Under the pieces are notes generated by a model. It was not told where the DNA came from and did no database searches. It saw nothing but the letters and a program-made list of their open reading frames with translations. The translations under genes and the position numbers were made by a program. Positions 1 through 44,297 of a stretch of 44,297 nt of DNA are shown here, piece by piece. How positions within the stretch are numbered: position 1 is the stretch's first letter; each line of letters begins with the position of its first letter. The stretch comes from an uncultured Tropicimonas sp. (GTDB lineage Bacteria > Pseudomonadota > Alphaproteobacteria > Rhodobacterales > Rhodobacteraceae): assembly GCA_947495685.1 (NCBI GenBank), contig CANLZY010000037.1, forward strand, positions 1 to 44,297, read 5' to 3'.

Positions 1-75
1 TGGGTCTCTTGATCGTCATCTATGGTCCTCCGCTTCCTAATCATAGGGGCGGACCACTTCATTGGGGGAGGCTCA
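1..75 (-). mobile_element. Insertion sequence end (left copy), probably IS3-like
   Basis: These 75 bases are the exact reverse complement of 44222-44296. The element runs leftward out of the window. The terminal sequence starts TGAGCCTCCCCCAATG when read from base 75 leftward. An ATG at 19-17 preceded by GGAGG begins a reading frame MTIKRP, probably the transposase. The TG-starting, C-rich terminal repeat suggests an IS3-family element; too little is present to assign a group. The insertion cuts the recombinase remnant at 76. Confidence 0.75.
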
Positions 76-725
76 CCACCTTGCATGTCTTGCACTTGCT
101 CTGGTGCAGGCCTTCCCGTGGACTGTCGACCGCCGGGATCAAGCGGGTGGCCGCACGTGTATCCGATCCGTAGTCATGGTTCAGGAATATCCCAGAAGCG
201 CTTCGATCACCCAAATATAAACGCCGCGCTCCAGCAGGTGGCTCACATAACTGTGGCACAACCTCTGCAGCACTGTCTATTTGGTGATCACGGCGTCCTT
301 GGCGGATTCAAGAAACAGCAATAACGGCTGCCGGGTTAAGAGATACTTGCCGCGATCTCCATGGCCGAGAACTCGCTTAGGCGCGGGCACATCCTTATCC
401 TGAACGGTGGGGTGGTCCGACAGGCATGGCCACAGCAGCCTCTGACCATCGGCGACACCATCATACTACGGTCTTGCCCCCTTCGATCGTAGGATGCTGT
501 TGATTTTCCCGGCGCAGCCAATGTCGCGAACTCCCAACCGTGCAACGTTCGCAGCCTGTAGGCATGAGCGGTAAACGACATCAAGCCGGCTTTCTGATCG
601 GGAGCCGTGACCAGTGTCCGTTTAACCTCCTTCTGGCTCAGAACCTGTGGCACCCGATCCAGCTCTCTGACACGTAAAACCCCAGCCACAGGATCAAGTC
701 GTTGCGGGGCATGCAAAAAAGGCAT
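76..725 (-). pseudogene. Degenerate tyrosine recombinase/integrase, truncated by the IS
   Basis: Minus-strand pieces in several frames match a XerC/D-like transposon or plasmid recombinase. The 5' part reads RVPQVLSQKEVKRTLVTAP, like the core-binding to catalytic domain junction of this family. A middle part in another frame has SKGARP, like the SKGRKDR loop. Near 250-185 a third frame reads HSYVSHLLERGVYIW then VIEALLGYS, matching the conserved HSFATHLLERG.DIR.IQ.LLGH region with its catalytic His/Arg neighbourhood. In-frame stops and shifts separate these pieces, and the gene is cut at 75 by the insertion sequence. It resembles recombinases found beside IS91-type elements; I infer a dead remnant. 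Confidence 0.6.
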
Positions 726-997
726 TTTGACCCGTGGTCGCCTGTTTCGGCGTTAATATCCTAGTTGAGTTCTCAACCAAATGCGGATGAAAATGCTCCA
801 CATCATCCGGTGTTGGAGTTTCTGCCTGTCGACGAACTGACAACGTCAATGACGTTGACCCATTCGATCAGCCCGGTGGACGTTCAGGTCATCTCCTTCG
901 ATCGATCAACTTGATCCGTTTTTTTTGTTTAAACCCTCTGGACTTGCCCAATCCCCGCGTCTAGAAGATGCCAGCCCGCGCAGCTTAGCGCGCCCGT
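726..997. other. Gene-free stretch upstream of tRNA-Phe
   Basis: No convincing reading frame on either strand. It holds the presumed upstream part of the recombinase remnant and, nearer the tRNA, a T-rich patch around 918-928. The tRNA promoter should lie here but I cannot point to clear -35/-10 boxes. Confidence 0.4.
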
Positions 998-1072
998 GCC
1001 CGGGTAGCTCAGGGGTAGAGCAGTGGATTGAAAATCCTCGTGTCGGTGGTTCGATTCCGCCCCCGGGCACCA
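998..1072 (+). tRNA. tRNA-Phe (anticodon GAA)
   Basis: Cloverleaf visible: acceptor GCCCGGG (998-1004) pairs with CCCGGGC (1062-1068), discriminator A1069 and an encoded CCA at 1070-1072. D arm GCTC/GAGC, anticodon loop TTGAAAA with GAA for phenylalanine, T arm GGTGG/CCGCC with loop TTCGATT. Oddities: the anticodon stem GTGGA/TCCTC has a T-T mismatch at its second pair, and the D loop is one base shorter than usual. It is the only RNA gene seen and may be the attachment target of the element to its right. Confidence 0.9.
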
Positions 1073-1127
1073 TTTCACCATATTTTCGAAGCGACTATCG
1101 TCAAGAAAACAAGGTGTTTGGTCTATT

Positions 1128-1628
1128 TCACAACAACTTACTGGCGGCGAGCGGCCAACATTTTGGCCAACATTTTGGCCAACATTGGGTCAACCCTGAT
1201 AAGGAACCATCCGGATCGTCCAGAAACTCCCGAAGCCGCTCAGCCAGAGCTTCCAGATCCCGTGTCTGACATTCCCAAACCTCGAGCACTGACCACCCTG
1301 CCGCTTCGAGAGCTTCTCGATTCGCCTGGTCGCGTTCCTGGTTCCTCTCCAGCTTCGGGCCCCAGTATTCGAGCCTGCTTTTGGGGGCGTGGGAGATCTT
1401 GCAAGCGGGATCGTCATGCTGATGCGAGAAGCACCCATGCACAAAAATGACCTTCCGCCTGGGGCCGAACACCAGGTCGGGCTTGCCGGGGAGATCCTTC
1501 CGGTGAAGGCGATACCTGTGGCCCATGCCGTGCACGAGGCGGCGCACCGTCATCTCCGGTTTCATGTTCTTGCTTTTGATGCGCCGCATGTTTTCACTGC
1601 GGCGTTCGGAGGATATCCGATCTGCCAC
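1128..1628 (-). CDS. vsr: Very short patch repair endonuclease Vsr
   Basis: 166 aa from a GTG start placed 5 bases after the methyltransferase stop, so the two are translationally linked. Vsr nicks next to T:G mismatches made when 5-methylcytosine deaminates, protecting sites of a partner C5 methylase. Family residues are visible: D51 in the GKPDLVF segment, and H64, C66, H69, H71 in VHGCFSHQHDD, numbered as in E. coli Vsr, followed by the ALEAAGWSVLEVWECQ segment. The C-terminal tail carries three CWPK-type repeats encoded by the 12-bp tandem repeat, beyond the usual family end; the native end may have been replaced. It belongs with the methylase and NotI-like nuclease upstream. Confidence 0.93.
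   Translation of the reverse strand: MADRISSERRSENMRRIKSKNMKPEMTVRRLVHGMGHRYRLHRKDLPGKPDLVFGPRRKVIFVHGCFSHQHDDPACKISHAPKSRLEYWGPKLERNQERDQANREALEAAGWSVLEVWECQTRDLEALAERLREFLDDPDGSLSGLTQCWPKCWPKCWPLAASKLL
1153..1188. repeat. Three tandem copies of a 12-bp unit
   Basis: The unit GGCCAACATTTT occurs at 1153-1164 and 1165-1176, with a third copy ending in GG at 1177-1188. It lies about 80 bases downstream of the tRNA-Phe 3' end and overlaps the 3' end of vsr, where it encodes a CWPK repeat in the protein tail. Repeats in this position relative to a tRNA can be arm-type sites for a tyrosine recombinase; this is inference. Confidence 0.8.
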
Positions 1629-1633
1629 AGCCG

Positions 1634-2767
1634 TCAGGCGGCGTCGGAGCCCTCGGCTTCATGCTCTTCCATGCAGCCGATCAGGGCCTCTGCGATCGCC
1701 TTCCCAAGCAGCGGAGGCACGGCATTTCCCACTTGGACATATTGCTCCGTCTTCGATCCGGAAAACTCGAAGCTATCCGGGAATGATTGGAGCCTGGCCG
1801 CCTCTCGAACCGATATCGCGCGGTTCTGATCCGGGTGAATATATGCGCCCCAGTGGATGTCGCACTTGGTCAGGATAGTGCATGCTTGCCCGTCCCACGT
1901 CATGCGCCCATAGCGCTTTGTGTGGTCCGAGCGCTTGGCTCTCTTCATTCCTGCCGGGAGAAGGTCAAACGGGATGTCCCGCCAGCTTCCGCCTGCTGGG
2001 ATATGATCCAGGCGATCAAGGTTGACCTGACCAAGGCGTGGCGCAGCGTGGCCCGTGACTTCTATCAGGTTGCCTCGGAGAAGCTTCTGGAAGTCGGACG
2101 TTGCTTCGGTTGCGTAAGGTGCGACACCGCAATCCTCGCCGTTCTCCAGAGCAGGCAAATCGGAAATCGCGTCTTGGATCGTAACATACGGCTTCAGGCC
2201 AGGGCCGTGTGTCGGGACTGGGTGCTTGATCGGCGCTCCGATCCTGTTGCCGATGAAGACAACCCGGCGCCTCTCTTGAGGAACGCCGAACTGCTCTGCC
2301 TTCAGGACGTCGAACTCAACGCTATATCCGAGGGCGCTGAGCTCCTTTTGGATCGCATGGACAGCCTCACCGCCGCCGATCGAAAAGATTCCGGAGACAT
2401 TCTCCATGACGATCCACTCAGGACGAAGCGCATCGACGATACGGAGGTATTCACGGAAGAGCGATGCACGCTCATCATGCATTCCTCGCTGGTGATTGTA
2501 GACCGAGTAGGCCTGACAGGGAGGGCCGCCAACCAGAACTGTGAGTTCACCTTTCTTCAGGCCTGCCGTCTTTAGCAGATCATCTGTGTCGAGATCTTGG
2601 ATGCGCCCGGGAATGAACTTCGCCATGGGGTGGGTTTCAGAGAACGTTCTCCCGGCAGCTTCGAACAGATCGTTCCCAGCCAGCACTGTGAAGCCGGCCA
2701 TCTCGAATCCAGCTGACAAACCACCAGCACCGCAGAAAAGATCGATTGCTGTTCTGCGCTTGCTCAT
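1634..2767 (-). CDS. DNA C5-cytosine methyltransferase
   Basis: 377 aa from the ATG at 2767, chosen because GGAGG lies 6 bases upstream; an earlier in-frame ATG at 2827 lacks such a site. It methylates C5 of a cytosine using S-adenosylmethionine. Motif I DLFCGAGGLS is at residues 9-18, the catalytic PPCQ at 82-85 (Cys84), the ENV motif in WIVMENVSG, the QERRR motif, then a target-recognition region and the C-terminal GNAVPP motif. It lies between a NotI-like nuclease (78 bases upstream) and vsr (5 bases downstream), so it is the protecting enzyme of a type II system. Its target sequence cannot be read from the protein. Confidence 0.95.
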   Translation of the reverse strand: MSKRRTAIDLFCGAGGLSAGFEMAGFTVLAGNDLFEAAGRTFSETHPMAKFIPGRIQDLDTDDLLKTAGLKKGELTVLVGGPPCQAYSVYNHQRGMHDERASLFREYLRIVDALRPEWIVMENVSGIFSIGGGEAVHAIQKELSALGYSVEFDVLKAEQFGVPQERRRVVFIGNRIGAPIKHPVPTHGPGLKPYVTIQDAISDLPALENGEDCGVAPYATEATSDFQKLLRGNLIEVTGHAAPRLGQVNLDRLDHIPAGGSWRDIPFDLLPAGMKRAKRSDHTKRYGRMTWDGQACTILTKCDIHWGAYIHPDQNRAISVREAARLQSFPDSFEFSGSKTEQYVQVGNAVPPLLGKAIAEALIGCMEEHEAEGSDAA

Positions 2768-2845
2768 GTTCGCCTCCGGTCTTGTTTTGTTCTTACAGGC
2801 GTTACCAGATTTCGCGGATTCCGACAATTGGCTATCGACATGTCG

Positions 2846-3895
2846 CTACGGCCCTGCGTTCATTTTGTCCTCGATGGAACCTTCGAATTGTCCCATGGCG
2901 ACTGGTATGCCGCCAGTCAAACCTTCGATGGAGTGTTCGAGAGTGGTCAGGCGCCGATCGACAACTTTGAGTTCGAAAGGCATCCCAGGTGCCGCCTGGA
3001 TGAAGTCCACGAGATACCAGACGATGTCGCAATTCGAGAGATCGGGGACCTCTCGCATCTTTCCCATTGACTTGAAGAAGGCGATGTCGACGACGACAGC
3101 CATTTTCTTTCCCCATCGTCGCAGCGTAGGCACTTTTATCTGGAGCTGTGGCATCAATCGCTTCGGACCGCTGGAGCGGTAATCTGGCCGCCGCCCTTCG
3201 CTCGGCATGGTGGCACGTCCCCCGTTCTTGGCGATCGCGGTCAGTTCCTTGCCCATTTCCTTGCCAGAGAAATACACCGCCTGAATCTCGACGGCTACCC
3301 ACTTCATTGGGTGCCCGGTCGGAGTGTTCGTAGCTGCAAGAACCATGTCGATGTTGCCGACGCTCTGCCCGGCGGCGCTGTCGAGATTTCCGGTGGATTC
3401 GAGGAAGCCTACCTCGCCAACCTGGAAAGGCTGTGGGTCTCCGAGGATGTCTTGGCCGATGTGCTGAGCTACGGAGTTGTTCTCCTGGTATCTCAACGGG
3501 CACATGCCGCGGATATGAGCTCGCTTTCCGGTGACTGTCTGGATGCCACCACCAGGTTGTTCTTTGTAGAGCCGCATCGAACATACACCGCCCGGTTTGT
3601 TACAAAATGGGAAGGGAGTATCGGTCCGGAACGGGCATGGCATTTGTGTGGCTCGTAGCGATGTAAGGCGCCCTTCCAGATCTGTAAGTCGCTTCTGCTC
3701 CACGGCAGTTAGCGGACCCAGATTGGCCTTCGTCCGCAGGTCGACAAGGCGTTTCATTTCGGTCTTGTTGAGCATCTTGCCAGATGCCCTGAACTTTCCG
3801 AGCCGCTGCCGATCAGAATCGGGCAAATCAAGGAAGGGAAGCCCATACCACTCCGCAATATGGAACGCCTCGGAACTTGTTGAAGAACCAGCCAT
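2846..3895 (-). CDS. NotI-family type II restriction endonuclease
   Basis: 349 aa. The match to NotI is by motif: four cysteines C87, C98, C105 and C132 in the pattern CPF..C..GGVC..CPLR, like the Fe-binding cysteines of NotI, then E166, D183 and E203-I-Q205 in VEIQAVYF, corresponding to the PD-(D/E)XK-type active site in which NotI has Glu-Ile-Gln. The N-terminus begins FHIAEWYGLPF, also like the family. The enzyme should cut DNA left unmethylated by the neighbouring C5 methylase. Known NotI recognises GCGGCCGC; whether this one does is unknown. Start ATG at 3895 has GGATGAGG nearby upstream. Confidence 0.8.
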   Translation of the reverse strand: MAGSSTSSEAFHIAEWYGLPFLDLPDSDRQRLGKFRASGKMLNKTEMKRLVDLRTKANLGPLTAVEQKRLTDLEGRLTSLRATQMPCPFRTDTPFPFCNKPGGVCSMRLYKEQPGGGIQTVTGKRAHIRGMCPLRYQENNSVAQHIGQDILGDPQPFQVGEVGFLESTGNLDSAAGQSVGNIDMVLAATNTPTGHPMKWVAVEIQAVYFSGKEMGKELTAIAKNGGRATMPSEGRRPDYRSSGPKRLMPQLQIKVPTLRRWGKKMAVVVDIAFFKSMGKMREVPDLSNCDIVWYLVDFIQAAPGMPFELKVVDRRLTTLEHSIEGLTGGIPVAMGQFEGSIEDKMNAGP

Positions 3896-3995
3896 TTGCT
3901 CAACACCTCATCCTTGTTGGACAAGGCGTAGCAGCCCGACTCACATCCTGGGAAGCCCGAAAGAGCGATGGTTTACCTGTTGGGGTGGCGCAGCA

Positions 3996-4316
3996 TCACC
4001 GAAAATGGGCGATCGCCTTCAGCCTTTGGTGCGCAGAAATCTTACGCGCGGCGCCGGTGAATATGTCGACATCGCGCTCAGCCACGGCGTCCATGCTCAA
4101 CCGGTGCCCCTCGGCCTCGAGACCAATAAAAACGTCGCGGATCTGCGCAACGACCGGCTGCACATCACCTGCTGGCCGGACTCGGATCCAAGAGATCTCG
4201 AACACGCCATCTCGATGGTTTCCGACGACATCGATTTCGTGCGGTGCTCCGCGGCTACACCGGCAGTCGAGCACAGCGGCCAAGCGGCAGAGGTCCGTAG
4301 TGAGCTTGTCCAACAC
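3996..4316 (-). CDS. Small protein of unknown function
   Basis: 106 aa. I chose the GTG at 4316 because AAGGA lies just upstream (AAGGAAAATGTG); the frame stays open further upstream into the ssb terminator but that part reads as low-complexity shadow. Codon third positions are strongly G/C, as in neighbouring real genes, while the overlapping frames look like shadows. The sequence has no family I recognise. It sits between the ssb terminator and the restriction gene, so it must have its own promoter or receive readthrough. Confidence 0.5.
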   Translation of the reverse strand: MLDKLTTDLCRLAAVLDCRCSRGAPHEIDVVGNHRDGVFEISWIRVRPAGDVQPVVAQIRDVFIGLEAEGHRLSMDAVAERDVDIFTGAARKISAHQRLKAIAHFR

Positions 4317-4341
4317 ATTTTCCTTGTTCTGGAATGAAAAA

Positions 4342-4361
4342 GGCCGCCCCAAAGGACGGCC
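4342..4361 (-). terminator. Rho-independent terminator after ssb
   Basis: On the minus strand GGCCGTCC-TTTG-GGGCGGCC (one T-G pair) is followed by TTTTTC. It lies about 30 bases beyond the ssb stop and should end the leftward operon that begins at 8133. Confidence 0.75.
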
Positions 4362-4392
4362 AGTTTGTTTCAACCTGTGGAGTCGAAAATGC

Positions 4393-4812
4393 TTAGAAAG
4401 GAACCTCGTCTTTGACCGGTTCGCCACCTGCGGCCGCGGGGGCTTCACCACCACCACCACCACCACTGTCGAGGAAGGTCAGCTCACCGGCATAGGGGCG
4501 CAGCACGACTTCGGTGGAATAACGGTCCTGGCCTGACTGGTCCTGCCATTTGCGGGTCTCGAGCTTGCCTTCGATGGCGACTTTCGAACCCTTGCGCAGG
4601 TAGCGCTCGGCGTTGGTGGCCAGGGCCTCGTTGAAGATCGCGACCGAGTGCCACTCGGTCCGCTCGCGGCGTTCGCCGCTGGACTTGTCCTTCCATGTCT
4701 CGGAAGTCGCGATCCGCAGGTTGCAGACCTTGCCGCCGTTTGAAAATTCGCGCACCTCGGGGTCGCGACCCAGGTTGCCGATCAGGAATACTTTGTTCAT
4801 CGAACCTGACAT
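4393..4812 (-). CDS. ssb: Single-stranded DNA-binding protein
   Basis: 139 aa, ATG at 4812 with AAGGAAA upstream. It coats single-stranded DNA during replication and recombination. The OB-fold starts [17 protein letters not shown] and contains the typical [10 protein letters not shown] and [19 protein letters not shown] segments up to about residue 112. A short glycine-rich linker and the acidic tip DEVPF follow; the tip is the partner-binding tail of bacterial SSBs. The protein is shorter than chromosomal SSBs because its linker is short, as is common for phage copies. Last gene of the leftward recombination operon. Confidence 0.95.
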
Positions 4813-4859
4813 GTTTCAAATTTCCTTTTTCGATAGAGTGTTGTGGTTCCGCTCGCTGC

Positions 4860-4882
4860 GGTCGCTTCCGATGAAAGCGACC
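4860..4882. other. Hairpin in the ssb leader
   Basis: GGTCGCTT (4860-4867) and AAGCGACC (4875-4882) form a perfect 8-bp stem with a 7-base loop, between the 40-aa gene and ssb. No T-tract follows on either strand, so it is more likely an mRNA structure or protein-binding site than a terminator. Confidence 0.5.
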
Positions 4883-4899
4883 AGAGAGAGGGGGAGCCA

Positions 4900-5022
4900 T
4901 CAGTGCTCACAGAGCACGCTATAGAGTCTACTGACCCTCGCACCCGGCATGTCATCGAGCACACGGCGGTATGCCGGGCCAAGTATTTTGACCAATTCTC
5001 TCGTCTGCATTCTGCGTTTCAT
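4900..5022 (-). CDS. Very small basic protein, unknown
   Basis: 40 aa (MKRRMQTRELVKILGPAYRR...). It starts at an ATG preceded by a strong GAGGAGGAG site 5-7 bases upstream, which is why I accept it in spite of its size. The product is rich in Arg, with one Cys near the C-terminus, and could be a small DNA-binding or regulatory peptide, but no family is recognisable. It is in the leftward operon between the 210-aa gene and ssb. Confidence 0.6.
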   Translation of the reverse strand: MKRRMQTRELVKILGPAYRRVLDDMPGARVSRLYSVLCEH

Positions 5023-5057
5023 CGCTACCCTCCTCCTCTTGATGAATTGGAATTAGT

Positions 5058-5088
5058 CGCCGGCACGCTCATTCAAAGCGTGCCGGCG
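5058..5088. other. Long GC-rich inverted repeat
   Basis: CGCCGGCACGCT (5058-5069) and AGCGTGCCGGCG (5077-5088) are perfect 12-bp arms around a 7-base loop. It is just past the stop of the 210-aa gene and upstream of the 40-aa gene. On the minus strand no T-tract follows, so it may stabilise mRNA ends or attenuate rather than terminate. Confidence 0.7.
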
Positions 5089-5096
5089 ATTTTCCA

Positions 5097-5729
5097 TCAC
5101 TCTCCGGATTCAAGGCTCGCATTCAGCGCATCCACCGCCGCGGCGGGGTCATTCTCACGGTGCTCCTGCGCGGCAGCTTCGAGTGCCTGCAGCTGGTCAT
5201 ACAGCCCCGGGTCGAGCTCTTGCCGGACACTCTCTGGCACCTTCGCCCACGCCTCCTCGACTGTCATTTCCTGACCCTCGGCGACGGCGAACAGGCGCTC
5301 TTTCCATTTGTCCGACGCGCCGGCCTTCTCGACGATCAACGGTTGCACAATCGTCTCTGCTTTCTTCCCACGCGTCTTTGTGAGCATCATCTTGCGTGGC
5401 TGGGTGAGGCCCTCCATGTGAGATACGCGGACGCCGCCAACAGCGACACCGGCCCATGTTACGGTGGGGTCGCAGAAAATGGTGCAGTGCATTCCCGACC
5501 ACTTCTCCGGATTGTCACCCCAGATCGCGGCGAGCACCCTGAGAGCCGTCTTGGCTGGCTTCCAAGGGCGATTGTCGTCGCCATCATAATGGATCTCGAT
5601 CCGCTCCTCGCCACCCGATTCCTGCCGGACATCGTTGATCCGGATCGTGCGCGGGCCGGCGATGAGGTCGTCGGCATTGAGCTGGTCGGATTTCGGACGC
5701 ATCGCGCGGTTGATATCAATCTTTCCCAT
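5097..5729 (-). CDS. Phage recombination-module protein of unknown function
   Basis: 210 aa, ATG at 5729 with GAGGAGG 7 bases upstream; it begins 3 bases after the stop of the RecE-like nuclease. The N-terminal half (about 1-120) is a compact mixed alpha/beta region with TIRINDVR, KTALRVLAAIWGDNPEKW and TWAGVAVGGVRVSHM; the C-terminal half is helical and acidic. Its place directly after a RecE-type nuclease and before ssb is where phages often carry an annealing or ssDNA-binding partner. I do not recognise RecT, Erf or Bet sequence, so that role is only a guess from context. Confidence 0.85.
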   Translation of the reverse strand: MGKIDINRAMRPKSDQLNADDLIAGPRTIRINDVRQESGGEERIEIHYDGDDNRPWKPAKTALRVLAAIWGDNPEKWSGMHCTIFCDPTVTWAGVAVGGVRVSHMEGLTQPRKMMLTKTRGKKAETIVQPLIVEKAGASDKWKERLFAVAEGQEMTVEEAWAKVPESVRQELDPGLYDQLQALEAAAQEHRENDPAAAVDALNASLESGE

Positions 5730-5732
5730 GGA

Positions 5733-6716
5733 TTATTCCTCCTCGTTCAGGAAATGTTCTTGACGCAGCCGCCATTCAGGCAGCGAAATTGACTGGATCT
5801 GATCGCCGTAGCCGGGCCATTCGCCCGTGCTCAGACAATGCGCGTATGTGTTGAGGTCTTCGCGGTATTCTCGGCGGCCGATTTCGACAGCCTCGGCGTC
5901 GAGCATGTAGACCCCGTTCAAGTAGGGGGCCTTCTTCTCAAGTGCGCCGAAAAGGAAATGCTTCGGGACTTGCAACCCTTCCGGAAGCCCGCCCTGCTTC
6001 TCTGCCGCCGCAATACCATCCATGTAGAAAGCCGCCTGGACGTAATACCTGAACTTCTCGACGGAGCGCTCAAAGACACTTGGCCTGGCATCCTCGGTGG
6101 TCTTGAGGTCCAGGATGATATCACTAACCCACAGATCGGGACGGCAACGGCACAGGACGCCCGTTTCTTCGTCAATCCAATAGACGGACTGCTCAGCTTT
6201 CCCGCGCGGATCTGTCAGCAGCTTAGCGAGCTTGGGGTGCTCAAGCGCGGCGTCTCGCATTCCGCGGACATCGCGCCACTGAGCTGGCGTCAGGATGGTC
6301 TTTCCGGCAGCATCCTCGGCGTGCATTGCCTTGAGATCGTCCAGGATTTGAACTGTCGGATCAGTTTCTCGCAGGCGCTCGATGAGATCCGGCTTATTGC
6401 CGCTGACAGGCTGGCCGAGCTCTTTTAGCCGGGCCTTGAGTTGCGGTGTTGTGTCGAGCGCATCCGGCCATTCGGACGCGTCAAACGGGAGGGCAAACTC
6501 CTTTTCGAATTGGTCGGCTTCGAGCATGACGCCATGACCTGCAGAGCCGAGAACGAATGCCGCAGTCTCTTCGCGCTCGGTCTCTTGAGCGTGCTTGAAA
6601 TGCGCGGGCGATCGTCGAATGATATCCAGCCCGGACTTCGAACGGCCCGGCCCGACGTGGTAGCCGCTGTTTGAAAGGCCAGGAAATACACCGACTGGAT
6701 GCTCGTCGTTCTTCAT
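5733..6716 (-). CDS. RecE-like PD-(D/E)XK exonuclease with SAP insertion
   Basis: 327 aa. I chose the ATG at 6716 because AAGGAGG lies 6 bases upstream, although an in-frame ATG exists at 6734. It should degrade one strand of linear duplex DNA to start recombination. RecB-type nuclease landmarks: H61 in GSAGHG, D194 in CRCRPDLW, D203-L-K205 in ILDLKTTED, and Q227..Y231 in YYVQAAFY. Between H61 and D194 there is a SAP-like helix-extended-helix (about 89-117, TPQLKARLKELGQPVSGNKP), a DNA-binding motif not typical of RecE. It heads a cassette with the 210-aa protein and ssb. Confidence 0.87.
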   Translation of the reverse strand: MKNDEHPVGVFPGLSNSGYHVGPGRSKSGLDIIRRSPAHFKHAQETEREETAAFVLGSAGHGVMLEADQFEKEFALPFDASEWPDALDTTPQLKARLKELGQPVSGNKPDLIERLRETDPTVQILDDLKAMHAEDAAGKTILTPAQWRDVRGMRDAALEHPKLAKLLTDPRGKAEQSVYWIDEETGVLCRCRPDLWVSDIILDLKTTEDARPSVFERSVEKFRYYVQAAFYMDGIAAAEKQGGLPEGLQVPKHFLFGALEKKAPYLNGVYMLDAEAVEIGRREYREDLNTYAHCLSTGEWPGYGDQIQSISLPEWRLRQEHFLNEEE

Positions 6717-6771
6717 TTGTTCCTCCTTTGTCATGGAGGAAATAGGTCGGCATTTCTGCCGACCGAAATCT

Positions 6772-7536
6772 CTAAGCGACTTTCTTCAAGGGCGGAGCGA
6801 GGGGCCCGGCCTGCACCATCCTCATCAAGTCACGAAAACCCGCAAGCTGCTGGTGATGCAGGTGGAAATGACTAAAGAGAACCGGCGTGTATGCGACCTG
6901 GTGCGTCGTCATAGCCAGGACGTCACCGTGATACACAGCCGCTGGGATGTCTCTGAGTGAGAGCTGGATGTAGCACATTTGAAATGCTCGATACTCGATG
7001 TCCATCGCGGCCACCGACATATGAATGCGCCGGCAGTATCCCAGTTCTTCGAGACGATCGGCTGCAGCCAAAATCATACTCCCAGCGCCCGCAGTCGGCT
7101 CCTGGAGCTCGATGTAGCCTTTCTTCTCCATAGCCGCCTCGATGCTTTGCTGGTCGATCGTGAGCTGAGCTGTCAGATCAGACAGCTCATATGGCGTGAA
7201 GAACTGCCCATTCGACTTCGAGAGCGTCTCAAGCATCGCAGCAAGATCGCCGAGCACGTCGCCTCGACGCTGCTCGACCGCGCGGACGATCGAAGCCATT
7301 GTCTTCGTAATCGACTTCCTCTTGCAGCCCGCCGCAACCAGCCGATCCGTAGCAGCGCGGACACCGCAATCAGACAGAGCGACAACGGACTCGTCTCCGG
7401 AATACTGTCCTGCGAGCAACCTATTCGCGTGAAAAAGACCATCAATGAGAGCATCAAAAACCTCTCGAGTCTTCATCCCTGATCCGGATGCCAGCCCGCG
7501 GATTTCGCGGGCTACTTCTTCAACACTTTTACGCAT
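6772..7536 (-). CDS. N6-adenine methylase-like protein lacking NPPY motif
   Basis: 254 aa from ATG 7536; a GTG at 7545 is possible but has no room for a ribosome site. It resembles the catalytic domain of type I HsdM-type N6 methylases: GQFFTPYELSDL at the domain start, PTAGAGSMILAAADRL as the SAM-binding motif I, and DIEYRAFQMCYIQLSL. After GDVLAM the usual NPPY/F catalytic motif is absent; YTPVLF occupies about that place. Such short methylase-like proteins recur in phages and plasmids. It may be an altered-specificity methylase or a decoy that binds SAM or DNA without methylating; I cannot tell which. Confidence 0.8.
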   Translation of the reverse strand: MRKSVEEVAREIRGLASGSGMKTREVFDALIDGLFHANRLLAGQYSGDESVVALSDCGVRAATDRLVAAGCKRKSITKTMASIVRAVEQRRGDVLGDLAAMLETLSKSNGQFFTPYELSDLTAQLTIDQQSIEAAMEKKGYIELQEPTAGAGSMILAAADRLEELGYCRRIHMSVAAMDIEYRAFQMCYIQLSLRDIPAAVYHGDVLAMTTHQVAYTPVLFSHFHLHHQQLAGFRDLMRMVQAGPLAPPLKKVA

Positions 7537-7810
7537 TGGCCGCACCCCGGTCTACGAGCTGAGCGAGCGCTACCTCACGGAGATCCACGGGCAGATCGAG
7601 CGACCGGACAAGTCGTCTTAGAGCATCAAAAACCGCGCCTTGATCGTCAAAGCCATCGACCTTTTCACGAGCGACTTCATCGCCGAAATATACTGCGACA
7701 GAGTCAAGAAGGGCCTCAGTCGTGAGCGTCAGCGCGACATCTTCACCGCGCAAGATGCCGCAGAGATACAGACCGAGAGGTAGCGGAGTGCAGTCGACTA
7801 TGTAGCTCAT
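7529..7810 (-). CDS. Small phage protein, unknown
   Basis: 93 aa. The start ATG at 7810 overlaps the stop of the upstream gene as ATGA, and its own 3' end overlaps the start of the methylase-like gene by a few bases, so the three are translated as a coupled set. The sequence starts MSYIVDCTPLPLGLYLC and its second half is helical and acidic (RRLVRSLDLPVDLREVALAQL). No family recognised. Confidence 0.75.
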   Translation of the reverse strand: MSYIVDCTPLPLGLYLCGILRGEDVALTLTTEALLDSVAVYFGDEVAREKVDGFDDQGAVFDALRRLVRSLDLPVDLREVALAQLVDRGAANA

Positions 7811-8133
7811 CACACCGCCTCCGTGCGCAACAACTCTCGCTGAAAAGCGGCGATCTTCTGGCGGATCTCATCGACTTCCGCGGCGGAGAACTTCGGCGCA
7901 TAAAGCGGGTGCTGAACGACAAGCTTCAGATACTCGCAGACGTCAAATAGATCGCCGCTTTTGAAGCGCTGCCATGCGTTGGTCTTGGTCGTGCGGATGC
8001 CGTCGATGCGAGTGCTTGCGTCGAGGATTTCGCCGGTCGACGCACCGACCATCGTGTAGTGCATGTCGTAAAAAAATACGTCGACAATGACGGTGTGCTC
8101 GGACGGATCGCCGAGGAGGATTGAGACTTCCAT
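7810..8133 (-). CDS. Small phage protein, unknown, first gene of leftward operon
   Basis: 107 aa from the ATG at 8133, preceded by AAGGGAAG. An open frame continues upstream but that part is proline/arginine-rich and overlaps the purine-rich non-coding stretch, so I do not accept it. The protein begins MEVSILLGDPSEHTVIVDVFFYD, a beta-rich start, and ends with helices. No family recognised. It leads the operon running to ssb. Confidence 0.75.
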   Translation of the reverse strand: MEVSILLGDPSEHTVIVDVFFYDMHYTMVGASTGEILDASTRIDGIRTTKTNAWQRFKSGDLFDVCEYLKLVVQHPLYAPKFSAAEVDEIRQKIAAFQRELLRTEAV

Positions 8134-8638
8134 AGTGCTTCCCTTTGGCTGAGACGCCCACTGGCGCCGGTTGCAAAAGGAAGCTGGGCTGATTTTTTTT
8201 GACCGGATGGACAAAAATGTCACCCAACTGATTCCGAACGTTTCTTTGCGAAAAGGAATGCCCTCGGCAGGGCGCCTGGGAGAGGTTCGGAGAGGGCGGC
8301 CCGGCCCCCTCTCTGAGAGCAGGAGGGGTTCCAGGGGAGAGGGCAGACCGCACTCCACAGGTCGGCAGACAGCCCCGTCGGAGACGAGAGAGGGAGAGGC
8401 TTGGAGAGGGGAGGCGCGGAGCATCCCTTCTCCGGGAGGGGAGGATCGAAGGAGGGGCGCGGAGCCTCACCTCGGCCCCGCTGGCAAGCGGCCCCCGGCA
8501 GGGCGAACGGCCGGAGGAACAAGCGCCCGCAGGGTGTGCAGTGCCGATGGCTTAGTGAGTAATATCCACGGCACAAACATATGGAGCGATCCGGCCTGCC
8601 GGGCACGATTTCCTGTTCATCATGGATGGGAGGACGTC
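8134..8638. other. Purine-rich gene-free region between divergent operons
   Basis: About 500 bases with no supported gene. The plus strand is rich in GGAGAGG/GGGAGG runs from about 8275 to 8465, with two copies of GGCGCGGAGC. A hairpin GAGAGGG-CGGCCCGGCC-CCCTCTC lies near 8290-8315. The region separates the leftward operon starting at 8133 from the rightward Pre/Mob-like gene at 8639, so it must hold divergent promoters. Its base skew and position beside a relaxase-like gene make a nick site or origin possible; that is inference. Confidence 0.6.
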
Positions 8639-9835
8639 ATGCCTGAACTGAAACAGCACCCCGTGGTCTTTCGGCTGAAAGCCATCTGGCCAGGAGAACT
8701 CGGCCGCGTTGAGATGCACAGAAAACGCACTGGCGGAGACCTGTCCCACGTCAACCGGGCTCGCTCCCATCTCAACACATTTCTTGTCGGCGACGAAGAC
8801 TGGAAAGAGGAGCTCCTGGCCGACATCGAAACGTCAAAGGTGCAGAACCTGGCGAACCGCGTCGCCGCCCTTGAGAGCAAGAAACGAAAGAAACAGGCGC
8901 GCGAGGTGGCAGCCGCCGGACCGCAGGATCCGTGGCAAACGACCCGCGGACACGGGCCATTGCGAGAGGGCATTTTGACCGCAAACCGGGAATTCTTCGC
9001 GGGAGATTTGCCAGGCTTCGAAGACCAGGAGAAGGTTGCCGCTTTCGAAGAGCGGGCTTTGAAATTCCTTGACGAACAGTTCGGGGATGCTCTGGTCGCG
9101 GCGTGGAAAGACCTCGACGAAGAGGGCTACCATATCCACTTTGCGGTGGCGAAATGGGTCGAGAAGACAACCGGCAAAGGTGGCAAACAGCGGACACTTG
9201 TTCCGTCGGCTGTGCCGGTCGTGAAGAGCTACGAAGACGGCCAAGACATCGTCGCCAGCTATTTCTCCGACATCGGACTGACCCGCGGAAAGAAGAGAGC
9301 TCAGGAGCGCCGGGACGCTCTCGCGGAAGAGAAGAAAGTGGATCCGAAGCGAGAGAACACGCCGTGCCATACATGGCGCGCCGAGCAAGCTGTCGAGCTT
9401 CAGAAGACACGCCGCGCGGCTGAGAAAGCCGCCGCCACAGCATACTTGGCTCTGACAGAAAACCGGAACGCTTCAAAAGAGGCTGACATCGCGTGGCTGC
9501 GGGCCGTCAATGCAGAAACCGATGCAGAAAACCAAGCCGCTGTGCTCGACGAAAAAATGGACATGCTCGACCATCGCGAGTCCCTTCTCGACGAAAGAGA
9601 AGGCGAACTTGAAGAGCGAGAAGAAGCCATCCAGGCGGAGGACTCCAGGTTGTCCCGCTGGCGAAGTCAACTCGAACAGAAAGAGCGCAACATCCGTGAC
9701 GCTGTCCGCGGCCTGATAGAACTCGGCGACAAAGTCCAAGCCGCCGCACGCAAACTCGGCATGCTCGCTGAGCCTGTTGTCAAAGCCGGCATCGACGCCG
9801 CGCAGAAGCTTGGAAATTGGCAGCGGCAAAGGTAA
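8639..9835 (+). CDS. Pre/Mob-like (MobV-type relaxase-related) protein
   Basis: 398 aa from the ATG at 8639 with GGGAGG upstream; the open frame before it is the purine-rich non-coding region. Early residues EMHRKRTGGDLSHVNRARSHLN resemble the N-terminal motif of plasmid recombination/mobilisation (Pre/Mob) proteins, which ends in R..HLN. A later GYHIHFAVAKW segment resembles the metal-binding H-x-H motif of such HUH-type nicking enzymes. From about residue 230 on the protein is a long charged coiled coil (EEREEAIQAED, SQLEQKERNIRDAV), typical for the family. It could nick DNA for replication or mobilisation. The match is by motif only. Confidence 0.6.
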   Translation: MPELKQHPVVFRLKAIWPGELGRVEMHRKRTGGDLSHVNRARSHLNTFLVGDEDWKEELLADIETSKVQNLANRVAALESKKRKKQAREVAAAGPQDPWQTTRGHGPLREGILTANREFFAGDLPGFEDQEKVAAFEERALKFLDEQFGDALVAAWKDLDEEGYHIHFAVAKWVEKTTGKGGKQRTLVPSAVPVVKSYEDGQDIVASYFSDIGLTRGKKRAQERRDALAEEKKVDPKRENTPCHTWRAEQAVELQKTRRAAEKAAATAYLALTENRNASKEADIAWLRAVNAETDAENQAAVLDEKMDMLDHRESLLDEREGELEEREEAIQAEDSRLSRWRSQLEQKERNIRDAVRGLIELGDKVQAAARKLGMLAEPVVKAGIDAAQKLGNWQRQR

Positions 9836-9868
9836 TTTTGGGAGCCATTTTTCGGGACCTATGTCCCA
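9834..9868 (+). promoter_or_regulatory. Second-class phage promoter candidate, helicase gene
   Basis: AATTTTGG (9834-9841), exactly 17 bases, then CTATGTCCCA (9859-9868). The same pair with the same spacing precedes the sigma gene (41503-41537) and, with small changes, the gene at 22317. The ATG at 9872 is 10 bases downstream of the TATGTC centre and there is no Shine-Dalgarno sequence, which suggests leaderless mRNA. A palindrome GTCCCA-CGAA-TGGGAC (9863-9878) covers the start. Confidence 0.6.
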
Positions 9869-9871
9869 CGA

Positions 9872-11251
9872 ATGGGACTGCGCAAATACCAATCCGAAGA
9901 CATCGCCGCGCTCCGGGAGACCCTCAGGTCCGGGGCGCGGCGCGTGCTGTTTGAAGCTTCCGTGGGCTACGGCAAGAGCGTCGTCATTGAACACCTGTCC
10001 GCAGCCTACTCCGCTGCCGACCGCCGTGTGTGGGTGCTCTCGAACCGATCGGCGGTTGTGAACCAGCTCCGAGATCGTGCCGGCGACTTATCCGGCGTTT
10101 CGGTCATGACGGTTCAAGCCGCCGATCGAAAGCGGGACCGCCTTGCGGCTGACCCGGCTGCCCTGATTTTGGTCGATGAAGTCCACATGGGCGGCGCCGC
10201 AGCGCAATATCGCCGAGTGCTGGAATGCGCGCCTGGGGCTGTTGCGGTTGGTTTCACAGGCACTCCCCGACCGGAGACGTTCGAGGTTTTTTCTGCGCAT
10301 GTGCAGGGAAAGGGCGCGGCGTGGCTGACCGATCGGGGGTTCTTGGCGCAGCTAAAATACGCAGTTCCGAATGAGCTTGATCTTCATCACGTGAAGAAGC
10401 GCTGCGGCGAGTTCGATGAATCCCAGATCGTCGAGATCATGGCAGAACGCAGGATTTACTCCGACGCGATCGAGAACTTCAGGATCTACGGGCTGCATGT
10501 CCCGACACTGGGTTTCTGCGTCAACATCAACCATGCGACCGATACTGCAGAACAGTTCCGCCGGGCAGGACACAAATGCGAGGTGCTCACAGGCAAAGAC
10601 AAGGCCGACGAGGTTGATCGCAAGATCTCCAGCCTGAAGGATGGTGGGCTTGTTTTTTCCATCGACAAAGTGAGCGCCGGTTTCGATCTTCCCGATCTCA
10701 GGACTCTGCTGTCACTCCGCCCAACAGCATCGCCACAGCTGTGGGTTCAGCAGCTCGGCCGCGTCGCCAGGACATCGAAGAGCAAGGAGTTCGGTCGCGT
10801 GGTCGATCATGTCGGCAACGGTCGCCGGCTGGGATCGCTCACGATGACGCGAAACTGGCGAGACCCAGAAGACGATCGGCAAAAAAGACAGACAGAGGAT
10901 GGGCAGTGCCTTGGCGTCCGGCAGTGCGACAATTGCTTCGCGATGTTCGATGCCGGGCCGTCAAGCTGCCCGGAGTGCGGGGCTTCTCTGGCGAAAGATG
11001 CACGCATCCCGACCGCCGAGGCCGTCAGTTTGCGAGAGATCGAGGCGGCGGAGATGGATGCAAAGGCGGAGGCCGACAAGGCACTGAGGAAACGCCAGGG
11101 TCAGCCGATCCGGCAGATGGCCGCATACTTGGGGTGGGACACTGCCGTCAAAAACATGCGCAAGCGACATGAACGGGCTATCCGGGATGGCGACGACGTG
11201 GTTCTCGCGTTCGCTACCGCCGAGCTTCGCCGGGCCGGGGTAAGCGTATGA
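9872..11251 (+). CDS. SF2 DEAD/DEAH-type helicase
   Basis: 459 aa. ATP-driven DNA helicase of the kind found in phage replication modules. Walker A GYGKS at residues 32-36, Walker B DEVH at 102-105, motif III TGTP at 129-132, and motif VI QQLGRVAR near 290. After the second RecA-like domain comes a zinc ribbon with CDNC and CPEC pairs, then an alpha-helical tail with an alternating charged stretch. There is no ribosome binding site before ATG 9872; the gene is probably leaderless from the adjacent promoter. Its stop overlaps the start of the VRR-NUC gene, so the two are coupled and likely act together. Confidence 0.93.
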   Translation: MGLRKYQSEDIAALRETLRSGARRVLFEASVGYGKSVVIEHLSAAYSAADRRVWVLSNRSAVVNQLRDRAGDLSGVSVMTVQAADRKRDRLAADPAALILVDEVHMGGAAAQYRRVLECAPGAVAVGFTGTPRPETFEVFSAHVQGKGAAWLTDRGFLAQLKYAVPNELDLHHVKKRCGEFDESQIVEIMAERRIYSDAIENFRIYGLHVPTLGFCVNINHATDTAEQFRRAGHKCEVLTGKDKADEVDRKISSLKDGGLVFSIDKVSAGFDLPDLRTLLSLRPTASPQLWVQQLGRVARTSKSKEFGRVVDHVGNGRRLGSLTMTRNWRDPEDDRQKRQTEDGQCLGVRQCDNCFAMFDAGPSSCPECGASLAKDARIPTAEAVSLREIEAAEMDAKAEADKALRKRQGQPIRQMAAYLGWDTAVKNMRKRHERAIRDGDDVVLAFATAELRRAGVSV

Positions 11252-11571
11252 GCAACGCTGAGACGGACATTCACAATCGCACGCTGGTTGCCCTCTCCCG
11301 CGAGTTCCATCCCGGCGGCATATTTTGGAGACAGAATGCCGGCCGGATCCGATCAGACCGCGGCGACTGGGTCAGCCTGGGCCCACCCGGAATCGCGGAC
11401 ATCGTTGGTGTTCTCAACGGTCGTGCGGTGTTCGTCGAAGTGAAGACCGCGACCGGCAAGCAGCGAGACGTCCAAAAAAAATTCCAGCAGGCGGTCGAGA
11501 AGGCGGGTGGGATTTACATCGTCGCTCGCTCGCCTCAAGCCGCGATCGAAGGGCTCAAAAACGCCCTATGA
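11248..11571 (+). CDS. VRR-NUC domain nuclease
   Basis: 107 aa, start overlapping the helicase stop (ATGA). The single VRR-NUC domain shows GPPGIADIVGVLNGRAVFVEVKTATGKQ-type residues: the Asp of ADI and the ExK of VEVK form the PD-(D/E)XK site. Stand-alone phage VRR-NUC proteins cut branched DNA such as Holliday junctions or flaps. Pairing with an SF2 helicase is a common phage replication arrangement. Confidence 0.93.
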   Translation: MSNAETDIHNRTLVALSREFHPGGIFWRQNAGRIRSDRGDWVSLGPPGIADIVGVLNGRAVFVEVKTATGKQRDVQKKFQQAVEKAGGIYIVARSPQAAIEGLKNAL

Positions 11572-12246
11572 GTCCAGCATCGCCGACAGCTCATCGTCCA
11601 TCCCACCGTCATGCTCGCCGATGAGCGACGTGCTCTCCACCGCTTTCAAATTCCGGAACGCCTCAAAGTCCCGCTGAATTCCACGCCTTTTCAGCCTCTT
11701 GTGTGCCGAAGCCCCGCTATTGCGGAACTCTTTCTCTTCCAGAAAAACGCCGTCGAGCCAGCTTGCATTCCATTTCTCAAGCATCATGTCGGACTCTATG
11801 AGTGACCAATTCTCTGACACGCAGTCCCCGACTTCTTCGAGCTGAGACTCCGAAAGGTCGGCGAGGGGATGCGGGCCATAGCGGGCTTTCAGCATTGCGC
11901 GAACAGTTTCACAACATAGCGACTCTGAGAGCAGACGAAGGAGCGGGGCGGAGTCGATGAGCAGGTCCTCAATATACACATAGAGCGGGATGGCATCCTC
12001 CGCGCCGGCGTCAGAAAAAGTCCATTTCGCGGTGTAGAACCTACGCCCGCGGAGTTCGATTTCCGCGCGGAGATAGAGGTGAAATGCAGATCCGCGCACC
12101 TTAACAGACTCGTGTGTCGCCAAGTCACCGACGGACTTCCCGGCCAGGTGCCGTTCGATCTTCCGCGCGCTCGATTCCGCTTGCGTGTAAGCCGCGCGTG
12201 GTAGTTTTTCGAGCGGCGGGAACTTTTCAAGAATTTTGTGGGTCAT
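11566..12246 (-). CDS. Phage protein of unknown function
   Basis: 226 aa, convergent with the VRR-NUC gene and overlapping its end by 6 bases. The ATG overlaps the stop of the upstream 53-aa membrane protein (ATGA). The N-terminal third contains SARKIERHLAGKSVGDL, then a beta-rich middle (AFHLYLRAEIELRGRRFYTAKWTFSD), then helices with conserved-looking Trp and Cys residues. No domain recognised. Confidence 0.8.
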   Translation of the reverse strand: MTHKILEKFPPLEKLPRAAYTQAESSARKIERHLAGKSVGDLATHESVKVRGSAFHLYLRAEIELRGRRFYTAKWTFSDAGAEDAIPLYVYIEDLLIDSAPLLRLLSESLCCETVRAMLKARYGPHPLADLSESQLEEVGDCVSENWSLIESDMMLEKWNASWLDGVFLEEKEFRNSGASAHKRLKRRGIQRDFEAFRNLKAVESTSLIGEHDGGMDDELSAMLDS

Positions 12247-12404
12247 TTCATTCTCTCACCGAGATCCACCCGCCGCCACTCAACCACAGGGCCGGGTTGT
12301 GCTGGCCGTGAGAAGCGGCGAGCGAGAAAGCCCAGGACGCCTGTCAGGCCCGCGAGGGCAAGGAGTCCGGTAGAAAAATACATGACAAAAAAGTAAGCAC
12401 CCAT
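12243..12404 (-). CDS. Small single-span membrane protein
   Basis: 53 aa, ATG at 12404 preceded by GAGGAGGA. Residues 5-28 (FFVMYFSTGLLALAGLTGVL) form one hydrophobic span, followed by LARRFSR, so the C-terminus is probably cytoplasmic by the positive-inside rule. The stop overlaps the next gene's ATG. Function unknown; small membrane proteins of this kind in early phage operons may act on the host envelope or in exclusion. Confidence 0.7.
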   Translation of the reverse strand: MGAYFFVMYFSTGLLALAGLTGVLGFLARRFSRPAQPGPVVEWRRVDLGERMK

Positions 12405-12424
12405 CGTTTTGTCCTCCTCGTGCG

Positions 12425-12441
12425 CCCCGGCTGGGCCGGGG
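12425..12441. other. Strong GC hairpin between small genes
   Basis: CCCCGGC-TGG-GCCGGGG, perfect 7-bp stem. On the plus strand TTGTT follows; on the minus strand, the sense strand for its neighbours, no T-tract follows. Possible mRNA processing or attenuation structure between the 88-aa and 53-aa genes. Confidence 0.5.
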
Positions 12442-12449
12442 TTGTTCAG

Positions 12450-12716
12450 TCATGCGGCTTCTGCGGCGGCTTCTGCGATTTCAAGAATTTCAGCGGGAAA
12501 ATACCAGCGGCGTGAGTTATAGCTTGAGCCAGAGAAGATCTCTTCACCGTGGCCGGTGTCGCGGAGCGCTTTGACGCAGACCGGAGACAGACCTTCATTG
12601 TAGCAATAAAAACGACCGGCCGCCTTGCCTTTGACGGAGCGCGGCGCGACTTTAGCTGCAGCGGTGGTGAGGAGTTCGACCTGCTGTTCTTTCGGGAGAT
12701 TTGCGAGATTCGACAT
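12450..12716 (-). CDS. Small phage protein, unknown
   Basis: 88 aa, ATG 12716 with AGGAAAT upstream. It begins MSNLANLPKEQQVELL and has a central aromatic segment (GRFYCYNEGLSPVCVKAL, then YNSRRWYFPAEILEIAE). The last residues are alanine-rich helix. No family recognised, but the fold looks compact and the codon use is coding-like. Confidence 0.8.
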   Translation of the reverse strand: MSNLANLPKEQQVELLTTAAAKVAPRSVKGKAAGRFYCYNEGLSPVCVKALRDTGHGEEIFSGSSYNSRRWYFPAEILEIAEAAAEAA

Positions 12717-12796
12717 GGGGTATTTCCTTCCTGAGTGGTTTCCTGGGACGCCTCACTGCCTCCCACGAAAAGGAATTAAGTCCACCCGCAGCTCAC

Positions 12797-12823
12797 TCAA
12801 AAAAATACAGGATATTTTTTTGA
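12797..12823. other. Perfect A/T-rich inverted repeat
   Basis: TCAAAAAAATA and TATTTTTTTGA are 11-bp perfect arms around CAGGA. It lies in the gap between the HNH gene (ends 12837) and the 88-aa gene (starts 12716). The run of T after the stem on each strand makes a weak two-way terminator possible; an operator or a nucleoid-protein site is equally possible. Confidence 0.65.
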
Positions 12824-12836
12824 AGTAGTTTTCGAA

Positions 12837-13244
12837 TTAGCTCCGAGAAGCATTCAAGGTAGCTTTTCGTTTTGCTGTTTTCACACGCTGCCGCTCACGC
12901 TCACACTCGATGCAATTGCCGCGGGTGTATCTGACGCCGCCCTGGATTTTTTTCGTCGGGAACTCGGATTCGGGCTGATGCACACCGCATGACGTGCAGG
13001 TTTTCCACCACACACCTTCACGCATGACATGTCCGCAGTGCCGACGCTTGTGCAACGGCCAGGGTAGCGCCTCCAGGTTTTCTATTCGGTTGTCGGCCGT
13101 GTCTTCGTTGACGTGGTGAATATGCCATCCGGCCGGAATCGGACCGACTTCGCGCTCGTAGACAAGACGGTGCTCGCGCAGCAGTTTTCCGTCGCGCTTT
13201 ATGAGCACATATCCGTCGTCGTTTATGAACCTGACTTCCTTCAT
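12837..13244 (-). CDS. HNH homing-type endonuclease with C-terminal zinc ribbon
   Basis: 135 aa. The HNH module reads HRLVYEREVGPIPAGWHIHH then NEDTADNRIENLEAL: paired His, central Asn and the NxxxNL turn of phage HNH_3 nucleases. The C-terminal part has CTSC and CIEC pairs (a zinc ribbon or zinc finger), probably for DNA recognition. Free-standing genes like this are mobile and often lie between phage genes without a role in the phage cycle. No clear ribosome site precedes ATG 13244. Confidence 0.87.
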   Translation of the reverse strand: MKEVRFINDDGYVLIKRDGKLLREHRLVYEREVGPIPAGWHIHHVNEDTADNRIENLEALPWPLHKRRHCGHVMREGVWWKTCTSCGVHQPESEFPTKKIQGGVRYTRGNCIECERERQRVKTAKRKATLNASRS

Positions 13245-13281
13245 GAAGAGGAAGTCGTTCCCTGGCGGTAGGCTCGCTACG

Positions 13282-13848
13282 TTATTCCGGGTTCATGAAC
13301 CAGAGCGCCCGATCTACAACTTCGGTATTCATCTTTGTGCGCTCTTCTTCGGTAGCTCCGATATAGAACTCATGCTTGTAGAGCTCGGATTCGACCTTCA
13401 TTTCCAACAGTAGCGCAGCGCGTTGCTTGTCCAACGCATCGGAACCCGCCTGGATATTGCTCTCCAGTAGCGACCCCCAACAGTCCAGTGCAAGCTGATC
13501 TATGACAGCACTTTTGCCAGCTTGCGGATGGCCCAACCACCGGCTTGCTTCTTCAGCCGCTGGCCCTTCGAGCTGCACCTTGGCCACCTTCTCACCTGCC
13601 CATTCAGCGACCAGGAAAAACCCGCAGCCGCCTCGTTCGACATAAAACGCTTGGCCGGAAGCCGCGTCATATTTTGCAGAGAGAAGCAATCGCCCGTCGA
13701 CGGGCGTCCGGTTGTCCAAGTTCTGGTCGAAGGCGTTATACGCAAGCGCGAGCAGGTCTTCGCGGTGAGCGCCAAGATCAGTGTTCATCCGGTCCGTGAA
13801 AAGCTCAAGAATTCGCTCGAAAGCCCACTTCTCTGCTTCTGTCGCCAT
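13282..13848 (-). CDS. Phage protein of unknown function
   Basis: 188 aa from ATG 13848 (MATEAEKWAFERIL), with AGGGAG about 9 bases upstream. The frame is open further to a TTG at 13968 and that extra part contains a hydrophobic, Cys-rich stretch (ILSILLPFCCAG) that could be a signal peptide, but it overlaps the next gene and lacks a good start, so I prefer the shorter form. The N-terminal part is helical; a middle beta segment reads SGQAFYVERGGCGFFLVAEWAG. No family recognised. Confidence 0.7.
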   Translation of the reverse strand: MATEAEKWAFERILELFTDRMNTDLGAHREDLLALAYNAFDQNLDNRTPVDGRLLLSAKYDAASGQAFYVERGGCGFFLVAEWAGEKVAKVQLEGPAAEEASRWLGHPQAGKSAVIDQLALDCWGSLLESNIQAGSDALDKQRAALLLEMKVESELYKHEFYIGATEEERTKMNTEVVDRALWFMNPE

Positions 13849-13930
13849 CGTCTCAGACTCCCTGTTTCCAGTGCAGATGTAGCCTGTTCCGGCGCAACAG
13901 AAAGGCAAGAGTATGGAAAGAATGAGTATT

Positions 13931-14161
13931 TTAGTGCCGCATTGCTGAGGCTCCGTTTCCCAGAGCAAGGGAGACTAAACCCGCGCTGTTGAGTGCTGCC
14001 TCGATCTCGGCGCGGCTCCACGGATGCGGCGTGCTGAACTGCCCAACCTCGCCGCTGTCCAGGACAAGCACGGCCAGGTCGGATCCCCAGCGGTATCGGG
14101 TTTCCCGGGATCCTCTGAGGACGTCAGGTTGGGCTGCGACGATTTCGGCGATGTCTGTCAT
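13931..14161 (-). CDS. Small phage protein, unknown
   Basis: 76 aa, ATG 14161, no clear ribosome site. Sequence MTDIAEIVAAQPDVLRGSRE then a beta-like LAVLVLDSGEVGQF and an acidic helix. Codon use is coding-like. Probably the first gene of the leftward group reaching 11566. Confidence 0.55.
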   Translation of the reverse strand: MTDIAEIVAAQPDVLRGSRETRYRWGSDLAVLVLDSGEVGQFSTPHPWSRAEIEAALNSAGLVSLALGNGASAMRH

Positions 14162-14202
14162 GGTGTTAGGCTATGTATTAGGGATTAAAGGGTAGTAAAC
14201 TT

Positions 14203-14994
14203 TCAAGCTGGTTCCATGCTTTCAGAAACCATAGTAGTCAAAGCTTCTATCAGCGCAGAATAGAAGGCCAGAGTCTGTTCGAATTCAAGCTTGCTAACCG
14301 ATAGACTGAGATCTCCGTGAACGATGTTATTTCGTAGGTTGAGTTGGTCACCAAGCGTCTCCTCAGCCAAAATTCCAACTTTCGCCTTGCGGGGTTCGTT
14401 CAGACAGGCCTTTAGGGCCTTGCTCACCCCAATCTGTTCGGAAAAGGGGTCCGGCAAGTCCAAAATCTCGAAGATCTTCTTTATCCGATCAGGCCTGCAG
14501 TTCCCAAGCAATATCGTGAACACGCTGGGATTAACTGAGAAATCGCTCCTGTCCAAAAAACACTTTCCCAATGAGTCGAGGAGATTTGGAAAATTAAAGG
14601 ACTGCCCATTTACCGATCCTGATCCAATATGCCCTAAAACCTTTGCGGCATGAATTGCATGTTGGTTCCGGAAGTGTTCGTCAAAATTTGAGTATCTTTC
14701 TTCGCTTTCCACTCGGGTCCGCACCACAGCGGCTACCAAGCTTCGGATATACTGCTCAAAGACCCCATTGACTTGAACAACGAGAGATCTATACAGTGTG
14801 CTTTCATCGGTGTTTTTCAGTTTGAGTGCCGCGGCCAATCGGCTCTTGGTGCCTTTGTCCTGTTCGTAGAAACCAAAAAGCGCCTGCGCATTCGGAACAA
14901 GGAAGTCTCGATATGCCTCTCGTATTTGAGCAGTGTTCTCAATTTCGGCAAGGTAGTTGTCCGCGGTTACTTTTGCGCGATCAATCGCCCTCAT
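14203..14994 (-). CDS. HEPN-domain protein (MAE_28990/RiboL-PSP-HEPN type)
   Basis: 263 aa from ATG 14994; a TTG two codons earlier is less likely. The start lies inside the end of the DUF262 gene (14-base overlap), so translation is coupled. The all-helical protein carries RNNIVH near residues 221-226, the R-x4-H motif of HEPN ribonucleases, followed by G. HEPN proteins of this group occur beside DUF262 proteins in defence loci, acting as toxic RNases set off by infection. The region is visibly poorer in G+C than its surroundings, a sign of separate acquisition. Function in this phage is inferred. Confidence 0.78.
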   Translation of the reverse strand: MRAIDRAKVTADNYLAEIENTAQIREAYRDFLVPNAQALFGFYEQDKGTKSRLAAALKLKNTDESTLYRSLVVQVNGVFEQYIRSLVAAVVRTRVESEERYSNFDEHFRNQHAIHAAKVLGHIGSGSVNGQSFNFPNLLDSLGKCFLDRSDFSVNPSVFTILLGNCRPDRIKKIFEILDLPDPFSEQIGVSKALKACLNEPRKAKVGILAEETLGDQLNLRNNIVHGDLSLSVSKLEFEQTLAFYSALIEALTTMVSESMEPA

Positions 14995-16210
14995 TTCCAA
15001 CTCTTTCCAATACGACCTCGATTACCCGTTCAATCCTCTCCTTAATGGTTGCAGCAGTGTTTCCGCGTCCTACCATCAGCTCGTAATCCTTGCTGTCTGG
15101 TTTGGTCAGCGCCAAAACCGCGTCACTGATCTCATCACTCTTTTCTCGAATATCTTGGGCACGCGCACGAAGCGTGTGCATCGCCACCATTTCCGCATCA
15201 TACAGAGGTCTCGACAACGTAGACTTGCCTCCTCCATCTTTCGCGGGGAGACGGAATACTTGATCGCCGAAGACGTCGGTGCACAGTGTCAAAGAATCGA
15301 TGAAATCCTTACGATAGCCGTTGCGTTCCTCATCAGTGCAGTGCCGATACTTCTGCATCGTTTTGTCAAGCATGCCTCGGACAGATCCAGAGATTTCCTC
15401 CAAGTTGGAGAACGCGAAAAACCGAAGAATAATTTCGGCATCGGTCATTCTCTTGTAGAGGTTGTTCTTTTTCAATGGATCGGCAATGGTGTTGTCTTCC
15501 AATGTATTTTCTTTGTGGTTCGGAATGTCCCACGCCGCCGTGAAGGCAGTTTCACTTGCTAAATCGATCAACAACTCATTGAATGGACCAGAGTATAGAG
15601 AGTTCCGGAGCTCCTGCGGATTCAGTCGTTCACCGCCAGTATTCAATCTCTCAAATACCTGCGCCCGCAGGTCGAGGCTATCCTCTGCACCGGTGGGCCT
15701 GTCCGACATCAACGTAATTGCCGAGATCTTTGCTCTCTCCAAGCCTCGTCTAAGCAACGGAGGTATCTGTGCATAGTTTCGCCCATTAAGAGCCTTCCAA
15801 ATTTCAAGTCCTGATAGCTTGAATTTCCCATTCATAAAATCAGCGATTGCGCTCAGTCTTTGCTGACCGTCCATCACTTCAAAACGCCCCAAGCTTTTCT
15901 CATACAGAAAAATCGGAGGCACGGGCACATTCATTATGAAGCTCTCAATGAGTTTGGATTTCTTTTTATTGTCCCACCGGAGGCGTCGTTGGTATTCTGG
16001 TCGAAGGTTTCCCCACACTTCTCCACGCCCATTTCCGTCAATGAAGTCGATCACGTGGGAAAGGAAGATGTCGTTCCTCTCTTGCACGACACGAAGGCGC
16101 CCAGTTTCGAAGTGTTTCTCGATGGCGCGATCAGAAGCATCTTCGGGAACGGCCATGGATCCGACGGACAGGGCTTCATACTCTTCATCAATGTCATCGA
16201 GATCAGGCAT
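14981..16210 (-). CDS. DUF262 (GmrS/ParB-like) protein
   Basis: 409 aa from ATG 16210, chosen because GAAGGAAG lies just upstream. The family signature is clear: RPEYQRRLRW, then KSKLIESFIMNVPVPPIFLYEK, and VMDGQQRLSAI with DGQQR at 114-118. DUF262 is the ParB/Srx-type NTP-using nuclease fold found in GmrSD, SspE, BrxU and other anti-phage proteins. The usual DUF1524 HNH partner domain is absent, and the downstream HEPN protein probably supplies the second activity. It begins after a terminator (16325-16345), so the pair forms its own unit, as expected of prophage defence cargo. Confidence 0.88.
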   Translation of the reverse strand: MPDLDDIDEEYEALSVGSMAVPEDASDRAIEKHFETGRLRVVQERNDIFLSHVIDFIDGNGRGEVWGNLRPEYQRRLRWDNKKKSKLIESFIMNVPVPPIFLYEKSLGRFEVMDGQQRLSAIADFMNGKFKLSGLEIWKALNGRNYAQIPPLLRRGLERAKISAITLMSDRPTGAEDSLDLRAQVFERLNTGGERLNPQELRNSLYSGPFNELLIDLASETAFTAAWDIPNHKENTLEDNTIADPLKKNNLYKRMTDAEIILRFFAFSNLEEISGSVRGMLDKTMQKYRHCTDEERNGYRKDFIDSLTLCTDVFGDQVFRLPAKDGGGKSTLSRPLYDAEMVAMHTLRARAQDIREKSDEISDAVLALTKPDSKDYELMVGRGNTAATIKERIERVIEVVLERVGNEGD

Positions 16211-16324
16211 CGTTCTTCCTTCGTTGCACAACCGACGCAATGCTCTGGCCGGTGAAACTGTTTGCGAAGACAATACTGTCTGGTGGCTTGAGCGAAAGAG
16301 CTACTTCTTGAAGCCGAAAGAAAA

Positions 16325-16345
16325 ACCCCGACCAATGGCCGGGGT
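16325..16345 (-). terminator. Terminator upstream of the DUF262-HEPN unit
   Basis: On the minus strand ACCCCGGCCATTGGTCGGGGT is followed by TTTTCTTT. It ends transcription of the 129-aa gene (16408-16797) and insulates the DUF262-HEPN pair. Confidence 0.8.
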
Positions 16346-16407
16346 TCGAAGCACTGCAATGATCTGGGCTTAGAGCTTACGCATGAAGATCCTCCCTGTC
16401 TGTCTTT

Positions 16408-16797
16408 TCAGGCTGCCCTGCCGCCAGCGAGGATCGCTTTCACCATGGATACGGACATCCGAGGCGCGACCGCGCGGAGCAGCTTCTGTGAAGCCAGCCG
16501 ACCGATCCGGCGACCTTTCGTCGGATGCTCGAGAACCAGGACGTCGGGCGTCCCAGCCGCTGTTGCAATGATGTCTCGGATCTTGAAGCGAGAGAAATCC
16601 AGCGCCTTGGTCTTGGCCTCCTTCCTCTCCAGGTTCCTGGCTCGCTGCAATTTCAACTCCGCCAGTTTCTTCTCGTCCGTCACCGGATCCGGAAGGACGA
16701 CCGCCTCAGCTTGAGCCGCAAACCGCCTGGTTCGACCGGTCGACCTCAACTGACGCCATGCGTGACGCTCCTCAAGTGTATGGGTCATTGTCTTCAT
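16408..16797 (-). CDS. Phage protein of unknown function
   Basis: 129 aa, ATG 16797 with AAGGAGG 8 bases upstream. Basic helical N-terminal half (TLEERHAWRQLRSTGRTRRF, then KLQRARNLERKEAKTK). The C-terminal half reads TPDVLVLEHPTKGRRIGRLASQKLLRAV, then a short helix. No family recognised; the basic character would fit nucleic-acid binding. It has its own terminator. Confidence 0.75.
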   Translation of the reverse strand: MKTMTHTLEERHAWRQLRSTGRTRRFAAQAEAVVLPDPVTDEKKLAELKLQRARNLERKEAKTKALDFSRFKIRDIIATAAGTPDVLVLEHPTKGRRIGRLASQKLLRAVAPRMSVSMVKAILAGGRAA

Positions 16798-16866
16798 GAG
16801 AACTGCCTCCTTTTTGTCTCAAGGAGGAACTGGGGAAAAGTCTTGCCGATCCAAAATGTTGGGATG

Positions 16867-16892
16867 AAAAAAGCCATCCCCTGAAGGATGGC
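16867..16892 (-). terminator. Minus-strand terminator bordering the accessory block
   Basis: GCCATCC-TTCAGG-GGATGGC followed by six T on the minus strand (A run 16867-16872 on plus). There is no minus-strand gene directly upstream, so it would stop antisense transcription coming from the rightward accessory genes' region. Confidence 0.7.
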
Positions 16893-17006
16893 ACTCACGT
16901 CGGGAACGGCAGGCATTGCCGCAACGGAAACTGGGTGACCGTCAAAGTTCTGCCGACATTTTCAGGCAATCCGAACGCAACATATTCTTGGTATTGGAGC
17001 ACCAAA

Positions 17007-17942
17007 ATGAGCGGATCGGACAACCGGTTTGACAATTTCCTGAAAGCTTCCCCTGGGACAAATCCCGCATCGCATTCAGAGGGCCTTCTCCGCCTCTCGG
17101 GGCTCATGCAACCGGGAGTAATAATTGGTGCCGCGATCACCCTTTGTATTGTTGGGTGGTTCGCCCTCACAAAAACGGTCGAGGTGGCTGTAATCGACGG
17201 TGATCACATCGCCGAAGGAACGGAGGAGTATACCGCCGCGGAACCGTTTTTCGGACGCAACGGGATCATGACAGAATGTGCGCCAGCAGCGATTCCGGCG
17301 CGCAAGCAGAACGAAAGATGCGCTGCCCTGCTGCCGATTGACGAAGCTTTTCTCGACCAAACACTTGCCAACGCCGGACCTTGCAACACCAGAGAAAACA
17401 ACAGGATTTCCCTGAGGTATTTTCGCAGTATGTCTTGGGAAGACATAGCAGGAAAACTTGATTGCGAGCCCGTGCATATCGCCAGCACTCCGACCTATAC
17501 AAAGTCATTTGACAGTGAAGAGGTCCGGACGGGACTTCTGACAATCGAAAACCGTAAAAAGTATGATGTGGGAAGGATAGAGTTCTACGTCCTGCCGAGA
17601 AAAACTGCCGAGGGTGATGATGAAAGTCGGTATTTCGCGATTGCCTATTCGCCATACCGGGAAGCAGAGATTCTCTGGGTATCGGATAATTCGACCATTG
17701 ATTGGGGTTACGTTGCTCCTAAGCCTACGGTCGCCAGCAACCCAACAACCAGGGCAGAATGGTCGATGTCTTCGATCTCCATGAGCGATTCACGCTGGAC
17801 GGACGCGGCGGTCGCGCTTGGTCGCGCGAATGCTTCGGGTTGTGGGGAGTTCTATGTCAAGTCGAGTGGCATCGCGTATTGTTGGGACGCTAAGCAGTAT
17901 TGGCTGATCAACTTCAATTCCAGGACAGCGAGACGAATGTAA
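17007..17942 (+). CDS. Single-span membrane protein, unknown accessory gene
   Basis: 311 aa from ATG 17007 with GGAG upstream; GTG 16935 is an alternative. About 30 residues in, GVIIGAAITLCIVGWFAL forms one membrane span, so most of the protein is outside the cytoplasm or, if inverted, inside. The soluble part contains seven cysteines, including ECAPAAIPARKQNERC, suggesting disulfides and hence a periplasmic location. No family recognised. It begins the rightward accessory block between phage modules. Confidence 0.7.
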   Translation: MSGSDNRFDNFLKASPGTNPASHSEGLLRLSGLMQPGVIIGAAITLCIVGWFALTKTVEVAVIDGDHIAEGTEEYTAAEPFFGRNGIMTECAPAAIPARKQNERCAALLPIDEAFLDQTLANAGPCNTRENNRISLRYFRSMSWEDIAGKLDCEPVHIASTPTYTKSFDSEEVRTGLLTIENRKKYDVGRIEFYVLPRKTAEGDDESRYFAIAYSPYREAEILWVSDNSTIDWGYVAPKPTVASNPTTRAEWSMSSISMSDSRWTDAAVALGRANASGCGEFYVKSSGIAYCWDAKQYWLINFNSRTARRM

Positions 17943-18016
17943 CCCGAGCAGGCTTGGAAAGCCCCACGGTCAAGACCGACTCACCCCCAAAACCCTGAGA
18001 TCCATGGAAGCCCCAA

Positions 18017-18337
18017 ATGATCACCCTTCTCCTTGTCGCAATTCTTTTGTCAGTCCTGTTCGGCACGGCTTGGCTCTACAAGCTGGCAGGCAATATCGCC
18101 CTCTTTGTCGGTGGCTTCATTGTTCTCGTGCTGCTCGGAGCGATCGGCATCAGCGGAGATATGGTGTTCTATGGGATCCTGGGGCTCGCCGCACTCGGCG
18201 GCGCCCTTCATTTCTTGATCAAGCCATACGAGAACGAGCACGAGGCCCTGATTGCCGCTCGCAAAGGGATGGAGCGAGCCGAACGCTACAAGAGGGAGCA
18301 GGAAGAGGTCAGGAAGAAGCGGGAGGCTGCTTCCTGA
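18017..18337 (+). CDS. Small membrane protein with charged tail
   Basis: 106 aa. Two or three hydrophobic spans (ITLLLVAILLSVLFGTAWLY; IALFVGGFIVLVLLGAIGIS; FYGILGLAALGGALHFLI) are followed by a charged cytoplasmic helix, ERAERYKREQEEVRKKREA. No family recognised. Together with the previous gene it could form an envelope-acting accessory unit. Confidence 0.75.
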   Translation: MITLLLVAILLSVLFGTAWLYKLAGNIALFVGGFIVLVLLGAIGISGDMVFYGILGLAALGGALHFLIKPYENEHEALIAARKGMERAERYKREQEEVRKKREAAS

Positions 18338-18372
18338 ACTGATCTTCAATCCACAGACATCATGAGGCACCT

Positions 18373-19311
18373 GTGCGACGATATCTTTTGAAAGTGAATG
18401 GCCAACGCCACTGCCCTGGAGGGATCAACCGACCGCAGTCGGATGCTGATTGGGAAGGTGGAAGTATCGAGCTTCCTATCGAGGGGCCAGAGCTGGCTGG
18501 CCGTGGCGCCAGGATTGATGCTCCTGACATTTCTCCAGGTGACGAACTCTGGATCTGGTGCCACGAGAATCGAGAGTTTGGGAATGGCCTGGGCCTGACT
18601 GCTCGGGCCGTTGCTGGGCAGACCATCGAAACAGAGGGTCGGCCTCATGTTTGCCTGGTGGACGTTCAGATCTTTGACCGCAAAGTCGGCAAGGCTGTTT
18701 ATCAGGCTTCAATGGTTCCTTCTCGAGTCATTGACTACCTGATGGTGCGCACCCATCACAAAGCTTACCTTCTCGAGGAACGCGACCATGAAGAACTGCT
18801 CGCCGTTGTAGCAGAGCGAGATCGTCCATTTCTCGAATACCAAGTTCGAGAGCAGGAAGGTTTTTGGGACAATGCCATTGCTGCACGAGAACAAGGGAAT
18901 GAACCTGTAGCCGAGCGTCGGCGGCGAATGACGTTCGACAGACCTGAGCAGGCGCGCTTCCGAAGAGAGGTTTTTGCGCGGTATGGCAAGACCGCGTGCT
19001 TGCTTACTGGATGCAAGATTGAAGCCGCCATCGAGGCGGCGCATGTCGTTCCGCACAACGGTCATGAGACCTGGGACAGGCCGGAAAACGGCATACCTCT
19101 AAGAGCCGATCTGCACGGGATGTTTGATGCGGGCCTTTGGGGTATTGACCCGGAAACAAGCAAAGTGGTCTTCTCAGAAGCTCTTCTTCAGATGCTTGAG
19201 GAGTGCGATCCGCTGCGGCCTCTCGAAGGAGACAAGATTGCCCACTTGGTCCCCAAGCCTCTGCTTTCTTGGCACATCTCGAACAGGATGGGAGAAGCCG
19301 GTCGGAGTTGA
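18373..19311 (+). CDS. HNH endonuclease, probably EVE-like/HNH restriction type
   Basis: 312 aa from GTG 18373. The C-terminal HNH_2 domain is clear: EAAHVVPHNGHETWDRPENG, then IPLRADLHGMFDAGLWGI with its His/Asn/His pattern. The N-terminal region (about 1-110), with PGDELWIWCHENREFGNG then LGLTARA, resembles EVE/PUA-like domains that read modified bases. EVE-HNH and SRA-HNH fusions are type IV, modification-dependent restriction enzymes; I infer a similar role, attacking DNA with modified cytosine. The N-terminal assignment is the weak part. Confidence 0.75.
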   Translation: MRRYLLKVNGQRHCPGGINRPQSDADWEGGSIELPIEGPELAGRGARIDAPDISPGDELWIWCHENREFGNGLGLTARAVAGQTIETEGRPHVCLVDVQIFDRKVGKAVYQASMVPSRVIDYLMVRTHHKAYLLEERDHEELLAVVAERDRPFLEYQVREQEGFWDNAIAAREQGNEPVAERRRRMTFDRPEQARFRREVFARYGKTACLLTGCKIEAAIEAAHVVPHNGHETWDRPENGIPLRADLHGMFDAGLWGIDPETSKVVFSEALLQMLEECDPLRPLEGDKIAHLVPKPLLSWHISNRMGEAGRS

Positions 19312-19333
19312 TGATCTGCCCACCAAAAAAAAA

Positions 19334-19353
19334 GCCCCTCCCGAGGGAGGGGC
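19334..19353 (-). terminator. Terminator of the primase gene
   Basis: Minus strand GCCCCTCC-CTCG-GGAGGGGC followed by nine T (A run 19325-19333 on plus). It is about 70 bases past the D5-type primase stop and separates it from the convergent HNH gene. Confidence 0.88.
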
Positions 19354-19420
19354 AGACAAAACTCAAGACGGACTTTCGAAAAGGTTCAGGGTCGGTGAGC
19401 CCGATCGAAAATCCGCCGGA

Positions 19421-21289
19421 TCAGACCGCGCGTAGGCGGGTGGCGCGATAGCAGGGAGTCTTGTGCCCGGACAGCGCTGCCATCTTGCGGGCATCTTCTG
19501 ACAGAGCCACGCCGCACCAGCGGTAGTAGCCTTTGACTTTCTTCTCGACTGCCCCCTTGCCGGCCATCGCACGCTTGAACTCGGCCTTCTCATGCTGCTT
19601 GAGAGCGCCAAGGCAACCCTTCAGGACAGCATTGAAAGCCTTCCGGTCGGTGCTCATGGTCTTGTCAAACTCCAGCATTTCCTCGAAAAACTCGCGGTAT
19701 GGGTTGCTCGCGTCCAGGATCTGCTCTTTGAGCTCATCCATCGCCTCACTGTCTACCCAGTCGCCTGCAACACCGCTATTTCCGGCATAGTATTGCATCG
19801 CTCCCTCGACCAGATACGCCCCCAGTGCTTCTTGCCCGGCCTTGCTCTCCAGCCACGGCTTGAGCGACAGATCAGCGGACTGGCCGCCATTTTCGAGCTC
19901 TTCCGAGCCGGGCTTGAAGAAGGCTTGGTTGAAAGGGAATGGCGTCAGGCGGTGCTTCGTTGCCTTGTCCCAGCTCTTGAACCGGGCAACCTGGTTCATA
20001 GAAAACCAGTCGCTCGAAATGTTGATGAACTGGATGCTCTCGGGGGAGTGAGGGGCGCGGGCGGTTATGACATCGCCGCCGGACAGGACATTGAACTCAC
20101 CAGCATTGATGGACGCACCGACGCGGAACTCGGAAGCCATCGCGAACCTTTTCCAGATCAGCGGACCCTTTGCGGCGTCATGGCTGTTTGCGTCCCTGTC
20201 GCCCGTGTCAACAATGATGGAGGATTTGATGGCAACACCGAAACCGCCGCGACCGAAACCGAACAGCTTGGTCAGGGCGTTCTGAACCATGGATTTTCCG
20301 TTGTCGCCGTTGCTGGTTGCATCGTCTTGGTTGCCAACCATCATGAACATTCTCTTGGCGGCAACCTCGCCGGTCATGCTGTATCCGAGAGCCAGTTGAA
20401 ACACCCGCGCCGTGTCTTCGTCATTCGGCCAGAACCTCGCAAATGCCTCCTTCACGCGGTCGATATTGGCATCCGGATTGTAGTCGCACTGGATAGCACC
20501 GGTCATGTAATGCTCGGGATCGTGCGGCATCGTCTCGCCGGTTTTCAAATCCACAGTGACGTTCTGGAACGGGATCAGATGTGCGACGGCCGGGCTGTTG
20601 AACATCCACCGATCGACGGACAGGATATCCTTCGCGTGGGTCAAGATGTGCTCAGCGGATCGCGGGTTGGCATTCAGCTTCACAACCACATCAGTCTCTT
20701 CCAGGCAGTAGAGCTCACGCACCATGTCAAGCAATGCAGCGGCGTCGGCGAGGCGAGGGGCAAACACCCAACACACACCGCTCCAAAGCCCCCAACCGGC
20801 GCCTTCGACATAGCAAACAAGGCCTTCCAGCTGAGGTGCGGCCCAGGCTGCGAGGGCCGGCCAATCGACATCGAACGCCAGCAGCGGGTTCTCGCGGGCG
20901 GCGTCCATGCGCTGTTTTTTGTAGGCAATCGCCGCCTCGATCTTCTGGGCCTTTTCCTGCTCCTTGGCGGCCTTTGCCTCGGCCTTATCCGCCGCGGCCT
21001 GATCTTTCTTCTTCTGCAAGTCGCGTTCGCGCTCGGCCTTTTTCTCAGCTCTCTCTCTGTCTTTCTCGATTTTGGAGATTTTGGCCTCGATGGCTTTCAC
21101 GACTTTTGCCGATGCGGCGGCCTTTTCGCGGAGTTCTGCGGCATTTGCAGCAGCCTCGACGCGTTCAGCCTTACCGGCACTCCGCGCAATTGCAGAGGCT
21201 TTTGCGCTTTCGATCTTATCGGCGGCGACGATTTCCGTCGCTGCCTGGAGCTCCATTCGGAGCGCGGTGAGTGGATCTTGTGAGGACAT
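19421..21289 (-). CDS. D5-type phage primase/SF3 helicase
   Basis: 622 aa from ATG 21289 (MSSQDPLTALRMELQ) with AGGAACAGGA upstream; upstream extension is hydrophobic shadow. Residues 1-150 are a long charged coiled coil rich in Ala, Lys and Glu. The middle contains a D5_N-like domain, and the SF3 ATPase has Walker A in ATSNGDNGKSM. The C-terminal domain may bind DNA (KVKGYYRWCGVAL). Such proteins unwind and prime at phage or plasmid origins and usually act at iterons beside their own gene; such repeats lie at 21505-21895. No N-terminal AEP or DnaG-type primase motif is obvious, so it may be helicase only. Confidence 0.87.
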   Translation of the reverse strand: MSSQDPLTALRMELQAATEIVAADKIESAKASAIARSAGKAERVEAAANAAELREKAAASAKVVKAIEAKISKIEKDRERAEKKAERERDLQKKKDQAAADKAEAKAAKEQEKAQKIEAAIAYKKQRMDAARENPLLAFDVDWPALAAWAAPQLEGLVCYVEGAGWGLWSGVCWVFAPRLADAAALLDMVRELYCLEETDVVVKLNANPRSAEHILTHAKDILSVDRWMFNSPAVAHLIPFQNVTVDLKTGETMPHDPEHYMTGAIQCDYNPDANIDRVKEAFARFWPNDEDTARVFQLALGYSMTGEVAAKRMFMMVGNQDDATSNGDNGKSMVQNALTKLFGFGRGGFGVAIKSSIIVDTGDRDANSHDAAKGPLIWKRFAMASEFRVGASINAGEFNVLSGGDVITARAPHSPESIQFINISSDWFSMNQVARFKSWDKATKHRLTPFPFNQAFFKPGSEELENGGQSADLSLKPWLESKAGQEALGAYLVEGAMQYYAGNSGVAGDWVDSEAMDELKEQILDASNPYREFFEEMLEFDKTMSTDRKAFNAVLKGCLGALKQHEKAEFKRAMAGKGAVEKKVKGYYRWCGVALSEDARKMAALSGHKTPCYRATRLRAV

Positions 21290-21336
21290 TTCCTGTTCCT
21301 TGTATGCTCGTTTGCCCGCTTCCTTTCCGGCGAGCC

Positions 21337-21360
21337 GCCCCCGGTGGCCAGACCGGGGGC
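21337..21360 (+). terminator. Strong hairpin in the primase leader
   Basis: GCCCCCGGT-GGCCAG-ACCGGGGGC, perfect 9-bp stem, followed by TTTT on the plus strand. It lies 50 bases upstream of the primase ATG. On plus it could stop rightward transcription; on the primase mRNA it would be a stable leader structure. Confidence 0.6.
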
Positions 21361-21504
21361 TTTTGAGCGTCGCAAGGAAGCTGGAGCGCGGCGGCTCCTG
21401 GAATGGAATTGGTTCCCTGGTGCGTGTTCGCGAAATGTTCTGGGTAACGAATTGTTTCAAAAGTGAAATGCCCCAAATCACCCAATAAAACCAATGCGTT
21501 AGGC

Positions 21505-21895
21505 TTAGGGGGCGAAAAGTGAAATCAAAAAATGCCCTAAATTCACGAGCGATAACAAGCATTTAACCCTTAGGGGGCAAAAAGTGTGGCTGTTTGAACT
21601 TTTCCTATCCATGGAGAGAAACAAAAAGGAAAATTATTTCGTGTGTGCGGTGTCTCTCTCTTCTCATTCATGCACACACCGCACTGCGAGAAAAAAAGTT
21701 GAAAGAAAAAATCTCTACACGAAAGACTCCCAAACCTTGAAAAAATGCCCCCTAAGGGCCTAACCATCTGAAATATAACAATAGTTAGGGGGCATCCTGG
21801 GGGGCAAATGAAATTTCTGAACCGCTAAGCTGCTGAAAAACAACAAATATTCAGGGTAAGCAAAAATGCCCCCTAATGCCCCCTAAGTTGCCCCC
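21505..21895. repeat. Iteron-like TGCCCCCTAA array, putative replication origin
   Basis: Perfect copies of TGCCCCCTAA at 21746-21755, 21867-21876 and 21877-21886 (plus) and 21570-21579 and 21785-21794 (minus). Variants are at 21505-21514, 21533-21540, 21798-21806 and 21889-21895. Between them the DNA is A/T-rich with an inverted repeat (21645-21653 with 21676-21684, or alternatively 21641-21648 with 21672-21679). The array lies between the leftward primase gene and the rightward genes. The layout fits a theta-type origin or a two-sided operator. No gene is supported in 21290-21934. Confidence 0.75.
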
Positions 21896-21934
21896 GATAG
21901 CTACGTGTTCAATAAATCCAGCCCATATGTGGTC

Positions 21935-22279
21935 ATGACAGACAATCTCGAACAACGCATTTCACTCATTGACCAGGACATGCACTACCTCGCCGCTGCG
22001 CTTGACGCTGCATTTCCAGGAACAAGCCCTCACCAAGTCGTCGCCCGCTTCACCGCGGATGGCATCGCACGCCGCCACATATCGGCCTTGGTCATTCTGA
22101 CTGACAATAGAGGCGTCGGATCCGTCGAGCATCTGCTCTACGCGACCAAAGGGCTCATGGCCAATGGATACGAGACGGTGCCTCGATCGGGTGCTGGCGC
22201 TCACCACTCGGTGGGGTCTGCATCGTCTCTCAGCTGGCACGAGAGATTAAAGGGCGTCGCGAATTTTTCGTCCAGCTGA
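21935..22279 (+). CDS. Phage protein of unknown function
   Basis: 114 aa from ATG 21935 (MTDNLEQRISLIDQDMHYLA); a GTG at 21905 is possible. Acidic helical start, then VARFTADGIARRHISALVILT and a Gly/Ser-rich end. Neither start has a good ribosome site. First gene to the right of the repeat array; no family recognised. Confidence 0.6.
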   Translation: MTDNLEQRISLIDQDMHYLAAALDAAFPGTSPHQVVARFTADGIARRHISALVILTDNRGVGSVEHLLYATKGLMANGYETVPRSGAGAHHSVGSASSLSWHERLKGVANFSSS

Positions 22280-22294
22280 TCGGGACCTATCTCC
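22262..22294 (+). promoter_or_regulatory. Second-class phage promoter candidate, gene 22317
   Basis: AATTTTTC (22262-22269), 17 bases, then CTATCTCC (22287-22294), the same spacing as at 9834 and 41503 with two changed bases in the first box. It overlaps the end of the previous gene. The palindrome 22291-22310 begins at its right edge. Confidence 0.45.
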
Positions 22295-22310
22295 TGTTCA
22301 GGAACAGGAG
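22291..22310 (+). promoter_or_regulatory. Palindrome covering the ribosome binding site
   Basis: CTCCTGTTC-AG-GAACAGGAG, perfect 9-bp arms. The right arm ends in AGGAG, the Shine-Dalgarno of the gene starting at 22317. As RNA it could hide the site; as DNA it could be a repressor operator just after the promoter. Confidence 0.65.
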
Positions 22311-22316
22311 GTGAAC

Positions 22317-22817
22317 ATGACGAAAGACAGAAAGACAGAGGATCGGCTGTTCCTCATGGGCCTCGAGCAATTCGACGCCGTGGCGACCGCGTTCAACTAC
22401 GGTCAGATGTATGGTCGCGATGTCGACGAGGGAGAAATCCCTGCGGATCTCGAATACGTCTGCAATGTCTCGGTGTCGGAGAGCCATGTCACACTGCGCG
22501 TGCCGGAAGACCTGCAGGAGCTGGCGGCGTTGGTTGGCGGCACCAATGATGACGTTGAAGAGGACGTATACGAAACCTGTCACATCAACGGAAAGCTCCG
22601 CGGCTACAGAATTACCGTGCCCAAATCGGCACTATTCAGGGGTCACGAGATAACGGCCGCCCGGCTACTCGCTTACAAAGAAGGACGCGGGCCTGGTTTC
22701 GACGATTTCATTCGACAGATGGAAGGCGATGAGGCGAATAAGCTGCTGACGCTTGCGGACGAGGCTGAGGGCATTGGCATGACCGCAAACCCACCCTCCA
22801 ACCGATATATTGAATAG
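22317..22817 (+). CDS. Phage protein of unknown function
   Basis: 166 aa, ATG 22317 with AGGAGG 5-6 bases upstream. N-terminal half acidic and helical, then a beta-rich CNVSVSESHVTLRVPEDL, and a C-terminal acidic helix. No family recognised. It has an elaborate 5' control region (promoter candidate, palindrome) and precedes the terminase, so it may act early, perhaps as a regulator; this is inference from position. Confidence 0.8.
   Translation: MTKDRKTEDRLFLMGLEQFDAVATAFNYGQMYGRDVDEGEIPADLEYVCNVSVSESHVTLRVPEDLQELAALVGGTNDDVEEDVYETCHINGKLRGYRITVPKSALFRGHEITAARLLAYKEGRGPGFDDFIRQMEGDEANKLLTLADEAEGIGMTANPPSNRYIE
22782..22808 (+). promoter_or_regulatory. Late promoter, sigma-28-like, terminase unit
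   Basis: ACCGCAAA (22782-22789), 11 bases, ACCGATAT (22801-22808). One of five elements sharing this geometry; the first box differs by one base from the commonest form. It lies inside the 3' end of the preceding gene and would give a leader of about 160 bases before the small terminase gene. Confidence 0.65.
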
Positions 22818-22976
22818 GAAAAGAGCGGAGGGGACCCTGAGCATACCACATATAGTGGTGCAGGGGGGGACGGGCCCGAAAGATCGCTACATACGAGGAA
22901 TTTTTCGAGCTCTTTCGCTTCTCTCTCACGATGAACGATCAACAAAGCAAAGAGTTTGTGATGAGCGCGTAACGAA

Positions 22977-23540
22977 ATGTCCGACGAAAATCCCAAAACA
23001 GAACAACCTGTTGTGAAGGTCTCAGCCGCTGATCTCGCTGCCGCATTCGGACTGACGAAGCGGCGCATCCAGCAACTCGCTACCGATCGCGAAGGCAACA
23101 TCGTCGTCCGCCTCGGACGAGATCAATATGACATGGTTGCCTCGACCAGGAATTTTCTGGCGGTGATGGACGAAGCGGCACAGACCGCCCTCAGCTCCGG
23201 CAACAAGGATTACAACGAAGAGCGCACCAGGCTTACCTCGGCCCGTGCCGACAAGGCGGAGCTTGAACTGACGATCCTTAGAGGCGATGCGGTGCTTCTG
23301 CCAGATGTCGAGGATCTTTTCTCGGCCGAATACGGCGAACTTCGGATGGGTTTCTCGCAGATCTCGGGCAGCATTGCTCGAAAGCTCTCGAAGACCTCGG
23401 ACGCCGCGGCTTGTCAGGAGATCGTTGCTGATGCTGTCGAGGGCGCCTTGAAGGTTCTCACGGCCGATCAGCCTGACGGCAAGCGGCCTCGCACACGTCA
23501 GCTTCCTGGATCGGAGGCGCTCGATGACGAAGACGACTGA
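22977..23540 (+). CDS. Terminase small subunit (Nu1-like)
   Basis: 187 aa. Binds the packaging start site and recruits the large subunit. The N-terminal winged-helix segment reads SAADLAAAFGLTKRRIQQLA, as in lambda Nu1 and its relatives; a helical multimerisation part follows (NEERTRLTSARADKAELELTILRGDAVLLPDVEDLF). The 3' end overlaps the large-subunit start by 17 bases. About the same length as lambda Nu1 (181 aa). Start ATG 22977 has no strong ribosome site. Confidence 0.88.
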   Translation: MSDENPKTEQPVVKVSAADLAAAFGLTKRRIQQLATDREGNIVVRLGRDQYDMVASTRNFLAVMDEAAQTALSSGNKDYNEERTRLTSARADKAELELTILRGDAVLLPDVEDLFSAEYGELRMGFSQISGSIARKLSKTSDAAACQEIVADAVEGALKVLTADQPDGKRPRTRQLPGSEALDDEDD

Positions 23541-25551
23541 TCCGAAAACTTTGCGGCGGGCGCGGGCCAGGGTGCGCAGGATCCGGTCCTCGGCATTGGC
23601 ACCCCGTCCGAAACTGACCCTGGCAGACTGGGCGGACAAGTATGCCCGGCTGTCTGTCGAGACCTCGGCAGAGCCTGGGCGGTGGGAGACATTCGGCCCG
23701 CAGCGCGGCCCGATGGAAGCAATGACCGACCCGAAAATTCGGCGAGTTGTCATGCGGAAGGGTGTCCGGATCGGCTTCACGAAAGCTCTGGTGTGGCTCG
23801 CTGGGTATCACATGCACTGGGATCCAGCCGCGATCCTCTTCTTCCAGCCGACAGATGGCGACGCACAGGACTTCTCGGAGTCGGAGATTCTTCCGATGAT
23901 CCGGGACACTCCGGAAATCCGCTCCATGTCGAATGTCGTGTTCGATGGTAGCAAGGCGAAGGAGCAATGGCACACCCGCAAGTTCAAGAATGGCGCGATC
24001 TTCCGTCTCCGCGGAGCTGCGGCTGAGGGAAACTTCAGACGTCTGACAACCCGGATCAATATTGCCGATGAGATCGACGACTCGAACTGGGACGACAAGA
24101 GCGGCGACAAGCTGGCCAGGTTGAAGAAGCGGGGAACCACTTTCTGGAACTCGAAAATCATCCTTGGTGGGTCGCCGGTGTTGCCTGCCAGCGAGGGCGG
24201 GCGCACAGACGCCGAGTTTCAGGACAGCGACCAGCGGCATTTCCACGTCAACTGCCCGCATTGTGGACATGAACAGGAGCTCATTTTTGGCGAGAAGGAA
24301 GGTCCGGGGCTCACGTGGAACGATGATCTGAGCGACGTCTGGTATCGGTGCGCGGGTGAAGGCTGCCGTATTGATGAGGAAGATCGGCTCGACATGCTCG
24401 AAAAGGGACGGTGGGTGGCGCACAACCCGGGGCACCCAGATGCCGGATTCCACTACCCTCAATTCTTGAGTCAGTTCGTCACGATGTCTGAGATAGCCAG
24501 GGATTGGCGAAGGGCATTGAAAGGCGGGATGTCGAAGATCCAGGTGTTCAAGAACGAAGTCCTGGGCGAGCCCTTCATGCCAGAAATCGGGGACGCAATG
24601 TCTCCTGATGATCTCATGCAGTATGTTGTCGACTACGGAGGCGAGGTCCCGGACTGGGTCGAGGTCATAGCGGCCGGCATTGATGTGCAAAAAGGAAACG
24701 CGGATGGCACGGCTTCTTATCTCGAAGCTGGCATCTGGGGCTTTGGTCCGAATGGTCGGAAGGCCCTGATCGCGCATTTTATCCTGGATGAGTTTCCGCT
24801 GACAGATGCAAGGAACCGGGCGTTCGAAGACCTCGAGGCGGTCTTGCTTCGTTCGTTCACCCGGGCTGACGGCCGACCGATGCGGGTGGAGGCAGTCTGC
24901 ATCGACTCCCATGGCGGCTTTTCGCAGAAAGTCTATTCCTGGGTCGAGAGGATGCGGAAAAAGGGGCGCCGCCGGTGGTTCGCTGTCCGCGGTGCCAACA
25001 ATGCGCCCGGCACCAGGAAGGAAACGATCTGGCCGAAAGCATCGGCAAAAAAGGTGCCAGTCCTGTTCACCATTGATGTGAACCTGGCAAAGGATGAGAT
25101 CGCGCCTACACTAACTGGCGGCGTGGTCGAGTTTCCGGCGCAAACCATCCCCGGCTCAGAAGAGGTGACGGAGGCGTTCATGCGCCGCCTGACCCGTGAA
25201 AAGCAGGTTGCTGTGGATGGAAAGGCAGCTGTCCGCTGGACCACACCATCCGACCAGGAGCCGTGGGATTGCTTGGTCTATGCCTATGCCGCGACGCATG
25301 CGCTGCGGTCGCTCCCTGGGGGTCAGAAGTGGAAGCGGTTGCTCGGGAATGAAGTCATCTTCCGGAGTGTGCCGGGCGGTGCGGAGGTTTTGGAAGGAGA
25401 CGCTCCTGTGGAGACTGTCAATGAATCCTCGCCGAGCCCCGCGCCATCCGTCTCGGCTCCGCCCCCTCCGACGCCCACAAACCCATGGCAAGCCGCCGCA
25501 CAAAAGGCGGCTGCTCCGACTGGCAGGCTGGTGAAGGTCAGGCCCGGTTAA
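23524..25551 (+). CDS. Terminase large subunit (GpA family)
   Basis: 675 aa, close to lambda GpA (641). The packaging motor and cos/pac nuclease. Family landmarks: LTLADWADKYARLS at the start, FFQPTDGDAQDFSESEILPMI in the ATPase domain, NIADEIDD as Walker B, a CPHCG zinc pair, and a C-terminal nuclease domain starting near IAAGIDVQ and ending at DCLVYAYAATHA. The extreme C-terminus is Pro/Ala-rich and may contact the portal. A GpA-type terminase suggests cos-like packaging with single-strand ends. Confidence 0.96.
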   Translation: MTKTTDPKTLRRARARVRRIRSSALAPRPKLTLADWADKYARLSVETSAEPGRWETFGPQRGPMEAMTDPKIRRVVMRKGVRIGFTKALVWLAGYHMHWDPAAILFFQPTDGDAQDFSESEILPMIRDTPEIRSMSNVVFDGSKAKEQWHTRKFKNGAIFRLRGAAAEGNFRRLTTRINIADEIDDSNWDDKSGDKLARLKKRGTTFWNSKIILGGSPVLPASEGGRTDAEFQDSDQRHFHVNCPHCGHEQELIFGEKEGPGLTWNDDLSDVWYRCAGEGCRIDEEDRLDMLEKGRWVAHNPGHPDAGFHYPQFLSQFVTMSEIARDWRRALKGGMSKIQVFKNEVLGEPFMPEIGDAMSPDDLMQYVVDYGGEVPDWVEVIAAGIDVQKGNADGTASYLEAGIWGFGPNGRKALIAHFILDEFPLTDARNRAFEDLEAVLLRSFTRADGRPMRVEAVCIDSHGGFSQKVYSWVERMRKKGRRRWFAVRGANNAPGTRKETIWPKASAKKVPVLFTIDVNLAKDEIAPTLTGGVVEFPAQTIPGSEEVTEAFMRRLTREKQVAVDGKAAVRWTTPSDQEPWDCLVYAYAATHALRSLPGGQKWKRLLGNEVIFRSVPGGAEVLEGDAPVETVNESSPSPAPSVSAPPPPTPTNPWQAAAQKAAAPTGRLVKVRPG

Positions 25552-25565
25552 TCTCTGACCGTATG

Positions 25566-25592
25566 ACCGGAAACTGCAGCTCCGACCGATAT
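25566..25592 (+). promoter_or_regulatory. Late promoter, sigma-28-like, GpW/portal unit
   Basis: ACCGGAAA (25566-25573), 11 bases, ACCGATAT (25585-25592) followed by TC. It lies between the large terminase stop and the GpW-like ATG at 25613, with a Shine-Dalgarno GGAAGGAG after it. Confidence 0.8.
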
Positions 25593-25612
25593 TCAAAAGG
25601 AAGGAGCGGCAC

Positions 25613-25894
25613 ATGCAGCGTTACCCAGAAGACCTTTACACAACAGAAGACCTGAAAGGGCTCATGAAGACGCTGAATGACAAGCGCCTCAAGGGCGTCC
25701 TTTCATTCTCGTACAACGGCACAAATTACACATTCATCAGCCCGGCTCAGATGCTGGTCATGGTCAAGGAATTGCAGGCGGAGCTTCGGAGCCGGACGGC
25801 CAAGAGTCTGAACCTGATCCCCGTCGACACCTCTCACCCACAGACGCGCCGGCCGTTGGCTGAGCTGCCTCCCCTGAAGTTCCCGGAAGAGTAA
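25613..25894 (+). CDS. Probable GpW-like head-tail joining protein
   Basis: 93 aa. Same place as lambda W, between large terminase and portal, and a similar pattern: helix (DLKGLMKTLNDKRLKG), two strands (VLSFSYNGTNYTF), then helix (AQMLVMVKELQAEL). Lambda W (68 aa) closes the connector before tail joining. The tail here is longer by about 25 residues. The assignment rests on position and predicted shape, not on strong identity. Confidence 0.65.
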   Translation: MQRYPEDLYTTEDLKGLMKTLNDKRLKGVLSFSYNGTNYTFISPAQMLVMVKELQAELRSRTAKSLNLIPVDTSHPQTRRPLAELPPLKFPEE

Positions 25895-25895
25895 T

Positions 25896-27497
25896 ATGAC
25901 AGAGCAAGCAGCGAACACTGTCGAGCCAGTGGCGGAAGAGTCCCGTAAGATCCGGGCGAATACGAGCCATTTTGTGCCTGCCATCGTGGGTGGCATCGAC
26001 ACTGTCGAGGCCAGGATGGATTACAATTTTGCCGAGATCTTGGACGATCGGCAGGATATCCCGCGCGGATCAGGAGAGGCAATCTCCTCAGCTTTGACAA
26101 GGAAAAAGCGCGCCGCCGTCCGGATGACCAGGCATGGCGTCAGGATGAATGGTCTGGCCGCTCGTGTGCCCGATGTATCCGCCGCTTACGGGATTGGCAC
26201 TGGTATCCGGCCCTCGATTCCGGACGACGACGAAGACCTGATGCGGCTTTGGGGAAAGTGGACAAAGGTCGCTGGCGCAGAGAAAGCGGGCTCGTTCTAC
26301 AACTGCCAGGAGACCGCTTGGCGCGAGTGGATGATCGGCGGCGATCAGTTCACCTACCTACGCTTCCGAAAGGGTAAGAAGGGGCAGGATCTCCCTGTTC
26401 CCTTTCAACTCCAGATTATGGGCACCGAGATGGTCCCGACATATGTGTCGTTCAATACGAAGGCACGCGGCGGGATCGTCCGAACAGCAGATGGGGATCC
26501 GTCTGCATACTATGTCTACAAGAACCATCCAGGAGAGCGCTTCGACCTTTTGTCTCCGGAGAAATCCGACCTGCTTCGCGTGCCTGCCCATTCGATCCTC
26601 CACTTGTTCCACGGCAAGGAGGCTGGAACGATCCGCGGTGAACCCTGGCTGACCCGTGTCCTCATCGAGATCCACGATCTCAAGAAATACATGCAAGCCG
26701 ATCTGACCAGGAAGATCCTGACAGCGAACATTGCCTACTGGCTCGAAATGCCCGCGCTTTCTGAAGAGGAAAAGGAGCGCCTGGCTGACGTCTACTACGA
26801 TGTGGACAACAAGAGGTATGTGAACTCGGCCGGCGAAGAGGTCGAGGCGCCCAAGAGCCAAGTTGTTGCAGCTCCTGAAAACGGCACGGTCGCAACCCTT
26901 CCAGCAGGCGCAAAAGTGAATGTCACTGCGCCGGCGGAATCCGGGAACACCTTTTCACCGTTCATGCAGCAGATCATGTTGCAGATCGCTCTCGCCGTGA
27001 ACATTCCGGTTGTCTATCTGTTCGGCGATCCGACGAACCTGAATGACCGACTTTACAAGGGCATATCCCAGCAGTTCGAGCGCCAGGTGAACATGTGGCG
27101 CCAGACGTTCAATGCGAAATTCAACAACCCAATCTGGAACACATTTGTCCGCCTTGCTGTATCTGAAGGCCGGTGGAAAGTTCCGGCGGGCAAGAAGCTC
27201 GAGGATTTTTTGAACCCCGAGTGGGTCGGTCAACCGTTCCCGCAGCTTCATTACGCCCAAGAGATCTCTGCCTGGACTGAGGCAGTCGAGGAGGGTTTTG
27301 AAACCCACTCCGACATTGTCAGGAAAAAGGGTGATGACCCGGATCGTGTCCGTCGTGAGCGCCTCGACGATCTGGTGAAGGATATCCGTGCGGGATTGAA
27401 GGAGATCCCAGCTTTCTGGGGCCAGCGGATGATCCAGAAGAACCTGGGCTGGGGAGAAAAAGAGGTCGCAGAATACCGGGCTCAGACTGGGGCGTAG
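25896..27497 (+). CDS. Portal protein (GpB/lambda family)
   Basis: 533 aa, the same length as lambda GpB. It forms the dodecamer at the capsid vertex through which DNA passes. Typical segments: DWNFAEILDD-like start (MDYNFAEI), a middle with RVPAHSILHLFHGKEAGTIRG, IHDLKKYMQADL, and VVYLFGDPTNLNDRLYKGI near residue 370. Starts one base after the GpW-like stop. Confidence 0.96.
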   Translation: MTEQAANTVEPVAEESRKIRANTSHFVPAIVGGIDTVEARMDYNFAEILDDRQDIPRGSGEAISSALTRKKRAAVRMTRHGVRMNGLAARVPDVSAAYGIGTGIRPSIPDDDEDLMRLWGKWTKVAGAEKAGSFYNCQETAWREWMIGGDQFTYLRFRKGKKGQDLPVPFQLQIMGTEMVPTYVSFNTKARGGIVRTADGDPSAYYVYKNHPGERFDLLSPEKSDLLRVPAHSILHLFHGKEAGTIRGEPWLTRVLIEIHDLKKYMQADLTRKILTANIAYWLEMPALSEEEKERLADVYYDVDNKRYVNSAGEEVEAPKSQVVAAPENGTVATLPAGAKVNVTAPAESGNTFSPFMQQIMLQIALAVNIPVVYLFGDPTNLNDRLYKGISQQFERQVNMWRQTFNAKFNNPIWNTFVRLAVSEGRWKVPAGKKLEDFLNPEWVGQPFPQLHYAQEISAWTEAVEEGFETHSDIVRKKGDDPDRVRRERLDDLVKDIRAGLKEIPAFWGQRMIQKNLGWGEKEVAEYRAQTGA

Positions 27498-27514
27498 TTT
27501 TTTCGCCCTGCCAT
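27497..27514. repeat. 18-bp repeat, copy 1 (hairpin with T-loop)
   Basis: GTTTTTTCGCCCTGCCAT occurs here and at 32003-32020. In both places a preceding GGGGCG pairs with CGCCC to make a hairpin with the T-run in the loop, and a promoter element follows at once. Confidence 0.75.
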
Positions 27515-27515
27515 G

Positions 27516-27542
27516 ACCGGAATCCCGCGGCCCGACCGATAT
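27516..27542 (+). promoter_or_regulatory. Late promoter, sigma-28-like, protease/capsid unit
   Basis: ACCGGAAT (27516-27523), 11 bases, ACCGATAT (27535-27542) followed by TC. It follows the hairpin repeat directly and precedes the protease ATG at 27571. Confidence 0.8.
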
Positions 27543-27570
27543 TCCAAATAAGCAACAGGAAACGAGCAGT

Positions 27571-28548
27571 ATGCCCTTCGATAACGCCAATTTCAGTGAG
27601 GCCTTCGCCATCAGCTCTCCGAAGAACGGGGAGGTATGGTTTGAAGTAAAAATGGTTGCCGACGACACTTATGTCGTCGACATCATGGGGGTCATTGGCT
27701 CCTGGATGGTTGATCCGCTCTTGCTTGTCGAGCAGCTCCGCGAGTTCGACAAAGAAGGCGCCAGGATCGAGTTCCGGATCGACAGTCAGGGCGGCGTTGT
27801 CGCCGGAAGTTCTGTGCTTATGACCGCGATCGGAGAACTCAAAGCCCATACCGTTGCAAAGATCTGGGGGCGCGCGTTCTCCATGGCCTCGTTGATCGCC
27901 ATGGCGTGCGATGAAGTCCACATCGCCCGTGACGGCTACATGATGATCCATGACCCGATCATCGAAATGCGCGGAAATCCGGATCAGCTGAAATCTGCCG
28001 TGGCCTTCCTTGAAGGGATCCGGGAACAGGCCGCCGATCGATATGCAGAGAAGGTCGAGAAGGCCGGCCACACCCGCGAGGAGGTCCTCGCCGCAATGGC
28101 TGCAACGACTTACTACAACGCGACCCAGGCGGTTGAGTTTGGTCTTGCCGACGTGGTGACTGAACCGACGAAGGCAAAGCTCTGCGGCGAAGACGCCGAG
28201 TTCGAGGCGGTCATGCTCGCCGAAATGCCGGATGAGGTTCGGGAGGCTCTTGCAGAGAAAGGGTTCGATGAGCCCGAACCGGAAATGAACGAGGATACTC
28301 CGGCCGAACCGGCTGTTGAGGCTCCTGAAGCTGTCGAGCCTGAGGCCGTTGAGCCCGAAGCCGACCCAGTCATGCAGGCGAACGAGGATCCTACGATCGC
28401 CGCCCTGAAATCCGCCCCCACTTCGGCGGAAGTATCGACCGTGCAGCCTGACGATGAGGACACGCCGGTCAAAAAGTCGGAGGCCCAACTGGTCGCCGAA
28501 ATCAGAGACCGGCAGTTCGCTGCTGAATTCAATCCAAGGAAAAGGTAA
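27571..28548 (+). CDS. ClpP-like prohead protease with scaffold-like tail
   Basis: 325 aa. Cleaves head proteins during maturation. ClpP fold in residues about 30-205 with nucleophile S104 in GRAFSMASLIAM and H127 in MMIHDPI; the third residue should follow near the helix EQAADRYAE. Residues 230-325 are acidic and proline-rich, ending in FNPRKR. Such a protease plus C-terminal scaffold arrangement parallels lambda C with nested Nu3. An internal start for a separate scaffold (for example the M in PEMNED) is possible but not proven. Confidence 0.93.
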   Translation: MPFDNANFSEAFAISSPKNGEVWFEVKMVADDTYVVDIMGVIGSWMVDPLLLVEQLREFDKEGARIEFRIDSQGGVVAGSSVLMTAIGELKAHTVAKIWGRAFSMASLIAMACDEVHIARDGYMMIHDPIIEMRGNPDQLKSAVAFLEGIREQAADRYAEKVEKAGHTREEVLAAMAATTYYNATQAVEFGLADVVTEPTKAKLCGEDAEFEAVMLAEMPDEVREALAEKGFDEPEPEMNEDTPAEPAVEAPEAVEPEAVEPEADPVMQANEDPTIAALKSAPTSAEVSTVQPDDEDTPVKKSEAQLVAEIRDRQFAAEFNPRKR

Positions 28549-28551
28549 GAT

Positions 28552-29625
28552 ATGCCCAAGCATTTCGTCTTTGACATTCTGACTCAAGAGTCTCCGGACG
28601 GAACTCTTGGCTCATCCCTCGCTGGCATCATCGAGGGTGTCCCCTATAGCCCGTCACGCGTTGCGGAAATGGGTCTGTTCCAGACTGACAGTCTTCCCAG
28701 CACAACCGTTACTCTCGAGACCGACGGCCTCGGAATCGATCTGGTTGCGAACACAGCCCGCAGTTCTGAAAAGACCTTCGTCGATGGGACCAGCCCGAAA
28801 CTCGTGCATTTCGACGCGGCCCACCTTTCCAAGTCTGCGAAGATCACGGAAACCGAGATCCGCAACATTCGAGCGGCCGGCCAGCTGAAATTCCAGACGG
28901 CAAAGAACGCGCTGCTCCGCAAAGTTCGCAAGCCGCTCCTGGATGTCCGTGCAACGAAGGAGTTCCACCGCCTTGGTGCGATCCGGAACATCATCTTGGA
29001 TAGCGACGGTGTTACGCCGATCGACAATATGTATACCCGCCTCGGTCTGACCGATCCTGGCATCACTTACCTCGACTTCGAGGCCATGGCGGCCATGGAC
29101 GGGTTCCCGCTCCGTGACAAGCTGGGCGTCATTGTCGACAGCATCGCCGACAACCTCGGCGGCATCGGTTTTGACAGCATCTACTGCTTTGTGACCAACG
29201 ACACGATGCGCAAGATTGCAGCTCTGCCCGAATGCGAAGTCGCCTTCCAGCGTCAGCAGGACGGTGCAGCTCTCCGTCAGAACTACGGCTACGGAACCGT
29301 GTTCAACTACGGCGGCGTGACCTTCGAGGTCTACCGCGGCAAGGTCGGAACCGTCTCCTTTGTCGGCGCGGATGAGCTTGTTTTCTTCCCGCTCGGTGCC
29401 AACAACTTCTGGCAGATGTTCGCGCCCTCCACCCGGATCGTTGATCCGTTCACCGGTGAGCCGATCGGTGAAGGTGAGCTCGGACAGCCGGAGTTCTATC
29501 TGCCTTCCGCAGACACCACGAACGGTGAGTGGGCCGCGGTTGAGATCCAGTCCAACCCGATCACCTTCAACACTCGCCCGCTCTCGACGGTTGTCGCTTC
29601 GACGCTGGCCGATCCTAACGCGTAA
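28552..29625 (+). CDS. Major capsid protein (GpE family)
   Basis: 357 aa, compared with 341 for lambda GpE. HK97-fold capsid subunit. Family features: short N-terminal arm, YSPSRVAEMGLF, then a beta-hinge ETDGLGIDLVANT, KLVHFDAAHL with KSAKITETEIRNIR, and the C-terminal domain with FGYG-like YGYGTVFNYGGVTFEVYRG. No GpD-like decoration gene is found between protease and capsid, unlike lambda. A terminator follows. Confidence 0.96.
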   Translation: MPKHFVFDILTQESPDGTLGSSLAGIIEGVPYSPSRVAEMGLFQTDSLPSTTVTLETDGLGIDLVANTARSSEKTFVDGTSPKLVHFDAAHLSKSAKITETEIRNIRAAGQLKFQTAKNALLRKVRKPLLDVRATKEFHRLGAIRNIILDSDGVTPIDNMYTRLGLTDPGITYLDFEAMAAMDGFPLRDKLGVIVDSIADNLGGIGFDSIYCFVTNDTMRKIAALPECEVAFQRQQDGAALRQNYGYGTVFNYGGVTFEVYRGKVGTVSFVGADELVFFPLGANNFWQMFAPSTRIVDPFTGEPIGEGELGQPEFYLPSADTTNGEWAAVEIQSNPITFNTRPLSTVVASTLADPNA

Positions 29626-29652
29626 GTAGGGTTCCTCCTCCTGACCCTGCTG

Positions 29653-29688
29653 GCCCCGTCCCTCCTTGGGGCGGGGCTTCTTCTTTTT
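29653..29688 (+). terminator. Terminator after major capsid
   Basis: GCCCCG-t-CCC, loop TCCTT, GGG-g-CGGGGC, then TTCTTCTTTTT. It separates the abundant capsid message from the following connector genes, which therefore depend on readthrough. Confidence 0.85.
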
Positions 29689-29699
29689 GGGATGTTTGA

Positions 29700-30275
29700 A
29701 TGCTGACTGATTTTGCAGAGACCGCGCTGTCCGTCATGGATCCGGAAGCCGCCGTTTATACGCGCGGGACGGAAACCTTCGATCTCGAGGTCGCGGTCCA
29801 GGAATGCGACAAGGCTTTCCGGGTATCAAAGCGCGATCGCGTCATTGATTCTGAGGCCTCTGGAGTTTGCCTGACAGATACCAGACTCGCCCGCGGCGGC
29901 CGGCTCACAATCGGCTCCAGGGAATATCGGATCGACCGGATCACACCCTCTCCTGTGCCGGGGCTGTCGGATCTTTCTTTGACAAGGATCGCTGGCGACG
30001 CTGTCCCGGTTTTCGACGTCTCCGATCTCGCGCCGCTCGATGAAACCGTCATTCTGAACGGGATTGAGGTATCGGCAAACGTCAACCGCTCCGTCGAAAT
30101 CGAAGAAGTCGCTCGCAACGGGTCCAGGATTGTTGTCGCCCGGACCATTGTTGCTATCGCGGAATCCGACACGAACGGCGCCGGGACTGGCTCTGTCCTG
30201 GTCATCGACGGCGAAACAAAAACAGCCAGCCGCGCCATGAATGATGGCGTCGGGCTGGTCAAATTCCTGGTGTGA
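29700..30275 (+). CDS. Head-tail joining protein, apparent tandem duplicate
   Basis: 191 aa. Two similar halves: residues about 1-95 (TRGTETFDLEVAVQECDKAF..., RLTIGSREYRIDRI, PGLSDLSL) and 105-191 (LNGIEVSANVNRSVEIEE..., GSVLVIDGETKTA, GVGLVKFLV). Each looks like a lambda FII/Phage_H_T_join domain of about 90 residues. Lambda FII alone is 117 aa. Position between capsid and tail-terminator genes supports a neck role. The duplication is my reading of the pattern and was not aligned. Confidence 0.7.
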   Translation: MLTDFAETALSVMDPEAAVYTRGTETFDLEVAVQECDKAFRVSKRDRVIDSEASGVCLTDTRLARGGRLTIGSREYRIDRITPSPVPGLSDLSLTRIAGDAVPVFDVSDLAPLDETVILNGIEVSANVNRSVEIEEVARNGSRIVVARTIVAIAESDTNGAGTGSVLVIDGETKTASRAMNDGVGLVKFLV

Positions 30276-30277
30276 TC

Positions 30278-30775
30278 ATGGCTTTGGAAGGTTGGGACGC
30301 GGCGAAAGAGGTCAAGAGATATGAAGCCGATATCAAGCGCGCCCAAAAAAAGGCCGCCAGGACGATCGGCAAGAAGAACGTCAGGGCCGCCAAACGCGCT
30401 CTCGGCAAAGTCGACGCCAAGCGCAAGAAGCGGATCTCTTACAAGGTCCGCAAAAACGGAACGCTCGTTCACATCGACTCCGGCGTGAATGCGCGGGCTC
30501 GGGAATACGGCCAGACGATCGAAGCCCAGGCTGGAGGCATGCTTCGGATTCCATTCGATGCCGCCGATCGAGACACTGAAGGGGACTTCGTCGCGCCGGT
30601 CGACGGCGGGCTGATCCTTTTCGAAGGCCAGGGCGATGAAGCCAGGCCGATCGCGATCCTGAAAAAGTCTGTCCGCATCAAACCTGAGGCCACATCCAGG
30701 CGGCTCTCCAAAATCGCTTCTGACAGCTTCGACGACTACGTCGATGAAATCGAAAAGGAAATTTCCAATGTCTGA
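30278..30775 (+). CDS. Minor tail/head-tail component (GpZ- or HK97 gp10-like)
   Basis: 165 aa from ATG 30278. The position after the FII-like gene and before the tail terminator is that of lambda Z or HK97 gp10. The first 60 residues are strongly basic (KRAQKKAARTIGKKNVRAAKRALGKVDAKRKKR), as is typical for this class. Its 3' end overlaps the next start (ATGTCTGA). Confidence 0.75.
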   Translation: MALEGWDAAKEVKRYEADIKRAQKKAARTIGKKNVRAAKRALGKVDAKRKKRISYKVRKNGTLVHIDSGVNARAREYGQTIEAQAGGMLRIPFDAADRDTEGDFVAPVDGGLILFEGQGDEARPIAILKKSVRIKPEATSRRLSKIASDSFDDYVDEIEKEISNV

Positions 30776-31196
30776 TCCAGTCGCGCTCATCCATGATGAG
30801 CTCCAGCGCATCGCCGAAACGCTTGGCGCACCGGTTGAGTTCGATCGGCCATACGATTTTGACAGGAAGGATTTGCCCCTGGTCATCATTCGGACCGCCT
30901 CCGAGGGTGTCGTGGAGGATGAGGACGCATATCCCTCTGAAGCCTGGGATCAGCTCTGGGAAACTGATCCCTCGATCGAGGTTCTTGTCGCAATGGATGA
31001 CCCGTGGGACGTTCACACCGACCTGGAGGCCAAATGGACGGCATTGCGTCAGGAGATCCGCAAATCCAGTCTGACCGATCACATCCGCCAGAATTCCAGG
31101 CCGAGGCTGCGGAAGGAGCGGCTCGAGATCGAAGACCGCCCCGACATCGCAATCCTCTCAATCCAATTTTCCTTCGAAGTCGAGCGGGACGAATGA
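30768..31196 (+). CDS. Tail terminator-like protein (GpU position)
   Basis: 142 aa from ATG 30768 (MSDPVALIHDELQRIA), overlapping the previous gene. The alpha/beta pattern with a helix first, then strands, and DLEAKWTALRQEIRKS fits tail-terminator proteins that cap the tail tube. Assigned mainly by position just before the major tail protein. The stop lies inside the -35-like box of the next promoter. Confidence 0.72.
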   Translation: MSDPVALIHDELQRIAETLGAPVEFDRPYDFDRKDLPLVIIRTASEGVVEDEDAYPSEAWDQLWETDPSIEVLVAMDDPWDVHTDLEAKWTALRQEIRKSSLTDHIRQNSRPRLRKERLEIEDRPDIAILSIQFSFEVERDE

Positions 31197-31222
31197 CCGG
31201 AATCCCGGCCGGCGACCGATAT
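31196..31222 (+). promoter_or_regulatory. Late promoter, sigma-28-like, major tail protein
   Basis: ACCGGAAT (31196-31203), 11 bases, ACCGATAT (31215-31222) followed by TC. It overlaps the stop of the tail-terminator gene and precedes ATG 31252, with GAAAAGGGG as ribosome site. Confidence 0.8.
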
Positions 31223-31251
31223 TCTAAGTAAGCAATGAAAAGGGGCCGCAA

Positions 31252-31986
31252 ATGGCAAACGTCAAAAACATCCGGTCATTCAGCGGCTGGGGTTACTTCA
31301 GAAAGACCGGTGAGGACCACTTCGTCTCGTTCGGTCACGTAGAGAGTCTCTCTCGAGCAGTCGAAGTTGAAAAAGAGGATATCTGGTGCTCTGGTTCCGG
31401 CAATCGGACAAAAGAAGACACGGACATCATCGGAAAATCTGCCTCTATTGCGGTCACGCTCCGTGAGACCAATGCTCGAAACTTTGCGATCGCCTCCCTT
31501 TCGGATGAAAGCTTCTTTGTCCAGGACGCCGCGACTGCCGAAATCCTGTCCGGCACCGACATGCCTGTCGGCGGGATGGTTGAGCTGGGCTACCTGAACG
31601 CTACGAATGTTGTCGTTACAGATGGCACTGATGACCTAAAGCTTGGCCAAGATTACGAGCTCGACGCCGCCGCAGGAACGATCGAGTTCCTGACCGCTCA
31701 GTCGACATACGACATCACCTTCGATGCCCCGGCGATCACTGAAAGCGACGCCAAAATCGTCTCGAAACTGCTCTCTGCCGACGAAGGAATTTCCGGCGAG
31801 CTGGTTGTGGTCCAGAAGCAGACGCGCGGTTCGACCAGGTATAAGTTCAGCTGCTCTTGCACGCTTTTTCCTGACGGCGACCAGACTCTCATCAAGGAAG
31901 ACACTGGGAAAGACACGATCACGCTTTCCGGTGACATCAAGAAAGTTGACGGAGAGTTCGGCGAACTGGTCGAAATCGACAACTAA
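31252..31986 (+). CDS. Major tail (tube) protein
   Basis: 244 aa, near lambda GpV (246). Beta-rich with a tube-type core in the N-terminal half (SGWGYFRKTGEDHFVSFGHV..., SASIAVTLRETN) and strands ending in TITLSGDIKKVDGEFGEL. Its own strong promoter and the following hairpin suit a highly expressed protein. Position before the tail chaperone and tape measure supports the call. Confidence 0.87.
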   Translation: MANVKNIRSFSGWGYFRKTGEDHFVSFGHVESLSRAVEVEKEDIWCSGSGNRTKEDTDIIGKSASIAVTLRETNARNFAIASLSDESFFVQDAATAEILSGTDMPVGGMVELGYLNATNVVVTDGTDDLKLGQDYELDAAAGTIEFLTAQSTYDITFDAPAITESDAKIVSKLLSADEGISGELVVVQKQTRGSTRYKFSCSCTLFPDGDQTLIKEDTGKDTITLSGDIKKVDGEFGELVEIDN

Positions 31987-31993
31987 AATTTCC

Positions 31994-32020
31994 GGCGGGG
32001 CGGTTTTTTCGCCCTGCCAT
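31994..32020. repeat. 18-bp repeat, copy 2, in a hairpin after the tail protein
   Basis: GGCGGGGCG (31994-32002) pairs with CGCCCTGCC (32010-32018) around a T-run. The segment 32003-32020 is identical to 27497-27514. The T-run is in the loop rather than after the stem, so termination is uncertain. A promoter-like element overlaps its right edge. Confidence 0.7.
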
Positions 32021-32050
32021 TTCTGCCCGCCAGGCTTTCTCCCTATCTCC
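32018..32050 (+). promoter_or_regulatory. Possible second-class promoter, tail assembly unit
   Basis: CATTTCTG (32018-32025), 17 bases, CTATCTCC (32043-32050). The second box is identical to that at 22287, but the first box matches AATTTTGG at only five of eight bases, so this is the weakest member. It precedes the tail chaperone start at 32081. Confidence 0.3.
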
Positions 32051-32080
32051 CCTGAAAGCCAGTAAAATGAAGGGCCTGTC

Positions 32081-32566
32081 ATGCACTTTTCCGACATCAA
32101 AGCCGCGACGCCGCCGGACATTCCGGTCGCTTCGATCAAGTTTCGAGGCCACGACCTCGACATCTTCCGCATCACTTCGGACGAGATTTTCTTCTTGCTG
32201 AATGCAGCGCCTGGCGTTGTCGACGCTTGGTCGCTGGATGAAAGCGAGCCTGGACGTCTCCAGACGATCATTTCCGAGGTCGGAAAGGCCGGCCCGAAAG
32301 TCGTTCGCCGACTTATTGCCGCCGGCGTCCGCGCGCCGGAGGATGAGCTCGGGACGCTCGATCTCGGCGAGGAGGTCGAGATCCTCCTTGCAGTGCTGAC
32401 AAACGGCATACCGGATGAACTGGTGGGAAAGATCATGGCCGGCATCGCGGTCGGGATGGACAAAGCCGGCATGAAGCCGGTTCCGGTGCCGGCCAAAGAC
32501 GAAGCCACCCCGCCGTCTCTCTCCTCGCTCGGCTTGCCCGAGCTGGACTCGATCCCTACCGCCTGA
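32081..32566 (+). CDS. Tail assembly chaperone (GpG-like)
   Basis: 161 aa, ATG 32081 with AAGGG upstream. In lambda-like phages this protein and a -1 frameshifted longer form coat the tape measure during tail assembly. The body is helical (EVEILLAVLTNGIPDELVGKIMAG) with a Pro-rich end. At 32425-32431 the mRNA reads G-GGA-AAG in frame, identical to the lambda slippery heptamer, and the -1 frame is open from 32419 to 32745. Position between major tail protein and tape measure supports the role. Confidence 0.82.
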   Translation: MHFSDIKAATPPDIPVASIKFRGHDLDIFRITSDEIFFLLNAAPGVVDAWSLDESEPGRLQTIISEVGKAGPKVVRRLIAAGVRAPEDELGTLDLGEEVEILLAVLTNGIPDELVGKIMAGIAVGMDKAGMKPVPVPAKDEATPPSLSSLGLPELDSIPTA

Positions 32567-32745
32567 CCCTCCACCAGTGCCTGGCTTTCGACCGGGCACT
32601 TGCCGAGGAGCGGCGACAGGATCGGGCGGCGCGAATGATTGATATGCGGCTCGCAACAAATGGCGGCCGCGACGATTTCACAGGCCACCTCCGAGACCTG
32701 CTCGGAGAGCCCGATCCCGACACCATCGACTTTGCCGAGGAATAA
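32431..32745 (+). CDS. -1 frame extension of the tail chaperone (GpT-like part)
   Basis: Open -1 frame joined to the chaperone if ribosomes slip at 32425-32431, giving a product of about 221 aa. The last part, from DPYRLTLHQCLAFDRALAEE to DTIDFAEE, looks like a real helical domain of tail chaperones (compare the RLTLRQVE-type segment of alphaproteobacterial phages and GTAs). The stretch before it (about 45 residues) is Arg-rich and less protein-like, so slippage could also happen later. A stand-alone gene would need to start at ATG 32635 and would have only 36 aa. The stop abuts the tape measure ATG. Confidence 0.6.
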   Translation, partial: DHGRHRGRDGQSRHEAGSGAGQRRSHPAVSLLARLARAGLDPYRLTLHQCLAFDRALAEERRQDRAARMIDMRLATNGGRDDFTGHLRDLLGEPDPDTIDFAEE

Positions 32746-34680
32746 ATGGCTAATCGAAAACCTCTTGTTGTTGCTTTTGTCTCAAAAGTGGACGGCGCCG
32801 TTGCTGGAATTCAGCAGATGGCGAAAGAGGTTACGTCCTTCAGCAAGAAAACAGAGGTCGCCGAGCGCGCAGTGGGGCAGCTCGGCGACGAGACGCAGGA
32901 CCAAGCGAAGGAGGCGGCAAGGCTTCTGCGCGGCCTCGGAGTCAAGCGGGAAGCATCCCACAAAGCTGAAGTCGCCCGCCGCGAAGAGGAAAAAAGGCAG
33001 CTCAAGGCCATGTATGCGGCCGGACTTATCTCTGCAGGCGACTACGAGCGCGGCGTTATCTCTGCAAACAAGAAAATCGAACGTTCGCACAAGTCAGTCG
33101 GGCTCTCTATGGAAACCGCCTGGACGAAGTCGCTCGCAAAAATAAAGACCAGGCTGACCTCATTCTCTTCGAGCGCCAGGGCGTCCATGCGGCGCGTTGG
33201 CGTAGGCGCGGCTGCAGGTCTTGCCACTGCAGGAATTGTTGGCGGGATCACAGCCAGGCAGGTGAGCCAGGCAGCGGATTACGCTGACGAAATTACGAAG
33301 CTCTCGCGGCAAACGAACATCTCGACTGAAGCGTTGTCGGCATACAGCTACGCCGCCGAACAGAGCGGGCTGAGCCAGAAGACCCTTTTCAACGCCGCGA
33401 AAGAGATGGTCAAAGTCCTCGACGGCGGGGGCAAAGCGTTCGCTGATCTCGGCGTGCGCACGCAGAACGCAGACGGATCTTTCCGGGCTTTCGGAGATCT
33501 CATCCCGGAAGTCGTCGACAGCCTCAACGAGATCGAAGACCCCATCAAGCGCGCTGCAAAAGCCGCAGAAATATTCGGACTCCGGAGCGGTCCGGAGATG
33601 GCCTCGTTCATCGCTCTCGGGAGTAAGGGGCTTGAAGAATACACCGCAAAGGCAGAGCGTCTTGGTAAGGTAGTCGACCAGCAGACCGGTGAAGCAGCCG
33701 AGCGGTTTAATGACAGGCTCGACGATCTCAGTCAGCAATATGAAGGCCTTCGCCTACAGTTCTCAGCACCGTTCTTCGACCCGTTCGCGCAGAGCTTTGA
33801 AGAGATCGGTGCCCTCATCGAACGGAATTCAGATGCGATAAAAGCGTTCGCCTCAGCGATGGCTTCGGGTGTTGTCGACTATGTCCAAGACTTCATTGCG
33901 ATCCTGGAAGGACGCAACGGAGACGTCAAAAACGAATGGCTGCTTGAGTTTGTCGGCTTCATGAAAGACCTCGGCGGCGTTATCAAGGACACCGTCATTC
34001 CGGCGATCGTGTGGGTTGTCGAAAAGCTCAAAGAAATGGACCCGGCGACGGCGAAGATCGTCGTTGCGCTGGCACTTTTCGGCGGTGCGATTGCTCCAGT
34101 TGTTGCTGGGCTCGGCACTCTCGCCGCCGGTGCAAGCGCTGTCGTCGGCATGGTTGGCGGCTGGTCTGCTCTCGGAACCGCCATAGGTGCCGTTGCAGCG
34201 GCCATTGCCGGTATCATCGGACTTCCTGTCGCTGCCGTCGCGGCGATCGGAGCGGGGATCGTTGCGGCTGCCGTCGCGATTTACATCTACTGGGATGAGA
34301 TAACGGCATATTTTTCGGCGACAATTTCCAAGATCGGCGAGTGGTTCACTCATGCCCTGACACACCCGTTCGCCGCCCTGAAGGACGCCGCGCTGGCCGC
34401 GCTCAACTACCTCAATCCGATCGGCCTCATTCTGAACGGCGTTGAGAAGTTCACGGGCGTCGATATCCCCCTCATCGGTGAGAAATCCGCCGTATTGGCC
34501 GCGGCGGCTGAAAGCTCGACGAAGAGCCAGGAGCCTGTCGCAACAGTCAATCTCCAGCTCGAGAAGGGCGGCCCGGAGTATGCAATGACCGCCCCAGCCA
34601 GCGTGGCCGCCGCACTCGAAGCTGACCAAAACCTCAAGAAAACACTGTCTCCGACGGGCATGCCGAGGACTTTTAGATGA
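32746..34680 (+). CDS. Tail tape measure protein
   Basis: 644 aa, which by the usual 0.15 nm per residue would set a tail of about 95 nm. Coiled-coil N-terminal part (EAARLLRGLGVKREASHKAE), then ADYADEITKLSRQTNISTEALSAY, common in alphaproteobacterial phage tape measures, and hydrophobic segments from about 435 to 525 (VVALALFGGAIAPVVAGLGT..., GIIGLPVAAVAAIGAGIVAAAVA) for passing DNA through the inner membrane. Ends overlapping the next ATG. Confidence 0.93.
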   Translation: MANRKPLVVAFVSKVDGAVAGIQQMAKEVTSFSKKTEVAERAVGQLGDETQDQAKEAARLLRGLGVKREASHKAEVARREEEKRQLKAMYAAGLISAGDYERGVISANKKIERSHKSVGLSMETAWTKSLAKIKTRLTSFSSSARASMRRVGVGAAAGLATAGIVGGITARQVSQAADYADEITKLSRQTNISTEALSAYSYAAEQSGLSQKTLFNAAKEMVKVLDGGGKAFADLGVRTQNADGSFRAFGDLIPEVVDSLNEIEDPIKRAAKAAEIFGLRSGPEMASFIALGSKGLEEYTAKAERLGKVVDQQTGEAAERFNDRLDDLSQQYEGLRLQFSAPFFDPFAQSFEEIGALIERNSDAIKAFASAMASGVVDYVQDFIAILEGRNGDVKNEWLLEFVGFMKDLGGVIKDTVIPAIVWVVEKLKEMDPATAKIVVALALFGGAIAPVVAGLGTLAAGASAVVGMVGGWSALGTAIGAVAAAIAGIIGLPVAAVAAIGAGIVAAAVAIYIYWDEITAYFSATISKIGEWFTHALTHPFAALKDAALAALNYLNPIGLILNGVEKFTGVDIPLIGEKSAVLAAAAESSTKSQEPVATVNLQLEKGGPEYAMTAPASVAAALEADQNLKKTLSPTGMPRTFR

Positions 34681-36851
34681 TCACAAACCTCCGAATTTTC
34701 CGCTCCGGCGTCGAAGTCCCTCTTCCGAAGGGGAGCTACAGGTTCGTGGATTTTTCCATGACGCCGATTTCGGAAAGCACTCACCTGGCGCGGGCAATTT
34801 CCGGAGAGCTGGTGGATCTCGGATACGCCGAGTTCCGGCGTTTTTCGGTGGATATTTCCTGCCGCGACCAGAAAATCCCGGCCCTGAGCGTGATCTGGCC
34901 GGGTGACAAGCTGACCCTGTATTCGCCCGACACAATGACCGAGGCCGGACCCACGGCGACACTGTCAAGGACAGCGGTTCCAGGGTCCGTTCGCGCGTAT
35001 GATGCGGACGGGATTTTGCTTGAGAACCCGGAGCCCGACGAGAACCGGGCAGTTGCCGTCGATGGCGCTGCCTACTTTGAGTATAATCCCGTCCTGGCCG
35101 TGATGGTGACGGGCATTTCGACCGGAGGCAAAGAGGGTAAGGCCCAGGCAAGTTGGAGCTTGTCAGCTGAAGAATGGGAAGCCGGATCCGGGGTCATTGC
35201 GGAGGCTGTGAGTGAGGAAGAGACGGATCCAGGCGATGTCTCTGTCCTGAGCACTGTTTCTGCGACTGGCGGAATAGAGTGGACGGAAGAGGACTCCGAT
35301 GGAGTTGAGTGGCACTATCACAGATTTCTCAACAGCGACTACCTTGTTGTAACAGTCGGCGGCTATGTCGAATATCAGCTTGCCGCCGGTGCCGGAGGTG
35401 CTGGTCCTGGGCGCGATAGTGCATATGGATCTGGCGGCGCGGGCGGTGCTGGAGCTGGCGGATACGTCGAAGGTGCTACTTACCTCTCGGCCGGTCCTTA
35501 TGCTGTCGAAGTTGGTGCAGGCGGCGGCGGTGGAACCGACAACAGTCCCGGCAGCAATGGGACGGATTCCACGTTCGCGGGCGTCGTCGCAATTGGGGGT
35601 GCCGGCAGTCAAGCTGCAAACAACAGCTCTTCATCGTCTGCTGTGGATGGCGGGTCCAGTGCAGGCGCCTCGCGCCGGAATTCTGCAACGGACTATGCTG
35701 GCGACGCTCTACAAATCGGCCGCGGGCACCGTGGTGGCGACCGCTTCAGCACTGCCCAGGGCGGAGCTGGCGGCGGCGGAGCGGGAGGCCGTGGCGTCGA
35801 CGTTTCCGGTTCGACAGGGACTGCGGGCGGAGACGGATATACGCCTGATTGGGGCGGCGATACCTACTGCCGAGGTGGTGACGGTGGCGATGGTTCGAAC
35901 GGCACAGACGGCACAGACGGAGCCGCAAATACAGGCGACGGCGGCGGCGGCGGTGGCGGCAAGTCCGGCGCAAGTGTCGGCGGAAATGGCGGAAGCGGCT
36001 TTGTCGTTCTGCGCTACAAGACGAGTGGAGCTGAAGAGCCTGTCGAGGTTGTGGACTCGGGTATTTCAACGATCGAGGCGACGGGCGGCGATCTGACATA
36101 CGACTGGATAGACCCCGAAACGTCGGCGGTCTGGCGATACCATGAGTTCCTTACGACGGACTGGCTGTCGGTGACCGCTGCGGGGGAGGCCTATGTCTTT
36201 CTCGTTGGCGGCGCCGGCGGTTCCGGGAAGTGGACCGCGAGCGGCGGCGGTGGTGGCGCCGGCGGCGTTCCCAATCTTGGCAAACCAGTCTCTCAGCATT
36301 TCGATATCAAAGATTGGACAGTCGAAGTCGGTGCTGGTGGAGCATATGCCGGCGCCTCGAATTACCACGGCGCGGCAGGGTCGAATACGCAAATCGAGTG
36401 GACCCTCCGCGCTTATGGCGGCGGCGGTGGCGGCGGCTTCCATGAGGACTCCGGCGCGGGCTCCCCCGGTGGGTCTGGAGGCGGCGGAGCCGCCGGGAAT
36501 TACTCCTGGTGGCCTGGGATGGTCGCGGGCGCAGGGCGTCCAGGCCAGGGCAACAGCGGCGGCGCAGGCAAGTCTGGCTACAGCACCGCGAAATTTGCTG
36601 GCGGAGGAGGTGGTGGTGCCGGCGGCGCAGGGCAGCCCGGCAACAGCACCACCGGAATCGGAGGTGACGGCGGTCTCGGAATCGCGGTCACTATTGCTGG
36701 AGTCGAGCGATGGTTCGCCGCCGGCGGACGCGGCGGTGGGGAAGTCTCTGCTGGGACGGAATCCGATGGGACAAATGCCGCAAATACGGGCGGCGGCACA
36801 GCTTCGAGCGGCAACAGCGGCATCGCAATAATCTACTATAGGATCGCGTAA
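34677..36851 (+). CDS. Tail protein with two glycine-rich adhesin-like domains
   Basis: 724 aa, start overlapping the tape measure stop. Residues 1-185 form a non-repetitive domain, probably for tail attachment. Two related Gly-rich domains follow: about 188-450 and 460-724. Each starts with STVSATGG or STIEATGG, W.YH.FL, a beta-strand pair, then runs of G, A and S, and ends with GSGFVVLRYK or NSGIAIIYYR. Glycine-rich domains of this sort form polyglycine-II sheets in the tip adhesins of some phages, where the loops bind receptors. That structural role is inferred. The encoding DNA is GGC-rich and prone to recombination. Confidence 0.75.
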   Translation: MITNLRIFRSGVEVPLPKGSYRFVDFSMTPISESTHLARAISGELVDLGYAEFRRFSVDISCRDQKIPALSVIWPGDKLTLYSPDTMTEAGPTATLSRTAVPGSVRAYDADGILLENPEPDENRAVAVDGAAYFEYNPVLAVMVTGISTGGKEGKAQASWSLSAEEWEAGSGVIAEAVSEEETDPGDVSVLSTVSATGGIEWTEEDSDGVEWHYHRFLNSDYLVVTVGGYVEYQLAAGAGGAGPGRDSAYGSGGAGGAGAGGYVEGATYLSAGPYAVEVGAGGGGGTDNSPGSNGTDSTFAGVVAIGGAGSQAANNSSSSSAVDGGSSAGASRRNSATDYAGDALQIGRGHRGGDRFSTAQGGAGGGGAGGRGVDVSGSTGTAGGDGYTPDWGGDTYCRGGDGGDGSNGTDGTDGAANTGDGGGGGGGKSGASVGGNGGSGFVVLRYKTSGAEEPVEVVDSGISTIEATGGDLTYDWIDPETSAVWRYHEFLTTDWLSVTAAGEAYVFLVGGAGGSGKWTASGGGGGAGGVPNLGKPVSQHFDIKDWTVEVGAGGAYAGASNYHGAAGSNTQIEWTLRAYGGGGGGGFHEDSGAGSPGGSGGGGAAGNYSWWPGMVAGAGRPGQGNSGGAGKSGYSTAKFAGGGGGGAGGAGQPGNSTTGIGGDGGLGIAVTIAGVERWFAAGGRGGGEVSAGTESDGTNAANTGGGTASSGNSGIAIIYYRIA

Positions 36852-36852
36852 T

Positions 36853-37200
36853 ATGGCACATTTCTCCATCGTAAAACCCGCTGTCGAGATCGACGGGCAC
36901 GAGGCGTGCGAGGTTGAAAAAATCCTCGTTGTCGCGAATGACAAAATCCTGGACGCAAACGGCGAAGAGCAAGAAAGCCTCGGCCAGGCCTTTCTCGGAA
37001 GCCTCGGCATTGCTGTTTCGGCTCAGTGCGTGCAGACGAGCTACCACGGCAACTTCCGCGGTTCGTATGCGTCAGTCGGTGGCTACTACATTCCCGACTT
37101 GGACAAATTCATTCCACCTCGCCCGTCCGACGAAGCGACGCTTGACGAAACCGGCGCATGGAATGACCCCGGCGCCGAGGAAGAGGAGCCGCTCCTCTAA
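36853..37200 (+). CDS. Short conserved tail-region protein, unknown
   Basis: 115 aa. Reads CEVEKILVVANDKILDANGE..., GQAFLGSLG, QTSYHGNFRGSYASVGGYYI and FIPPRPSDEATLDETGAWNDP. This pattern (VIVV, QTSYNGN.R..YA..G..Y, FIPPKP..W.L) is one I know from short proteins of many marine and cyanobacterial phages, of unknown role, often beside tail fibre genes. The acidic tail EEEEPLL is unusual. Confidence 0.72.
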   Translation: MAHFSIVKPAVEIDGHEACEVEKILVVANDKILDANGEEQESLGQAFLGSLGIAVSAQCVQTSYHGNFRGSYASVGGYYIPDLDKFIPPRPSDEATLDETGAWNDPGAEEEEPLL

Positions 37201-38876
37201 TGCGCCCCTTCATCGCCTTGGCTTCTGACACGGAAGAATTTGACGCGGAAACTCACACGCGCGACGACCTGCAAGCTTTCTCCCTGTCCATTTCTCGGAA
37301 GCAGAACGAGCTGGCCCGCGCTTCGATCCAATTCAAAACGCCCCAGGATCCGCTTTCGGAGCTTGCGGACCATCGCGTCCTAATCAGTCAGGACGGCAAT
37401 CTCCTGTTCGATGGAACCCTCTCGAATGCCCCGCGCGGCTCTGTCTCTGCGACGCTCTACGCAGAGGCTATTGCCGAACCATCCGATCTGGAGGACCAGG
37501 TCCAAGCTCTCATGGAAGCGGCAAAAATCTCCCCTTTTTACGATGCTTTGTTCGTCCCGGAAGGTTCAGAAGACGACCCAGTCGAAGTCCTCGCTGGGTA
37601 TTCCTCCGTCCTTTGCTACCCGCGCGACGGATCCGCGATTTTCCTCGCAGACGCGATGGAGTCCGACACCGTCCTGACCGTCATGCCGACTGATGACAGC
37701 ATATCCTGGGACTTCGATCCGCCTGCATCCGTCTACACCCTCGACCTCTCCGTCGCCTGGCAGCAGCTCATCAATCAGACATTCTCTGACGCAAGCAAAG
37801 TCGGCACGATCGAAACCATGACGCCTGACGCCCTGGCTTCGAGCCTGCCGGCAGTTGGAGCGTCAGTCGGAACCGGTTTCACTGTCCTGGAATCCTCCGC
37901 CGAGGAGGATCTGGACGCGTTCGGTCGCAGCCAGGCCGAGGTCGTTGAAGTTGAAAAGGAAATTTCCAGCGATGAGCTGGACCCCGCATTCGTCGAGGAA
38001 GGCGTCTATACTGCCCGCGCATCCATTACGCCCATGAATGTGTCCCTGCGGCTGCTCTATACGGCGGAAGTGAACCGCAGCGAGACCTGCTCAATTTCCA
38101 TCCCCGTCGGGATCCAGGATGCGGCCATCCGCTCCGACACCGACGACCAGGAGGAAGTCGAAACCATCGCGCTCCGGGAGATTACCCCGATTACCGGTCT
38201 CAGCGCCTGGGAAGCCTACACGTCTTACGAAGAAGGCGACGAGATCACGGAAGATGGCCTCGTTTTTGAAGCCAGGGAGGATCATACCTCCGGCTCCGAT
38301 ATCGACTATTCGAAATGGACCTCGGTCGGCGAGACGGAATACATTTCCAGCCGCCGTGTCAGCTCTTTCCTCCGATCTAATCGCGGCCAGGAAGCTCTCG
38401 CGCATGCTGTGGAAAGGATCCGCGCACGGGCCCGCATTGCGTCCCGCTGCGTCTATGTCTCATTCGAGGCACCCATGCCGTCGCCGCATCTGGTGACCGA
38501 CGACTGCGACGTGACTATCGTCCATGAACGCCTTCCTGGCGGCTCTATCACTGGAAAACTGATCGAATACTCACTCGACTGGGAAGACGGCCGTCGCACA
38601 TTCTCGGGGAAGATCGCTGCCTCGGTAGGCACCGGGGGCGAGGACACTGCCGCCCTGGAACTCGGCGAGGACAGCCCTTCATCTGCAACTGGGCGTGTTT
38701 CTTGGTCAGTGTCGGGCACGGGAGACGAGCAAAAAGGAGCATTCGAAGCCGGGCAGTCCATCCCTGAGACTGTGGTCACGGCCAAAACCACCCCTGTCGC
38801 AACAACGGAGTTTGGGCACGAAGTCACGGCGACTATTTCCGGAGAAATAGCTGTGCCGCAGGGAGTAACGCTATGA
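37200..38876 (+). CDS. Probable tail hub/baseplate protein with carbohydrate-binding insert
   Basis: 558 aa. The first 90 residues (SLSISRKQNELARASIQFKT, VLISQDGNLLFDGTLS) look like a tail-hub domain seen in siphovirus baseplates. Residues about 335-378 (AYTSYEEGDEITEDGLVFEA then SKWTSVGETEY) look like a CBM5/12-type carbohydrate-binding module, with the Y..GD.V.Y.G..Y.A....S....W pattern. The end is beta-rich. Such inserts help tails attach to the host surface. Overlaps both neighbours by a few bases. Confidence 0.68.
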   Translation: MRPFIALASDTEEFDAETHTRDDLQAFSLSISRKQNELARASIQFKTPQDPLSELADHRVLISQDGNLLFDGTLSNAPRGSVSATLYAEAIAEPSDLEDQVQALMEAAKISPFYDALFVPEGSEDDPVEVLAGYSSVLCYPRDGSAIFLADAMESDTVLTVMPTDDSISWDFDPPASVYTLDLSVAWQQLINQTFSDASKVGTIETMTPDALASSLPAVGASVGTGFTVLESSAEEDLDAFGRSQAEVVEVEKEISSDELDPAFVEEGVYTARASITPMNVSLRLLYTAEVNRSETCSISIPVGIQDAAIRSDTDDQEEVETIALREITPITGLSAWEAYTSYEEGDEITEDGLVFEAREDHTSGSDIDYSKWTSVGETEYISSRRVSSFLRSNRGQEALAHAVERIRARARIASRCVYVSFEAPMPSPHLVTDDCDVTIVHERLPGGSITGKLIEYSLDWEDGRRTFSGKIAASVGTGGEDTAALELGEDSPSSATGRVSWSVSGTGDEQKGAFEAGQSIPETVVTAKTTPVATTEFGHEVTATISGEIAVPQGVTL

Positions 38877-41497
38877 GTTTTGAACGGAAAATTGCGGCCC
38901 AGGGGCTGAAAAATACCCAGGGAGTAAGCCTCCCGGCGTCCGGTGAAAGGGTGCCTGGGTTCGTGCAGGTTTCGGCCGGCGTGGTGACATTGCCGGACCG
39001 TGGTCATGAAGACCACGGACAGAAAATCCGCCATCGGCTGGAGTTGAAGAGCAAGTCAACGACTTCTACAACGCTCACCACCGCTGAAATCGATCCAGGC
39101 GCGGGCGGCGCTTTTTACTTGCGCGCGTCCGGTGACGTGACGCTGGACCTGAAAAAGCCTCCTGCGGTTCCAACAGACCAGCACACACCATCCGGAGCGT
39201 GCCGCAAGCGCGTGTGGGATGTCGACTTGTTCATTTATTGCGACAGCCCCGGCACAATGTCGTGGCCGACTAATACCATTTTTTCGGTCTGGAATTGGAG
39301 CCTCGCGGGCCCCGATGGAGCACAGTATGTCGATATGGACTCGACTCCATTCACAACTCTCGCGGCCGGGTATGGCTGCCTCCTCCGTCTGAAATATCTC
39401 GAAGTGTCAGGCGATTGGGTCGTAGAGCTCGTCGCCTGGTCCGACGCATTCAGCGATCCGGACGGACTGACCGACGACACAACCGAGCCGGAAGTTGACC
39501 CGGAAGTAGAGCCCGGGGATGTCGGAAGTCCGGGGACAACTGACCCGACCGACACCTACATCGATCCAGAGACCGGCGAAGAGCTCGTCCCAGAGGATTT
39601 GGTGTCGAAGGCTGGCACTCTTGTCGCGCTCCATGAGAGCGGTGCCCTCTCGCTCAGCATTGGCACAGGGGCGGCGTGGTATGACTTCGGCAGCGCGCCG
39701 GTCGGGACAACGCAAATATCTGTTCTCGCAAAACAAGGCGCAATTGCAGCACAACTGGCCGCACAGACGTTCAAGTGGAGTGAGGACTGCAGGGATTGGA
39801 ATCGCGTCTGGCTAATCGATGAGGAGCTTGTAGAGTTCCCAGTGTCGAACGGAGGATTTGAAACCGGCGACTTGGAAGGATGGACCATCGAAAGCACCGG
39901 CGCGACCCCGGCTGTGCTTGACCTGACTTCTCCACCGCAGCGCCCGGACTCGACGTATTATCTGACCGGGGCCCAAGGCACTGTCCCCGGCGAAATCGGC
40001 GACGACTTCGAGGTCTCGCAGACCATTTCGACGGCGGAGATAAACAGCAACGTTCAGCTCGTCGCCGATGTGTATCTCGCCGCGGAAGGCGCGGTCGCCG
40101 GACTCGAAGTTCGCGCGCAATCAGCCGCAGAAAATGAGATGCAGAATACCCAGTGGAGCGGTGATATCCACACCGGCGCCGGGAATTTTGTAAAGGTCGA
40201 GTCCGCTTTTGCTCACGCGACGGCCGGATCGCTGTCTCTACGCTTCACGGAATACTCGCGTCCGCTGAACGGCGACACTCTGCCGTCAGGGACTAACAGC
40301 CTCAAATTTTATCCAGGCGTAGCATTTCGCGGCACTGACAAAAAGCACCGCATGCTCGCACAGGTCCTCGACTCGGACGGAAATCCGACGCCGGTCTCCA
40401 CGTCCGTAGTCATTTCCGGCCTCAGCAACAGCAAGCACCGAATGTCTGTCGAGGACAAGATCGGAATTTCCGTCGAGCCGCTCGACGGGACTGTAGCGAC
40501 GACGAGCTCCTCGACCTGGCCTCCGACTGGGACTGCTACTGAATACAAATGCGCCAGCGGACCAGGAACATACAAACTAAATCTCGTCGAGCAATCCGAA
40601 TTCTACATCGAATTTGCGGAAATAAACAGCACGGACGACCTATGGCCGAGCGGGTCGTTTGAAATTTCTTTCGCCCCCGCTGAATACAGGAGCGAAGAAG
40701 TCAGCACTTCGGACGAAGACTCGACGACAGAAGTCGGTGCATGGACGACGCTGACATGCGAGCTCACAGTTGGAAGCGACACAGAATTCGAGGTGCGCCT
40801 TTCTGGAAGCGGTATTCCTTCTGCGGTGTATTTTGACAATGTGCGGCTCGAGCAAATAGTCCGGAGCAGTGAGGGCGCCCGCGGAGTTGGCCGGGACTTG
40901 AAAAACCGCCGACATGTCCTTGTTGCTGGCAGCTCGCTGTTTGAATTTCACGACTTTTCAGTCGAGAAAATCGGAACTTCTCCGCTCGACGGTACCGGCG
41001 AAGTCCTGGTTGCCGCGCACGGCGATCGCATTGTTATTGCGGATCCAGTCGCCCTGAAGGTCTCAGCGTCAGACGATGGCGGAGCGACATTCGAGACGCA
41101 CGATCTCGACGCCGCTCCCGTTCAAGTGTTCGCACGAACAGGCCCTTTCGCGCTGCTCGACACTGGAAAAATCGTCGTCATCGACGGCGGCGCGTTTGAG
41201 ATGAGCACTATCGAGCCAGGTTCGCGTCTCGAATACGATGTCCGTCGCGGAAACTGGTTCTCCTCCGATAGCAATGGGCTTGTCGCACATTCGACGACGC
41301 TCGGCGCCTGGGCGGCGGACAAGACAATGCCGGTCGGCTCGAGCACCGCACCGCACCGGATCCTCGCGACCGACTCCGGACGGCAGATCGGGTATGTCGA
41401 AGGAGTTGCGGATCTCTTTAGCCGAGACGCCGAAGCGTGGTCCTTGAATTATTCGCTAATAGCAGGCGGAATTCTGGGAATGCAGGAGATAAAATAG
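38873..41497 (+). CDS. Large tail tip/receptor-binding protein candidate
   Basis: 874 aa, last gene of the tail operon, where the host-specificity protein usually lies. Beta-rich throughout. Residues about 205-240 form a Pro/Asp/Thr linker (EPEVDPEVEPGDVGSPGTTDP). From about 325 a carbohydrate-binding-like segment begins NGGFETGDLEGWTIESTG. The C-terminal 200 residues (RRHVLVAGSSLFEF, DRIVIADPVALKVSASDDGG, LLDTGKIVVIDGG) suggest a beta-propeller of BNR/Kelch type. No lambda J-like sequence recognised. Function inferred from place and domains. Confidence 0.65.
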   Translation: MSFERKIAAQGLKNTQGVSLPASGERVPGFVQVSAGVVTLPDRGHEDHGQKIRHRLELKSKSTTSTTLTTAEIDPGAGGAFYLRASGDVTLDLKKPPAVPTDQHTPSGACRKRVWDVDLFIYCDSPGTMSWPTNTIFSVWNWSLAGPDGAQYVDMDSTPFTTLAAGYGCLLRLKYLEVSGDWVVELVAWSDAFSDPDGLTDDTTEPEVDPEVEPGDVGSPGTTDPTDTYIDPETGEELVPEDLVSKAGTLVALHESGALSLSIGTGAAWYDFGSAPVGTTQISVLAKQGAIAAQLAAQTFKWSEDCRDWNRVWLIDEELVEFPVSNGGFETGDLEGWTIESTGATPAVLDLTSPPQRPDSTYYLTGAQGTVPGEIGDDFEVSQTISTAEINSNVQLVADVYLAAEGAVAGLEVRAQSAAENEMQNTQWSGDIHTGAGNFVKVESAFAHATAGSLSLRFTEYSRPLNGDTLPSGTNSLKFYPGVAFRGTDKKHRMLAQVLDSDGNPTPVSTSVVISGLSNSKHRMSVEDKIGISVEPLDGTVATTSSSTWPPTGTATEYKCASGPGTYKLNLVEQSEFYIEFAEINSTDDLWPSGSFEISFAPAEYRSEEVSTSDEDSTTEVGAWTTLTCELTVGSDTEFEVRLSGSGIPSAVYFDNVRLEQIVRSSEGARGVGRDLKNRRHVLVAGSSLFEFHDFSVEKIGTSPLDGTGEVLVAAHGDRIVIADPVALKVSASDDGGATFETHDLDAAPVQVFARTGPFALLDTGKIVVIDGGAFEMSTIEPGSRLEYDVRRGNWFSSDSNGLVAHSTTLGAWAADKTMPVGSSTAPHRILATDSGRQIGYVEGVADLFSRDAEAWSLNYSLIAGGILGMQEIK

Positions 41498-41502
41498 CCC
41501 TG

Positions 41503-41537
41503 AATTTTGGTGCGGCTTCTTCTGTCTCTATGTCCCA
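41503..41537 (+). promoter_or_regulatory. Second-class phage promoter candidate, sigma gene
   Basis: AATTTTGG (41503-41510), 17 bases, CTATGTCCCA (41528-41537), identical in both boxes and spacing to the element at 9834-9868. The sigma ATG (41541) follows at the same distance as the helicase ATG does, again without a Shine-Dalgarno, so the mRNA is probably leaderless. Confidence 0.62.
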
Positions 41538-41540
41538 AGC

Positions 41541-42101
41541 ATGGGCAACGAAACAGAAAAACCGCGATACGAGCCGAGCCGCGAAGAGCTAAATCTGCTC
41601 CTGGAATTCGTGCGCGCGGAGGCAAAAAAGGCGATCCGAAAACATCCCGGAATGGATTTTGACGAACTCATCGGAGAGGGAAATCTCGCCTTGGTTCGAC
41701 GGATTGAGGATTACGATCCGACCCGCGGAGCAACTCTCTGGACATACTGTCGTGTTCGGATTCCACGCGCGATGACGGACCACCTCCGTCGAGAATTCAC
41801 CCGCGTAAACCGCGGCAGGCAGGTCGAGGTGTCCGAGGCTGACGGCGAAATCCCTCTCATTGAAGAGGAAAATCACGCGCCAGGCATAGATCTCCGCGAC
41901 GCTCTGGATCGGATCGAGGATGACAGAGAGCGATTTGTCGTCGCTCGTAAATTGTCCGGTTTCTCGGACATTCATATTGCCGGCGAGATTGACCGCTCCG
42001 AACGAACGGTCAGGCGCATCTATCAATCCGCCATCGTCAAAATACGTCCGAAAACCTGCTCTGTGACCGATATTCAGTTAAAGAGCGGGAACATTTCATG
42101 A
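41541..42101 (+). CDS. Phage sigma-70-family RNA polymerase sigma factor
   Basis: 186 aa with regions 2 and 4 and no clear region 3. Region 2, about 17-92: FDELIGEGNLALVRRIEDYDP with RGATLWTYCRVRIPRAMTDH and LRRE, the core-binding and -10-recognising helices. Region 4, about 118-170: DDRERFVVARKLSGFSDIHI, then DRSERTVRRIYQSA, the -35-binding helix-turn-helix. It would redirect host RNA polymerase. The five ACCGGAAT-N11-ACCGATAT elements before virion and lysis genes are the natural targets; one lies within its own 3' end. The stop overlaps the endolysin ATG. Target assignment is inferred. Confidence 0.87.
   Translation: MGNETEKPRYEPSREELNLLLEFVRAEAKKAIRKHPGMDFDELIGEGNLALVRRIEDYDPTRGATLWTYCRVRIPRAMTDHLRREFTRVNRGRQVEVSEADGEIPLIEEENHAPGIDLRDALDRIEDDRERFVVARKLSGFSDIHIAGEIDRSERTVRRIYQSAIVKIRPKTCSVTDIQLKSGNIS
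42048..42074 (+). promoter_or_regulatory. Late promoter, sigma-28-like, lysis unit
   Basis: TCCGAAAA (42048-42055), 11 bases, ACCGATAT (42067-42074) followed by TC. It lies inside the end of the sigma gene and drives the endolysin ATG at 42098, with GAGCGGG as ribosome site. The first box is the most divergent of the five. Confidence 0.68.
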
Positions 42102-42787
42102 ACAAAAAGCGCTTCTATGCTGCGATCCGGAAGACGGTCTTCAGCGGAAAACTGACGCAAGACCAGGTCGACGGTGTCGAAGGCGTCCTGTCGTCTTTTG
42201 CGACACACGGCGACGGCAAACCTGACACGCTCGCATACGGCCTCGCGACTGCCTTTCACGAAACCGGTGGCGCGATGACTCCGAACCGGGAAAATCTCTA
42301 CTACACCAGGCCAGAGCACATTCTCCGGACATTCGGATCGAGGAGGGCCGGCGGGATCCGCACGGCGCGTTCACTGGCCAGGAAGCCGAAAGCTCTGGCT
42401 TGCAAAGTTTATGACGGGCATCTTGGTAATATTCCTGGCACCGATGACGGCTGGACCTACCGCGGTGGCGGCTACATGCACCTCACCGGGCGGGGCAACT
42501 ATGCTGCGAGCTCCGAAGATGCGGGCGTCGATCTCGTCGAGCAGCCCGAGGCCATCCTCGATCCCGAGATTTCGGGTCGGGTTTTGTGGTGCGGGCTTCT
42601 GGATGGTCGATGGAACGGCAAGGGCAAGGGCGAGGGTATCCGTCACTACCTCGACAGAATCGATGAAGAAGGTAACCCAAATCCGGATTGGACTGGTGCC
42701 AGGCGCACGGTGAACGGCGATTTCCATGCCGCGCGGGTTGCCGGCCCGGCTGAGAAGTTCCTCAAGGCGATTGAGAGGGCGAGCTGA
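42098..42787 (+). CDS. Endolysin, GH19 chitinase-like muramidase
   Basis: 229 aa. Cuts peptidoglycan for lysis. GH19 features: catalytic E55 in GLATAFHETGGAM, the NLYYTRPEHI segment, YDGHLGN, YRGGGYMHLTGRGNY (substrate-binding loop) and NGDFHAARVAGPA near the end. No signal peptide, so it needs the holin candidate that follows. Start overlaps the sigma stop (ATGA); stop overlaps the next ATG. Confidence 0.93.
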   Translation: MNKKRFYAAIRKTVFSGKLTQDQVDGVEGVLSSFATHGDGKPDTLAYGLATAFHETGGAMTPNRENLYYTRPEHILRTFGSRRAGGIRTARSLARKPKALACKVYDGHLGNIPGTDDGWTYRGGGYMHLTGRGNYAASSEDAGVDLVEQPEAILDPEISGRVLWCGLLDGRWNGKGKGEGIRHYLDRIDEEGNPNPDWTGARRTVNGDFHAARVAGPAEKFLKAIERAS

Positions 42788-43140
42788 TGTTGCAATGGCT
42801 CGCTGACAATATGCCCAATCACTGGGAGGCTCTTGGGATTGCGGGGTTTTTTGGGTCAATAGCCCGAACAAATCACGATATCCGGGCAAACCCTCAGAGA
42901 CGGATTCGCGGTCATATCGTGATGGGGCTATCCAATCTCATCATCGGGACTGTTGTCGCCATCTTTTTCGGCCAGGTCGCAGTGCCGCTCTATGAGCAGG
43001 TGTCCGGCACTCAATTCGGAGACGGAGCCCTCGCCGGGTCCGGATTCCTTTGCGGCGTGTTCGGGGCCGCAATTATTGGCGGGCTGATCGCGTTCGGAGA
43101 TCGCAAAAAGCGCAGGTTCATGGAGGACTCCGATGGGTAA
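42787..43140 (+). CDS. Holin candidate
   Basis: 117 aa with hydrophobic segments at about 17-26 (GIAGFFGSIA), 42-62 (GHIVMGLSNLIIGTVVAIFFG) and 80-103 (GALAGSGFLCGVFGAAIIGGLIAFG), then a charged tail KKRRFMEDSDG. Size, spans and place directly after the endolysin fit a holin. Coupled by overlapping start and stop codons. Confidence 0.75.
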   Translation: MLQWLADNMPNHWEALGIAGFFGSIARTNHDIRANPQRRIRGHIVMGLSNLIIGTVVAIFFGQVAVPLYEQVSGTQFGDGALAGSGFLCGVFGAAIIGGLIAFGDRKKRRFMEDSDG

Positions 43141-43249
43141 GGACATCCTCCAATCCGTTCGCGATGAGCTCCATATCCAACGGAGACTGCTGGTTCCGCA
43201 TGTTGTCATTTTGATGGTCGTTTCATTTGCGCTCGGAGTGATCTTTTGA
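43133..43249 (+). CDS. Small tail-anchored membrane protein of the lysis unit
   Basis: 38 aa, starting inside the holin candidate's end and stopping in overlap with the spanin ATG (TGATG). Charged N-terminal part (MGKDILQSVRDELHIQRRLL), then one hydrophobic span to the C-terminus (VVILMVVSFALGVIF). It could be an antiholin or second holin. Translational overlap on both sides supports it as real. Confidence 0.7.
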   Translation: MGKDILQSVRDELHIQRRLLVPHVVILMVVSFALGVIF

Positions 43250-43638
43250 TGCGCGCCTTGGTTCTCATAACCGTCCTGGCCCTTTCAGCATGCTCTGCAA
43301 CCCAGGTTGCTCAAGGAGTCGCTGGCCTCGGCGGCGGGCCGAATGTTGCCGCCGCGACATCTATTCAAGCGGGAAAAGCTAACCTCAAGTCGATAGGGGA
43401 TGCAAAAGTCGTCGAGATCAAGGGCCCAACCGCGAGGCCAGAAAATGTCGAAACATTCACGCAGAATTCCACTCAGTCCGCCGACGAGCAAACCGTGCAA
43501 GCGGACCGCGTAGAAACCGTAGTTGTGAACCAAGTCCCCAACTGGCTTCTCGCCGCAATGTTCGCTCTTGCGGTGACATTTGGAGCAGTCGGATGGCTGT
43601 CGCCTCAGCCGAAATGGCTACGCGCGGAAAGCGCGTGA
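43249..43638 (+). CDS. Unimolecular spanin (u-spanin) candidate
   Basis: 129 aa. N-terminal lipoprotein signal with lipobox LSAC (Cys15), a periplasmic stretch of about 80 residues low in hydrophobics, and a C-terminal membrane span at about 97-117 (NWLLAAMFALAVTFGAVGWL). A lipidated N-terminus in the outer membrane and a C-terminal anchor in the inner membrane is the topology of u-spanins such as T1 gp11, which fuse the two membranes in the last lysis step. Position after endolysin and holin agrees. No separate Rz/Rz1 pair is present. Confidence 0.78.
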   Translation: MRALVLITVLALSACSATQVAQGVAGLGGGPNVAAATSIQAGKANLKSIGDAKVVEIKGPTARPENVETFTQNSTQSADEQTVQADRVETVVVNQVPNWLLAAMFALAVTFGAVGWLSPQPKWLRAESA

Positions 43639-43654
43639 GAGATCGGGGGATGCC

Positions 43655-44224
43655 GTGACGCCATTCTTCACAGGCATTGAAGAAATCAAGCTCGGAGCCG
43701 TCGTCGGAGATCGACACGCTCACCCTAAGGAGACCTTCGAACAACGAGAAATAGACGCCGCCCTCGGCGTCTTCCTTCTTTCAAACAAGCCTGAATTCGT
43801 CTGCGACCTGGACGACAGATTCGACCTTCCGTCGCTCAACGAGAAGCGCGGTGCGTCACTTATGGGGACCCTTCCGCCTGATCCGGACCAGGACGTGTTT
43901 GACGAGATCCAGGCCGGCAAAGATAGCCTGTCTGCGACCTGGAATATCGTCGATCGTGACAACGCGCGGCACATTCGAGCTGGTCACAAAGAGCGGACCT
44001 ATGATCCATACAAGCTTGTATGCATCGGAAATCACACGGATTTCCTCAATCGACTGACCAAGAAGCATCACTCGATCAAGAAAATCCTCTCGGTCGAGAC
44101 CGTCCGAAAGATCTATAGAGAGCGAAATTTCGTTGTCGCCGAATACATGCAGCCGGCCATCGCCGGTGGAATATCCTTCAAGCACCTTGTTCCGTCGAAG
44201 ATGCTGCGCGGGTTGGCGATCTGA
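43655..44224 (+). CDS. Phage protein of unknown function, 3' end cut by the IS
   Basis: 189 aa from GTG 43655 with GGGGGA just upstream. The frame runs to ...SKMLRGLAI and then uses TGA, which is the first three bases of the insertion sequence (44222-44224). The native C-terminus is therefore missing or changed. Contains ETFEQREIDAALGVFLLSNKPE then DRDNARHIRAGHKERTYDPYKL; mixed alpha/beta, no family recognised. Last phage gene seen. Confidence 0.75.
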   Translation: MTPFFTGIEEIKLGAVVGDRHAHPKETFEQREIDAALGVFLLSNKPEFVCDLDDRFDLPSLNEKRGASLMGTLPPDPDQDVFDEIQAGKDSLSATWNIVDRDNARHIRAGHKERTYDPYKLVCIGNHTDFLNRLTKKHHSIKKILSVETVRKIYRERNFVVAEYMQPAIAGGISFKHLVPSKMLRGLAI

Positions 44225-44297
44225 GCCTCCCCCAATGAAGTGGTCCGCCCCTATGATTAGGAAGCGGAGGACCATAGATGACGATCAAGAGACCCAA
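44222..44297 (+). mobile_element. Insertion sequence end (right copy), with transposase start
   Basis: 44222-44296 is the exact inverted copy of 1-75. The element runs rightward out of the window. ATG at 44278 after GGAGG starts MTIKRP, presumably the transposase. Both copies show the same end of the element, pointing outward. Confidence 0.75.

Follow-up and report, generated by a model that had tools for sequence, protein, structure and literature searches.

Five copies of a two-box site stand in front of the late genes of an apparent prophage that also encodes a small sigma factor, and the reading to which we give a probability of roughly 0.8 is that this factor is a late sigma of the phage and drives the five sites (P1 to P5) as late promoters, which combine a FliA-like -10 box with a private -35 box. 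Judging from sequence comparison, the phage sigma would read these sites: their exactness, placement and confinement to the phage, together with the FliA-like region 2.4 of the protein, all support the phage-own late sigma that a first-pass annotation of this DNA had proposed.

The window, i.e. the whole stretch of DNA analysed (44,297 nucleotides), is one complete contig (C37). Its late genes all lie on the plus strand (Table 1); they begin with the terminase at 22977, and the last of them, for lysis, end near 43.6 kb. The head genes are of the lambda type (GpA terminase, lambda-family portal, ClpP-like protease, capsid protein E). We infer that the phage is temperate; none of the scanned ORFs was recognised as an integrase. 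A tRNA-Phe gene is found at 998-1072, and no repeat of it of at least 12 bases occurs elsewhere in the contig. Acetobacter and Paracoccus phages gave terminase matches of 35% and 32%; together with the presence of two RpoH factors, these suggest an alphaproteobacterial host. In searches of 385 and 295 genomes the terminase was used with a cut-off of 1e-100, which passes close relatives only. A tail protein searched in 339 genomes found only itself. Long DNA queries gave no match in plasmids and short matches in 10 Pseudomonas records among phages, all five of those listed being a 69-bp piece of the protease gene. Terminator-like consensus matches in the region of the hairpin after the capsid gene numbered 18, compared with 10.7 in shuffles.

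Table 1 Features of the apparent prophage, with positions in the window
Feature	Position	Strand	Details
P1	22782..22808	+	-35 box 22782-22789, -10 box 22801-22808
Terminase small subunit (terS), after P1	22977..23540	+	PHROG 57, 2.7e-22
Terminase large subunit, GpA type	23524..25551	+	PF05876, PF20454
P2	25566..25592	+	-35 box 25566-25573, -10 box 25585-25592; intergenic
Small ORF, 93 aa, after P2	25613..25894	+	head-tail joining by position only; no PHROG match
Portal protein	25896..27497	+	PF05136
P3	27516..27542	+	-35 box 27516-27523, -10 box 27535-27542; intergenic
Head maturation protease, after P3	27571..28548	+	PHROG 94, 5.9e-42
Major capsid protein E	28552..29625	+	PF03864
Terminator-like hairpin and T run after capsid gene	29652..29678	+	consensus match only
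P4	31196..31222	+	-35 box 31196-31203, -10 box 31215-31222
Tail tube protein, after P4	31252..31986	+	NF052337, 2.9e-23; PHROG 807
Tape measure protein	32746..34680	+	PHROG 8462
Sigma factor, 186 aa	41541..42101	+	Pfam Sigma70_r2, PHROG 351, TIGR02937
P5	42047..42073	+	-35 box 42047-42054 (TCCGAAAA), -10 box 42066-42073
Endolysin, after P5	42098..42787	+	PHROG 181, 1.3e-35
Small membrane-type protein, holin candidate	42787..43140	+	by position; no lysis family match
Small lipoprotein-like ORF, spanin candidate	43246..43638	+	by position and translation by eye; no PHROG match
Terminator-like hairpin after lysis genes	43753-43772		consensus match only

The pattern ACCGNAAW-N11-ACCGATAT occurred in five copies in the window, all on the plus strand; four were perfect and P5 had one mismatch, in box 1. 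No further window match was found up to three mismatches, a level at which shuffled windows gave a mean of 1.26 matches and reached five in 1 of 100 shuffles. When both boxes were fixed and spacers of 5-21 bp were scanned, only 11 bp occurred, and only on the plus strand. The downstream box ACCGATAT alone was present six times (0.54 expected), the sixth copy, at 1809, being without an upstream box. With weight matrices built from the other four sites, every site ranked first of 88,524 positions; the five scored 24.2-42.7, and no other position rose above 13.4. Sixteen columns are invariant over the five sites (A.G.CCG.AA.C upstream, ACCGATAT downstream), the extension GACCGATATTC is found in 4/5 and the fullest form of the -35 element is TGACCGGAAWC.

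The first-pass annotation had placed the site starts at 22782, 25566, 27516 and 31196, which stand, and at 42048, which has to be moved to 42047; only because the fifth site starts one base earlier is its spacer 11 bp. The exact spacing and the shared continuation of four sites that it had described were recovered, the matrix scan and shuffles that it had suggested put all five sites well above the rest, and equally good matches scattered in coding regions, which it had said would speak against the sites, were absent from the window.

Identity between the flanks of the sites was low (mean 0.25 over 57 bases upstream and 0.34 over 33 bases downstream, with P3 and P4 the most similar pair downstream at 0.48), which speaks against a recent duplication as the origin of the boxes. 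Spacers were 0.36-0.55 identical (mean 0.47), which is above random, in part because the spacer ends fall in conserved columns. By looser measures the set is less distinct: GC-rich repeats in the window attain the same dyad count (3-mer, gap, 8-mer) of five, and a 4/8 dyad count was not special, with 4 in the window against 3 in shuffles (60/60 and 40/40 shuffles), 4 likewise for a GC-rich dyad in the window, and 8, 8 and 5, through repeats, in three other phages.

The placement of the sites before virion and lysis units, also part of the initial description, was borne out. From the end of the -10 box to the next start codon the distance is 20 bp for P2, 28 bp for P3, 29 bp for P4 and 24 bp for P5, and 168 bp for P1. 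A random site would fall 15-35 bp before a start with p = 0.009 (24 plus-strand and 13 minus-strand starts), which gives P ~3e-8 for at least four of five sites so placed. P1 lies within the 3' end of the ORF at 22311-22817, and its leader holds a palindrome (22845-22859) and a G-rich stretch that may be a cos region. P4 overlaps the upstream stop codon by one base, the first of its -35 box. P5, as had been noted, is embedded in the sigma gene, where it spans codons 169-178 at the 3' end. If the sites are promoters, transcription must begin just downstream of box 2 at the four sites close to start codons; the proposal predicts transcription start points.

In the whole genome (5.6 Mb, 189 contigs), all three perfect matches to ACCGRAAW-N11-ACCGATAT are sites of this phage, and two of the three one-mismatch matches are window sites as well; close matches are hence confined to the phage within the genome, bar a single one-mismatch site on contig C58. 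Little weight attaches to weak matches, which are common: with up to three mismatches allowed, the genome gave 133 with the pattern and 48 when it was reversed. The sequence ACCGATATTC alone occurred 15 times in the genome, four of them in the window, and the upstream box was absent at the five copies examined of the 11 outside. Among 365 genomes sampled from the host family, an exact pattern fitting four of the five sites (N at position 5) had four matches in this genome and a single one in three others apiece; the reversed pattern gave five matches in total. Elsewhere ACCGGAAW-N11-ACCGATATTC turned up in 18 genome contigs and 3 viral ones, each with one site only, and the examined stretches of these 21 contigs contained no further copy at up to two mismatches; about 15 matches are expected in 257 Gb with uniform base use, and we take the lone matches as chance. 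A second phage carrying the site set was found neither among the viral and genome contigs nor in the 365 family genomes.

The product of 41541-42101, already called a sigma factor by the first-pass annotation, is by its sequence a two-domain factor of the sigma-70 family. It matched Pfam Sigma70_r2 (7.4e-10), PHROG 351 (1.8e-15) and NCBIfam TIGR02937 (66.2 bits, above the cut-off), the last being a superfamily model that RpoD and RpoH match too, and the predicted fold agrees. The next best NCBIfam model was FliA/WhiG (TIGR02479), with 42.1 bits far under its cut-off of 189.6; by this curated score the protein falls outside the FliA/sigma-28 family. Searched whole against PDB sequences, the protein matched FliA best (6e-6), whereas with region 2 alone a SigA scored alike (1.9e-5 vs 2.2e-5). 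A structure model built from an alignment of 26 sequences (mean pLDDT 84.4, pTM 0.52) placed sigma-2 helices within residues 14-98 and sigma-4 helices at 118-168, with a low-confidence linker between them; a single-sequence model was poor (pLDDT 47) and was set aside. Domain 3 is absent, with an alignment gap opposite FliA domain 3 and no such domain in the model. The last long helix spans 154-168 and residues 171-180 have a mean confidence of 49, so the codons that hold P5 follow the last well-predicted helix and P5 need not touch the predicted DNA-reading domain. The PDB matches listed by Foldseek were sigma factors of several groups, including WhiG and SigH, at query TM-scores of 0.27-0.33, low values that are expected because the relative placing of the domains is free; the named viral matches were mostly sigma factors.

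Homologues of the protein were not found by tblastn in phages at E 1e-5, in viral or genome contigs, in 193 relatives at 1e-8 or in 384 genomes of the class at 1e-7, two overlapping samples from which the own genome was left out. Phages at E 10 gave 77 records (best listed 2e-4) and plasmids at E 1 gave 103 (best listed 3e-5), which look like general sigma matches. A tree gave the protein a branch of 4.14 and a placement that lacked support. Like ECF (group 4) factors, it has domains 2 and 4 only. ECF promoters carry a GGAAC-type -35 box at ECF spacing and are read by an ECF-type region 2.4; GGAA is present in box 1 of three of the five phage sites, where it stands closer to the -10 box than in ECF promoters, and region 2.4 of the phage sigma differs from those of the host ECF factors.

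Koo et al. in 2009 reportedly found that FliA R74, D81 and R84 read CGATAA and that R91 reads the preceding GC. In region 2.4 the phage sequence TYCRVRIPRAMTDHLR aligns with FliA TYAVQRIRGAMLDELR, so that R73, D80 and R83 of the phage protein stand opposite R74, D81 and R84, and R88 aligns to R91 with a two-residue gap. The general sigma model at 1e-5 retrieved from the host RpoD, two RpoH and three ECF-type factors, along with the phage sigma and one response regulator. The D and R of region 2.4 are common to the host ECF factors and the phage sigma; the position of R74 is occupied by V, I and V in the three ECF factors and by W in RpoH and RpoD, i.e. its equivalent is absent from all six. 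No host FliA was found with this model at 1e-5, a search that a very divergent factor might escape. The sigma-28 promoter consensus is given as TAAAGTTT-n11-GCCGATAA (PMC2859248). The five sites share its 11-bp spacing and 6/8 positions of its -10 box, with CGATAT in the phage boxes, and match 0-2/8 positions of its -35 box, which leaves them outside the sigma-28 promoter class; both the sigma-28 likeness and the rewritten -35 box that had been claimed at first are reflected in these figures. It is suggestive that retained region 2.4 residues go with a retained -10 box.

The two boxes might instead form a direct-repeat operator (GACCG..A twice, 19 bp apart), through which a phage DNA-binding protein represses the late genes or which acts as a stoperator. 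The boxes of the same site agree at 5, 6, 7, 7 and 6 of 9 positions, and the sites resemble the stoperators of mycobacteriophage L5, which are short, lie at gene borders and keep a single orientation. Half boxes are also commoner than base composition predicts (ACCGNAAW 25 vs 9.1 expected; CCGATAT at 11 places vs 4.3; sites included). On the other hand, the boxes differ systematically, box 1 ending in AAA or AAT and box 2 in ATAT at every site, as -35 and -10 elements do. An HTH repressor was not recognised among those window ORFs that were scanned, the early region of the window has no two-box site, and the late region shows no prominent promoter of another type, sigma-70-like matches there being no more numerous than in shuffles (2 vs 3.5; 1 vs 3.2). 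We therefore regard an operator as quite unlikely.

Promoters read by one of the host factors, for which the six sigma factors named above offer candidates, seem highly improbable: every perfect genome match lies inside the phage, hence no host regulon seems to use the motif, and neither a FliA nor an R74 equivalent was found in the host set. Just as hard to credit is that the elements work at the RNA level or as a different kind of DNA signal (processing, translation, recombination boundary). The sites do lie at gene borders near ribosome-binding sites, and the P5 hairpin was matched by 0/200 shuffles at 50 nt and 8/200 at 75 nt; yet no common fold was seen (at the other four sites, which did no better than shuffles or slightly better, 15 to 191 of 200 shuffles folded equally well over 71-80 nt), the change in ribosome-binding exposure at P2-P5 was within the range of 14 other late starts, and a fixed spacing with a variable spacer sequence suits a two-domain DNA reader.

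In the phage-sigma reading, the small two-domain factor would bring the host core RNA polymerase to the five late promoters, region 2 reading the FliA-like -10 box (CCGATAT, extended to GACCGATATTC in 4/5) and region 4 the phage-private -35 element. P1 would then serve packaging, P2 the portal, P3 protease and capsid, P4 the tail and P5 lysis. A trigger outside the analysis would supply the first sigma and P1-P5 would fire; no obvious promoter for this first expression was found. The sigma gene stands at the end of the tail unit that starts at P4, with no clear stop before it, so transcription from P4 would yield more sigma and the late switch is probably self-amplifying. From within the 3' end of the sigma gene, P5 would start the endolysin and the two small membrane- or lipoprotein-like genes. 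RNA reading through P5 can form a strong predicted hairpin that takes in the ribosome-binding region of the endolysin gene; a transcript starting at P5 would be without the upstream arm of this hairpin. The hairpin could add a delay to lysis, although this is only a lead, since the computed exposure of that region rises from 0.31 to 0.56, within the range of other late starts. If the proposal is true, the phage is a compact natural example of how sigma specificity can be divided between domains and altered one domain at a time, and it has a sigma-run late regulon alongside lambda-type head genes.

We also considered whether short FliA-type sigmas without domain 3 form an unrecognised class that keeps a CGATA-reading region 2 and rewrites the -35 box in each phage. 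Were the class real, each phage would have a private late regulon unreadable by the flagellar sigma, and the switch in the window would be a member that feeds back on itself, with its lysis promoter inside its own gene. A DNA pattern for a FliA-type region 2.4 found 41 viral contigs, and 35 of the 41 open frames matched the window sigma (phmmer), R-D-R being present in them because it was built into the pattern; in eleven contigs the frames had 165-228 residues (as aligned) and no domain 3. Scanning viral contigs with an alignment yielded 9 weak sigma matches; they lacked the FliA signature and were not retained. CGATA sites were grouped at 17 or more of 31 positions in 13 contigs and three other phages, one contig (G686) being covered to base 20,000 of 21,040 and the others whole, in pieces. 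The window gave a site with four partners in one orientation; the best group elsewhere, a site with three partners on both strands, came from an 87.5-kb contig that has 205 CGATA sites. Nothing like the site family of the window was seen in the 13 viral contigs, which encode FliA-type sigmas. When the core was changed to CGAT[CGT], a test confined to these 13, GC-rich contigs yielded groups as large as 16 sites, which we read as composition. Such a class is at present an unlikely generalisation.

Late switches of tailed phages need not use a sigma factor: lambda Q and P2 Ogr act by antitermination or activation, and these are commonly regarded as the means of late control in temperate phages with lambda-type heads. 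No match to the Q or Ogr families was found among the window ORFs scanned. T4 and SPO1 do use phage-encoded sigmas and are lytic phages, with promoters of other types than the sites in the window. Control of middle or late genes by such factors is attributed to T4 gp55 and SPO1 gp28/gp34 in a further source (PMC9429907).

Closer in outline are phiEco32 and 7-11, which according to PMC8948821 have established phage sigmas with private promoters whose starts lie 6-9 bp from the element. Like the window phage, they combine a sigma-70-family factor (gp36 in phiEco32, gp47 in 7-11) with few private promoters before late genes; their consensus, tAATGTAtA as a single element or GTAAtg-(16)-aCTA, is unrelated in boxes and spacing, and the window phage differs by its lambda-type head genes. 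The 7-11 motif predicted in silico (PMC4331800) differs from the later mapped GTAAtg-(16)-aCTA (PMC8948821). In-silico promoter sets for phage sigmas can thus be wrong, and it is because of this case that our confidence stops where it does.

In the accessible text of a survey of 103 alphaproteobacterial phages a sigma factor is mentioned once, for one cluster (PMC10783043), and no report of a FliA-like phage late sigma was recognised in the portions of the literature consulted, which is no proof that none is in print. With FliA/sigma-28 the phage system shares the 11-bp spacing, CCGATA in the -10 box and the equivalents of R74, D81 and R84; it differs by a -35 box unlike TAAAGTTT, by AC instead of GC before CGATA, and by a sigma that lacks domain 3 and scores far under the FliA family cut-off. 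In its sequence, the window phage carries both marks of a late sigma with cognate promoters: a sigma gene of its own and, ahead of the late units, a motif private to it. Late sigmas of phages that read dedicated promoters are already known; the variant proposed here, with its half-flagellar promoter, is new.

A strong RNA hairpin was predicted to span P5, the putative late promoter inside the 3' end of the phage sigma gene (see table for coordinates), and in read-through RNA this hairpin would pair the ribosome-binding region of the endolysin gene; its predicted effect does not exceed that at the other late starts. Between P1, the putative late promoter upstream of the small terminase gene, and that gene, the palindrome ACCACATATAGTGGT precedes a run of G residues and the sequence GGGCCCG, and this whole stretch is possibly the cos region. 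The -10-type downstream box ACCGATAT occurs a sixth time in the window, without an upstream box and within the methylase gene of the opposite strand, and this copy was taken as a chance occurrence.

Coordinates of the features in the window
Feature	Position	Strand
Shared 75 bp, contig ends	1-75; 44222-44296	opposite
tRNA-Phe	998-1072	
C5 cytosine methylase	1634-2827	-
Sixth ACCGATAT	1809-1816	+
NotI-type restriction endonuclease	2846-3895	-
GmrSD N-terminal domain protein and adjoining HEPN-domain protein	14203-16273	-
Palindrome, G run, GGGCCCG	22845-22878	
Predicted P5 hairpin	42055-42089	+

The tRNA-Phe gene lies close to the endonuclease and methylase genes (together 1634-3895). The GmrSD and HEPN neighbours may represent a defence or toxin-type pair, and the same 75 bp stands at both contig ends in opposite orientations, as an insertion-sequence end would leave.

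Short sigma factors with a FliA-type region 2.4 and without domain 3 are also encoded at pattern-matched loci in viral contigs (L061, L062, L064, L068, L072, L073, L077, L081, L090, L093 and L100).
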